NCBI GenBank assembly: GCA_963920705.1
Contig: OY987231.1
Span: 17,523,024 to 17,587,023 of the forward strand
Direction of reading: 5' to 3'
Source: Odiellus spinosus
Lineage: Eukaryota; Arthropoda; Arachnida; Opiliones; Phalangiidae
Length of the DNA stretch: 64,000 nt
Under the pieces are notes generated by a model, which saw nothing but the letters and a program-made list of their open reading frames with translations, was not told the DNA's origin and made no database searches. This document shows, in pieces, positions 1 to 64,000 of the stretch. How positions within the stretch are numbered: the stretch's first letter is position 1; each line of letters opens with the position of its first letter. A program made the translations under genes and the position numbers.

Positions 1-2989
1 AGCCAATTTAACCTTAATTCTGTGGCTATTCTAAAACCAAAACTATTTTTACACGACACAAGCTCAAAAGATCAAAGTAACGCTGCCTATTCAAGGACGA
101 AGTTTATTTCCACGAGTATTGACAAAAGGAACTTCACCACCTAATCTTGAATTTTACGCATAAAATCCGATACCCTTCGCGATCGATTTTGAAAAACTCG
201 ACCGTTTGTCGACCCACGCTTTAAGAGATGATCAAAGAAGACAACAACGTCTTCACGCAATCAATGAAAGAATTTCTGCAATAAAATACGTTGCGGATGT
301 CGCTTAAAAAAAGAAAAGAATCGCAAAGAAAAGACGAAGAATAAGATTTAGCGAAGAAGAAGAAGCCCGGAGAAAAATCCCGCGGTATTAAAAGTGAAAG
401 AAAATCATTGGGACTAGCCATGCAGGGACTGGGGTTTTCACTCTTTCTCTCTCTCTCTCTTATTCTCTGTCTATTCCAGAAATCGGTCAGTTGGCATCGC
501 GTGCCCGAAAGGCGAACTATAAAAGAAGTTCGATGGATTTCTCTTTTCGCTTATAAGCTAAAGTGAAAAGGGCTTCTTGACGAATACGGACAGATTGAGG
601 AGAAAATATTTCGTCTCTCCCTCAGTCACAATTTTATTGAGATATTCTATAAATTCTATACTCTTCTTCAAGAGCTGGTTGTAGCAAAAGACGAACTACT
701 TTCATTACGATGAGGTTTAACAGTTTGTATTAACCCGCTTCCATTTACATTATTTTTTTTACGATTGGTAAAAACTAAAAACCTAGTGATGATTTATTTT
801 ACGTGAAGTTATGACGGATTTTTCATGAACTCCAAATGGAACTCGAGTATCATTATCAGAAAGATCGTTAAAAACAATTCAAAGAAAAAATTACAGGGAC
901 AGTAAAAATACATATTTTATAATCGCTAGCTTTTTCGTAAACTTCCCCGAAATACTACGTCATCACTGTGGTCTCGTGGCTATTGTAGAGCCTACAGCTG
1001 ATTAAATCGCTTTCGCGCGTTTTTTTTTTTGTAAAAGTACTTAATCCATGCAGAAAGCCAAACCTCTCGTATCAAAATTATCGTTAATTATAAGTTCCAT
1101 AAATAAACGACGACATGAAAAAGGTTAATTATTTCATTATTTAGTGAAAAGTTTAGGTTCGAATTGGGACTATTGTGAATGGTAACCTTTTAAAATTGCC
1201 CCGGCCAAATTTTGTTAGGGTATATAGGATTAAAATTTTGTTACTACCTTCTAGATAAGAGAATGGACTACAAATTAAGTTAGAACGGATTCTGCATGTC
1301 TTAGATGAAATATATTGAAAATTTTAGGGACACCTACCAAACAGAACTGCGTAACCTAAGGCTACTAATATCACATCTCTTAATTTTAATTGAAAAAGAC
1401 CCCATTTGAAGTATTCTATCAGGGCCTCTCATGGTTACAATTTAGTTACTATCTTAATGAGAATCTTGACGCTACAAATAAAATTTGGCATAATTTCTAC
1501 ACGACCTATAGATATATTGAATATTTTAGGTATAACTAACTAGAGTTATCCATCAAAATTGACGGGTTCAAAGCCAGAATTCTTTGGACCAGATTTCTAT
1601 ATTTAACGAAGATTTCCCTTGCAAACTTTAACTACACTTTATGGCCGAAATAAAAAATCATTTCCAAAAACAGCTTTGAAATCTCAAAATCTCTCGAAAA
1701 ATCCCGAAATCCCGTACAAAATAAGTGTTCGATCCTTCGACAATCACGCAACAACTTGTTAATTTACGCGTAATCTGTATTATCTTGTCAACCACACGTC
1801 ATAGGTTATGCCTCATTGGTATAGCCTATATTTCTAGTCGCGTTTTACATAAATATAATGTATATAGACGTTTAATTAAATTGTTCACAAACACTATTTT
1901 ATAGTTAAGATTATGTTATCGGCAATTATCTAGTTATTTAAGGTATAAACAGTCCTACAAAAGTACCTTTATAGAAAGATTATGATTTTAATATATATTA
2001 GATTTAGAGAGCGCCACGAAATAAACCAAAAATAAAATAACATAAATATGAAATACAGCTCACTCATTTTAAAGAGTTACTGGTATAGCTGTAGTTTTTT
2101 TACCTGCAGATGAAATAGTTATGTTTAGCTATAAGAGCAAATCATACGTTTTTCGGTTGGTTATATATAACGGATGGGCGAAGAACGAACGAAATGAGAA
2201 AAAGAAAAAAAAAAAGAAACGTATATATAGAGAAGAAGACGTTGCTCAGGGTTTTTATCTCTCATCCCCTTATATGTAATATCGTTTGCTCTTAAAAAGA
2301 ACGAGGCTCTTCGGGGTATAGGAGCTCTTTGATATTAGAGAAGATGGGGTTACCAAGGAAACAGCCAAAACGCCAAAGGGTCTGAAGCACCGAGAACGAC
2401 CAAGTCGAAGCCAACGAAAAGATGCCGACGAAGAAATACCGCGGAAAAACATAGACATGTCCGAAGAAGCGAAGAATAGCCTAAAGGTGCCTTCGCAGGA
2501 ACGGACGATTTGAAAAAAATAAATCTGGACTCTTTTCATCTTAAAATACAGCAACTGGCAAGCTTACAAAATGTGGCACTTTACTCTGAATGTCTAAGTG
2601 ACAGCTCGTCCGAGAACTAGAGTTTACAGCGGTGGGTTCCTAGATCGCTTCCTTATTAATTTCGTACTTAAACCATTGTCACCAGTTAAGCATTGTTTTG
2701 CGATATTTAAAGATTAGATGTTTTTCCATGTGATCTAATTTGATGAAATTTTGTGGTGCGTTTTTCTATTCATTTTCTACTTTCAGCAATCAGACAAAAG
2801 AAACTGAGTTCATAATTACTACGAGGATATGTTAACCCTATAATCGAGGAACCTATAATGTGGCTTAAGGAACGTCCGGGTGGAGTGACGTAACCCTATG
2901 ACAAAAAATAGTTCAGCAGCCTTCCAAATGTAATTATATATCATATATTGATTAATTTCATGTCGAATTTATAATTCATTATTGTATTA
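1..2989. other. Repeat-poor stretch without recognisable gene
   Basis: AT-rich sequence with no reading frame above about 95 codons and no protein similarity that I recognise. It holds a short CT-rich tract near 440-465 and one copy of dispersed family F (973-1047), listed separately. A good-looking splice acceptor (pyrimidine tract then AG) occurs near 2789, but no donor follows within an open frame, so I do not call an exon. Confidence 0.6.
973..1047 (-). repeat. Dispersed repeat family F, copy 1
   Basis: The reverse complement matches segments at 30048-30140, 31651-31738 and 49939-49998, with a small fragment at 47875-47898. Shared blocks in order are GTACTTTTAC, a GCGCGAAAGC-like block, AATCA(A/G)CTGTA and CTCTACAATAGCCACG. 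The copies differ by small insertions and deletions and many substitutions, so the family is old. No terminal inverted repeat or target duplication is visible. It could be the end of a longer transposon or a short retroposon; the sequence does not decide. Confidence 0.6.
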
Positions 2990-2996
2990 TTTATAA

Positions 2997-3333
2997 CAGA
3001 AGCCGATGAAACCCTCCTTTGAAGTCTACTACTCCAATGTTCCATATAGGGCTCCTCTCTGTATGGGTAAAATTCCCAATTTTACGAGTTAGAAGGGGTC
3101 CTACTTCATCCCCTCTGTCTACGGAAAATTGGAAATTCTCTCTCTCCACAAACGACGACGTTTTTTGGACGAACTCCAAGGCTTCTAGAGATATTCGCTC
3201 GACGAGCTCCCGCTCCGAAAACATCTACCGTTAGGAGGCGTACGAATCACGCCTTTTGAGAATAACCCATACAGAGGGGGGTAGACAAGACCCGGGAGTA
3301 ATAGACTTCAAAGGAGGGTTTCATCGGCTTCTG
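2997..3333. mobile_element. MITE family A, copy 1 (337 bp)
   Basis: A non-autonomous DNA transposon with terminal inverted repeats of about 39 bp that differ at one position. It begins CAGAAGCCGATGAAACCC and ends with the reverse complement. The 7-bp target duplication TTTATAA lies at 2990-2996 and 3334-3340. A second inverted block inside the ends (CTCTGTATGGGT near 3057 against ACCCATACAGAG near 3268) means much of the element can fold on itself. Short frames run through it on both strands but they overlap the inverted repeats and show no domain. Copies at 4813, 6677 and 12647 are closely similar. Confidence 0.93.
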
Positions 3334-4812
3334 TTTATAATTAAACATTTTTGAAATTTCGGTAATGATTTCGAATAATTTATTTTCTACTAAAATTAGA
3401 AACAATATAAAGTACGATTATTTGATAAATTCATGTTGACGGTAATTATAATTAAATTAATATTTGATACTTTCCCGCAGATAATATGCCCTATTTTTAT
3501 TTTCTATAAGAATTATTAAGTTTAAAAGTAATGCTTAACAGTGGAACTTCTTAAAGGGCAATTCATATTTCCAATATCTTGATCGGGTTACAAGTGAAGA
3601 CACCTTAACCTTTCTTCTCTCTTTTGCCCTTAGCTACGTGGTATATACATATATATAGGCCCTCCATGAGCAATTCAAGCGATATACCAAAAACTTTTAG
3701 GAAGGAGATCGTAGCCTGGTGTTAAGAGCTAGCCCGAAGAGAGTCTCAAAGAAGAAAAGAAGACCCATTATATCTTTTAGCGTTGGTGTATGGGCAGTGG
3801 CTTTTGTTTCCGAGCTTCCATCGCCAGGCGGTTCCGTGGGATATTAATAGGCGTAAAACAGCCCTTAACTTTATAGACTTCATTTAGCAACCCAATGGAG
3901 ATTGAGAGAGCTCCCAAAAAAATGAAGGAACTCGAGCGGAAAGCCTTTCAAAAAAACTTATTTTTCATGAGTGTTCCGTTATAAGCTATTAACTTATTAT
4001 CGTATTTCTATATTGGGTTAGTATAATCGCTTTAGACATTTTTACACTCTGCACCAACTTAATAATTTGCGGGTTTCTTACAAGGGGCAGGTCAACCCCA
4101 TGATTAAATTGAGTAAAATAATAATAATTATTTTTGTTTGATTCATTAAATGTGGTTCTATTCAGACCTAATGTAAGATTTAAGTAGTCAATATAAATTC
4201 AATTTAACCAATTATAATTTCTTAATTCTAAAACCCCAGAGATCAACACGATTTCTATTCGTACGAAAACTAACGAATCACGACGCTTGACGCACGAGTT
4301 GGAGTTGATTTTAACCCAGAAGATTAACATGGGATTCTAAGGAAGTTGTAGTTTATGTGACACAACGTTTCTCGAGTCCCACGTCAACCTATCCAGGCGA
4401 TAGAAGAGTGATTGGCGGGTTCAAAGTTCACCCGAAAAAAAAGCGTCGAATTTCGGAAATGGATTATTAATTTTGAAAGACGATGCTCGGCGAAAGATAA
4501 CGCCTCCTATCAACCTAGTGCCTTAACCTCTAACGGTCACCTTTCAGTAATCTCGAAGTCGAGCTGTTTGGGGAAATCACAAAATCGATATGCAGACATT
4601 AATGAAGTAAACATGAGCTAATTTTGTGAACGATAGTGGAATTACTTGGTGGCCTTATTTAATGCAGTCTTTGATATAAACTTTATTTTCAATTCGAAAA
4701 AATAGGAAACTCGTATAGCTCGAGCTAAAAAATAACTAAAAATGAATAAAATTAAGCATGAAGTTTGTATCTACGTTAAAGGAGTTCTTTTAAAACAGGT
4801 TTTCAGAAGAGG

Positions 4813-5158
4813 CAGAAGCCGATGAAACCCTCCTTTGAAGTCTACTACTCCAATGTTCGATATAGCGCTCCTCTCTGTATGGGTAAAATTCCCAATTTTA
4901 CGAGTTAGAAGGGGTCCTACTTCATCCCCCCTGTCTACGGAAAATTGGAAATTCTCTCTCTCCACAAACGACGACGTTTTTTGGACGAACTCCAAGGCTG
5001 CTAGAGATATTCGCTCCAATCGCTCGACGAGCTCCCGCTCCGAAAACATCTACCGTTAGGAGGCGTACGAATCGCGCCTTTTGAGAATAACCCATACAGA
5101 GAGGGGTAGACAAGACCCGGGAGTAATAGACTTCAAAGGAGGGTTTCATCGGCTTCTG
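4813..5158. mobile_element. MITE family A, copy 2 (346 bp)
   Basis: It has the same ends and interior as the copy at 2997-3333. The 7-bp target duplication GAAGAGG flanks it at 4806-4812 and 5159-5165. Compared with copy 1 it carries a small insertion near 5015-5025 that partly repeats the neighbouring CGCTC motif, which looks like a local slippage duplication. Otherwise the two copies differ at only a few positions, so both insertions are fairly recent. Confidence 0.93.
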
Positions 5159-5165
5159 GAAGAGG

Positions 5166-6669
5166 GTATTTTAGTCTACGTAGCGAGCTTGCTAAAAAGG
5201 TTCGCGGTAAATAAAGTTCGAAATGAAAGAGATAGATCAGCACCACCAGGGCTGTCTCACGTTGGGCGCTGAAATAACCCACAACTAAACAACCCGGTTG
5301 CTTGAATGCAGTTTGACAACAAGTGCCAAACAATTATAAAGCAAGAAGTAAATTTTTGAAGTAGGCTTAACAAGGGATTCATATAGAGTTTGATATCTCG
5401 TCGTTAACGAGTCTCCGACCAATCACTTGAGAGCTTGGTGCTTTATTCCGACAATAAAACGTTTTAACACTAGGTTTTAAAAGAGGCACGCGCTTTGGTT
5501 CGTTAGTAAAAATAGGTATGTGACGTGCATCCGGCTTTAGAGAGCTTGAGTTTCTACATTCGGCCTATTGCAAACCCGCCTTTACAGGAGAATCAACAAA
5601 ATCTCAGATATTACAACCGCATGAAAGAAATATTTTATAGAGCTTTCCCGTTTATAAAGAATCTAGAACCATCATTCATTTTAAGCGACGCAAAATGTTT
5701 AATTGAACAATCAAAAATTAAAAAAAAAAGTATCCCTTAATTTACAACCACGCGCTATAATTAAGAAGAAACAAAATATATACTTCAAAACAAATTAACT
5801 CCGAAAATTTCCAAGGAACTCTTACATATCTCGGGCGGCGATGCCTTAAAGTTAAGGAGTATATATAGTGTTTAATAACAGTCAGTGCCATCTCATTTTC
5901 CGGACGGCTTAACTAATTTAAATTGGCTTTCAGAGTACCGCGTAGTTCTAGAAAACCACCATTTTTTTCCGCTCAAAATCTTCCCATACTTTAATCGTCT
6001 TCTAAATTAAGAGGAGAGCTCCTTGAGTTTCCCTCGTGTTATTAATTTCGACACTAATTATTGTATATACTGTCTAATATCGTCGCGAAAATTAGTCTCG
6101 ATTCGCCGTTAACCTAATCTAATAAGGACACTTATCGGTCGGATAGTTAAACAGTATAGGCAGCTAGCCAAATTATAATAAGACGCGTTTTCACGATCAA
6201 TGAACCGAGTGATTTATAGAGAGTTAGAGAAATATATCAATGCTAATTAGGAAAGTGAACACGAAATTTAATTACCAATGTGGTGAAAACGATTAAATTA
6301 ATGAATAAGGTTAAAAGAAACTGTTTTTAAATGAATATTTTTTGGAAAATAAGTTCAAAATTGAACATATTATATGTTCAATATCCAACTTACGTTGAAG
6401 TATCTGTTTATCTGTTTAATTACTACTAGAATCATGACAAATAAAATAGGTTAGGTATACGTCCAACTTATGAACAATTTTGTTTGTTTGTTGGTATCAC
6501 ATTATATTTGCTGGATCAAAACCTGAACAAAGGGTGGATTGTGTTTCATTTCTTTAAACTCAACTTATGAGCCTGTTCAGGGACACTTTCTTATATTCCA
6601 AAGCATGGAGAAAAGTAGGTGAAATTGAAACTGTTTTATTCACGAGGATGTTTCTAGGGGAGAATTAGC
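5166..6669. other. Unassigned AT-rich stretch
   Basis: No gene recognised. The longest frames are about 70 codons and have no familiar motif. A near-perfect 21-bp palindrome with a 10-bp stem lies at about 6361-6381 (TTGAACATAT and its complement). I see nothing else repeated from elsewhere in the window. Confidence 0.5.
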
Positions 6670-6676
6670 GTAGTAT

Positions 6677-7002
6677 CAGAAGCCGATGAAACCCTCCTTT
6701 GAAGTCTACTACTCCAATGTTCCATATAGCGCTCCTCTCTGTATGGGTAAAATTCCCAATTTTACGAGTTAGAAGGGGTGCTACTTCATCCCCCCTGTCT
6801 ACGGAAAATTGGAAATTCTCTCTCTCCACAAACGACGACGTTTTTTTGACGAACTCCAAGGCTGCTGGAGATATTCGCTCGACGAGCTCCCGCTCCTCTA
6901 CCGTTAGGAGGCGTACGAATCGCGCCTTTTGAGAATAACCCATACAGAGGTAGACAAGACCCGGGAGTAATAGACTTCAAAGGAGGGTTTCATCGGCTTC
7001 TG
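6677..7002. mobile_element. MITE family A, copy 3 (326 bp)
   Basis: Same inverted termini as the other family A copies, with the 7-bp target duplication GTAGTAT at 6670-6676 and 7003-7009. It is shortened by two small deletions relative to copy 1. One, near 6896, removes about seven bases of the GAAAACAT region; the other, near 6950, removes GAGGG-like bases from the inner right arm. These shift the frames that the other copies keep open, which argues that those frames are not under selection. Confidence 0.93.
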
Positions 7003-7009
7003 GTAGTAT

Positions 7010-9094
7010 CCAAAATTAGGGCCTTACTGCGTCGAATTAAAAAATGATTATCAAATTTCTCAATGACCAAAGTACACGCTATAATCTCTCCGTGTAAGCC
7101 CCGAAGAGGAGATTGTGCATGGTATTTGGAACTTTACAGGAAACCATGAAAACACACCCTAAAGCGTATGAGAAACCCTAATTTTCGGAATATGGAGGAT
7201 GGAAGGGGACCTAGTCCAACGAAATCCCTCGATATGTAGCATATACCGAATCCAATATTAGGATAACGACGAGAACGTATTCGAGTTCAATTATTTGTTT
7301 CATTTATTGAACAAGGAAAATTATTAATCTTTGGTGAGAATGAAGGGAATTTTGCCCTTTATACGTATATAGAAATCACCGTATATTAAATATACTTAAC
7401 CACTGGGATTATTATTACAATCAGTGTTAAAGAGATTATACAAATGAAACGAACGGACACCCTAATTTCGAGAGAATACAACATACGTCTAGAGAAAATG
7501 AAGCCCCCGAACGATCTAAAATGATCGCGGATGCGGAAATTTTCGGTACAAAGTAATGCGGGCGTGGCGACTATTATTATCATTATATCAAACTTCGATT
7601 TTAGTCTGTAGGGTATAAGGACAATTTCAATACATTTACTCGAAATTTGGCGTGTTTGTTTAACAGCGCTTAAGGTTTCAAATATCACAAACCCTTGTAT
7701 GTAAATTACAGAAGCCTACTTACATGATTATTAGGGGTCACAAACACCTGGAAGAACCAGGCGAATTAGTCAAAATGATTGAATTTTCAATCTTTAAGGG
7801 CTATAAAAAAATATGCGAAAAAAAAAACAAAAAAAAAAAATTTTGAATATTCGTAAAATACAATAACCCCGTGACATCCTTGCATTTAACAAATAGAAAA
7901 CCATAGTGAAAGGCTATTTCGCTTGATACTTCAGTTTAGTCCCTTCTAAGGGGGCAAAATAGAATACCGGCGTGTATCTATCCAGCGGACAGGCGTCTGC
8001 AAACTGACCTACTGCAAAATTTCAAGTCATTATGCCTGGCCAGCTGAAGAATGTTTTAGGGTTTATGTGAACAGGCTGTAAGGCGCACAATTTTCAAAGG
8101 TCGGTTTCAATCCACGTATTTTTATCCGACGAGTGGGGAACTCGATCTTGGTATGGTTAAGATTCCTAGCGAGGTAAATTTCAGAGGCGTAAAAAAATGT
8201 TTAGGAGAGTGGGGGCAACTTCACCTCAAAGCCCGCGATGGTAAAACAAAAAGAGCGGGAAAAAATGTGATGTTAAAAAAAAGAGCGGAGGGGTGGGTTA
8301 CCACGCTTATAACTAGATTTAGACTCGTTTAGACAACTTTCGTCTTTAGCGTTAAATGTATGAAATATTTAAAAATTTAATCCTGATGCCTTCGAAAAAT
8401 TGGTGACAGCGTCACTTGAAATATAATTATATAGATATTTTAAGTCTCATATTCAAACTTTAGTTTATAGAGCATCTTTTTGAAGAATTTTTACGACATT
8501 TCGTAACTTCTTGATAAAATGCTACAAGAAATAGTTATTGTTTAGTTGCTCGGGGAATACCTCTACCTTTCGATGAACGATTTCTCTCGCAAAACATTTT
8601 CCAACGAAATCGACTACTCGCTTGTGTATATATATGAAGTGAGGGTAAAGCAATAATATACGAGGATAGGTTTGCCATCACCTTAAGTGTGAATCTAAAT
8701 CGTTCTCGCCTTCCTGTATCAGAGAGCGCGCGTTCTCTATATATTTCTTCAACTTTAACTCGAGAGTAGAATAAGGGAAATATAAAGGGCAAATACGTAT
8801 AACCTTTGGTATAAGGTTCGTAGGAGGTGACAATGATTTTGAGTACAAGCAGGGTCATTTGAGATAAAAAGAAGCGGAAAATCTAGAAGGGCGCAAACTG
8901 CCGAAGCGTTCTTTATTATTATTTCTTCTTCGGTGGAAAAGATTCCGTCGAAAATCGCTTCAAATGGAAGGAAAGGCCGCGCGAAGAAAAATAGAAATAA
9001 AAATATCTCGAAAGTTCATTTTAAATAAACTATTTTCCGAGTTTATAAGAGTATTTCACACGTGTCGCTTCGTTGACCCGATTCTCAACCGACT
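7010..9094. other. Unassigned stretch with one weak microexon-like motif
   Basis: No gene recognised. A 107-codon frame at 8535-8858 (minus strand) has no motif I know. A 24-bp segment at 7724-7747 has a pyrimidine-rich acceptor and a GTAAGT donor on the minus strand and is discussed under findings. Short A-rich tracts occur near 7820-7840 and 8270. Confidence 0.5.
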
Positions 9095-9098
9095 TTAA

Positions 9099-9390
9099 AG
9101 AGAGAATGCAGCCTTATAATAAGTGATTTTTTATCAATTCATTACCGTTAATAATAATCCACCAGTAAAAAGATTACCAGACAAATATTCAACTAGAAAT
9201 AAATTTAAATCTTACACGTAAAATAGGCTTAGCTGGATTCATGGAGATCCTGATTTTTTTCTCAAATTGATGGGTCAGCAACCAATGAGCAAAGGTCGTT
9301 AAGGTGTTTTGATCTCTGACCCTTCAATGCGAATCCAGCTAAGCCTATTTTCCGGGTAAGTTTTAAATTTATTTCTAGTTTAATATTTTG
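9099..9390. mobile_element. TTAA fold-back family C, copy C1 (right end degraded)
   Basis: The left arm starts directly after TTAA (9095-9098) with AGAGAGAATGCAGCC. It then runs through the family's ordered blocks: GTGATTTTTTATC, CCAGTAAAAA, ACTAGAAATAAATTTAAA and AATAGGCTTAGCTGGATTC. After a loop of about 90 bp that can itself pair (GATGGGTCAG with CTGACCCTTC) the arm returns inverted, from GAATCCAGCTAAGCC to TTATTTCTAGTTTAATATT. Beyond about 9390 the right arm has diverged and its terminal block is not recognisable, so the right boundary is approximate. Confidence 0.75.
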
Positions 9391-10226
9391 ATACCTTTAT
9401 TGTTAGAAAGTAAAATCGATAAACCATCACTGGATATTCCTCTGATCTAAGAATCAAGTTACACAGCCATAAGCCTCGCCATATACAGGTAGGTCAAAAT
9501 AGGTCAAAGAATTACGCCACTCGTGTATCGGAGAAAATAGAGGATCCTCTTGGTTCCATCGCGGTTTCATTTCAAATTCAAGAGGTGAACTCGAAGATCG
9601 AGCCTCTTTGAAAAGCTAACACAACAAGGCATGATTTTCGGGTTCTGCCGAGTGTCGTTCTTTTTTCTCCTCACTTTTTATTTTAGTCTTTTTTATGTTC
9701 CCGAAAGAAATCGGTCCTCGCTCCTTTTTAAAGTTCAGAAAGAGAATAATATTGAGGAAAGAAGACACTGAGGAGAACCCTTTTCCCCAATGGTTTTGAG
9801 GAGAGAAAAAAAAAATATGAACGAAAAAGTTTTCCTTTGAAAATATTTTCAGTTATTCGCGATACGTGTCATTTTTTTCTCTACGAGAAAATGGGTATGA
9901 ATTTAAAACGACTATTTTTCACTATACTTGTATATGAGGCAAATATCGAAAACCTTCCAAGGAGGATTACCCTGACATGGCAATCGTAAATTTAAAGATC
10001 CATTCATATTTCATCCCAAAAATGATTAAATTCGTTCAATTCCTACAAAATATTAAAATTACGATCTTGGTACGTTAAAATTAATATTTTTTACCACCTA
10101 TGATAGAGGTTTTTCACCTATATTATATCCTATGTCGATTACAGTTACTATTTGTAACAATAAAAACTTAACTCCTTTAGCTTCACGCGTTTCTTCCGTT
10201 AGTAAAATTATCAAAACATAAACTAA

Positions 10227-11073
10227 ACTTGTCCATAATTTGAAAGTCGATCAATAGGCAATAATTCCTTGTCGATCATTTGAAAGTGGATCAATCGGCC
10301 AAACTCCTTGTCGGTCGTTTGAAATAGGATCAACTTGAAATAACCCTTGTCGATCATTTGAAAGACGATAAATTGGCACCAACCCCTTGCCTATCATTTG
10401 AAAAACGATCGATTTGAAATAACCCTTGTCGATCATTTGAAAGTCGATCACTGGCAATATTGCCTTGTTGATCACTTAAAAGGCATTAATGCCTCGCCGA
10501 TCAATTGGCAATAATGCCTCGCCGATCAATTGGCAATAATGCCTCGCCGATCAATTGGCAATAATGCCTCGCCGATCAATTGGCAATAATGCCTCGCCGA
10601 TCAATTGGCAATAATGCCTCGCCGATCAATTGGCAATAATGCCTCGCCGATCAATTGGCAATAATGCCTCGCCGATCAATTGGCAATAATGCCTCGCCGA
10701 TCAATTGGCAATAATGCCTCGCCGATCAATTGGCAATAATGCCTCGCCGATCAATTGGCAATAATGCCTCGCCGATCAATTGGCAATAATGCCTCGCCGA
10801 TCAATTGGCAATAATGCCTCGCCGATCAATTGGCAATAATGCCTCGCCGATCAATTGGCAATAATGCCTCGCCGATCAATTGGCAATAATGCCTCGCCGA
10901 TCAATTGGCAATAATGCCTCGCCGATCAATTGGCAATAATGCCTCGCCGATCAATTGGCAATAACCCCTTGCCGATCAATTGGCAATAACCCCTTGCCGA
11001 TCAACTGGCTACAACCCCTTGTCGATCAACTGGCTATAATTCCTCGTCGATCATTTGAAAGTCGATCACTTGG
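10227..11073. repeat. Minisatellite: 25-bp array inside a 40-bp array
   Basis: The core is 19 units of 25 bp, essentially identical (10491-10965, unit GCCTCGCCGATCAATTGGCA plus ATAAT), followed by three variant 25-bp units to about 11040. Both flanks are older, diverged units of about 39-40 bp (10227-10475 and the last unit near 11041-11073) with the order CCTTGTCGATCATTTGAAAG then TCGATCAATAGGCAATAATT. There are no unique spacers, so it is not a CRISPR array. Frames read through it simply follow the repeat period. Confidence 0.95.
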
Positions 11074-11079
11074 ATCTAT

Positions 11080-12640
11080 CCCGCCTATATGTCACCCTAA
11101 ATCTAGGTATAACATAACCCAATCCGCGCGTGGTATACGATAAAATAAAATATAAACGGGACGGTACTTTGCAACGCGAGTAGCAACAGTTTCTTACTTA
11201 ATTCGAAACCCACCCTGCGGGTCATTGATTTTCCATCTCGAGTTCATTATTCCGTTATATATGAAAAGAAAGAGAGGAGACGCGAGGCCGGTTCAAAAAG
11301 GAAAAGAGTCCGCGTTAGATTGGCTAATACGATTGCCAAAGCTTAAGGGGGAATCGAAACGCCTGAGGGAATGTTACCTGAACTGGCTTAATTGCTACTT
11401 TAGCTCTCTAGCGTCGCTCTCCAAAGAGACCCGAGAAAGCTATTGGGAGTTTCGTATATTCGAACAGAGCGTCCTAATTGACTTACCTCCAAACTACACT
11501 GTCAAGACAGCCTGTCTAATCCACCTAGGACTGAACCGGACGACGGGCGCCTTTCTAGCGGGTGTCCTAGGCAGTTCGGATTTCTATTAACGTCGTTTAA
11601 AACAGACCTTAATTTAATTCGGACGACTTCTCGAACGGCACGCTCTAAACATAGAAAGCGCTCTAGTATATACTGTATATGTTAAGATTAGACGACGGAA
11701 ATTTCACCCATAGAATATATATCTAATTATAAATACAGCTTATAATACGAGATAGTTGATAAAATTAGCTTACATATAGGATAGGGTTGGACTATATAGC
11801 CCAAATCAATCTTATAACACTAACTTAGAACTTAGAAGCAAGAAATATATACACGTAATGACGTCAATTACTTTCTCCTTGAATGCCTTTTTATTTACTT
11901 CTGATCAAAGAAGTTTGCGACAGCCACAATGAGGGTTTTACACGATCTAACAATCCGCCTCAGACTTGGCTATTTTGCAAACTAATCTTTAAAAACCCTT
12001 ATGGTTCTTTCCATAAGTCAGGCAGTGGGCGGACGAAATTCTAAGTATAAAAAAACCTAGACTGCACATTCTAAGAATATAAGTTTATCATTCAAAAACT
12101 CTCGAGATACTTTTTAAATTACTTTCTTAAGTGGCTATTCTGGCCTTCACCAAAATAGACAACTCATTAAGAGCACGAATTGGCCTCCACGGAGGGCTAG
12201 GATAGCTTTAGCCTAATTACGTCTATACAGGGCAAAAGGTAAAATATAGCTAGAGCGTTTAACATCGCCTGTGAACTCAACATATCCGTTTTAGCATAAG
12301 CTAATTATAATCTCTAAGTACGCCAAATGACAATGTTGTCTATTAAATAAATTATTAGAGTTCAGGAGATTTTCTGGGGTCCCATACTCTCGGAGCTCCC
12401 GAAACTGACACCTTAGGGGTCACGCTAGAACACTGTGTTACCAGCAAATACCCTACACTCTATTTGAAGAAAAATGTATGGACGGTCAAAATCAGTTTGA
12501 CCTTTTATCCCGTACAAAACTATTCCCCAAAATCTCTTAGAAACATAATTAAGGAGGTAGAGGTTGATACCTAGAACATTTTACGTTCTGAAATCTGAAA
12601 TAAATTGGTCCAATAGAAGCTAACGTAACGTCTCCTTTAT
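11080..12640. other. Unassigned stretch with one 121-codon frame
   Basis: The plus-strand frame at 11225-11590 is one of the longer ones here, with a somewhat higher GC content than its surroundings. It encodes a basic then mixed protein (starts MIFHLEFIIP) and shows no signal peptide, transmembrane segment or motif that I can name. No splice signals or neighbouring coding exons support it. The rest of the stretch is plain AT-rich sequence. Confidence 0.4.
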
Positions 12641-12646
12641 TGATAC

Positions 12647-12983
12647 CAGAAGCCGATGAAACCCTCATTTGAAGTCTACTACTCTAATGTTCCATATAGC
12701 GCTCCTCTCTGTATGGGTAAAATTCCCAATTTTACGAGATCGTAGGGGTCCTACTTCATACCGCCCTGTCTAAGGAAAATTAGAAATTCTCTCTCTCCAC
12801 AAACGACGACGTTTTTTTGACGAACTCCGAGGCTGCTAGAGATATTCGCTTGACGAACTCCCGCTCCGAAAATATCTACCGTTAGGAGGCGTACGAATCG
12901 CGCTTTTTGAAACTAACCCATACAGAGAGGGGTAGACAAAAACGGGAGTAATAGACTTCAAAGGAGGGTTTCATCGGCTTCTG
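12647..12983. mobile_element. MITE family A, copy 4 (337 bp)
   Basis: Same termini as the other family A copies, with the 7-bp target duplication TTGATAC at 12640-12646 and 12984-12990. It is the most diverged copy: several substitutions (for example CGAGATCGTAGG in place of CGAGTTAGAAGG near 12735) break the frames that are open in copies 1 and 2. The host sequence around the insertion is itself a short imperfect palindrome. Confidence 0.92.
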
Positions 12984-12990
12984 TTGATAC

Positions 12991-14280
12991 AATAAAGGGA
13001 GCGATGTTTAACAAGAAGAAAACTGGTTCTGTAAAGCGATTTTTTGATAAAACTTCCAATAAAAAAAAATCAAACGAGTTTTGTTGCCATCTTCATCCGA
13101 GAATTTTTTCCAAGTTTTTTCTATCCCGTGTTTGGCCTATTCTATATTTTTGACGACGCGATTTTAAGAACAATATCACCGATCTACGTGCTTCATTTGG
13201 TTAATTAAAGATTATTATTTCTTATAGTTTCATTAACGAAAAGAAAAAAGTTTGATAGTGAAAAACTTTGGGTAAAAAGTATACCTACGATAAGTTTAGG
13301 TATATAAAACAAAGATTTATCAATTAAGCCAGCAGCGCTATACTCCGCGAGCGATGCGGGGGAGTAAAAGAAATAAAGAGGGAAGGAGCTCATTAAATAA
13401 CGAGGAAGGAGGATTCTTATTCAATTGTCTTAATAAAGATCGTAGATAATTCAGGGCCGGCTCGGTGTAGTCTCTTCCCCATCGTAACCCATTGAAGTCC
13501 TCTATATAGTTTCGACGTCCCGCAGCGAAAGAGACAATCAATTAACAAAGTCATCGCCATTCCTGAGACCCAACCGACTAGTCCTACCTCCCTTTCCCTA
13601 CGTCGCGCAAACTCTATCGCTACTACGAACGGCCGCTAATGGTGTAAAAGGCCAATTGCTTCTTCCACTCCACCGAAAAAGACGTAAGCTTTATCGAAAC
13701 ACGAGGGAGACTCTCTAGGTACGTATATAGCAAAAGCGAACGAAAGAGTCACTCTAAAAGTCGCTATTTGCAAACACAAATCGAATCTCATGAATATTCA
13801 ACGAACTAAGTTTTAAAAAGGCGGGAGAACTAAATGGGAAAATACGAGGAATGAACCTCCAAAAGAGACGGCCTTAGCAAAAGTAAGCTTTTTATCGTTC
13901 CAAAGAGTACATCGTCCGCAGTTTTAGAAGCAACGCGGTTAAACGCTGGCGAAAAGACGTACGCGTTACGCGAAACTATCTAAACGAATCTATCTCTTTC
14001 TCTCGAAGGTCTATAGCTTGGAATTTCAAATAGAATTCTAAAGAAGGGTGGTTCCCTTCGGTCTTTCCTATATATAAAGTTAAAGGGTTAGTGAAATAAA
14101 TAGATTCACATTTAAATAAATCGTCATTTGCCATAAAAATACCAATGCTAGATAATAAAATCAATTAATCAATGAACAGGAAACGTATAAAGGATCGATA
14201 GATGTTATGGCGCAATTATGGTCAAAGATTAAATAATGCCACTTAGTTTTTAAGTAATAATATATCTCCAGCCTAATAAA
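12991..14280. other. Unassigned stretch
   Basis: No gene or repeat recognised. All reading frames are under 70 codons. The part 13540-13780 is somewhat richer in GC and in CG dinucleotides than its flanks, but I see no promoter motif or splice pair in it. Confidence 0.45.
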
Positions 14281-14328
14281 TTTGAAAATTTGCAAAATTT
14301 TGTAATTAACTTTTTTTAACTGTACATA

Positions 14329-14565
14329 TTGATATCTTTATGGCCTAAATCAGACGAAATTATAGTCTGTGTAGCATTTTATATCGACGACGTTTTAATT
14401 TGTGTATTTAATAATAAACTTCAATGTCCAGTAATATTTAAAAAATTCTTAATAATATTATATTTTAAAACTACTTTCACAAACCCTTTAAACTTGGATG
14501 GTCCTGCATGCCGCGGTTCTCCTAACGAATTTCATTTGAATATTATTGTATGGAAGCTAAATTGA
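14329..14565 (+). pseudogene. Reverse transcriptase relic, Copia-like (fragment 1)
   Basis: A 78-codon frame contains the core FYIDDVLI about 20 residues from its start. This fits the Y-x-D-D catalytic motif of reverse transcriptases, and the following residues (FKKFLIILYFKTTF) resemble the region after that motif in Ty1/Copia polymerases. The frame stops soon after, and a different frame seems to carry the similarity on (KLSRQRVSKTF near 14565-14605), which would imply a frameshift. There is no LTR, integrase, RNase H or primer-binding site nearby. The match rests on one short motif and is by eye; chance similarity is possible. Confidence 0.4.
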
Positions 14566-14712
14566 AACCAAATGAGACTAAGTTAAGTCGGCAGCGAGTT
14601 TCGAAGACTTTCTTTTTTTTTTTTTCCCATCTTCCATTCATAAGTCGCGATAATTTTGGGGAATAAATTTACAGTGGGTCATAAAAGGCCTTAAGAATTG
14701 GGGAATTTGTAA

Positions 14713-14913
14713 AGGTATGTACATGTACAAGCGTACGTTAGGGCTTGGGCGTTAATGTATTGTGGCAATGATGACGCGTTATGTTTAATTTATGCTAATA
14801 TAGATAGCTTTGAAGATGTATTGTTAAATTTCATGGAAACTTCTGAATTCGAAATTTTAATTGAAGGACCGAAAACCAATGTTGAATTGTGTTACTATAA
14901 ATTGTCTAAATAG
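14713..14913 (+). pseudogene. Possible reverse transcriptase relic (fragment 2)
   Basis: An open stretch of about 66 codons ends at a TAG (14911-14913). It reads ...CLIYANIDSF..., then NFMETSEFEILIEGPKT. In Copia-type polymerases the catalytic YVDD is followed about 25 residues later by FEI/FEM and a small loop, and the spacing here is similar, with the DD pair replaced. It lies 150 bp after fragment 1, so the two may be parts of one decayed element or of two. Codon use is AT-rich like the surroundings. The assignment is tentative. Confidence 0.3.
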
Positions 14914-14999
14914 AAATTAGTGGAGAATTTAAACTAAGGGGACGACTGGGCCATCAATTGGATGCCAATTTATTATATCGTTTTCTACACTTTATGTTG

Positions 15000-15021
15000 T
15001 GAGAGCTTACTTAAGCTCTCA
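15000..15021. repeat. Short inverted repeat
   Basis: A 10-bp perfect stem (TGAGAGCTTA with its complement) separated by two bases. It is isolated and has no T-tract or neighbouring gene that would suggest a terminator. Confidence 0.5.
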
Positions 15022-15224
15022 TGACCGTTAGGTTAAATGTTTCTAAGTTCACCCTGTTTAAGGCTCCTTTCGGAATAGGAATGAGTTTACGATTTTGTTA
15101 ACAAATGGAAATAATAATTTAAATTAGCAAGTTTTGTTAGTTTTCAAAACAAACTTTAAATAAACAATTAAGATGACATTGCTACCCAAATTAACGGGAT
15201 GTTTACGACCCGATAAATGTTTAC

Positions 15225-15541
15225 CAATAATTCATTCAGGTTCCATAAGAATATGGGAGGGCCGCGATTCAATAACCATCCTCCCAAACTTTGTAGCAAA
15301 AGTTCGTCTGCTTCGAATCGATTTTTCAAGTAAATCGCTCCTGACAACTATTATTAACCCACGCCACTAACGACCTTGACATAATATTTTGGGTAAAAAA
15401 AAATGGAGCCGACCGAAAAAATATCTAAGCGTACAAATGTTGCGAAAATTGCAGACGAACTTTTGTTACAAAGTTTGGGAGGATGGTACCAGAGGCTAAA
15501 GCTATGCTCCCATATTCTTATGGAACCTGAATGGATTCTTG
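15225..15541. mobile_element. MITE family B, copy 1 (317 bp)
   Basis: Terminal inverted repeats of about 35 bp: CATTCAGGTTCCATAAGAAT on the left and its complement on the right. The left tip reads CAATAATTC where the other copies have CAAGAAT. The 7-bp target duplication TGTTTAC is at 15218-15224 and 15542-15548. A second inverted block of about 36 bp (ACCATCCTCCCAAACTTTG on the left, its complement on the right) makes most of the element a hairpin. A frame starting at 15403 (MEPTEK...) runs out through the right terminus. Confidence 0.93.
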
Positions 15542-16060
15542 TGTTTACAATATACCCACTCATGAAAAAGATGTTGGGTCACGGGCAACTTGAATAAAAT
15601 ATCGCTGTATATGCCCAAAAATCAAATCGTTTAAATGATTTTGAAAATTTGTAAAAACATTTCCGAACGATTTTAAAGCATAGCCATACCCTTTTAACAT
15701 ATAGTAATACTATTACTATAATAGAATACGTTCCTTTATACACCTGTACCCTAATATTTTTCTTTATTCGCTTCCAAAACTAAGAAATAACCCAGGATAA
15801 AGCCGATTTTTTTTTGTACTTTATGGCTAGAGCTCATACATCTTTAACGCGATATAGAATTTCATCACGTAAGCTCGAACCCTGGTAGAATCGGGAACAT
15901 TTTCTGGCGAATGCGCTTAACGGTTTCGCGCGGGGTATTTCAAAGGCTTAGCTATTCAAAATGTTTAAAAACTTTGATACCCATGTCGATGGTAGCTCGG
16001 CGAAAAGCCGAAGAAGCAAAAAAGTGAAAGGATGAATTTTTTCCCATCCTCTCTTCACCA

Positions 16061-16083
16061 TCTCTCTCTCTCTCTCTCTCTCT
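16061..16083. repeat. (TC)11 microsatellite
   Basis: A perfect TC dinucleotide run directly before CTGGGCTCC. Similar but shorter or interrupted tracts occur near 440-465 (CT) and 26757-26779 (GA). Confidence 0.9.
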
Positions 16084-17954
16084 GGGCTCCTCTCAACAAT
16101 ATTCGACTTATTCGAGCTAATACTTGATATGTTATATTGTAAGGGTTTCTACGCGAAACCTTAACACCAAATATACTCTTCACGATCCCTAACATCGCTT
16201 CAATGACTGGTAAAAAGCGAACAAGTTTTAGGCTCCTCTCTTCTTTTCGAGAGCATCTCGGGTCTTTTATTCATCAACTGAATGGCTGGGGACAATCGAA
16301 ATGCGGCTCTCCCTGGTGGTGGTCGAGCCAAAAACGAAGAGAAGAGGAGGCGTAGGAGTAAAGAACGAAACGCTGTAAACGATAAGCAAGAATAGGGCAG
16401 TCGGGCACAAAGCGACGGGATTCTTCGCGCCTTTTTGAACTTCGAAATACATCCCAAATAGCTAAGGCTATAGGAAACGTTCGCACTCGAAACGTTCCTT
16501 AAATGTTACATCGTCTATCCGTTGCCAGATGACGCTCCTCTCCTTAATACTCCTTGGCCAAACTAATTTTTTATTCTAGCGGGAAATATAACCACGTGAT
16601 ATCGTCACGTGACATGAGCTGCCTTATTATTACTACAGTTTCCTTATTAGAACATGATGATAAAGTAATCACTTCGAAACGTTGTAAAATTAATGAAGAT
16701 ATTAGTTATAAACAAGTGCAATGTCTCCTTGTGAAAAATTAAAATTACATCACTAATTATCACTAGAGAAGTATTTATTAATGCCAATTTTTGTGAAAAA
16801 TAAAGCTTGTTAAACTATCCTACTTGCTAAATTTAATTTTTTTTACATTATACTATAGCTTGTTCCTATGGAGCTTTTTGTTCGAGTTTAAAATATATTT
16901 ACGACTTCCGCGAAACCCATATATATTTTTATTTAATATATTAAAATCATTCAATGTCTCTTGTCTATCTACCAGCAGCACCATTGTCATTTGGTCCAAC
17001 GTATTAATACGATACCTCAAAAGTTTATGGAAAATGAAGGTACTATTATAGAAAAATCAAGTTTTTTTTTTTTATATTGGAGCTTAGGTTTTTCAACGGA
17101 CACCGCGAAATGTCAAATAAAACATCCACACGTGAAGGAAAATGTCGAACAGTGTTGGAATATCTAGGCAGCCCGTTTTGAATTTCCGGAATGAAATCAA
17201 AAACCCTGAACTAGTATATACATATACATACGCCATCGGAAAAACCTTCGCGCCAAAAACTCCCGCCAAAAATTCAGATTACTGCGGAGAAAAGGGGCCA
17301 ACCGCGAGGAGAAATAGTCTATATAGGGAAGAAAAGGGCCGGCGACAACTGGTAAATGTGAAACGTAACATCTTTGACACGTTCGTTGCCTAGATGCCTA
17401 TTTTGGGATTTCTTTTACTGACGTAGCCTCTTTTTTTTTCGCGAAAACCCAGCAACAAGACCGATTGTCAAAATCTTTCTATCAAGTTACGCGTTTCTGG
17501 GCGTTACTCCTATATCAAGCGAATTCCACTCCCATTTATCAATAGCTTTTGTTTCAAATTCCATCTTTTGAATAGGATTTATAGGTTTCCCAAAAGCTTA
17601 GAAATGAAACACGAAACGTAACGCAACAATGGAAATGATAGAGAAAACGTTATAAATTTAAGCATCGAATAACAAAATAAAAATAATTGGAAGTCTTAAA
17701 AGATTTTAAAATAAACTTATCACAGTCATTGGTTGCGGAGAGGTCACGTATCTCCAATTATAAGTAACATCGAGTTCCAGAAGTGACGTATAGAACTATA
17801 AACGTCATTCTAGTATTCAACAAATGAAATGAGTGCGGGACTGAATAGCTTCCAAATAAATTATGCGCATCAAAAAATGGCGAAGGGGAGTCCTTATTCA
17901 TCCCTTTGTTTTGCAGTTTTTCATAGATCAGTGTTACGTGGTTTAGAAATATGC

Positions 17955-17984
17955 TACTGTCAATTCTATCTCGAATTGACAGTA
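17955..17984. repeat. Perfect 12-bp hairpin
   Basis: TACTGTCAATTC and its exact complement flank the 6-base loop TATCTC. There is no T-run after it and no gene next to it. It could be a small palindrome of any origin. Confidence 0.6.
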
Positions 17985-20900
17985 TGAGCAAAGTTATGGA
18001 TACCGTTTATCTCTATTGTTTGTTGACTTTGCGCATGAAGCCAACTCGTGATGGAATTGACTAATACATTTATAAAGTTGTAGATTTGCGTAGGAGACAA
18101 CTTTCAACATGCGCAAGAATATCTTCAAAATACCAGAAATTTTTTCAAGTATTAATATTGAAATTATTTCTTTCGCGGGCAAATTCTTTTGATGGTCAAA
18201 ATATCTGCTATATGTCCCTATATACAAAGGCAAAATATTCGTGTTGGGATCAATATTCACAAAAGGAAAAAAAATAAATAAAAAACAATTGCTTCTAATT
18301 TAAGAAGAATCACATTCGGACGTTAAAAATAAAGAAAAACGCTGATTGCCTTTACAATTAATGTACTGTAGGTGCTTATAATGTACTAATTTTTAAACTA
18401 AATGTAGAGTGTCAATAGTTTTTTATATATTTAGCAAAATTCCACGAAGTTTCCAGAGAATAGTAAGTTTCAATAGGGAAACGGGGAGGTCTATTTTGCA
18501 TTATTCAATATTTTGATTTAAAATATTTTAAATAATAAATTTAAATTGAAAAACTCAACAGTTTCTTACATTTTCAAGCGCATGTTTGTTTAAGCTATAA
18601 TTGTTTCATGACTGCTCTATATCTTTTTCAAACCATGCAATGATAAAAAATATTGTATGAAGGCTTCTTCTATACTATGGTAATTATAGAAATACTGTTG
18701 CCAAAGAGCACCGCGATGGTTAATTATCTGTACTTAAATCTATATAATGCCATAGGGCTATTATACTTTGATATATATATGAAAATAAAGAAAGCGCAGT
18801 TAGGCCTCGGTAAATTTTCCGTTAAGTATATCTCTGGGTAGTTACTTTTATGTAACTTATACTCGAGTATATGTATGCAAAGTAATATAACCTTAATCCT
18901 AACTTCAAACTGAAAACTAAAACATCAAGGACTTTCTATTCTATACACAAAGACTCTAGAAGCGCAACTGCTTGGCTAAATCGACCTTAAACTCTGTTAG
19001 AAACTAAAGAGTAACTAATAAGACTACAGCCGAAATTGAAAAGGCTTTAAGCTTTGGGGACCAAAAAGAAAAAATAAATAAAAATAAAAAAAAAAGGCTT
19101 GAGAGAAAAGTAATTTTCTAATACGAATAAGTCTTAAACCCAGCTCTCCCCTAAAAAAGGATCCCAACCTAAAAAATATACTAAAGGGCTATATACTCTT
19201 TAAAGCCTAGCATCAATGAAAGAGACAGAATAAAAAAAAAAACTGTGGATAAAGTCAAAGAAAAAAATAAAAATAAAGTAAAAAAAAAAAGCGGTAAGAA
19301 TAGAATAAGATGCGCTGGAGAGTTGACCCGCTGGAAATTTATGAATACAAAGATGAGTCCAATCTTTTCATGTTCCTTCATCAATTCCAAACCCCCCAAA
19401 AAATAACCCCCCATCCCTGCTCGTTTTTGTACCGCGAAAAAGAATTTTTCCTCTACTTTTTTGACTTTTTTTTTTTTAAAAAAAGGGAGAGTTTTTCGGA
19501 ATGGAAAAGAAAGATAGAAAGGAAAAACAGGGAAGAAAAAAAAATATATATATAGTTTTTGTTCCATTTTCAAAATTCATTTCTTCAGGAAAAAGAAGAG
19601 GCCCGCTTTGGATATAATTATTTCTAGATATACCTTGCTTCACAGTGAGAATGTTTTAAGTACCACATTATAGGCTTACTTTTGGATCATCGTATTAATT
19701 TTAAAGTTAGGATTAAGTTAATACAGTTGCGCGTTACTGTCAAATTTAATATATTTATAAGGAAATTAATTTTTAGAGACTCATTCGTAAAAAACATCAG
19801 CCCTGATAGCTTCAAAATATATAATTAAATTTTATATTTAAGCTACTCCTTATTGATTTCCCCCCTACTTTAAAACAGTTTTTAGACGTAATTTTCGATG
19901 CCTCGTAACTAAGACTAATTTATTCAAAAATTTAAAAACATTTTGGAGGCTATACTGGAAAAAGTAAGTTATTTTTTACCGGGATAAAATAATTGAATAT
20001 ATGTTTATGTAATATGTATTATATACATATGCAGACAGAATACTGACTACAAGAATCAGAGATCTTGAGATTAGCTTCCTAATCAACCCTACTTTGGATA
20101 CTTTTAAAATTCGTTAAAGGGAGAGTGAAGAGGAAATATATATATTTATCGATACTAAACTATTAAATATAAGACTTGTTCGAGTATTAAAACATCTGAA
20201 AAAGATTCAGATTCATTCTATTAAAAGAAGAACCTCTAATCAAAAGACTCCTCACCTTTGGGTTAATCAATAAAATCGCTTCATTTGAATGTTCTTCACC
20301 ATCCCTTTAAATAATTCGAATGAAAGAAAAACCAATATCTCGTGAAATCATCGCCCGCTGATTTCTTGAGGGGATTTCATACGAAAACCACTCGAAACAC
20401 ACAATTTTTTGACGTCATTCACAATGAAAGAAAAAGATAATTATCTAGAGATTTGTCGTACTCATTCCTAAAAATGACTAAACCGATGTACGCGAACGTG
20501 CCGATTTACGAGATAATAATTTGGCCACGCTCCTTTTCTAAAAATTCTTAATTTCTATCCATTGCAATCCAGCCAATACGCAAGTTTATCAATTTCTGTT
20601 TGTTTGCGAAGGCGAAATATTGTTTATGAGAAATAGATAATTTATATAAATAAATAGAAGTTTTAACTAAAAATATTTTTAAAATAAAGATTAGGAAATT
20701 ATAAAGAAGTATTTTTAACTTCCAACTTGAGAATAAAATAAATTTTTAGTTTGCCCCTGGAAGTAGACTTGCCAAAAAGTCAATTAGCCCAGAGGGAAAG
20801 CGAATACCAAAATTAAAATTGAAAATAAAATTTGATAATTTAAACAATTTCATTTAAGTGTAACCATTTAAAACAAAATATAAAATTTTTCCATAAAAAA

Positions 20901-21592
20901 TAAGCGTTTTTTTCTATTTCCTATTTGACAGAATTCGTTCTCTAAGACGAACTCTCATTGCCTAATTTCGTAGCTTTAATAATTAACCACTAATTACTGC
21001 GAGCACTTTGGCGAGTTTGATAATGATTTAGGCATATTTAAACAGTAAATAGTTTAAAAGTAACTTGTTTCCAGAGTCTAGTATCCCTTTAAACCTAGCA
21101 AAGTTTAAAATTAAATAAACTTATTCTTCACTCTCTATATTTAAACGCGAATTATAAGGATTACTGTACTTGCAGCTTACTCGCTTTTGAAGCACATCAA
21201 AAGAGAAATGGCGCCAAAATAGCAAACCTGGTAGCCTGAATTATTATTTTTTTCTGTTGCATTGTATATGCTTACGCGTATTATATGCACAAAGATGGGA
21301 GGAAGAAATTCTTTCATTCAAAATTAATAGCTTTTCTAAACACATGGAGAAGATATACGGGTAATGGATTTGATATTTTTTTTTTTTTTCACCCTAGACA
21401 TTTTTCCTCACCCTATCCACTTTTCTTACCCATCGAGGTTTCACGCTTAATTGAATTTTGCAAAATAACCAATTTCTCTTATATACATGGGTTCGATTTC
21501 AATGATAGGTCCGTAACGGAGTATATATATAAGGGTATTGGAACTCTTTAAAGCCTAGTAATTAATGTAAAAAAATACGAAAATTGGCTTAC

Positions 21593-21640
21593 CTTTAGCC
21601 ATCAGACAAATCCGTAGTACAAGTATTGCTAGGGTCAACG
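21593..21640 (-). CDS. Candidate internal exon, protein unknown
   Basis: On the minus strand a long uninterrupted pyrimidine tract (over 20 bases, from about 21664 down) ends in CTAG. A 48-bp segment follows, then the donor AAAG|GTAAGC. These are close to ideal animal splice signals at both ends. One frame is open through the segment and gives LTLAILVLRICLMAK, a hydrophobic stretch that would suit a membrane or signal segment; the other two contain stops. The length is a multiple of three, so skipping or including it would keep a reading frame. No flanking exons were recognised, and a chance pairing of splice signals in 64 kb is a real alternative. Confidence 0.3.
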
Positions 21641-21796
21641 CTAGAAAAGAAAAAAAAATAAAAATATTTAATTATTATGTTAATTTATATAGGAAATCAT
21701 AAATGAATATAGAAATATTTTTTACATATTGCCTTTACTTTAGATTTATTAAGATATATAATAAAAGGAAGAGCTCCACCCCTCAATGTGTAGCTA

Positions 21797-21935
21797 GAGG
21801 TCGGGGTTTGGGCAAGATAATCCACAAATATTTGGTTAATCAGTTAAGTATTAATAATAATCAGTTAAATATTCGCGATTTCAAATTATGAATAAAGATA
21901 AAATGATCAGAAATATCTTGTCAAACCCCGACCTC
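21797..21935. mobile_element. Small inverted-repeat element with TA flanks (139 bp)
   Basis: The ends GAGGTCGGGGTTTGGGCAAG and CTTGTCAAACCCCGACCTC pair over about 22 bp with one mismatch and one gap. TA lies directly outside each end (21795-21796 and 21936-21937), as expected for Tc1/mariner-type insertion, where TA is the duplicated target. The interior is AT-rich and non-coding. Only one copy is seen in the window, so the boundaries rest on the inverted repeat alone. Confidence 0.6.
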
Positions 21936-22805
21936 TACGCGCATCAAAACTTTATAGATATCTTATTGGCTCTTTTGACTTGACGTCAGTGACGGGGGTG
22001 GCAAAAAACATTTGGTTGCCATGGTTAACAACCCGGTTTCGCCTGAATAAAATCAAATCGTGGACTATTTCGCGCCCTCAGCAAAGTCTGTTAAGTATTT
22101 ATATATAATTATAGGTTTATATAATTTTAAAATATTGATAGAATAAATAGATTTGCAGAATAATAATTAATTTTATGTTTTTAGATTAATAGCTCTATAT
22201 TTATTCAATTACGTTACCGGTTTTGAACTTCTATGATTATATTTAAACTGATGCTGTTACCATTTTTGGAATTATTGTTATTACTAATGTAATAATTAAC
22301 ACCAAGTTAATGTTTTTTATTTGCATTTCTAGCGTTAAAAAATGTGTAGGAAATTGTTTTATTACTAAACTTAAAAAACTATAATTATAATTAAAAATAA
22401 ATATATTTGAGAGCGAAATTCTAAAAGGATTTCCCGGGAAATTTTTCAATACAAAAGAAATTGAAATTTCACTTTCAACTTTTAGCATATCGGCGTTTTA
22501 TCTTCCTAAAAGATTAAATTAAATCCTAACCTCGGGAAATTTTGTTTCAATCGCATATTTTCTTTAAGGTATGCAAATATTTTGCTAGGCTACATTCGAT
22601 TATGGTCTTTGAACGCTTTGAACCGCGATCGTACACCGTCAAAATCTCGAGCAGACATTTTCAATCAATTTCGATATCGTTCCTCAATTTCGTAAAACAA
22701 ACACGTAGTTGGGAATCGCTTAAGAAACTTAAAGCAAATATCGCTATTTACCCCCAAGCAATTCCCATTTCTATCACATCTTTCTCTGTAAAGAACGAAT
22801 GGAAC

Positions 22806-23218
22806 CAGAGGTATATAATAACCCCCTTCGGGGGGAAGTATGAAAGGTAGGCAAAATCGGCGAACAGCAAGTGCCCGGCGTAAATCGCGGCGGACCGACA
22901 CACCGCTTTACTCCCAAAAAATAGTTACACCATTTTGAACCTCACTAAATTTTCCCTACGCCCACTTCCGGAACTCGCGAGCTGAAGTCAACCTTCGACT
23001 CCATTTTAACAGACAGCCTGACTCCTGAGACAGGAAGTTCTAAACACAAATCGAGCCGTCTTGTTTATACAAAGACCATTTACTAGAGTAGCGACATTGA
23101 GAAGTCCAGCGCGAGCTAGTGGCCTAGATAGTCAGCAGCGGGCTCTTGTTGTTCGTGATTTTTAGCATTGGTAGTATAGGGGCTTTCATACTTCCCCCCG
23201 AAGTATTATATACCTCTG
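22806..23218 (+). mobile_element. MITE family E, copy 1 (413 bp)
   Basis: Terminal inverted repeats of about 41 bp begin CAGAGGTATATAATAACCCC and include a small internal palindrome (CCCCCTTCGGGGGG). The right end has lost about seven bases of that palindrome. The 7-bp target duplication ATGGAAC is at 22799-22805 and 23219-23225. Beyond the ends the arms stay imperfectly complementary for another 40-50 bp (AAATCGGCGAACAGCAAG against CTTGTTGTTCGTGATTTT). The interior is GC-richer than the surroundings and has no coding potential that I can see. The second copy at 49365-49782 is inverted relative to this one. Confidence 0.94.
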
Positions 23219-23493
23219 ATGGAACGTATACATAACCTACTAGAGTAAATGTTCGCTTAAAGGGAGTATGAAATCCTACATATACGGGAAAAAAGATTAA
23301 AAGACAAATACTAATGTTTTACATAAAATTAATTGACCATGGCATGGTTAGTATTACTTAGAATATTATTATATTATTTCTTATGGTGAAGAAAAATTTG
23401 TTTATTAATTAAACGATTCGGAGAGCTTTTGGGTCAATTTCACGAGCTATGACGTAAAAAAGTCTCTCCTTTTCAATTTTTTATTTATAAAAC

Positions 23494-23815
23494 CACAAGT
23501 AAATCATCCTTCAAGTTTATAAGACGAGTTAGACGACATACTGCGGGTGACAATGAAGCGAATCCGATTTTCTCAGTCCATGGTTTCACCCTAAGTATTC
23601 CGAAATTTGTACAGAAAGGTGGCCTGGCGGCCGGGCGAGACACGCTCCTTCGTTTCCCTAGAGAGAAGGGAGAGTTGTTTTCCGTCGATACATTTTCACC
23701 GCCGTATACGTCAAGAAAGCTCGGCGCAATATTAGCAGCGAATACTTAGTTCGAATCTCAACCGCTAGAGAGGACAATTTCGAATTCCGTATCTCGACCG
23801 TTTAGAGTTTTTGGA
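23494..23815 (+). repeat. Dispersed repeat R5, copy 1
   Basis: This matches the reverse complement of 57943-58267 over its full length, with substitutions and some indels near the middle. Conserved blocks include CACAAGTAAATCATCCTTCA at the start, GGGCGAGACACGCTCCTTCG in the middle and GTATCTCGACCGTTTAGAG at the end. No inverted termini or target duplication are visible. Both copies hold a short hairpin (GGGTGACA...TCACCC). It may be an unclassified retroposon or a segmental duplication. Confidence 0.8.
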
Positions 23816-24039
23816 TTTTCAGAACGACATATTAATCATAATATGCTTTGTCGTAAACTTGAATAATGATTTAACTTAGCATTTAAACCTGTTTGTTATT
23901 TAATTAATAAAAAATATTAATTATATGTTATTGTATTTATTAAAATAAATTATGTTTTATGATAAAAACCTATAAAAAAATCACGACTATCCTTTTTATC
24001 GTGGAATATATACAGGGGAAAAAAAGCTTTATCACCCAA

Positions 24040-24225
24040 CCATTGGAAAAGCCCGAAAGGAAGTAGGGTACATTTTCTCCGCTCACTTAGTGCTCAAAGA
24101 GTGTATGACGTAAAAGCGCTGGCCCCGCCTACTTCCTTTTCCCCGGCTTCCGGACCCTCCTATTTGATCCCGGAAACGCGCTCTGGTGCCAAAGCGGAAG
24201 TGGGATGGGACTATTTCCGGCAAAC
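24040..24225. other. GC-rich patch with repeated CGGAA/TTCCG motifs
   Basis: A patch clearly richer in GC and CG dinucleotides than its surroundings. It carries at least five GGAA/TTCC cores, including CTTCCGGACC, CCCGGAAACG, GCGGAAGTGG and TTTCCGGC. Such clusters match the core of ETS-family binding sites and are found in some CpG-type promoters. No TATA box, initiator or adjacent exon is evident. It could equally be the remains of a GC-rich transposon. Confidence 0.35.
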
Positions 24226-25030
24226 TTTCATTCCGTCTTAATGGAATAGGCACGTATTATTGATAAATGCCGAAGGAGGAAAAATAATATTATCTTTCCT
24301 TTACCAAAAAAAAAAAGGAAAAAAAAAATTCTATATAGAAGAAACTTGGAAATGTCTTTCTGAATAAATCGGGATATAATTTTGGACCCTTAATAGAATG
24401 AGATTCATCCATCTTTCGCTAATAAGCTCCGATAGAAAATCTCTAAAAAGATCACGAAATCTTGTCGGTATGCTAGACATTAATACGAAATGAGCTGTCA
24501 GTTCGCGATCTTAGAAGGCTTATCAAAAATTCAAAAGAATATATAAGAGACCCAAGTGCAAGAAAGATAAACAATTAATAACCCGAGATTCATTAAAAAA
24601 TGAAGTAAAAGGTTCTTTTAACATTTATTAATAGGAAATAAATTAGAAAATTAAACTAGTGAGACGCTTTCAATTTTAATTTCAATTCCAAGATCTTCTG
24701 GGTTTTATTTTTGGGAAAATGCCACTGGTATAGAACTATTAAAAACTAATGACTCATAAATATTTCGAAAAATGAGAAACTCTCGCTATTTCGTTTCAAA
24801 ATATCAATTAGGATATTTAATGAAAATTATCCATCCAATTAAAACCCCGAGAAAAAAAATGATTTTCGTAAAAAGGAAAATAAAATTGACATCTTGACAT
24901 ACTATCATTTCAGCGACGATAATTAGGAAACATATATACTGCTAAAACAGCGGTTAATCAATTTAGACAATGAGAGTAAGGCATAATTAGAGTAGTATTA
25001 ATTGGGCTACCCTACCTAATAGCCTCGTGG

Positions 25031-25055
25031 AAAAAAAAAAAAAAAAAAAAAAAAA
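25031..25055. repeat. Poly-A run of 25
   Basis: Uninterrupted A run. Comparable runs in the window are poly-A at 30641-30665, 32334-32360, 34244-34265, 37850-37867 and 57388-57410, and poly-T at 39031-39062, 49153-49180, 55765-55787 and 62354-62379. None has target duplications that I can see, so I do not call them retroposon tails. Confidence 0.9.
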
Positions 25056-25389
25056 CTGCCAGAAATAGAAAATATTTTCTAGAATTAATGCTCGCCTAGC
25101 TATCATTCTACAGTGGACTCAGAAGATAAAATCTATATTGTACGTCAAGCTTAAAAAGGATTGTATATCTAATCTAGTCCATTAATATTAGATATATATG
25201 ACAAAAACATCATCGGTGGCGATCCTAAGAATATAAATACAATTTAAAAACGACTTTATGGTGATATTGGGTTCTGATCTTGATGTCATTAGGAGACTAT
25301 CGCGATTTCAACTCGAAAACCGGGAGACATGACTTAAAAATTACAAATATAAAAACATTAACTTTAAGATTCCGACCCTAGCCGTTTAA

Positions 25390-25742
25390 AGATAGAATGC
25401 AACATAACATCATGTGATTTTTTATTGTTTCCTTATCGTTTAAATCTAGGCCTAATCCAACAGTAAAATATTAAACTAGAAATAAATTTAAAACTTACCC
25501 TGAAAATAGGCTTAGCTGGATTCATGGAGATCACCTGAACTCCCCATATAAGGACTAGCGACCAATGACATTGATCGATAGCTCTTATATGGGGAAGGCA
25601 GGACCTCCATGAATCCAGCTAAGCCTATTGGATGGTAAGTTTTAAATTTATTTCTAGTTAATATTCGTTTGTTAATTTTTTACTGTTGGATTAGGCTTAT
25701 TTAAACGATAAAAAAAATCACTTGTTAGGTTGCATTCTCCCT
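25390..25742. mobile_element. TTAA fold-back family C, copy C2 (353 bp, complete)
   Basis: The best-preserved copy. TTAA lies directly outside both ends (25386-25389 and 25743-25746). The left arm starts AGATAGAATGCAACATAAC and the right arm ends GTTAGGTTGCATTCTCCCT. The arms are complementary over most of the element and meet around a short centre that also pairs (CTCCCCATATAAGGA with CTTATATGGGGAAG), so the single strand would form one long hairpin. TTAA duplication is typical of piggyBac and Kolobok transposons; the AGGGAGAATGC end cannot be assigned to either by eye. No coding capacity. Confidence 0.92.
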
Positions 25743-25746
25743 TTAA

Positions 25747-27251
25747 GGCATAACTGTCGCATCTTAAAAAGGAAAGTCTAAAATATAAAATTGCATTTTT
25801 GAAACATTAAAACTTGGACGATATTTCGCTACAATTCGTTTCTTTCTAGAAATATATAAATTAGATTCATACTTAGGCCGACGTTTGCGTAAATACCCTG
25901 GGAAATATTCCCTCAGTCCCATATAATTACAGAGTCAATATTGCGATATAAACTTAGGTAACGGTACTAAAAAGAAACAATTTCTCATCCAGAAATATTT
26001 TACCATAAACATATAGCGAGTAAGGCTACGTGTAGCTGTAAATTTTGTGGAAGTACAGCTGCACCTTTTTACATAATTTATACCAGGGTCGTGAAGTTGA
26101 AATAAAATATTCTAGATGGAAACCCCGTGGGAATGAACAATTTTCGAGCCGTCTTAAATTTAACGCCATGCTAGCTTACAAGAAGAATATGAAAAACGAA
26201 ACTTGGCCCTCTCTATGGAAAACTACGGGGCAAACAAGAGTTTTGACACTGCACGAAACTACATTTTTTTATCTGTTCAAGAGCAGATTGCAAAATAACC
26301 AACACAAAGGCGTATTAATACAATATATGTTCAATCTTAATAGAAATAAAAAGTTGTTGCAAATTACTATCGAACGCGAATAAAGTTAGAAGATTCAGAA
26401 TAAGGTTTAAGCAGTTACAAAGCTTGGCCCCCTTATTTTATCTCGAATTTCATTTTCTTTATTTAAAGGCGAGCTTGGCCTTTCTCGCGCTAATACCCCA
26501 AACTGTAGATGAAATTAAAAAAAAAAAAATTCTATTAAAAAAAAGGGTTCTCGGGTTACAAAAGAGATATACGTCTCATTAATTTTAGTAAAAAAAATGA
26601 TAAGGGCTAAAGCTAGGGTCTCCTTTAGTTCTAAACACGTTGATGTACTTTAAAATAAATTTGAGAAGTCACTAAGTACAAGGCTAAACCAAACAATGTC
26701 GCTACAAATTGGGATATGGAAGGAGGAAAGCCTTCACATATGCTAAAATCTCATCTGAGAGAGCGAGAGAGAGAGAGATACTTCGCGCTTGAGTTTATAG
26801 ATAACTATTAATTTAATATCAAACTTTTAATTACCAAAAAAATAATGATATCGCGGGTAGTGAAAAAATGAAAGGCTTTTAGAACTTTTAAAACAGGGTA
26901 TTCAGTATCCAAAACAAATCCTCTTGGGTTTGCACTGTCCACTTTAACACGATGGTAAGTGCTCGGGTTTGTTAAAGGCTCCTAAATTTACACTTCCATA
27001 TTAATTTAATTATTAAATACATTATGATGTGTTAATAAAAACCCATTGAGAAATTACGGTAATTTAAAAATATTCATTGGAAAATCTAATTAAATCTGGT
27101 AAGAAAAAAATGAGGGCTCAGTTAAAATTGATTCACAAGAATAATATACTTTTACATAAATAGTAATGCATAAGCTAATAATAATAAAAATAACTTAAGA
27201 GCTCAAAACGTAACAGAAACTCTATAATTTTCTAAAGTATATAGGCATAGT
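25747..27251. other. Unassigned stretch
   Basis: A 112-codon plus-strand frame at 26045-26383 has no recognisable motif and no splice context. A (GA)n-rich tract lies at about 26757-26779. The segment at about 26898-26954 has a moderate acceptor and a GATG|GTAAGT donor with two frames open, which is too weak to call as an exon. Confidence 0.4.
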
Positions 27252-27258
27252 GTATATT

Positions 27259-27574
27259 CAAGAATTCATTCAGGTTCCATAAGAATATGGGAGGGCCGCG
27301 ATTTAATAACCATCCTCCCAAACTTTGTAGCAAAAGTTCGTCCGCTTCGAATCGATTTTTCAAGTAAATCGCTCCTGACATCTATTATTAACCCGCGCCA
27401 CTAACGACCTTGACATAATATTTTGGGTAATAAAAATGGAGCCGACCGAAAAAAGATCTAAGCGTACAAATATTGCGAAAATTGCAGACGAACTTTTGTT
27501 ACAAAGTTTGGGAGGATGGTACCAGAGGCTAAAGCTATGCTCCCATATTCTTATGGAACCTGAATGGATTCTTG
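27259..27574. mobile_element. MITE family B, copy 2 (316 bp)
   Basis: Full-length copy with the ends CAAGAATTCATTCAGG and CCTGAATGGATTCTTG and the 7-bp target duplication GTATATT at 27252-27258 and 27575-27581. The interior is nearly identical to copies 1 and 3, including the internal inverted block and the frame beginning MEPTEKRSKR at 27436. The near identity suggests recent movement. Confidence 0.94.
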
Positions 27575-27581
27575 GTATATT

Positions 27582-30047
27582 TGAACCTAAACTAATATAC
27601 ACGCCATTTTATGTTTAAAAAAATGAGAAACATAATTTATTCACTTTATAGCAATATGTAGGAACATTTGGAGTCTTGTTCACGTACTCAACTTTAATAT
27701 CTCTTATCTCTCTCAAACTTTCTTGACACTTTTTCGCCCTTTCTCTTAATTTCATAAAGTCAAAATAAAAAAAGAAATAAGAGAAAAAGTAGGGTAAAGA
27801 AATAAAAACCCGCGGCGGGTCCTAAATTGTCGATGCGCGGAATTTTTAATCGTGGAAAGCATTAACAGAGAGTTGTTTTTATCTAAAAAGGGTGCTGGGA
27901 AAGGTAAGTTTATAGCGTGGCTAGAGTTGAATTTCTCTTAAAAGACCTCGGGGCTGAAAAGTCTAGCGTTAGAAACTAAAAAAAAAAAAAAAGTGTCGGT
28001 ATACGAAAAAGTGAGAGAGATGGAAAAAAAAAGAAAACCAAGAGCTTGAAATTCATTATAAAACTTTTCTTGGCACACTCTTAGAGAAGTCTTTGTTTAA
28101 CAACGTAATCAAGAACGTCAGGCGCAAAAACTAACCAATGACAATTTAAGAACCGAGGAAAGTTTTCAAATTCTTAAGCTATAGGGCGACCGAACCCTGG
28201 TGCCAAACATCAACCTCATTTTACGACTAAAATTAAAATGATGACGAAAGAATGCCGTGGTAGATGGCGCAAACGCGATACCGAAATAAATTGATGAACA
28301 AAAAGGCGAGATTAGTCTCTTTCAATCAACGTTTGTACGTAATATATGTGTACACGTGTAAGAGCGGTAGCTTTGGATTAGAAATTCGGCCCTAAGTACA
28401 AAAGTAATTGGATTTCATTATTTATTGTTACGGACTAAAACAAAACAATGGAAGAAGAACAGAGAAAAACTCGAGATCCCTGAGTCATCAGCCGATAGGA
28501 AATTCCTTGCTATCCATACAATTGTATCACTTATAATTATAATATTATTTTTGGTAAAACCAAATATTAATTTTTAAGATTAGCTTGCCAAAATCCTATA
28601 TTAAGTTTGGATATATAATAATATTCAAAGTTAATCATGATCAATAAGTTTTGTGCGTGTAAAGGAGGATTATGAAGGAGTGCGTGACGAATTCAACAAT
28701 TTTACAGCAATTTGTCACTTTTGCGGCGCGTATTTCAACCAATTATCACATTACAATCATAAAATGACGTATAATATCGAGATTAGGTTATTCTTCATTT
28801 ACAAAAACATACAGATAACACACTAAACAATATCATCAGCTTTATCTAACTATCTAACAAAATAAAAAAAAAAAAAAAAGCGAAATATTTTTCAGTCCAG
28901 ATAGAGAGGAAAGAGGAGGGGATTGGTTGTGATGAGATTTTTTTTATTTCCTATACTCTTGATGGTGATGGGTGTTTGGTAATGATACTCAAGAGTTAAT
29001 TCTAAACCATGGTGGCTTACGACGCCTAGCGGATCACTCTTCTCTTTCTCTCTCTTCTCTTTTTTAAATTCTTTTTATTTTCTACTTCCCTGGCGCGATA
29101 CTTAGTCCTATCTGGCATCGTCATCGTTAGACTTTCGTAGTCACAACCGTTGGTAGATTACAACGCGTAAAATTGTAAGTAAACCTCTTTATCTCTATGA
29201 GATGAATTAACGATACCAGCCAAGGAACTTAGCTTTGCACTCGCCGTAACTCCGTTATGTAATGCTAGTGGATGAGAGAGAGAAGGGGGGGGGGGGTGGA
29301 TAGAGTGTGAGTAAAAAGTCCTAAATACTAGAAGACCAACGCAACAATGTTGATCGACCGGCGTTGTTTCTTTTGTTGAAAGTAGGAGGGGTTCTCGACT
29401 TTGGGGGGGAATGAAAATTTTTCAACTGAAAAAAATAAAAGGCTATCCCTTTTTGAGATGGGAAAGAATACCCGTTTTTACTTTAAAAGGAGCTTACTTC
29501 TTTTAGATAAATTTAAATTTTTTTCTCATTCGAAGATCCGGAAATTAGTATATATATATGGAGGAGATAAAATTTATGAAAATTTTGACGTTAAATATAA
29601 ATTTTGTTTTTTGGGTGAACGATTCAAGATTAATATATATCTAGTAAATACCAAAAACCTCATTAAGCTTATTATTAGTAAAGACAATTTGAAAAAGATA
29701 AAAAAAAAGAGTCTTTCCTAAGAGTATAATGCGTCTATAATAATAAATATGCATAACCCCATCAACGACAGTGGGGGCTGTGATGGAGAAATATGATTGG
29801 AATTGGAAATTTCTCTCTCTCCTTCTCTGCAACGATGGTTAAAATATTTCAAAGAACTTTAGGCATAATGAAAGGTACATTTACGTGTTTGAGCGGTAAA
29901 GTTTACCTTTATCAAGGTTTAAAAGGAGGCTGTCAAAATGAAAATGTAAAAAATAAACAGGTAATTTATTTTTTCCCGATTTATGACGTAGATTATTTCT
30001 GGAACGAAATTACAACGATAATTTTCATTTGAAAGGTAGAACTTTCT
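27582..30047. other. Unassigned stretch
   Basis: No gene recognised. Contents are a poly-A run near 28864-28880, a CT-rich tract at 29038-29075, a poly-G run at 29285-29296 and short frames of at most about 106 codons without motifs. Confidence 0.45.
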
Positions 30048-30140
30048 GGATTAAATACTTTTACCAAAAAAGAGCGTGCGAAAGCCACCTCATCACGTGC
30101 TAAAACGCGAGAGAATCAACTGTAGACTTTACGATAACGA
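30048..30140 (+). repeat. Dispersed repeat family F, copy 2
   Basis: Shares GGATTAAATACTTTTACCAA, a GAGCGTGCGAAAGC block and GAATCAACTGTAGACT with the copies at 973-1047 (inverted) and 31651-31738. It has about 15 bases more between the blocks than copy 3. No boundary signals are visible. Confidence 0.6.
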
Positions 30141-30642
30141 AGGGAAATATTTCTAGGCCGAGATCAGGAATTTTAGTCAAATATATTATTCGTGGAACAT
30201 AATTAAAAACAAAAATTTATTTCATTTAAAGAATGGAATTTGGCGAAACATTCAGTGAAGAAAAAAAAAAGAAATCCGATTACCTTTCTAAAGTCTGATC
30301 CACTTTAGCTTTAATTTCCCTCCGAACTAACGTTATTGAAAATTTCATTAAGTTAAAAACTCGTTTGAAATTCGCAATAAACTAGAAGAAGTACATTTTA
30401 CCATACGCCATTTACTAGAAGGATAAATCAAAGCTTCCGCTTTTACTCCATTTTTTATTTCATTTTACTTTTTTGCCTTTTTACCAACGATATAAAATTT
30501 CCAGCGCGGTATAGAAAATGGAAGATTCTTCTACGGCGATAACGGTGCGTGAATTATTAGGAAAAAACCAGGCCCGGGCTCTAAAACAAAAATTTTCCTA
30601 ATCTTGAATCCCCCCCCCCCCTTAAAAAAAGGCCAAAAGGAA

Positions 30643-30673
<31 letters not shown>

Positions 30674-31650
30674 ATATTGCGGGATCTAGGTACATCCGAG
30701 AAGAATTCGCGAACGCTTTTCCAATATACGACGTAGACTGCGGCCCGGTATACTTTCCAGGGGTTTGAACGACGCTAGAAGCGTTTCTCTCTCTAGGCCT
30801 AACTCTTATCTGGCAAACATTCCAGACCAGGTCATATTCAACCCCTTGGATTGAGTTTTGCCGCATGGCCCGGCTTCAGGAATTTTCGAATTAAATTTTC
30901 CGACTTTACTAAAACTCTTGTTTCGCCGATATTACGCGGAGGCATAGATATTTCTCCTTCGCTTAGCCAACCAACCTCTCTCGAAAAGTCGTTGGCGTCG
31001 CCGCTTAACGAGAACTACCTCGGAAAAGGGGGCATGACTAAAAAGGGCCGAAAAGGGAACCAAAGGCTTAACTCGCTGGCAGTTTTAGAATTCGTTGCCT
31101 TTTCCTTTTCCGTATACTCTATAACCCTTATATTTAAACTATGTTCGTCCGTAAGGCAGCCGTTGACCTCTCGTTCCCTATTATTCATTTTAATCTCGAA
31201 TTGACCCGTTAGTTTCGAAAGTTTACACTCGCTAGAGATTGCTCGAGCCCCCGAGAGAATTTTTGAAATTTATACTCCCAAAACTTTTATTCTTTTTTCC
31301 CCCCTTACTTTTGCTAATTTTTCAGTTTCGAAAAGGAACGTTACGATAATACGTATACGTACAAGCGTTTGTAATTTTTAATTATACGATTCCGCTCACT
31401 AATTTCTAATTAAAGACAACCAGGCTCTGTAATTTCGCCTATGTCTATAGTTATAGTTCGGAAACACGACGAGATTTATCCAACAGTTACTCAGTTACGC
31501 ACGATTTTAATTTACTAAACACCAGTACAATTGAAACTTTATAAGGCTTCATTAAAATCAATTAAAATTGAAAGAAATCTCAAAGATTTTTACGAATTTC
31601 AATCTCGATTTGTACGCGTATACCGCTAACAATATTCGATAAAAAGGACC
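30141..31650. other. Unassigned stretch with homopolymer runs
   Basis: Contains a poly-C run at 30610-30621 next to a poly-A run at 30641-30665. The frames at 30531-30866 (minus, which crosses the homopolymers) and 30851-31204 (plus, 117 codons) show no domain. The patch 30700-31090 is a little GC-richer than its flanks. Confidence 0.4.
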
Positions 31651-31738
31651 TTAATTAAGTACTTTTACGAAAAAGACTGCGCGAAAGCACCCAGAACGCG
31701 CAAGAATCAACTGTAAGCTCTACAATAGCCACGCGATA
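31651..31738 (+). repeat. Dispersed repeat family F, copy 3
   Basis: The clearest family F copy on this strand: TTAATTAAGTACTTTTACGA, then TGCGCGAAAGCACCC, then AGAATCAACTGTAAGC and CTCTACAATAGCCACGCG. It matches the inverted copy at 973-1047 in the same order. Confidence 0.65.
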
Positions 31739-32601
31739 TTTTACTGTCACAACATATTTTAAATCGTTGTTTAACGATCTTTACGAAAATTGTACTCAAT
31801 TTCCATTTGAAAATCATGAAAAATCCGAGACAGACACACTTTAAGGGAACCTAGCATCGCGCTTATTATCAACTCGTGGTTGAAATTGACCATAAACTCC
31901 AATTTCACAAACTACGCAGTTTTAGTCGTTTGTCTAGAAATAGCGGAGTTCTTCGCCGCTGTGATAGTTATTCCGAGTTACAAGACAAGTTAAAGAGAGC
32001 GTGAGCCAAAAGTGTAAAGAACTTTTCACTTTTCTGACGTTGGAATGCTTTCTTTTTGGAAATATTTGACCCGTTTCGACCGCGTAACTTCGAGATATTT
32101 CGTTCCATAGTCTACAAGTCTCGGGCATTTTAGCCGATCTATAAACGGTAATATTTTATGGTTGGGGTAGTCTTTCTTTTATACCGCGTTGGGCAGTTTA
32201 CTCTCGGCCGAAACTTTATAGGCTTCCGCAATTCCTCTATACCGTTCTCTACTCTTTCAGGAGAGCTATATTCTCCAACACAGTTTATATATCCCTAAGA
32301 CTGCAATGCGCCACTAAAATTTATTCTCAATAGAAAAAAAAAAAAAAAAAAAAAAAAAAATGATACCCCTCTTTCTAGTTTTTACGGGCGAACCTGATGT
32401 TCTGGACGTAGTATACCGCATCCGACACTTAAGTCAATAGAGTTCAACGATCGTCTTTCAAATCTTATTTACGCTTTTTAATATAAGAGCTTACATAATG
32501 CTATATAATATACCTCAATATTTTAGAGACGGTTTCGTGTTATGAGCTACTAAAAGCGTTACGGAACCTCTTTCTTTCAAAAAACCTTATTTGATTTCAG
32601 T
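31739..32601. other. Unassigned stretch
   Basis: No gene or repeat recognised apart from a 27-base poly-A run at 32334-32360. Confidence 0.45.
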
Positions 32602-32605
32602 TTAA

Positions 32606-33110
32606 AGGGAAAATGCAACCACAACACGTGATATTCCTTATCATTTAAACCAGTAAAAAAAATTACAAGCAACTATTGAAATAAATTTAAAACTTACCCG
32701 GAAAATAGGCCTTAGCGGAATTCATGGAGATGCTGGGTCAGAAACCAATAAACAAAGACTCGTCGTTAAAGCAAGATCTCAATTCAATTTTTCGATGACC
32801 CATGAATGCCAAGCAATTAAAGATCTCCATGAATCAAGCTAAGTCTACTTTCCGGGTAAATTTTAAATAGGGAGCCAGTGAGGGAGACATTGACACGTCA
32901 GAGGTTTCTATCTCTCACCTCGGTGTCATCCCCTTTATAGCGAGGGAGATAAAGAATTCGCCCTTAAAAGCGCTCTCCCAGTAAGGGGGCTCCATGACGT
33001 CAGGTTTTCTTACCCCTTGGCTTTTTGCTGTCTCCCTATAGTTCATATTTGATTGTAATTTTTTTACTGGTGGATATGGAATCATAAAAAAACACTAATT
33101 GTTCGATTTG
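32606..33110. mobile_element. TTAA fold-back family C, copy C3, interrupted by a nested element
   Basis: The left arm follows TTAA (32602-32605) with AGGGAAAATGCAACCACAAC. The family blocks AACTTACCCGGAAAATAGGC and ATTCATGGAGATG follow, then a loop, then the inverted return ATCTCCATGAATCAAGC. The right arm is cut by an insertion at 32870-33036 and resumes with ATTGTAATTTTTTTACTGG, fading out near 33110 where the terminal block is degraded. The right boundary is approximate. Confidence 0.78.
32870..33036. mobile_element. Nested GC-rich element with TA flanks (167 bp)
   Basis: A GC-rich block lies where the right arm of fold-back copy C3 should be continuous, which defines it as an insertion. 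The ends GGGAGCCAG and CTGTCTCCC pair over nine bases with one mismatch, and TA lies directly outside each (32868-32869 and 33037-33038). ACGTCAG occurs near both ends in the same orientation. Only one copy is in the window, so superfamily assignment is not possible. Confidence 0.55.
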
Positions 33111-34498
33111 TCTATAATATTGAATAAATATATCTTTTAACCTCAAAATCATTTGTCTGTTTTGTTTTGTTTTAAAACACGGAATTGTATTGTGGAAAAT
33201 ATTCACAAAATGTAAGAAAACAGACAGAGATGTTTCATGAAACTAAATAGAAAAAAATAATATCTCGGGAAACCGAGAACAAAATCTGAGAGACAATTTT
33301 TTTCCCCGCAATGTAATATCAAATCTGAAGTAACCACAGAAGAGGCTTTTGTTCCTATTGAAAACTGAATTTTCCCTGGGAATATAAGTATCTTCGAAGG
33401 TTGTAATAGAGTATATATCTTTCTTTCATTCTTCCTATACGCGGGTTTGTAGAAAACAAACTAAGAATGTTACATCGGTACGTCGGTGAAGGAACTCGCG
33501 AGATAGTAGTATATATTTTTTTTCTTTTTTTTCCCGCGTTTTTTGGAAGAAAAAAAGCAAAGAAACAAGAAGGTTCGTAGGGTCAGGGTAGTTACGCTAC
33601 AAGACGGCTTTTCGCGGCTCGAGTTAAGTTGTTAATTGAAACTGCGCCCAAAGTAAAAAAAGATTAACATTTTTCATCTTAAAGGGAGAATGCAACCTAA
33701 CAACAAGTGATTTTTTATCGATTCCTTACCCAACAGTAAAATATTTACAAACAAATATTCACCTAGAAATAAAAACTTACCATCAAAATATGTTAAGCTC
33801 GATTCGTGAATATTCGGAATTTTCTTCGCATCGAAGACTCATCCTCCAATTCAATGTTATTGGAAGTCTCATGGAGACTTAACGACGGGCCATCAATGAG
33901 AAGTAATTCAGGATCTCAATGAATCCAGCTAAGCCTATTTCCGAGCAAGTTTTAAATTTATTCTTGCTTAATATTTGCTTGTAAATTTCTAAACTGATGG
34001 ATTAGGCCTATTTAAACGATAATCTCCGCGTTAAAGAAACCTTTCAATTAGGCCCGTGAAGAGTTTCTCTCGTAAGACATTTTAGAGGGGGAAGAGAATC
34101 TATCTTTACCCTTTCGTTTAGTCACCCCTGCCTTTGACAGTGTCGGTGGCGGACATAACGAAGAACGGAATAGTCACTCAAAAATAAGATTTCGCGTAAC
34201 TAAAAAGAGAAACGTAACGTATCCATTTCGGTTGGCATGGAAGAAAAAAAAAAAAAAAAAAAAAATGTACAGAAAGCAAAAAAAGAAATACATAGGTCGG
34301 ATCAATTTTATCGGTTTCCTAGGCGACCAGTTTGGCTATAACAATGTTTTTGCTTTTATTTATCACTATATGGGGTGCGAACGTGTCAAATCATATTAGC
34401 TGGAAAAAAGTCTCGCCCGCAATACATTGAACAGTTCAGTTTATTATAAAGACGCGTTCGCATTTAGGTGCGCACTCAAATATCTTCTCAATCTTGCT

Positions 34499-34703
34499 TT
34501 AGTCGGGTTCACACTAGAGACTTTGAAACCATTTAAAGACTTAAATCGGAAAGGTCAAAATGGAAAAATTTAAGGTCACCTCTAGAGATCCTTCGTAAAA
34601 AAAATTGATTTAAACTTTGGAAAAGGTTTGAAAGTGCCTGATCTTCTAAAACCAAAACGATTGGAGATTGGGATTTATAAAGAAAACATTCCTTCCATTC
34701 AAC
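34499..34703 (+). repeat. R6-like terminus and following sequence
   Basis: Starts AGTCGGGTTCACACTAGAGA and continues CTTTGAAACC. It resembles the terminus of the R6 element at 35778 (AGCTGCGTTCATACTAG) and a second terminus-like segment at 35064 (AGCTACGTTCACACTAAAGA, then CAGTTTGAAA). It lies inside the segment that splits fold-back copy C4. The far end of this element was not found. Confidence 0.4.
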
Positions 34704-34994
34704 CAAGAAGGATCAGATAAGGAGAGGAAAAGTGGGAACGGCGCGGCTCCTACTGCGTCGGCCTAAACTCCCACTCTGGGAGAACGGGGGACAGACGGGG
34801 GTAGAGATGCTTCGTGGTAAATTGTTGCCACGTGGGTAAAACGAATCCTTGATGAGACGCGCTAGCTAGCGACCACGTGACAACATTTTACCTCGAGAAT
34901 TTCCTATCCCCCTTTCCACCCGAGTGGGAGGTTGGCTCTTCTCTCTCTAACTCAACGCAGCCCCACTTTTCCTCTCCTTATCTGATCCTTCTTG
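34704..34994. mobile_element. MITE family G (291 bp)
   Basis: The left end CAAGAAGGATCAGATAAGGA is matched by the exact complement at the right end, and the terminal inverted repeat is at least 32 bp. The 7-bp target duplication ATTCAAC is at 34697-34703 and 34995-35001. Inner arms pair as well (GGTAAATTGTTGCCACGTGG with CCACGTGACAACATTTTACC) around a central GCTAGCTAGC palindrome. It is GC-richer than the surroundings and non-coding. It is the only copy in the window, but the duplication makes the boundaries firm. Confidence 0.92.
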
Positions 34995-35063
34995 ATTCAA
35001 CGGCGTGTGTACAATTTGTTAGAAGAAGACAATCAAATTGATTTTTAATCGCGACTTTAAAGC

Positions 35064-35100
35064 TACGTTCACACTAAAGACAGTTTGAAAAGGTATATTT
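35064..35100 (+). repeat. R6-like terminus fragment
   Basis: AGCTACGTTCACACTAAAGA followed by CAGTTTGAAAAGG repeats the terminus seen at 34499 in the same orientation and resembles the start of the R6 element at 35778. It is cut off where the fold-back right terminal block begins. Confidence 0.4.
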
Positions 35101-35777
35101 GAACGATAAGGATAGGTTGCATTCTCCCTTTAAATATTCATGTCGTGATTCCGAATTATTCCTCAACAACCTCGAGTTTTACAGACTAAAATAAAGCGCG
35201 TAAACACCCAGTTGTAAAATATCCCGTGATAGTGTATTTTTCTTTGAGTTTATTTTTGGAAGAGGGTAAGGACAATGTTAAAGGGAGCGAAAAACGTCAC
35301 GTGAATGAAAATCTGAAGGATGAAAAAAAATCTTATTCTATTTTTGTAACTGACAAGGGACGCACGCGCGCACGCTAGCGACTGGGGTAATCGCACGCTT
35401 CGAAAGCTTAAAAGACAGCCAAGACTTTTCAACAAGCTATAGGAGTAGACGAAACTTGGCTTGAAGGATAACCCGGCCGCTATAGATACGTTTCTTTCAC
35501 GCCGGATTGAGAAAAAAAAAAGAAAGAGAACCTCTGTTTTTAAAATCTAGAAATTCCTTCTAAAAAGAAAAAGTAAAAACATCTAGACATTCGGCTAAAG
35601 TTAAACGATTCCGTTAAATGTTGTTTATAACAGTTTATATCGATTGATTTATAATATCGGGAAGTGGGTTAAGAAAGCTTTGTCGTCCAACAATATGACG
35701 TCAGGAGAAACCGAGAGGACAACGGCATGGAAAGAAAGATGCCACAATTTTATCTCCAGAATGAAAAGGAAAACATT

Positions 35778-36048
35778 AGCTGCGTTCATACTAGGCCTTG
35801 GAATCGATTTAAACCGTTTCAAAGCATTCTGCTGGAGTCGAATGAACAGGAAACCGTTTTTTCAGGAACCGATTTGATTCTATTTCTCGTAACTGCTTCG
35901 TGAACCAGTTTCATATCGATTTGGTTTCAACAACCGATATATGAAATTACAATAAATCGATTTATAAAGATAAAGCGTGAACCCATGACGCTTAAAACGA
36001 TTCCTGGAGATTTGAATATCGGTTTGAAATTCTAGTGTGATCGTAGCT
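35778..36048 (+). mobile_element. R6 element, copy 1 (271 bp)
   Basis: The ends AGCTGCGTTCATACTAG and CTAGTGTGATCGTAGCT form an imperfect inverted repeat of about 17 bp. ATT lies outside both ends (35775-35777 and 36049-36051), which could be a 3-bp target duplication. The interior is rich in AATCGATTT-like and ACCGNTTT-like motifs and matches 42222-42455 closely from the AACTGCTTCG block onward. A 3-bp duplication would suit a PIF/Harbinger-type element, but the ATT match could be chance. Frames through it have no motif. Confidence 0.6.
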
Positions 36049-36380
36049 ATTGTATCTCTTGCCAACTTCCCATAATTGTTGGATTTCTTTTTTTTTTTAC
36101 GTACCAGTCTACTTATCCTTGATAAGCCTGAAGAAAAGCGTGACTTAATTTGAAAGGCTATATGAACTACAATAAAGTTTCCAACTTGGTTTAAATTAAA
36201 ATGACAGACAAAAGTCAAAATTAAAAACCAACTGATTTTCATAATGCTAATTCGGTTTACTCTAACCCGGAGTTAATTTTCCCGCCTTTCTAAGATGGTA
36301 ATACTATTGAAAATAATAGTATAACCACATCTATGGTTCTTCGCCATTTCAAGGATATAAGAATACTTTATTAGTTATAA

Positions 36381-36696
36381 CAAGAATCCATTCAGGTTCC
36401 ATAAGAATATAGGAGGGCCGCGATTCAATAACCATCCTCCCAAACTTTATAGCAAAAGTTCGTCCGCTTCGAATCGATTTTTCAAGTAAATCGCTCCTGA
36501 AATCTATTATTAACCCGCGCCACTAATGACCTTGACATAATATTTTGGGTAATAAAAATGGAGCCGACCGAGAAAAGATCTAAGCGTACAAATGTTGCGA
36601 AAATTGCAGACGAACTTTTGTTACAATATTTGGGAGGATGGTACCAGAGGCTAAAGCTATGCTCCCATATTCTTATGGAACCTGAATGGATTCTTG
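36381..36696. mobile_element. MITE family B, copy 3 (316 bp)
   Basis: Full-length copy with ends CAAGAATCCATTCAGG and the complement, and the 7-bp target duplication GTTATAA at 36374-36380 and 36697-36703. Differences from copy 2 are few (for example ATAGGAGG for ATGGGAGG near the left end and TATTTGGGAGG for AGTTTGGGAGG in the inner arm). The MEPTEKRSKR frame starts at 36558 and here runs on into flanking DNA to 36824. Confidence 0.94.
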
Positions 36697-36703
36697 GTTA
36701 TAA

Positions 36704-37224
36704 TGAATTCTTTAGACGAGACTTTCCCCACAGAGAGGTTTTAATAAACCTTTTGGGTCTTATCCCTTTTTTCCGTTCTTGTGGTCTAGTGTCTATAACC
36801 GGAAAGTCAGACCTAGCCTTATAAATATCATTTATGAAACTTTTTTCCTTCAAAAAATGTTGGTTTCAATAAATTACGATACCAGTACATCCTTGGAAGG
36901 AAACTAAAGGTAAAATCCCATTGGAATACTTGATCTCCCATCAATAGATGATGAGTATGAGTATAGCAATAAGAACAAAAAACAACAACAGCTTTTATAG
37001 CTCAAACCCTTTGGGAAACATCCCATATTCTGCGAGTGTAAACCGTGTAGAACTTACTTTTCGTCCAATCGAAAATTAAAATCCTTTTTACATAGGTAAT
37101 GCATAAAATTATGTTTTCAAACTGGCACAATGACCGCAAAACGACTCCCTGTACATTAAAATCTAACTTAACCCAGCCAAACATAACCCAACCTAACCTA
37201 ATCAATTTTGGTCCAAAATAACGT
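36704..37224. other. Unassigned stretch with CCTAA-like motifs
   Basis: No gene recognised. Near 37165-37200 there is AACCCAGCCAAACATAACCC followed by AACCTAACCTAATC, a short degenerate run of CCTAA-like units. It is too short and irregular to call an interstitial telomere block. Confidence 0.4.
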
Positions 37225-37228
37225 TTAA

Positions 37229-37362
37229 AGGCCTAGGATTTCTTCTGCCTGTTTCACTGAAAGTGGGCTCACCTTCTGAGCTTCCTATTGGGTAGCGAGG
37301 CGAGAGAAAGCCTGGAGGACGAGTTTGTTTCCAGGGTGACAGGCAGAAGTAATCCAAGGCCT
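37229..37362. mobile_element. Short TTAA element (134 bp)
   Basis: The inverted ends AGGCCTAGGATTTCTTCTGC and the near-complement GCAGAAGTAATCCAAGGCCT pair over about 24 bp with two mismatches. TTAA lies immediately outside both ends (37225-37228 and 37363-37366). The interior is GC-rich (CTGGAGGACG, CCAGGGTGAC) and non-coding. The ends are unrelated to fold-back family C, so this is a second TTAA-targeting family. Confidence 0.8.
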
Positions 37363-37366
37363 TTAA

Positions 37367-38060
37367 GGTTAGGAGGTGTGTATGCTGTCAATCCCCTTCA
37401 AATTTTCGCAAAATGTGCCTTAAAGACATTTGAAATTGATGATGCAAACGTAAGTTGGTTTTTGAAATGACGCGAGAACCATTTTCAAGTGGAATGGCCT
37501 CTCATATTGTAAAGTTTTCTCATAATTGTTTTGAAAATATGTTTAGGCTTAGATAATCTATTTCGCAACTTCGATATTTATTCGTATTTACTGAAAATTT
37601 TTATGTTTTTTATCAGTTCAAATAGAAAAAAAAAAATTGTTTTTCGAATCTAGTATTCCTAGCTTTATCTAGAAATGAGAACCCTAGTACTTTAATATTA
37701 CGAGATCAATATACGGAAGTAAGGATTGTTTAACCACTTAGCCGCGAGTAATATACGTAGAAAAACCTTTCAAACAACTTAAGATTAAACACCGGTTAAA
37801 TCAATAGACATTAAAAACTATAAAGTCTAGCTCTTAAAGGAATAAAATGAAAAAAAAAAAAAAAAAATACTCTCTTTACCAAATCAAACAAACGCGATAG
37901 AACGCAAAAAAAAAAGATGTAGAAGGCCGGGAACCGAAAGGAACGTGGCTTAAAATGACCAAAAAGGATTTGAAACAGCCCGCAAAGACGACAACTCGAC
38001 GAAAAGGAGATATATATATATATAAAAAAATACGAAATTCTCCTCTAAGGATCCCTATGT
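37367..38060. other. Unassigned stretch
   Basis: A segment at about 37371-37450 ends in a GCAAAC|GTAAGT donor and has one open frame (AVNPLQIFAKCALKTFEIDD). The upstream acceptor is poor and is directly preceded by the TTAA element, so I do not call an exon. A poly-A run of 18 lies at 37850-37867, and a short TA repeat near 38010-38025. Confidence 0.35.
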
Positions 38061-38064
38061 GTAT

Positions 38065-38127
38065 ATATACGTATTCCATTTTGCCATAGAGATCATTCCT
38101 ATATACGTATTCCATTTTGCCATAGAG
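38065..38127. repeat. Two-copy tandem repeat, 36-bp period
   Basis: A 27-base block (ATATACGTATTCCATTTTGC, then CATAGAG) occurs at 38065-38091 and exactly again at 38101-38127, separated by nine bases that differ in part. Confidence 0.85.
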
Positions 38128-39028
38128 TTCCGTAGAGTCCGCTATTCCCAAACAGAAAATTTCTCTTTAACCACCCACCCCGCAAGATTTCCAAGTCACA
38201 ATTTCCTCATCCTTCTCCGACATAGCCCCTCGCGCGACAAAGACAAGTTTAACATTGGAACGTGAATCCCCCAATATGTGGATGAAAATTCTACCCAACT
38301 CCTATTTTGCTTGAACAAGAAAAAAGGTTTCGAGAAGTATTATTTTGATGCATATAAGTAGTAGCCAATTTACAACTAGTATATCTACGCTGTACAGTAC
38401 TTTATTTATTGTAAAGCGTCTGCATCTATTTCTGATAACGAACCATATGTAAATGGGATATTTGTTGCTCGATATCATTGTCTCTATTGGTTCAAATTTA
38501 AATCCTTTCGTTAAGTTGGGTATTCCAGCGAATTTTACTCGACCAGCTGGACATGAACTGAGGATGTGGTCAGTTTGACGTTTACAGTAAAAAAAAGGGG
38601 GGATATTTCTACTCCGGTCTTGACCACCTCGTTTTGACAAACAAAGCGTGTTGGTAGTGGCAAGTGGGGGAACTATAGAGAAGTTGGTTTTTCTACGAGA
38701 GTTCGTTGTTTTCCCAAGGATCAAACCGTGTGACAAGAAATGTTCGGGGTGGGAAAGACATAGCTGGTTAAGAACGAAGCACCCTAACGGGCATCTTCTT
38801 TTATTTGGAAGTAGGGTATACCTCCTTTATGTCTTTACTTTGATTTAAAATTGAAACGTAACGTATTATCCAGTATCTTTTTCGATTGAGGGGCAGGGTC
38901 GTCAACTTTGGGGTCTCCTCTCTTTAGCAGCTTCTCTTTCTTCCGCAGTGACTCAGGGATGGATGAAAGTTTTTGCAAGAGGACGAGCCCCTCACCCGTG
39001 GTACGAGGATAAAGATACATTTTCTCTT

Positions 39029-39063
<35 letters not shown>

Positions 39064-42000
39064 GTCTTTCCAAATCGATGATTCGCCACACGGCTATGTT
39101 GAGGGTTTGGGTAAACCTAAGCTGCCAATTTTACCCACCCACTCCTTCTACTAGCAAAGGATATACTGAGAAAAAAAGAGATATGTCACTATGTCAACGA
39201 CTCTTCACTCGTCAAAAGACATTTCACAGAGTATTAAAAGAATATATCATTGTTATTTAAATATTGGAATAAATATTATTCAAACTATATGCATAGTAAT
39301 TCTATACAATTGATAATTTAAAGAAGCAACAGACAATTGAATCTAATTATCAGAGATTTTTATCTTAAATAATTAATTAAAAGTAGGAACCATGTTTATT
39401 ATTGCAACACAACTCTCGCCACCGGTTTAAACATGGTATTAATATGATCCAATTGCTTAAATAGTATGTAATTTTACAGACTATTTCAACTGGAAAATGT
39501 ACAGTTAAGTTAAAATAATCTTATACAGCCACAGCTGACAGTATGATTTATAACTTTACCCTTAACTAGAGATTATGAGTAGAAATATAGGAGATTATAG
39601 GAATTGCCATTAAATTATAGAAGAAAATAGGAAGGAGGTGAAAATATAGGAAAAGTGGTCACCCTGCTTACGTCAATATTTATTATTTGTTTTGATATTG
39701 GAATAGGGAATTTACGCTGTTATCTGATAAATAATTATTGTTCAATAAATTTAACCCTTTTCAAATTTAAGTATTAGAACATATACTGTCGATAATAAAA
39801 ATAAATTCGCTTTAATAAATCTCGGAAAACACTTCAATTATTAAAGTCGAGAATTTTAATCTTAGATATTCGTGAAAATTTTAAATAAAACATTAACCTA
39901 ACCCAATCTACTAATTATCGGTAAAGTTAAGAATATTAATATTGCCATTCCTAATTACGCTTAAATTAAACAAAAGGCCCTATACTTATTCCATCCTTTA
40001 AGAAAAGTAACCGCAATTCGTAAATATGTAGAAAACGGGGTTGAAAACTTTAATCCCAAAGTCTGGAAAAATCCCATCAAATACATTTGGGGAGGAAAGC
40101 GGTTCTTGGAAAAATTGTTCATCTTTCTCCCTCTCTCTCCTTCGTTCTCTCTCTGTGCTCTCTGGAATCGTATTTCCGATTTTCAAGCTGACGACAGCGT
40201 CTTTTACTTTTAATCCTATCCGGAGGGGACTCTTTCCAATCATATTGCACCATACCCAGCTTATTTCTCTCTTAGGACGTACATCCTTTAGACCCCCCCT
40301 CCATCCCCCTTACATTTTCCAAAAGCTTTCCTTTTGGAAGGCTTATTAACCCTAGGTTGCATCTGGGGATCTAATGGAAGGCTAACTGAGAGAATATCTC
40401 CCCTCTCTCCTACCGTCTTCTTAATACGAGAACGATTTAAAATCCTTTCTAGATGACATCATCGCGCCGATGCAAGAAGAAAATTCTCCAAAACGCTGCG
40501 GCTATCGGTAACGCCCTTATATTCCAGTCGCGAACTTAAAAATAAAACTAAAACTCGAATTCAATGGGGAAAATACCGTTTCTAAGGCTACGGATCAATA
40601 CATGGATTCATGGGCAAGGTTTAGTCTAGAAACTTTAAAAAAAATAAGCTATATTTTGCCCCCAAAAAAATGTTTTTATCCATATGAGGTTTAAACAATG
40701 TTTACTGATCAAAATTAAATTTCGGTATTTTTCAATCTGTAAATACTGTTCTTGAAACCTATCTCTTTGTTAGTCTATAATAAAGGGCTGGTAACACATT
40801 TCAACGTGTAGAGGACAAGTTGTAGCCAGGTTTGGTGTTAAATGTCCCAGAGCTGTTGCCCATGGCATTGCTAACCCTAGTTATGTTATTATAATAATAA
40901 TTCATTGATTGAAAAAAACAAGAAACGCTTTTCAAACTTGATAACTTTAGGTTTAAAACCATATTCACTAAAAATCGTCTCAATATAACTCGACCTGCAG
41001 TTAATTGATTTGAAAGGACAAAGATATAACATTTTTATCTGAAAAGCTCATGACGTAATATCTTTGTTTTAAATTTCTCAAGATCTTTTCGGCCCAATTA
41101 AAACTTTCGCCAAATCGTGGACTATCCCTTTACTTTAATCAAAAAAGTAAATAGGAATATAAAAGAGAGTATACTCAAAAAATATCCTTAGAAAGGTCCT
41201 AATTTTAAACCTAATATCGGTTTTACTATACGTTAACTTGGGTTCTTTGCAAGGTTGTTATCTGAATTTATATAGCGTTGCGCTTTCTGAAAACTCAAAT
41301 TACTTTGGAAATATCGTTTTCTTAGAGACAATGAATGAAGAGGGCAGCTATTCGACTAAAATAATGGGGAAATTCTATAACATTCTGAATCTTTTCAAAA
41401 CGGTATTCATCCGCCTTCCACCTTATTAACAAATTAAACGAGAATAAATTATAATGACTATTCGACTTTTTTGAGTCAATAAAGGGGAAAGGAAACTGAT
41501 GACTTGAAAATACGCCTTCTTCCAGGTTAGTACGAATTGACTGACACAAGTCGAACAAACTACGCGATACACCGCGTCATGGAAAATAGCATCGTCCATC
41601 TTGAAAAGTTTAATAAAGAATGGTGCATTCAAATTTGGGGGGAGGAGAGTCTTAATATGAATGATATCCTCGGAGATCCTAGGCCTAATGAGCGACGAGA
41701 GGGGTCTTAGGGAGAGGTTGGAGAAGATTCAAAGGTTCCCCCTTTCGCTACTGATATAGAATGCTTTATATTTCGAGGCTCGCGTCATCTTTCGCGTAAT
41801 AGTAAAAATTTCCCGCTAATGGGCCCGGCCCCCTTTCGCCTTCCTCATCACCCCCCAGTTCTCTGATTAATTTGAAATCAAGAAGGCCCATGGTGTTGAG
41901 TAACGCTTAGCAAAGGGGTGACGCGACCTCGTCCCTTAGATATGTAAATAAGGGGGAGGGGATGTTGGGCTAGAAGGGAGCGTGAAAAGGATAATCAAGA

Positions 42001-43137
42001 TCATTTTATTGAAACGTTTTAGACCTATATCTTAAATTAGGTTTCAATGGTACCGTATTTCGCTGACAGAATTCCTTCATTAATTATGCAAATAAATAAA
42101 AGTATTTTTAAATAGAACTCATTTCTATAGTTTAAAATCCTCGACTATCCTGCGCACGCGTTTTTGAGTTTTGGATTTAATAATTATACTAAGCCTAACT
42201 TCGAATTAATTGTTTAGATTTAAATAAACCGGAAACCGCCTTTTCTTAAATCGATTTGAATCGGTTTCTCGAAACTGCTTCGGGAACCAGTTTCAAACCG
42301 AATCGGTTTCAACAACGGATAGATGAAGCTACAATAAATCGATTTATAAAGATAATGCGTGAACACATGACGCTTAAATCTATTCCTGGTGATTTGAATA
42401 TCGGTTTGATTTTACCGTTTAAAATCGATTAAATGCTAGTGTGACAGTACCTTAATGGACTTTACGGATAACGCTTACCATTGATTTACACTGTCTTAAC
42501 TTTGAAATTACATATTTAAAGTGAAAAAATGATTAATTTACCAACATGATATTGATTAGTACGTTAAAAATGAAGTTCTGGTTTGGGTTATTAAAACTAT
42601 AAACAAAAATTAGATTTTGATTTTCACCGTTCCTTTAGAAATGTGAAAACCAGATTGGCGCCTATATACGTATCTATTTTTCCACTCGCATCTCTATCTA
42701 AGCTTGGCCTCCGGAAAGGAAAGGAACGAACCTTATTAACTCTTGTTTGTTCTTCGAAAATAACGTTGGTTCGTGCAATTTGGAAGGCGAGAAGATTTAA
42801 TTGTAGAAGGGAAACCCGAACGGTTACGCTATAGGCTTTCTGGGTCATTAGAAAGAGTAAGCGAACTACTTTATCAAGACCCTCCGACGTATGTTAAAGC
42901 AAGCACCCCTTGTTATATCGCTACCAAGCTATAGCACTAATTATTTGACGAAGTGATTGGGGATATATACTTGTTGAGAATCGAAACCACGAGTCACGAG
43001 TTCGTTGCATTCGACAATAAAATTGAAGGTAGTGAGAGTTTTAAAGTATCTAGTAAATTTCCGCTCTAGTTACTACGCTCGCGTATAAGTCGAGTAATAT
43101 AAACTAAATTGAGAATACTTTGTTTTCAATTAATTAT
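38128..43137. other. Long stretch without recognisable gene
   Basis: About 5 kb. The 144-codon minus-strand frame at 38302-38736 contains CKRQTDHILSSCP, which superficially recalls the zinc-binding tail of some non-LTR polymerases but lacks the full cysteine/histidine pattern. A 32-base poly-T run lies at 39031-39062. A GC-rich patch occurs at 41640-41960 and a CT-rich patch at 40240-40410. R6 copy 2 (42222-42455) lies inside this stretch. Confidence 0.45.
42222..42455 (+). mobile_element. R6 element, copy 2 (left end lost)
   Basis: Matches 35815-36048 from the ACCGGAAACCG-like block through AACTGCTTCGGGAACCAGTT, the block CAATAAATCGATTTATAAAG, and TCCTGGTGATTTGAATATCG, ending with CTAGTGTGACAGTACCT. 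The left inverted terminus is missing or unrecognisable. About 20 extra bases lie before the right end compared with copy 1. Confidence 0.65.
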
Positions 43138-43775
43138 GACTAATTGGTAGACAAATTAGTTAAATTGGTAGAAAAATAAGTTAAATTGGTAGAAAAATAA
43201 GTTAAATTGGTAGAAAAATAAGTTAAATTGGTAGAAAAATAAGTTAAATTGGTAGAAAAATAAGTTAAATTGGTAGAAAAATAAGTTAAATTGGTAGAAA
43301 AATAAGTTAAATTGGTAGAAAAATAAGTTAAATTGGTAGACGAATAAGATAAATTGGTAGACGAATAAGATAAATTGGTAGACGAATAAGTAAAAATGGT
43401 AGACGAATAAGTAAAAATGGTAGACGAATAAGTAAAAATGGTAGACGAATAAGTAAAAATGGTAGACGAATAAGTAAAAATGGTAGACGAATAAGTAAAA
43501 ATGGTAGACGAATAAGTTAAAATGGTAGACGAATAAGTTAAAATGGTAGACAAATAAGTTTAAATTGGTAGACGAATAAGTTTAAATTGGTAGACGAATA
43601 AGTTTAAATTGGTAGACGAATAAGTTTAAATTGGTAGACGAATAAGTTTAAATTGGTAGACGAATAAGTTTAAATTGGTAGACGAATAAGTTTAAATTGG
43701 TAGACGAATAAGTTAAATTGGTAGACGAATAAGTTAAATTGGTAGACGAATAAGTTAAATTGGTAGACAAATAGA
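43138..43775. repeat. Minisatellite with 21- and 22-bp units
   Basis: About 30 tandem units built on AAATTGGTAGACGAATAAGT. The unit changes along the array: AAATTGGTAGAAAAATAAGT with 21-bp spacing (about 43160-43335), two GAT variants, AAAATGGTAGACGAATAAGT (21 bp, to about 43550), then a 22-bp form with an extra T (about 43555-43705), and 21-bp units again to the end. The minus-strand frame at 43140-43553 gives a 7-residue repeat (TYSSTIF-like) only because the period is 21 bp, and it ends where the period becomes 22. Confidence 0.96.
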
Positions 43776-46700
43776 GTCTATTATTCCTTTAATCTTGACT
43801 GAAATACTGTTAAAACGTATTTAATTGTTTATTAAGCTCCTAATAAAAGTGACTTGAATTATTTATATCATTATTTTAAAGGTAATTTTACCAATTTGCC
43901 TTTTGAATTGTATCGTTCTGCATTTTCTATAGTATAGACTAGCTGAACAATGGTTGTTTACGGCCGATAAAAGCCGATAAAATTGACGGGATTGAGCGAG
44001 AAATTTATAAACGTACGTAGCGAATGCCTATTATATATTTTCCAGCACGTGAGAAGGAGCTTTGATTACGGTATTAACAACTGAAGGAGTTCGACACTAT
44101 TCGATCGAAAATTTGCATCATCAACCAAGTAATCGGAACTACTGTTTATATATACCATCCGTTGCTTTATAGAGGCAATGCAGAGCGAAAGACAGTGACT
44201 CAGTGAGTTAGTATTCAGTTTGATAATTTAGCCCGCAAGGTTTACACAGCAACAGGATTCCTTCTAACTCTTAAGAGGTTCAAGCAAAATGACCATCATT
44301 AAAATATATATAATTATCTATGTTACAATGTCTGTCTGTCTGTCGGTTACTAACATAAACTTTAAAGCGATACTATATTAGCTAAAAAAGTTTTAAATTT
44401 TAAAAGTGCGTTTGAATTTCTCGTCCAATTAGTGGTCGCGTTGAAAGAGTGAAAATAATACAGTCCGTAATTTGTAATAAGTTTTTAAAGTCCGTATCTA
44501 TTTGACACCTAATAGAGCTCTAAGTATATTTTTTGTACAATTCATAGGGTGTTTTACTTCGCAAACATATATATTTATATTTTTAAAGAGGAATCAATAA
44601 CAAATAACTTCATCTTCATCCTTAAATTAAAAATTCCTTTTCCATAAAAGTGGTATTTAAACTTTTATATAGACAAAACTGCTAGTTCGACAAGTTCGGC
44701 TCGGGAACTGAATTTAAAATTTAGTAAAACGTCGATTGAAGGGTTTACCACGTACTTGTTAAGTAGGAACGTTTAGAGAAGAAAAAAAAATTTAATATAA
44801 ATTACTAGTATGTAAAGCGGTTTTAAAAATATAAAAAAGAGATTAAATTCAAATCAATCAATTTGGCGTTCTTCGGCCCTTTAACGAGTCTAGCCGACTT
44901 CCTCGACAGTTTAAGTGATTTTTCTTGTTTGTTTCCAGCGAGCCAAACAAAACCGCCAGAGAAGAGGTCCGTAGCTAAAGGAGGATTGAGGTGGGCCTAG
45001 TCGAAAGGCGCGAGCAAAGCCAAATATTTAACTTAAAGCTATATAGACCGACCATAAGCGTGGAAGATAGCAATTTTACCGAATTTTAAAAGCGAAGTAA
45101 AGTGAAGGAAGAAAAAATATTGGTAGATTTTTCTAATATCCTTACTAGGAGGATATGAAACATTTTCGAAAAACGGAAAAGGCCGAAAGGTTTTGGCGTC
45201 GAGTTTACACTACGTCACCATCACCTCTCGTTATTTGTTGATTTAAGAAAAAGTACAGAGATTCAAATTAGAATCGCTTCAACTTTGAGTTTAAATTTAT
45301 CAAACTTTTAAACAAAACATCCAAGCATATTACATATTTATTTAGTTCTTTTAGTAAAGCATGCAGTTGGGTTCACGTATGAATGAAGAAACCACCAACG
45401 ATTTTGTTAAATTGAAACAAAAACTAAGACAAATAAAGGATTGGAATTCGTTCCCCGATAAATAACCTCATTTCGATTGGCGTTAAATTAAATTATATCC
45501 CAATTGTTTGAGACAGTGCAAATCTTAGAGTTTAAGAGTGATCATCAAAGACCGTGAGAAAGTTTTCTAACACGGGGTTAAAACTCACTAGGTCAAGAAA
45601 GAAATCAAGGGCGTTGGGATGTGATGAACGTACAAAAGAAAAAAATTCGCGCGTACTATATAGTGTCCTTGTCCCGACTAACGAGAAGAGATGGACCACA
45701 TAGACTGGATATAGCCTTATAACACGCATTTTCTCTCTTTCTTTCTAACGAGCGGGCAATCAGGCGATAATGAGCGGAAAGGTCCCCGAGACTTCCGATC
45801 GTCACTGCGCGATTGTTTAGTTAACTGGGACAAAGCGAAATCTCGCCAGCCGTTGGTCAGATTCGTTTCTTATCCGTTTTTTTATTAGTTAATGGGATCA
45901 AATCCAAACGTTCGCCAATTACGAACGGCTAGTCTTTAAGTGACGAGTCCCAATATCGACGGCCTAATAGCTTCATCGGGTTTTTCTCCTTCCCTTTTAA
46001 GGCCAGCATAAGAATCTAGATCGCGCCGCGGCTTGTAGAAAGAAAAAGTATAAGAAAGTAGAACAGTTTGGCTATTTGTCAGGAAATTCATTAGATGACT
46101 ATCACGCCTTATGGGTATGGCGCGCGCCCCCTCATCTTACGACGCTTCGATACGCGAAGCGCATACGAGCCAAAAGACCAGGTTAAACCCATTTGTCCAA
46201 ATGAAAAAAGTATCGAGTAAGAGCAATATTGAACTAATTTATACCACGGTGACTAAAAGACGAAAGGTCATAGGTCACGTGTAAACTCTATGATTGAACC
46301 AAATTGCTTTGACTCGAGAATGGATGTATAAAGTCTCAAAGCTAAATACAATTGGATCTCATCTCTAGCGATCATATCTGTGCCAATTTCAGATTTAACT
46401 GTTTTTACATTTTTGTCAAACTTCGCTATATTTCAAATGTTAATTTCGATACAGTATTTTGAAAATTCAGACCCCTCGTCTCTGTATTCACTTTTTAGGG
46501 TGACACCCCCTTTTATCTCTCCCTTGAAGCCCAATTACAGGGGGTAAAGAGGGGGCAAAAAGGGGGCTGAAGCTTAGAACTTCGGTACGAATAGATTTAG
46601 CTTCCTCACTAAAGAGATGTCCCTGCGCTGTCTATCCTTAAGTCACCCATTAATTAATCATGACGGTACGCAGCGTGAATGTTGGATTTTCGACCCGAAG

Positions 46701-46966
46701 AACTGGACACCCTAGTAAAACGGAACATATAGGGGACAGACCGCTAGCAATTAAGCGTTCAAAGTGCTGATCGGATTAGGGTTACGCCATCCACATTTAT
46801 CGATCCAACAGAGAGATCACCGAATAAATCTTAGCGTGTAGCCAAGGTTTAGATCAAGACGCGGGTTCTGACGTTTTGTCGTAACAACTAGAGCGTACAT
46901 TGGCGGCTATTGCGTGCCTTTCGATTGAGAGAACTCACAAAGATTGAAATATACCTTTAACTATTT
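43776..46966. other. Unassigned stretch
   Basis: No gene recognised. A strong pyrimidine-rich acceptor-like site ends near 44940 (TTGTTTGTTTCCAG) and is followed by a short open frame but no convincing donor. GC content rises in 45760-46200 and 46480-46580 without any motif that I can interpret. Confidence 0.4.
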
Positions 46967-47234
46967 ACTACTTTTGTCCAATATGTTATGAACTTTTGGT
47001 AAAGTTAAAAATCGAGCCAACACAGAACAAAGTGAGCCTTTTGCCCTAATTTTTAATTTTAGTCGATTAAAGATAGCTTCAACTTTACCAAATTACTTTC
47101 ATTGTAAACTTTTGACGTCAACGTTTCGGTCTATTTGTAATATTTCGCTACTGGCGTTAACTACTTTTGTCCAATATGTTATGAACTTTTGTTAAAAATC
47201 GATTAAACACAGAACAACGCGAGTCTTTTGCCCT
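46967..47234. repeat. Direct duplication of about 78 bp, offset 193 bp
   Basis: The segments 46967-47045 and 47160-47234 share ACTACTTTTGTCCAATATGT, TATGAACTTTTG, AAAAATCGA and CACAGAACAA, with small indels. The DNA between them is not repeated elsewhere in the window. They look like an old local duplication or the paired ends of an unidentified element. Confidence 0.75.
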
Positions 47235-47824
47235 TTTCACTATTTCACTAGAAACTCTCATCATACCTGCTGGTTTGACTGAGATATTAGTTCTATAGGG
47301 AAAACGCCAACATTGACGAAGTATATAGAGTGGGAGAGAGAGTCAGCGATGAATTTGAGGAGAGGAGAAAATGGTTAATTAACAGATTGAATAGAGAAAG
47401 AGTGAGTGGAGGAACTACGTGAACGCAAAAAAGTATAGCTCGACTCGTTTTGGGAAGCTTTTGAGAAGCCCTGGTTTTGTTTGGTAACTATATTAGAATG
47501 TTTGGCCAAGTCTAGGTCGTTGCTATAATTGAGACGCGGTAAAAAGATGATTGCGTCATTTTTTTTTAACAAAGGAAAGGGTAATCTAATAATGGTTTTA
47601 TTAATGCTCTGGTATCTTAATTTTACTGTAATATTACTGATAAACTTGCCACAAAGTCAATTTTGCATGGTTAATTCAATAAAACTTATACATTTTTATT
47701 AACATATGGAATCGGCTAATTAGTTTATCTAGGTTGACCCGGAAATTTTGCGAAAGGCTACGCGTAATATTTTTTAATACTATTAAAAATTCATATTCCA
47801 AAAGTATATTTATTTCCCACTTAA

Positions 47825-47862
47825 AGGGACATGCAACCTAACAACAAGTGATATTCTATCGC
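47825..47862 (+). repeat. Fold-back family C left-end fragment
   Basis: It follows TTAA (47821-47824): AGGGACATGCAACCTAACAA, then CAAGTGATATTCTATCG. Only the outer left terminus is present. It is followed at once by a fragment of family F (47875-47898). Confidence 0.65.
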
Positions 47863-47874
47863 CTTTATTTTTCA

Positions 47875-47898
47875 CTGTAGGCTCTATAATAACCACGC
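47875..47898 (+). repeat. Family F fragment
   Basis: CTGTAGGCTCTATAATAACC matches the CTGTAGGCTCTACAATAGCC end of family F (inverted copy at 973-1047). It directly follows the fold-back fragment, so one element probably inserted beside or into the other. Confidence 0.5.
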
Positions 47899-48516
47899 TA
47901 ACCATGATACTGAATATTAATTTTATGTTTAATGTAGGAAAAACTATTGAAAAAATGGTTTGAATTATTAATCTAATAATTACGCCTAACTAACCCTTGA
48001 AGAACCGACTAGAGTATATCGTATATCGGCCGATAATATAGGAGGACAGTGTTGTTTGTGGAAGCAAATTAGGTTGGCGCTGTAAGGAAGAATTTTTAAA
48101 GCAGCTAGCTAAGATTGAACGTGGTTAATGGCCTTTATAAAACTAAAAGTCTTTTCATCGGTGATTCTTTTAATTAATTTTCGAGGGCATATAATTTCAA
48201 TGGATCAAAGCGTGGTTTATATAAAGTCTCCTAGTCAAAGTCCCTTAGGACTTGCGCAAAATTAAATAATGTAAAATATCATACACGGGAAAAACGGGGG
48301 TTGGTTTATTTTTAAAGTTAAAAGTTGATGGCAGGAAGAATGAAGGGAGAAGCTATAGCTAATGCTAACGTAATACGTTCTTAGAGGCCACTGAGAGTAT
48401 CGTTTGCGCATGGTCAAAGCTGAAATTTTGTTAGAAGAGACGCTTGAATCGTGTTTGAAGAATCGTTGAAAGACACGCGAAAATATTCGAGCAGGGAGAC
48501 ATGCACGAGGGTTTTT

Positions 48517-48580
48517 AACTACTTTTGTCACTGTTTGCCGTTGGAGGACGATTATGAAAGCCAGGTTTTGTTATTCATGT
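48517..48580 (+). repeat. Fragment related to hairpin element H
   Basis: ACTACTTTTGTCACTGTTTG, CCGTTGGAGGACG and ATGAAAGCCAGGTTTTGTTA match the right arm of the element at 61731-61905 (GGACGCTCATGAAAGCCAGG). The opposite arm is not found upstream, so this is a partial copy. Confidence 0.65.
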
Positions 48581-49149
48581 CCCTTCTTATGTCTAATAGT
48601 CCATTATGAAAGTCATATTGGTATAGTTAACTGATTACACGTAAAAATTTTCACAACTTTTCAATTTTGCATAAATAATTGGATACCAATTTGCTTTTTG
48701 GATAATACTACACTGCACCTTGCATTGTACGCACCGGGGACCCGGGGGACGAAAAATTTTATTTTTAAAAATCATTCATATTACGTATAAACGCAAAAAA
48801 CCATATTTTCTTTTTTTTTTCTCTAAAATGAAAAAGAAAATGTGGGGAAAACTGATTTATTAACCAGGTCAAAGAAAACAGATTTCACACTGCACGAGAG
48901 AGGAAAAAATAAATTAATTCAAACTGGAAGCTTGATGGAAATAAGAATAGGAAAAAAATTTAAAATCGATTCGTAGCTCGGCGGAAACGAATTATCCGAC
49001 CTGTCATCATAGCTTCAAGCGAAAACTCACCACCAAAAAATTAAAACCAAGAAAAACCAAAGCCGAAACGAAATCTATTGAAAATTTAAATTTGGAGAAA
49101 CAAAAGCTCCCCAATTTCCTCTATAGCTTCTGCCTTCACGGAGTTATAA

Positions 49150-49152
<3 letters not shown>

Positions 49153-49180
<28 letters not shown>
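49153..49180. repeat. Poly-T run of 28
   Basis: Uninterrupted T run followed by AGCTGGCGGGCACC. No target duplication is seen around it. Confidence 0.9.
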
Positions 49181-49364
49181 AGCTGGCGGGCACCGAATTT
49201 CAATCTCAACTTTATTAAGTCGCGTTATCATTTATGCATTTCGTTTTTCTCGAGATTCCTAACATTAAAATGTAAACTATATTCGTAAAATAGGTAATTA
49301 CAATACTCATAGGCCTTCTTTGAATTATGTCTATTGCTTTTGATATTTTAAACATATATTGTAC

Positions 49365-49782
49365 CAGAGGTATATAATAACCCCCTTCGAGGGGAAGTAT
49401 GAAAGCCCCTATACTACCAATGCTAAAAATCACGAACAACAAGAGCCCGCTGCTGACTATCTAGGCCACTCGCTCGCGCTGGACTTCTCAATGTCGCTAC
49501 TCTAGTAAATGGTCTTTGTATAAACAAGACGGCTCGATTTGTGTTTAGAACTTCCTGTCTCAGGAGTCAGGCTGTCTGTTAAAATGGAGTCGAAGGTTGA
49601 CTTCAGCTCGCGAGTTCCGGAAGTGTGCGTAGGGAAAATTTAGTGATTTTCAAAATGGTGTAACTATTTTTTGGGAGTAAAGCGGTGTGTCGATCCGCCG
49701 CGATTTATGCCGGGCACTTGTTGTTCGTCGATTTTGCCTACCTTTCATACTTCCCCCCGAAGGGGGTTATTATATACCTCTG
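49365..49782 (-). mobile_element. MITE family E, copy 2 (418 bp)
   Basis: Complete copy in the opposite orientation to that at 22806-23218. The right end carries the full 41-bp terminal repeat; the left end differs by one base in the GGGG palindrome. The 7-bp target duplication ATTGTAC is at 49358-49364 and 49783-49789. The interior matches copy 1 with few differences (for example a GATTTTCAAAATGG segment where copy 1 has a base change), so the family moved recently. Confidence 0.94.
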
Positions 49783-49938
49783 ATTGTACCCCATTTTCAA
49801 AATTTTATTTCCCTAGGTAGACATTTTTATCTATTTTTAAATTAAAATGGTAAAAATATATAAATTTAATTTTTGTAAGGTAAAATGACGTAGGGATTCT
49901 GAAAAGTAATTAACGATACGTTTCAAGTAGGACTTTTT

Positions 49939-49998
49939 GGACTAAATACTTTTACGTGACAGAAGGCTCAAGAATACGCTCTAGAATAGCCACGCGAT
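49939..49998 (+). repeat. Dispersed repeat family F, copy 4
   Basis: GGACTAAATACTTTTACGTG, then CTCAAGAATACGCTCTAGAA, then TAGCCACGCGAT. It lacks the CGCGAAAGC block, so it is an internally deleted copy. Confidence 0.5.
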
Positions 49999-51625
49999 CA
50001 ATTTTCATATCCGATTTAGTACGTATCGGATACGCGTGGAAACGCGTGTTTTGTAGGAACGGTTGGATTTGTAGGGCTTGTACGAAGGCCACGGACGATT
50101 TAGCTTTAGCAAGAACGAGCAAACACGAAGTACCAAATTAATTCTAGACCATGCAGCTCTGAAAGGGCTAATATACATAAATCAGACGTCTCCTGTTGGG
50201 AGATACTCGCTTGGTGATGAGCGAAGCTCGCCGAAAATGGGGTATCGCGAATGTGGGAAGGCCAACTTGCCAGGGGAATTGCGCTATAGAGTGGTTCGTC
50301 CTTAGCCTTAACGCCCTTCCCTTACCAAAGTCGAGTTAGCGAGGAATCCTAACTTTGACATGGCAGCTTCTATTAGTTGGGATACTAAATCGTAAATATC
50401 TATCGATTCTGTCCGATTGTTGCGATAGTATTAGGAACACGTATACTCAAAGAGTCAAGTGTTCGCCGCTTGATCGATGCGACGTGTTATAAAGATTCTC
50501 ACATTTTATTATTTACGACTCAATAAAATTTCCAATTTAAAGGCATAATGAAAAGGGAGATAAAAGTAGATTTTAGAAGATTAAAAAGTTGATATATATT
50601 ATATAAAAAGGAATAATTATTATATAAATGCTCCAATAAGCACATATTTTGAGCGTCTTCGATGGGGCTGAGCATTATGTCACAGGCAATTGGTATATTA
50701 TCTAGTAGCTTTGTCAGTAACTGATTACAATAATAGACGCACAGATTTTACAGAAATAGCCCCTCCATATTTTATATTATCTAGAAACTATACAATTTAT
50801 TAAAAATTTAAAGGATCAAAAGCGTGTAAGATTTGGTTTAATCATGAACTAATATTAATTATCCTGAGCAAGATATAAGTTAGTTTAAAACTAAAATCAG
50901 AGTGAAGAGAAATTTAATTCAATTGATCACTCAGGTCAAAGAAAAAAAATGTTTTGCAACTTCATAATATCTTGAAACAGTGGAAAATCCGATAAAATAA
51001 TTCATGAAATTACATCTCATTAGGAAAACAATTCACACTTAATATAAAATTTGGTTTACAAATGTAAACTTCAGTTCTACTGTATATTTTTGGTTATTTT
51101 AACCAACTTTACATAATAATAAACCTCTATTCTATCTTACACCACATTTTAAGTTAATCTCCCTTGTGTATTGGTATTTGTTAACCAAGAATGGTGTTAT
51201 TATGATGCCTTTTGACTACAGGTAGTCACAACCAAAACTATAGTCAGCTACGAAAGACATGTTACGTATGTACCAATCAAAGATTTCAAAGACATATATA
51301 AATGATCTTGCAAACATTTTTTGGGAATTTAGAAGAGATGCAATTGATTCCGACTATGGGATTAGCAACAATATTATTGGCTAGGTCACTGATGTTAAAT
51401 ATAAAAGTATTTGATCCGGTCATCCCCCTAAACTAGTAAATAATTAACCGCGTCATATCAAACCGTCGAATTCCACGTAGGGTGACGTTAAACAAGAATA
51501 CATCATTTGGTCAAACACTGTCGTTAAGCAAACTGTATATTGTAGACATATACCCGTACAACGGTCTACAATTACTAGCAGATATTGGCGGCAAAACGCG
51601 GTTATTATAGAACACGTCTTCCGAT
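49999..51625. other. Unassigned stretch
   Basis: No gene or known repeat. The frames at 49956-50305 lie in a GC-richer patch with both plus-strand frames open but without motifs. The rest is AT-rich. Confidence 0.4.
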
Positions 51626-51631
51626 TTACGC

Positions 51632-52141
51632 TTAAAAACGCTTGACAGGATACAGACTGGTCTGGCGCGATGGTGAAATGGCTCGACCAATAGCGTTTGT
51701 ACAGACAGAGCCTATTAACTTCAATTCAGCGTCGCTATATAGGTCTTTATGGTTAAGAGATCGATTTTCAAGAAAGCGAGAGCAACTCGACGATAACGTC
51801 TGGTCTCGAGATTTTCGAATCACAAAGTTCGGACCCTTTCTTAAAGGAATAGTTTCGTACCGATTCAAACAAAAATAGAGTAAGACTACAAAGGATTGAG
51901 GAAAGGACCGAAAAACAAGTAGAAGACTGTCTTGGTCCTCTTTTTGAATCTTGCCAATGGAAAGACGTATCACTTTCAATGGATCGTTCTCGAGAGAAAT
52001 TACTGAGATCTCTTGAGAGAAATCAACGCAAATTTCAGTATGGAATGCACACCACCAAACTTTTATCACAGTTTGCAAACTGAAGTTGAATTGCCATGAG
52101 TTGGCAATAAGAGTTGATGATAAGGAGTTCCCCTGACGCAA
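51632..52141 (-). other. Longest open frame in the window (169 codons), not recognised
   Basis: Reads from MRQGNSLSSTLIANS to SLYPVKRF. It shows no signal peptide, no clear transmembrane helix, no repeated motif and no domain that I know. A plus-strand frame of 78 codons overlaps it (51642-51878), so openness on both strands is partly a matter of composition. There is no splice signal or start context that favours expression. It may be a chance frame, a lineage-specific exon or a decayed element. Confidence 0.2.
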
Positions 52142-55100
52142 AGTTAATATTTATTTACCGGAGAAAAAATTTAGTATCCAGAAAAAATCCAAAATAGTTG
52201 GTGTCTGAGGGCGTGGAGAGAAGTAGTTTTCCTTCCCTATGCCTACGCTTTACAATGAGCCTTCAGACTAGATCCAGGACAGGGCCAGGGGGAGGATTAC
52301 GTCATCGAAATGGATTTTTATTGGCTGGCTAATTCATGTGTCTTTTAGAACGTGTTTTCTACGGACAGAGATCTGCTCCTAGACAACCGATGTAAAGAAT
52401 ATCTTTTGACGCGAAAAAGGTTCCTTTGAGCTTGAAAAATATCATTACGCGAGATTTTCCCTTTGAGGGGTCGAAATCACGAGAGGAAGAGAGTGAGTGA
52501 GATCGAAGATTTAAAGAGTTTTTATACTGGCGCGGTTATTGGCTTGATTTAAGATGAAGACTATATCGCGCGAGCTCTACAGTAGAGAGTTTAGAAGAGA
52601 AGGGCCTGTCTGACGTATTCTCTCTTTTTCGCGTTTCTCCTACACACCAACCAGTCAGTGTTTTATTTTTGTCATTGATGGATAACCTCTTCCCCCGCAG
52701 CGGCATCTGGTCCTGTCCAAAAAATTGGCCAAGGAGAGTCTCAAAAAGAAAAAGGGGGGCGCTTAAAGGACTTTAAACGTTACAGTCACGTCGGCTTCAA
52801 CTTTTCTTACATCCTCAAAGATAGAGAGGATACTGCAAAACGCTTGGATGAAAAATAACGGCCACGAAGAAAATACAATGAGAGGAGAAGAACCGAGGTT
52901 TCGATACTTGGCGGTAAGGTTCCTAAACATAGAACGAGCGGACAACCAAAATTTGGGTGGAAACGGCAAGAACTCAGACACTCTCAGGCGTTCAAAAATC
53001 ATTCAAATTTCATCCTCCTCCCATGCTCAACGTTAGAAGATACGCTGTTTCTTCTCCCGTACTTTTTCCTTCATGTTTTGGCGAAGCGACGAGCCGACAA
53101 GGTTATTGGATGGTGGTGGTATCATATTTTGAAACTATTTTATCGAACCGCGCCATTTGACGCGGCCACTAGGATGTTACACATACACGTAAGTCGACAA
53201 ACTAGGCTGCTCGTGGTGGTTATGTTTTTGAAATATTGGAAAAATTATATATTGTAGCCCCTAAAACGTTTGAAAGGTAACGGCTATACGCGACGAATAG
53301 CCGAATACTTGGCAAATAGGTTTAGCTAGAGTTTTGATAAGGTTTTAACAACTTTTAGTGACAAGTCAGTTAATGGAATTGGAATTTCGAATACTTTGTT
53401 CGCGAATTCAGGAGGAATATTCTAATTCGGATCATTTTTGACCAAATTCGAACATATTTCCTTATTTCGTCAGCCAATTACATTAGTTAATCTATTTAAG
53501 CATATTGAAATATAAAGGAAAAAACAGCCTAGCGAATTTTTCCCAATTTCTAAAAAGATGAAATTCGCGAGATTGATGCCAGATAAATTTTAAAAGGCCC
53601 GAATCGAGTCAGGTAGTACGTCTAGTTTTAAATAAATTTCAGAGAATAAAAATAAATTAAGTTATTTGCTACGCGTTTGAGGAAAAGCAGAAATAAGAAT
53701 ACGTTAAAAACGTAAAATATACCGAAATATTACAGACCTAAAAATTCAAGAAACGGTATCTATCGTATAAGAAGCGTATTATTAATTTTCCCACACGCGA
53801 TCTCAAGGGGGAAAGGGTTTCGAGCTGAATTCGCTACAAATAAAAACTTTTTAGAAGCAAAAATACAAAATAAGGATCTTGACGCTAAATGTTTTTCATT
53901 CGCTCTTCTTTTTTCTTCTTCTTCACGCATACACTTGTATTTGGGTGCGGGGGAGTATGTGGCCCCAAACCAATATTATTTCTCGGATCTCTATCAAAAG
54001 AAGAAACAGTGTTTGGGCCCTAGAGTGTTTTTTTGTTCTTTTTAACTCAAACAATACGTTTCCAGTTTCTTGGCAAAGAATTGAGAGAGTATTCGTATTC
54101 CAAACCAAAGAAGAAAAAAAAAACCTGAGGATAATGGAATTTGGAAAGCTTTATCCGTTTCTCTGTAAAAGTTTAAAGGAAATGAACAAAAAAATCCCTT
54201 ACACTTTCCGCGTTTCTTATCCAACCGAGAACTATAGAACGATATACCGTAGGTATCTCGAATACCTTATCCAGTTCTCGAAGAGAAGATAAATCACATT
54301 TCTTTCGGGGCGAAAATTCTTATTTGTAGTTCAATATACTGATCCATTACTCGTTCGGACCTTTTTATTTATAGTTTAGGATTTAGGATGGAATTTAAAG
54401 CCTTCTACCAAGTTTACGAGTTGTTTATGATTAAATATAATATATGCAAATTATTATATACGAGGGTTTTAATTATATTTTCCTTATGAATAAATTTAAA
54501 TGTTTAAAGTTGAAAATAAACAGAATTTTACGATATTATCTTAGGGTGGTTGATTTAGATATAAAAGTTGATTTTTGAAAACTAAAATACATATGAAGAG
54601 GAGTGTAGTTGATAGGTTTTTACCGATATGAAATAATAAGAAAATAATCTAAGCAAAAATACAAACACGCTTCTCGTGGAGATTATTTCAAAATGAGGCT
54701 GGCATAGATACCGATAATTCATTTAAATATAATAAAGCCTAAGACGGGGCCTGCCATCCCAATATTTTAATTTCGGGCCAGATTTTCATTTTGACTTAGC
54801 TCAGAAAGACTAATCATAATAATACACATATCAAAAATCAATTCAAAAAATAGATATCACAAAAATATAATTATGAAAACTCACCAATCAGATGTGTAAA
54901 TTAAGTAAACCATCACATTTTGCACTTCGCGATATCACCCGCACAATCCACTCAATCTAAACTAGGGGCCAAGACTTAGCTCAACGACGAAGCAAAACCC
55001 GGTTTTAACTATTTGGGATTAAAATTCACGATACTCACGGCAATTTTTGATTAAATTAGATAATATATAACCTAAACTAACTATTACCAACAAATTTGGA

Positions 55101-56500
55101 TGATTAACTTGAAATATTTCGACAAGTTCAGTGGAAATCATGTTCGCGATGAAGAGATACGAGCAACCCGTCTTCACGCTTGCCTCATTGAATCTAGGAG
55201 ATTTTTCCCGCTAGGCCTACGACGCGTTAAAAAAGTATGTACTTCTTGAAGAACCATGTAAAATATCAAACTAACGAATAAATTACATTAATTAATGAAA
55301 CTTAACGAATTGAAATTTAATAATAAAGATAAAAAATATGATTATTATAATAATACCATGAACTCATCCTATAATAAGTTTATTCCCAACTAATTGGCTA
55401 AAACGAAACTTGGTAAAAATGTAGGAATTATAGAATAATGTTTTAAAAGATAGGATATTTTAGGATCATCTTGAAAATATAGGATAATATAGGAATTATA
55501 GGATCACTGAAAGTCTTAGATAAGACGTTTATAGCCTAAAGCATGGGATGCTTGTAAATATAATATTAAACTTTAAGTCAACTAGTTAAGAGTATTTACA
55601 GAATAAAATGGAGTTTTAGTTTCTTATAGATCAAGTTTAAAAACTCGAGGGACTTTTTTTTTAGATTTTTAAAGTGCACTTAAGTTCAATTTTAAGAGCC
55701 AACTCTTTAAAGGCGTGTCTTAACGGGCTGAAGTTGATATTTACAACAAATATTGCAATTGCCGTTTTTTTTTTTTTTTTTTTTTTTCGGCAAAAATGAA
55801 CATTTTAGCCTAGGAAATCTTTCTCTGGAAAATATTTAGAAAAGTATACCCAAAAGATTGGAAAATAAAAAAATCTAAAAGTACTCGAAAAACTTCGGTT
55901 TTCAGAATCGACCGTTGGGTGAAAGAAAACTAAGAAGAAGGAAAAACAACTTGGGAGAAAAAAAGAGTGGTTGAACCCAAAAGTGTGAGAAATAAAGCCC
56001 GTGAAAAAAATCGAGAGAAGAATTTATCCGAAAATGATAGACTCGCAAATAGCTAGTTTCGTACTAAAGATACCGTACGGTTCGCAATTTTTCTTCGTTT
56101 TTTTCCGGGAAGAAAATAAAAATAAATAAAAAACGCCAGTTGTCTGCACGAGTCTGTGTTTGCCTAATTTACAGAACTAACGGGTCGGGCGGCGTCTTTT
56201 AGGGTCCATCAAGTAAGAAATTTCTCGAGCGCAAGACCGTTTTTAAGAAGTTTGTCAACAAGGAGAAACCCTATAGCATCTCAAACTCGAAACTTTCATG
56301 CATCGAGATTTCCGGAGAGAACTAGTATTTTCTTTTCCCCTCTATGAAATATTATCGTTGGGCACGACAATTTTTCATAACAAACAAATTTCCCTCGAAA
56401 TACGTGTTTGAGATTTTGAGAGAGATAAAACCAACTTTGTACTTGTTTACTATTAGTTCTTCGAGAGAGTTGAAATTTGAAATTTAGCGCAAAACATTAT
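52142..56500. other. Long stretch without recognisable gene
   Basis: A 137-codon plus-strand frame at 53879-54292 starts with a hydrophobic segment (FHSLFFFLLLHAYTCIW) that could pass for a signal peptide, but the rest has no motif and a CT/T-rich segment explains the hydrophobicity. Near 52698 a pyrimidine-rich acceptor (CTTCCCCCGCAG) is followed by one frame open for about 50 codons without a clear donor. Near 56176-56214 a moderate acceptor and a CAA|GTAAGA donor enclose about 38 bp. None is strong enough to call. Confidence 0.4.
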
Positions 56501-56511
56501 ACATAGTATAA

Positions 56512-56595
56512 TGAAGAACTCATTCAAGTACCTAAGAGTCTCTAGTACCATCCTTGCATGATGGCAGACAAAATTCGTCTGCTATTCGCTTTCTC
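56512..56595 (+). repeat. Diverged relative of MITE family B (fragment)
   Basis: GAACTCATTCAAGTACCTAA, then ACCATCCT, then AAAATTCGTCTGC follow the order of the left half of family B (GAATTCATTCAGGTTCCATA, ACCATCCT, AAAAGTTCGTCTGC), with many differences and deletions. No right half and no target duplication were found. Confidence 0.4.
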
Positions 56596-56689
56596 ACACC
56601 TCTAAAGAACTTACTAAAGTGCCCTTTGGCGTTTCATTTTCCAGTTATACTCATTAGTTAAATTTTCTATCCCTTTTTTGTGTGCGACT

Positions 56690-56942
56690 GATGAGTCAGG
56701 GATCAATCGAATGTTGGAAAATCTCGCCTTAACGACGGGCCTTTACTCATTGGCCGCTGACCTATCAATGCGAAGAAATTCAGGATCTCCATGAATACAG
56801 CTAAGCCTATTTTCCGGGTAAGTTTTAAATTCATTTCTAGTTTAAGATTTTTTTGTAATTTCTTTCACTGATGGATTAGACCTATTTAAACGATAAGGAA
56901 TCGATAAAAAATCAATTGTTGTTAGGTTGCATTTTTCGTTTA
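56690..56942 (-). repeat. Fold-back family C, right half (C5)
   Basis: Contains the loop block CTTAACGACGGGCC, as in copy C4. The complete returning arm follows: ATCTCCATGAATACAGCTAA, GGGTAAGTTTTAAATTCATT, ACTGATGGATTAGACCTATT, TAAACGATAAGGAATCGATA and TTGTTAGGTTGCATTTTTCG. The TTAA at the right end has decayed to TTTATAA. The left arm is absent. Confidence 0.75.
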
Positions 56943-57942
56943 TAAATCATATCTAAAATTCTGTCAAGGGGCTGATAACTCCAAGTAATTTGTGTGAAAC
57001 TGTACTAAATTGATTACGTAACTGAGTACTTATTTAGTAGTACCAAAGGCTGTAATCAGTTACATAATGGCGTGAACGGTGTACAGAATGTTGCACAACC
57101 GCAACTCTTGGTTATTAGTAATCAAATAAAGAAAAAACAAACAGGGTTTTTTTTCCTCCACACTTTCCAAGCCATATAGTTATAACCTTGATCGATATTT
57201 ACGCGCCAATAAAATGGTAATTTTACCATTTTTAGAAAACGAATTTAAAATCAATAATTCCGTTGCACAAAAAAAAGAGGAAAAATTAGAGTTCATTACT
57301 CATTCATTAACATCGTACGTTTACGATACGATAATGACCTCTTTTTTTTGTATATATACGCTTGGAAATCATGTCTAGGACATTATTAAAAAAAAAAAAA
57401 AAAAAAAAAAGCCTTACTATACCAAAGGAAGACAGAAAAAAATAGAAGAAAGAAAACGCATTCGACGCAAACTTCGATTTTTATATTAGGATGATAAGTT
57501 TCAGTTTTCGTCTTTACCCAACTGGCACGTAGCGTGGGAGTTAGACCAATCACACACAAAAACGTATTCGGTTGATATTCTAGACTTCATTCATTGTAAG
57601 ACTTATTGCAATAGAGATTCTGACTTATTTAAAGATTTCAAATATCCTCCTACATAGAGCGAGTTCGAGCTCGAGGAAAAAACTAATTATTTGATTTGTA
57701 GATTTAAAATATTATACCTCCACGTGGCAATTCTAAATCCAATCCATTTTTTACTAAGTTCAATTAAGGTTAAAGCTGCATATTTCCGGAAGTATGGAAT
57801 GGGAACAGCTATCGCTGAAGCATGTATTCCTTTTACCACAGGTAAATCATGCTTCAAGTTTACAACAAGGGATACTATGATTGGTATGTGGTTCTGAAAG
57901 TTTTGTCGTCTGAGCTTTCGCCCGAGTAGAAAGGAAAAAATA

Positions 57943-58267
57943 CAAAAACTCTAAACGGTCGAGATACGGAATTCGAAATGGCCCTCTCTAGCGGTTGAGA
58001 TTGGAACTAAGTAGGCGGTGCTAATATTGCGCCGAACTAAAAGTTTACGGGGTGGAAATGTCTCTCTCGCGAAACGAAGGAGCGTGTCTCGCCCGGCCGT
58101 CGCGATTTCGAGTCTGATTTACTCTATAAAGAATATACTGGGCCTGACCACCTTTCTGTACAAATTTCGAAATACTTAGGGTGACACCATGAACTGACAA
58201 AATCGGACTGACTTCATTGTCACCCGCAGTATGTCGTCTTATAAACTTGAAGGATGATTTACTTGTG
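57943..58267 (-). repeat. Dispersed repeat R5, copy 2
   Basis: Reverse-complement match to 23494-23815. It carries an extra segment of about 40 bp near 58108-58150 (TTTCGAGTCTGATTTACTC region) and lacks part of the block found at 23660-23690 in copy 1. No boundary signals are visible. Confidence 0.8.
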
Positions 58268-58668
58268 CTTTTAGTTTATTTTCTGGAAAGCCATACTCAA
58301 TTTATTTTGGTGCAGCCCAATTAAAAAAGGCCTACGATATGTGAAAAGAAAACACATCTGAAAATGTAATATCTATGATGCGCGATGTGCTTTAAAAGAG
58401 AATAAACAACTGAGAGAGCTAGTACCAGACGAAAATGCATCAAAAACCTAGCCCTAATTTCCTTTTTCTCCGTTTATTTTATGCATTCAAATTTTTTCTA
58501 CCATTCTTCCCAGTATTTTTTTATTTTCTTCTTCCAACTTTTCTCCAAAAAAGAAAAAGGAAAACTTTTGTGATGTCATTTACATGATGACCGGGTGCCG
58601 GTCGAATTCGGCATTCGTGGAAAGCAATGTTAAGTCTACTTAGATGGATAGTTTTCTGTTTTCTGCAG

Positions 58669-58746
58669 GTTATATTCGTCACGAAGACGGAAAGACTACA
58701 GTCGTGCCCCGAGTGCCAAAGGGGCCCCGATACTTCAGAATTTTAC
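58669..58746 (+). CDS. Candidate internal exon, protein unknown
   Basis: A good acceptor (GTTTTCTGTTTTCTGCAG, ending at 58668) is followed by 78 bp and then the donor TTTTAC|GTAAGA at 58747. The segment is clearly GC-richer than its flanks and has no stop in any of the three frames. Frame one after a 1-base overhang reads LYSSRRRKDYSRAP..., frame two reads YIRHEDGKTTVVPRVPKGPR, and frame three, with clean codon boundaries at both ends, reads VIFVTKTERLQSCPECQRGP. I cannot decide the frame or name the protein. A real exon of a gene with long introns is the best explanation; chance is the alternative. It is the strongest coding candidate in the window. Confidence 0.4.
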
Positions 58747-59257
58747 GTAAGATATACTTGTAAACCCTGGAGACCCGCGAGCGAGCTCCAATTTTGTACA
58801 AATTTTGTTTTGACTTCGTCAATGTTATCTCAGACTAAAGAGAAGTAAAGTAAACGTGTTTAAAAGCCTTTGATCGTGCTGTTAAGAAACTTTACTTTAG
58901 AACTTATAGTTTGATATTTCGATTTTGCAATATATAAAATATATGGTAACGAATTTTTTCTAGTAATATGAGAAAGAAGCCTATGAAATATTTTTCATTT
59001 GAAATTCATTTTTATCCTTAAGAATATAAATCCCTCGGAATTTAAAGGTTGCGCAAAGGTGTTTTCAAACTAAATACGTATTCTTATTCTAAACTTTAAA
59101 AAGATATCGCTGATTAAATGTATCCAGACCTTTTCGAAAATATCTTTATTTTTTGTGAAAATAGCGTATACTTATATTCTTGAAAAATCTACGAATTTTG
59201 AAGGGGCCAATCAACAAAGAAAATTTAAAAAATTAAGATCAAAATGTTATACATTTA

Positions 59258-59696
59258 CAGGGTTTGCACAAAATTTTGGAAGTTAATTTCCCTGACTTTC
59301 CCAGGTTTTCCCTGACCATTTCCAAATAATTTACCTGACCAACTTTAATATTTTTTTCATGAATATATTCTTACGAGCGAGCTGCTGGCAATTCCCACAT
59401 TTTATTTGACATAGTTTATCAATCGGGGTCAGGATAGTTTACTCAGAATATGAGAAACAATTTGAATCTTTAGGCAAATATTTTCAGTTTATAATAATTA
59501 CGTTACAACTGATTGGTAAACCAATCATAAACAGTTCCTTGACACATACCGAAATATTTATTTTCTCTGACCATTTGGGCTATTCTCAATGACCTTTGGG
59601 GCCACTTTCCAAATTCCCTGACTTTTCCCTGACGTTTTGGGCCAATTTCCAAATTCCCTGACTTTTCCAGGTTTTCCAGGTCGTGTACGAACCCTG
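59258..59696. mobile_element. hAT-like non-autonomous element (439 bp)
   Basis: Begins CAGGGTTTGCAC and ends GTACGAACCCTG, with a short terminal repeat CAGGGTT. Close inside both ends lie repeated blocks TTTCCCTGACTTTCCCAGG and ATTCCCTGACTTTTCCAGG in the same orientation, so the subterminal motifs are direct repeats, not inverted ones. ATTTA flanks both ends (59253-59257 and 59697-59701), a 5-bp match. The end sequence CAGGG fits hAT, which usually duplicates 8 bp, although shorter duplications are described for some hAT groups. A fragment of its right end is at 60562-60595. Confidence 0.65.
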
Positions 59697-59701
59697 ATTT
59701 A

Positions 59702-61730
59702 GATAAATAATCTATGACATGGTAGAACATTTTTTATAGTTTCGTTGTTCATAAACAAATATATTTTATGACTCCAGGGTAATAAGGAAATAGGCAGTAC
59801 TTAAATTAAGATGATGGGAGAGAGAGAAAGGTACGTGAAACAACGTTTCAACCATGGCTTTCACTTTATTGGCTCAAATACTCAAATCTATAGTGAGGCA
59901 GATTATAAACTAGAACTGATTGGGCTAGCTTCATTTTGTCAGATCCACTTTTAGATTGCAGCGCGTGTCGAAGTTGCGTTTGTTCCAATTTTGATTACGC
60001 GGTATCTCACAAAGATTCTAACTTTATAAGAGCGCTAATCCTATCGCATTGAGGTCGAAGTTATACTAACTTTGCCTGCCTACATATATCAAATTTAGGC
60101 GCGTCCCCTTTTCAACCCCCCAAAACAAACTTATCAAAGGCGAATCCTAATCTGGGCAGATTCCTATAGCAACACCAACTGGGGTTTCCGCGCGAAGGAT
60201 ATCGATCTAATCCTCGAACTCGGCTCTAAGGGAAATTAAAGATTCTTTAGAGATAACGGCGTCGGCGAGAATTCGCTTCGAACGTCGAGCGAGGAGTAAT
60301 AAGACGCGAAATTTCCATCCCATGTGAACACGTTGGGAAAAAAAAATAAATTTATACAACGAAATCGAGCAATTAGGTTTAGGAAACGGAAATTCCGATT
60401 TTAATAAGACGGGGGTAAGCTTATACATATAATTGCGTTGAGAACTATATACGGGTTGGTGGGCGCGTTTTGGTACTGATCGCGTGCCACCGAGAAACCG
60501 TCTTGAGTCCTTCGCAACTCGCGAAATTAAGGGAAAATCTCACGAAAACACGAATATGACTATTCCAGGTTTTCCAGGTCGTGCACAAACCCTTTTAGAT
60601 ATATAACAAGACGTGATAATCGCGTAAAAACCCTCAAATCATGTGGAAGTTAGACATTTAATTGGTGATAAAATTAAAATGAATAAACAAGGCTTATTTA
60701 CGGAAGAATCCCCTAATCTTAGGGATTGAGCGCCTAATAAACCACTAACCAGCCCATTAAAAAAAAAAAAACACTGCTTGTTTAATTTTGAGCCAATTTT
60801 GAAGTATTTTTCTATCATTTTCAAGTTCTTAAGGAAGTCAATCTGATGTAGAGAATTTACAATTCGAGATCCGTGTTATTTTCACGCGACCTTTGGGACT
60901 TGAACTTTAAGGAAAGGGGAAATAGGAGGTTAGGTGGGGGCGATCTAAAATCCTCATTTGACACGAATGCCCATTGCCGATTTATTGTTCCTCCACGAAT
61001 CATTCGTCAAAATCTCAGCGAAGCTTATTATTCGCTTCTGAAGGTCCGCATTAGGATACGGAGAGCCTGTTTCGAATAATGGAGCAAAAGGAATTAGCAA
61101 AAAGGGGTGCGGAAGAAGGTGGGAACGAGTATTGGAGAGGGCGCTTGGAAAGACCGACGTGTTTCCGAGAAATGGCTATTTATTGATTTTCAAATTTTAA
61201 AAGCTATAGCTCCAGCTTCGTAGTCCTATATAGTAGGACTCGACTCAAGATTTGACAAAGAATGACAATTACGTCCAACCCCCCCCCCCCCCCCTCACTT
61301 CAAATTAGATTTTCCGGGACTAACCCTCGATCCTTTCTCAAAATCTTCATTTAATTAATTAAGGCGGGATATATATTTGTCAACGAGGAATGTCGGAGCT
61401 TAAATTTAAGGGAACTTTCTAATAGTTATTAAATCAATACGCTTTGAAGTATCGGTTCTACGAATGCTAATATTTAATTTAAATAATTTTCACTTTCTAA
61501 AGTATAAGCTTAGATTGGAGTACGGGCAGTCGTCATTTTTGATTAACCGTTATTCTTCGGCGAACATAGATGATAATATACATATACTATAGACAATTAA
61601 GATAATATTTAATAGCGAAATTTAGACAGACGAAAAAAAAAGCCTTATATTTATAAAATATATAATTGATTATTTAACTTAATCATACGTCTTATCGATT
61701 ACCTCAAGGGCTTTTAACAATTGACACCTT
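59702..61730. other. Unassigned stretch
   Basis: No gene recognised. A poly-C run lies at 61279-61294, and a GC-richer patch at 60180-60310. A plus-strand frame of 68 codons at 60873-61079 has no motif. Confidence 0.4.
60562..60595 (+). repeat. Fragment of the hAT-like element's right end
   Basis: TTCCAGGTTTTCCAGGTCGT, then GCACAAACCC matches the right terminus of 59258-59696. It lacks the last bases of the terminal repeat. It lies 900 bp away, so it is a separate truncated copy. Confidence 0.6.
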
Positions 61731-61905
61731 TAGATGAAGATTAATAACAAAACCTAGCGTTAATAAGCTTCCTCTAACGGCAAACAGTGGCAAAAGTAAG
61801 AACCAAATCTGCCTAGTCTCTTCATCGCAGTCATGTTAATTACTTTTGCCTCAGTTTGACTTTAGAGGACGCTCATGAAAGCCAGGTTTGGTTATTCATC
61901 ATCTA
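61731..61905. mobile_element. Hairpin element H (about 175 bp)
   Basis: The left arm (TAGATGAAGATTAATAACAA, AACCTAGC, CCTCTAACGGCAAACAGTGG, CAAAAGTAA) is complementary to the right arm (TTACTTTTGCCTCAGTTTGA, TTTAGAGGACG, GCCAGGTTTGGTTATTCATC, ATCTA) over about 65 bp with mismatches and small indels. About 40 bp lie between the arms. The outermost TA could be the duplicated target, but this is not certain. A partial copy is at 48517-48580. Confidence 0.7.
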
Positions 61906-62955
61906 TTACGATAGGTGTGCATTTTTAATAATCCTAGCTTAACTTAGGCAAATTATATTGTGTAGAAATATTATATTAAATGTATCATATTAATCTATAA
62001 AAAAAATTACAATATAATTAAGATTGGTAAATATTTCGTGATAAAAATTGCATTGTATAGAATAAAAAATATAATACTTATATATTATAAATCTGTTTTA
62101 CTGACGATGCAACCCAATTCCTTTTCACGAATTTTTGGAATTTTTCGAATATCCTCTTCGCTATCTCCAAACTATTAATGAATATTTTTGCCAAAAGAAA
62201 ATAGATCATATTCCCTTGAGAACAATTTTGAATAGAGCCAAAAATTCTTGTAGCATATGGGGCCTCGATATAACACGAAGAATAATATATATAAAAAATT
62301 TTTGGAAACTGCGAAAAAGCCGTAGGGAATATGGTTTCGAGAAAACTTGTCCCTTTTTTTTTTTTTTTTTTTTTTTTTTCATTCTCAATACATTTTTTGA
62401 AAGAAAAAAAAAACCTAGCACGGTAAATCGAAAAATTGTCATTTCATAAAATCCATATTTCTCCAAAAAAACAAAAGCGAGATACGGGAGTTACTGTAAA
62501 ATATAACGTATATTCCAACAACAAAAAAAGCTTATAGAAAAAAAAAAAGGCTTAGGGAAAAATTCCTATTGTAGAGAGTAGACTAGATTCCGGAAGGAAT
62601 TATAAGCGATTTAAAGCCCTCTAGTGGTTTACAAGGGTCTCAAACGATTTTTTTTTCTATCCAGAATTACCTATAAGGGATATCGTATACGGTATACCTG
62701 CGTGGGTATGTCGCGCTGGGAAGAGTATATTCGAGCGTAAAATCGACCTGTCAACGACAGAATTCTACGAACCTATAAGCTTCGTATTTCTTAAATTAAG
62801 AGTTCCACGAAATTCGTGCAGCGTAAAAGATCCCATTCTCAAAGCTATAAAGGATGAAGAACCGCGCAATAGCTAGCGGTATACTATAAAACTTTAGTCT
62901 TCAAATTCAATGATGAAAGAATTTAATTAAAATTAAAGATGGATTTCTGAATTAA
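61906..62955. other. Unassigned stretch
   Basis: AT-rich. It includes a 26-base poly-T run at 62354-62379 and short frames of at most about 104 codons that cross it. No gene recognised. Confidence 0.45.
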
Positions 62956-62962
62956 TTAAAGA

Positions 62963-63115
62963 CAGAATGAGACCTAATAAGTGATTTTTTTAATCGATTC
63001 CTTATCGTTTAAATAGTCCTAAACCAACGGTAAAAAAATTACAAACAAGTATTAAACTAGAAAAAAATTTAAAACTTATCAGGAAAATAGGCTTAGCTCG
63101 ATTCATGGAGATCCG
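62963..63115 (+). repeat. Fold-back family C, left half (C6)
   Basis: It follows a TTAA with AGACAGAATGAGACCTAATA, then GTGATTTTTTTAATCGATTC, CTTATCGTTTAAATAGTCCT, AAAAATTACAAACAAGTATT and AAAATAGGCTTAGCTCGATT, ending at CATGGAGATCCGG. Only the left arm is present. It includes the block between CCTTATC and AACCAAC that copy C4 has lost. Confidence 0.78.
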
Positions 63116-64000
63116 GAATTTCACCAGATTTCATAAAATATGAACTAACAGAACTAATTTACAAAACTTATTTACTTTGGAAATTAAAGTAGTATATTTA
63201 AATTTAATAAATCATTGGAATTTAGTTACCAAATTTTAGTTTTAGGGTGGTTTAGTGATCTAAAAAAAATCTTTTTGGTAAAAATGGAGGAGTTGAAGCT
63301 TTGAATTATAATAAAATTTGTTAGATACGTGTCGTGGCGTAATTCAAGGATATTTTGTGTAGAGTAAATATATAATAAATGTGTCATTCGTGCGTACATT
63401 TTAGATAATAGTTTTCTATACATTTGAGGGAAAGAGATATTCGGTTTGGATTGTATAAAAGGAAACTAAATTTAAATCCTGTTCGCTGTACATTAAAATG
63501 AAGCCATACTAAGCTTGCAAATAAAGTTTCTTTCAAGACGTCACGTTCTGGACATCTTTCATTCAACGCGCGCTGCCCTTTCCTCGTTGGCTTTTGCCAA
63601 AGGAGCAAGGAAAGGAAGAAGAAGAAGAAGAAGAAGAAGAAGAAGAAAAAAAAAATAGAATAGCGGGAATATATTTATTATACGGATAATAGCGTACATC
63701 AACTCGAAAGCTTGGAAGCTAAAAAAAGGGGGGAACGTAGACAGTTGTATCAGTTTCGAGTTTTCAGAGGATACAAAGGTATTTTCCATTATATCTCTAA
63801 GGCACTAAATCTTACGGAGTTTAGCTTTACACTTTACTGTAACCTTTAAATGATTATTACTATCTAGTAAGAGGAGAAAAAAAAATCAGCGTTCACAGTA
63901 AATCTTTCCGATGTTCCGATGCGAGGAGAAGAAAGCGTAGAAAGGGATATTCCTCGAAGTCAATCGGAAATGTTATAACCAACAATTATACCGCGGATTA
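63116..64000. other. Unassigned stretch with a GAA repeat
   Basis: No gene recognised. An (AAG/GAA)n tract of about eleven units lies at 63615-63647, followed by an A run. Minus-strand frames of 65-76 codons, one of them crossing the GAA tract, show no motif. Confidence 0.5.

Follow-up and report, generated by a model that had tools for sequence, protein, structure and literature searches.

Most work on P-superfamily transposons has concerned flies, mosquitoes, and zebrafish, and hAT MITEs are short elements with terminal inverted repeats (TIRs) and a symmetrical T/A target preference. Galileo, a P-superfamily transposon of Drosophila, usually duplicates 7 bp with the consensus GTANTAC, a few copies having 8 bp (PMC4168063, PMC2775673), so that, contrary to what the original prediction had supposed, a 7-bp length is not peculiar in itself. 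The P-MITEs of Anopheles gambiae are described as high-copy elements related to several P subfamilies and with one shared duplication length (PMC1562414), and the terminal G is contacted by GTP in the Drosophila P enzyme (PMC7776569). The MITEs analyzed here resemble Galileo in the 7-bp rule, in a palindromic target that extends beyond the duplication (a 15-bp motif in Galileo; PMC4168063), and in the many non-autonomous copies. They differ from it in their TIRs of 33-41 bp, against about 300 bp to 1.2 kb in Galileo (PMC3573991), and in the outer target base, which is T at -6 here and, on our reading, A in the Galileo AANGT motif. The A. gambiae P-MITEs are likewise high-copy families with one common duplication length, but there it is 8 bp and each MITE is end-matched to a P subfamily, whereas we observed 7 bp and found no partner.

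The window, i.e., the whole stretch of 64,000 nucleotides of Odiellus spinosus DNA that was analyzed, contains ten MITE insertions, all exactly where they had been predicted and all within perfect 7-bp duplications. Family A has four copies on the forward strand, at 2997..3333 (337 bp; duplication TTTATAA at 2990-2996 and 3334-3340), 4813..5158 (346 bp; GAAGAGG), 6677..7002 (326 bp; GTAGTAT), and 12647..12983 (337 bp; TTGATAC), the fourth being 92.6% identical to the first. Family B has three copies on the same strand, B1 at 15225..15541 (317 bp; TGTTTAC), B2 at 27259..27574 (316 bp; GTATATT), and a third at 36381..36696 (316 bp; GTTATAA). The two copies of family E are inverted relative to each other, one at 22806..23218 on the reverse strand (413 bp; ATGGAAC) and the other at 49365..49782 on the forward strand (418 bp; ATTGTAC), and family G is represented by one forward copy at 34704..34994 (291 bp; ATTCAAC). 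The predicted CA...TG ends were present on all ten elements, whose TIRs measure 33-41 bp, and the four families indeed differ in sequence, with no cross-similarity above chance (best 15 bp, E 0.12). For A, B, and E, the peptide of a single ATG frame per family was compared with Pfam, and none matched even at E values of up to 10. An eleventh, older element, assigned to family X, was found on the forward strand at 57837..58267 (431 bp), with a 7-bp duplication bearing one mismatch (CTTTTAC/CTTTTAG) and an imperfect TIR, CACAGGTAAATC / CACAAGTAAATC, given as CACARGTAAATCAT. A second, decayed family X copy at 23494..23873 on the reverse strand keeps one end intact (CACAAGTAAATCATCC); its other end is lost, and its duplication was not recoverable.

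The window was also scanned blindly for inverted termini of 20 nt with at least 16 matches, bounding elements of 80-3000 bp with identical flanking k-mers. At k=7, the ten hits were exactly the ten MITEs, indicating that the 7-bp pattern exceeds chance. The other lengths gave 96 hits at k=2, 12 at k=3, 16 at k=4, 2 each at k=5 and k=6, 1 at k=8, and 0 at k=9-11, and visual inspection put those at k=5, 6, and 8 down to palindromes, to low-complexity sequence, or to nesting inside the same elements.

The 443-Mb genome was then represented by the 30 best-scoring family A copies, the first copy of the window among them. A perfect 7-bp duplication flanked 25 of the 30 (24 directly, plus L030 when a mutated end was allowed for), two copies (L010 and L013) had a 7-bp duplication with one mismatch, and three (L011, L022, and L025) had none, with a match of at most 2 bp. 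No copy showed a duplication longer than 7 bp; among these family A copies, 7 bp predominates, and a pattern of mostly 8-bp or variable lengths was not seen. Three diverged G copies in the flanks of fetched loci all had 7 bp, families B, E, and G being otherwise tabulated in the window. The exact termini of these three families each occur more than 1,000 times per strand genome-wide, and of the 2,174 to 3,161 exact TIR places, 100 per family, on contig C1, were listed. Among the listed places, short inward-facing pairs numbered 20 for E, 17 for B, and 38 for G, with a spacing of 247-378 bp.

A symmetrical target preference, shared among the MITE families together with duplication length and terminal CA/TG, was also borne out. 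Within the ten window duplications, A occupies position 6 in eight, as claimed, and T occupies position 2 in eight rather than nine, GAAGAGG and TGTTTAC being the exceptions. Across 33 MITE sites, T was found at -6 in 26 and at -2 in 25, and A at +2 in 27 and at +6 in 26; in seven additional MITE sites, T at -6 was present in only three. When a matrix was built from 27 A sites and no others and scored against window positions, it favored the 12 non-A MITE sites (p=8e-6), with a poor fit for B1, B2, and the L002 element. The MITEs themselves thus show directly the perfect 7-bp duplications, the C...G termini, and a common target preference.

The same genome is rich in P-type transposases. At least 150 matches to PF21787 (P transposase) were found, the best 150 of 386 candidates having been scored, along with 144 matches to PF21788 (GTP-binding domain) from 164 candidates, some of these matches being fragments. 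Two P families were delimited, P801 and P626, and both domains were found in each. P801 measures 3777 bp, has a perfect 31-bp TIR and CGG...CCG rather than CA...TG ends, and its two copies are 100% identical, with the 7-bp duplications ATTATAC and TTTGAAG; its ORF encodes THAP, RNaseH_N, and GBD domains, and the protein matches the Drosophila P transposase structure 6p5a at E=3.3e-21. P626 (6p5a match at E=7.3e-19) has a 33-bp TIR beginning CATGGACTC and CA...TG ends. Its C17 copy is inserted in an A-type MITE and duplicates ACTACAC, and its C3 copy duplicates GACCACC, with the 3' end and duplication at PF21787 match start + 3873, the position derived from C17. All four P801 and P626 copies read at both ends thus had 7 bp, a third P626 copy standing outside this count. 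Both families have the transposase expected of the superfamily, in which a GTP-binding domain interrupts the RNase H domain; THAP (PF05485), also expected, was seen in P801, whereas a search of the P626 frame gave none. In these features, and in the terminal G, P801 and P626 resemble the Drosophila P element, but the latter has an 8-bp duplication (PMC7776569). Further P loci had a 5' boundary CATAGAC (the L041 and 672-aa families) or AACGCTATC, with no CA end (the 649-aa family); no 3' end or duplication was fixed for these families in the stretch read, because their copies stay identical past it. An inverted copy of the L041 terminus at L061:4861-4874 had no matching duplication, and no TIR was found in 7.4 kb of L066, which carries an 885-aa P gene.

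The A-trained matrix placed all four P sites in the top 9% and favored them over background (p=7e-4), T at -2 being present in two of the four, so that their match to the motif is partial. These data favor similar palindromic targets, extending beyond the duplication, for the MITEs and P elements of this genome, with four P sites compared and with B1, B2, and L002 as misfits. A duplication of 7 or 8 bp is expected of P-superfamily elements, and all ten window MITEs have one. The 7-bp duplications of P801 and P626 at similar targets thus make P-type transposases the likeliest movers, in support of one of the original suggestions. By contrast, a single transposase for all four families, as also proposed, finds no support, since their TIRs share nothing beyond CA; this points instead to several related enzymes. 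We therefore consider it probable that the window elements are non-autonomous MITEs of cut-and-paste transposons and owe their mobility to several distinct transposases of the P superfamily in the same genome, and we infer that proteins of this type act on A, B, E, G, and X. A P-type transposase would recognize each family's own TIRs and then excise the element, whose two 3' ends, ending in G, would be joined to the two target strands at points offset by 7 bp within a loose palindrome, TNNNTNNNANNNA, and repair of the gaps would duplicate this 7-bp segment. The terminal G was found at the 3' ends of the ten MITEs, P801, and P626, and it is shared by CAGGG-type hAT-like elements, so it is not exclusive.

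Neither the P loci L031-L086 nor the listed C1 places yielded an element that combines a transposase with A, B, E, or G termini, in a partial coverage of the P loci: L031-L060 reach 1500 bases on each side of the domain, leaving many element ends outside. Loci L061-L086 gave only weak matches (3 or more errors), among them those of L061, L068, L072, L077, and L079 to A, G, or P801 termini (3-4 errors or indels). In L082, a sequence resembling the A TIR precedes a PF21787 gene of 781 aa, but it lies inside an ORF with no terminal repeat after it and was attributed to chance, and G copies adjoining P genes in L083 and L078 are diverged inserted MITEs rather than element ends. These inserted copies aside, MITE interiors had no convincing similarity to P loci, and none of the 100 listed C1 places each of B, E, and G lay within 6 kb of any listed P match.

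Elements of hAT type usually target nTnnnnAn, which is similar to the preference of the MITEs, and end in YAGNG, while MULE/Mutator duplications are 8-10 bp. A hAT lineage with its stagger shortened to 7 bp is an unlikely mover, although its transposases are abundant (at least 150 PF05699 matches, the best 150 of 220 candidates scored, and 78 PF14291 matches from 97 candidates), 7-bp hAT entries evidently exist in Repbase, and family E, starting CAGAG, fits the end motif. The motif is absent from A, B, G, and X, and termini such as CAGAAG, CAAGAA, and CACARG are unlike it. Short TIRs and symmetrical T/A targets are common to hAT MITEs and ours, but the hAT duplication is 8 bp, against 7 bp in the ten window MITEs and the duplicated A copies. 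In the DNA fetched for these loci, the two elements whose ends look hAT-like had 8 bp, namely L078 (CTCATAAA) and L064 with its duplicate L065 (ATTATCAC), and the transposase-bearing elements delimited here, a set without a hAT transposon, were all P-type with 7 bp. Moreover, no listed B, E, or G terminus on C1 was placed and oriented as the end of an element around a listed hAT match: one for B lay 4.5 kb from a PF05699 match, and those at 8640893 and 9154182 lay, by eye, 4.6 kb from weak sub-cut-off PF14291 matches, all wrongly oriented.

It is still less probable that different superfamilies, e.g., some P and some hAT, converged on 7 bp, as the CA-only likeness of the TIRs and the poor fit of B1 and B2 might suggest; length, terminal CA/TG, and palindromic target co-occur in A, E, G, and the L015 family, making unrelated enzymes unlikely. 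A transposase group not yet described, distinct from P, hAT, and MULE and outside the families searched, is the most improbable of these movers. It would accord with five B or E intervals above 600 bp with inward-facing exact termini among the C1 places listed, one of E (C1:17192963-17196504, 3.5 kb) and four of B (C1:1899078-1904369, 5.3 kb; C1:17157361-17162388, 5.0 kb; 0.67 and 0.70 kb), which held no match among those listed for PF21787, PF21788, PF05699, PF14291, and PF10551, the best 150 PF21787 and best 150 PF05699 matches having been used. However, control spacings in other orientations were about as frequent, so these intervals could have arisen by chance or could reflect a larger repeated element that carries a MITE, and P elements already account for the length and largely for the ends and target. 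As for MULEs, the window MITEs have 7-bp duplications, and none of the 72 PF10551 matches in the genome fell within these long intervals of B and E. Dada, another original suggestion, fits poorly, being described as lacking terminal inverted repeats and inserting in small-RNA genes (PMC3706591); the MITEs have TIRs and are dispersed, and no Rfam family was found in the window at the gathering threshold.

Returning to P-type movers, the MITEs most probably travel with P-type transposons, a kind that is abundant and already known. A wider reading, possible though doubtful, is that P-superfamily transposases may have radiated widely in this genome, all keeping a 7-bp stagger and sharing a 13-bp palindromic target, while their termini (CATGGAC, CATAGAC, CGGTGCC, CAGAAG, CAAGAA, CAGAGG) came to differ so much that no likeness is left; several of these enzymes would each have launched MITE bursts of more than 1,000 copies, and 7 bp might then be a widespread state of the superfamily and the 8 bp of Drosophila P a variant. 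Because its P-type transposase genes or fragments number well above a hundred, some copies are nearly identical, and exact MITE termini run into the thousands, the O. spinosus genome would suit studies of how a P enzyme sets a 7- or 8-bp stagger, of palindromic target choice, and of how fast terminal repeats change while target choice is kept. Our results also suggest that duplication length and target motif can help file MITEs that share no terminal sequence.

The termini of A and G had no hits in viral contigs, and the exact 20-base A terminus had four in prokaryote genome contigs, which we regarded as chance. Finally, the further MITE families L015 and L002 had 372 and 835 candidates in the genome, respectively.

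All ten window MITEs (four copies of family A, three of B, two of E and one of G) lay where the original prediction had placed them, each with an exact 7-bp duplication and CA(A/G)...TG ends; its count of T at duplication position 2 was one too high, this base being found in eight of the ten and not in nine. The window was then scanned blindly for elements of 80-3000 bp with inverted termini matching at 16 or more of 20 positions and with the same k-mer (k from 2 to 11) at either flank. At k=7, ten matches were detected, and these were precisely the ten MITEs. On inspection by eye, the matches at k=5, 6 and 8 (two, two and one, respectively) were taken for artefacts of palindromes or low complexity or for matches nested in the MITEs, and none was found at k=9-11; k=2, 3 and 4 gave 96, 12 and 16 matches, the last set including TTAA-flanked elements. 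Cross-comparison of the four families revealed no common sequence beyond chance. An older, fifth family, X, was represented by an element at 57837-58267, with the duplication CTTTTAC/CTTTTAG, and a decayed copy at 23494-23873.

For family A, the predicted 7-bp length also held beyond the window, in the 443-Mb genome. We scored 40 of 576 candidates and fetched the 30 best copies, including the window copy A1. Perfect 7-bp duplications were present at the aligned ends of 24, and in a 25th (L030) once mutated terminal bases were counted in; two copies had one mismatch, three lacked a duplication, and none of the 30 had one longer than 7 bp. Exact termini were found in the genome 1345 times forward and 1329 reverse for G, 1105 and 1069 for E, and 1593 and 1568 for B, and reversed-sequence controls gave zero matches. 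Three diverged G copies in the flanks of fetched DNA had the 7-bp duplications GTGACAT, GCTATAT and GTAATAT. At 7 bp, a wider scan of 96 sequences (95 fetched stretches plus the window, 363,454 bases) yielded 33 rows of family A plus 14 further distinct rows. Among the latter, two (TTTTAAA) resembled palindrome artefacts, and new CA families were met in L015 (terminus CATGGATTAATC, duplication CTTTAAC), L002 (CACTGCC, GTTAGTA) and L014 (CAAAAGTC, ATATTAA); the remainder were variants of families A and G and the window's own elements. Other lengths gave 18 rows plus one of family A at 6 bp, five at 8 bp, four at 9 bp, and two each at 5 and 10 bp, by eye mainly palindromes inside or between MITE copies; among the 8-bp rows, L078 and L064 each contributed one hAT-like element. 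The L002:457-925 family was apparently clustered, not evenly spread, with 16 of 40 scored copies at 6.1-7.5 Mb on contig C17, five at 4.6-5.2 Mb on C4 and three at 4.3-4.7 Mb on C3.

The genome contained at least 150 matches to the P-type transposase domain PF21787 (150 scored of 386 candidates), with open frames up to 929 aa, and 144 to the P-specific GTP-binding domain. Two P families, P801 and P626, were delimited by comparing near-identical copies. P801, 3777 bp long, ends in a perfect 31-bp TIR (CGGTGCCTCC...), and two fetched copies, identical across the entire element and differing outside, had the duplications ATTATAC and TTTGAAG. The perfect 33-bp TIR of P626, CATGGACTCTAAATCTATAAGGACCAGAAAGCG, occurred only three times per strand genome-wide. 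Its C17 copy (8098425-8104149), nested in an A-type MITE, was flanked by ACTACAC. The C17 geometry (PF21787 match start plus 3873) gave an expected 3' terminus for the C3 copy, and in the 531 bases fetched the terminus fell at this base, 12225648, the element being flanked on each side by GACCACC; the termini of the third copy, on C2, were 12.8 kb apart. Thus, all four P copies read at both ends had 7-bp duplications, and CA...TG ends were found in one of the two families (P626). Both proteins contained PF21787 and PF21788 and matched the Drosophila P transposase structure 6p5a (P801, E=3.3e-21; P626, E=7.3e-19); THAP was detected in P801 and not in the P626 frame tested. Elsewhere, an 856-aa P transposase frame occurred in four copies 99.9% identical (L041, L042, L043 and L045, the last with a stop), a likeness pointing to recent duplication or transposition. 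In three other P loci (L035, L036 and L038), a palindromic stretch of ~600 bp, 89-91% self-complementary, adjoined the gene.

The target was analyzed in 33 MITE sites, 27 from family A, leaving out the six fetched A copies whose aligned ends lacked a perfect duplication. It was a 13-bp palindrome, with T(-6) in 26, T(-2) in 25, A(+2) in 27 and A(+6) in 26 of the 33; T(-6) was present in three of seven further MITE sites. With the 27 A sites as training set, a matrix also favoured 12 sites of non-A MITEs (rank test, p=8e-6); of these, B1 and the L002 element scored below the window median and B2 stood at the 17% mark. It likewise favoured the four P sites (p=7e-4): each ranked within the top 9% of window positions, and two had T(-2).

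We infer that the A, B, E and G MITEs are probably abundant additional members of the known P-superfamily kind, a placement drawn from duplication, target and neighbours and not from a shared terminus. Galileo, of the P superfamily, as a rule duplicates 7 bp (consensus GTANTAC) within a 15-bp palindromic target (PMC4168063, PMC2775673). P-related MITEs of Anopheles gambiae share a duplication length of 8 bp (PMC1562414). Dada duplicates 6-7 bp and targets small-RNA genes, but lacks terminal inverted repeats, unlike the window MITEs (PMC3706591). A terminal G was found in all ten MITEs, P801 and P626; this would fit the GTP contact with the transposon's terminal G described for the Drosophila P structure (PMC7776569), though it is not exclusive to P-type elements.

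A partial screen of the P loci, reaching 1500 bases each side of the domain in L031-L060 and covering single 2.0-2.2-kb upstream stretches adjoining 20 P matches in L067-L086, detected no A, B, E or G termini on an element encoding a transposase. Among the matches listed, none of the first 100 exact places of B, E or G on contig C1 lay within 6 kb of a P match, and the longer B and E intervals held no P, hAT or MULE match. Three of these B places were less than 5 kb from a hAT match, in the wrong orientation for element ends. Since hAT matches are likewise common in the genome, a hAT lineage making 7-bp duplications keeps some chance of being the mover, albeit a low one, and its dismissal is weakest for family E. 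Elements that we take to be hAT-like, by end motifs only, had 8-bp duplications at L078:805-1046 (CAGGGACG) and L064:3748-4418 (TAGGGGTGTGCG; L065, a duplicate, contains this insertion too). The contrast with 7 bp is small, coming from two elements with hAT-like ends, and its direction is as expected. No duplication could be recognised at a second L078 copy; the flanks of CAGGG-type pairs matched at 6 bp only in L039 and at 5 bp only at window 59258-59696. Among the first 100 B places on C1, a distance of 5.0-5.3 kb between adjacent exact termini was frequent (seven spacings, with varying orientation), a pattern that would fit a B MITE lying inside a larger repeated element, e.g., an LTR element, or the existence of a long B form.

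Other repeats were also present in the window. TTAA-flanked TIR elements, presumably piggyBac- or Kolobok-type non-autonomous elements, were located at 25390-25742, 33683-35129 and 37229-37362 (termini AGGGAGAATGCAACCTAACA and AGGCCTAGGATTTCTTCTGC), the second surrounding the G MITE. A palindromic repeat of ~200 bp with a GGATTCATGGAGATC core occurred at 9183-9388, 25480-25653 and 32687-32867, and near 33909, 56781 and 63032, with no clear duplication at its window copies. Tandem arrays of 25-bp and 21/22-bp units occupied 10357-11181 and 43058-43757.
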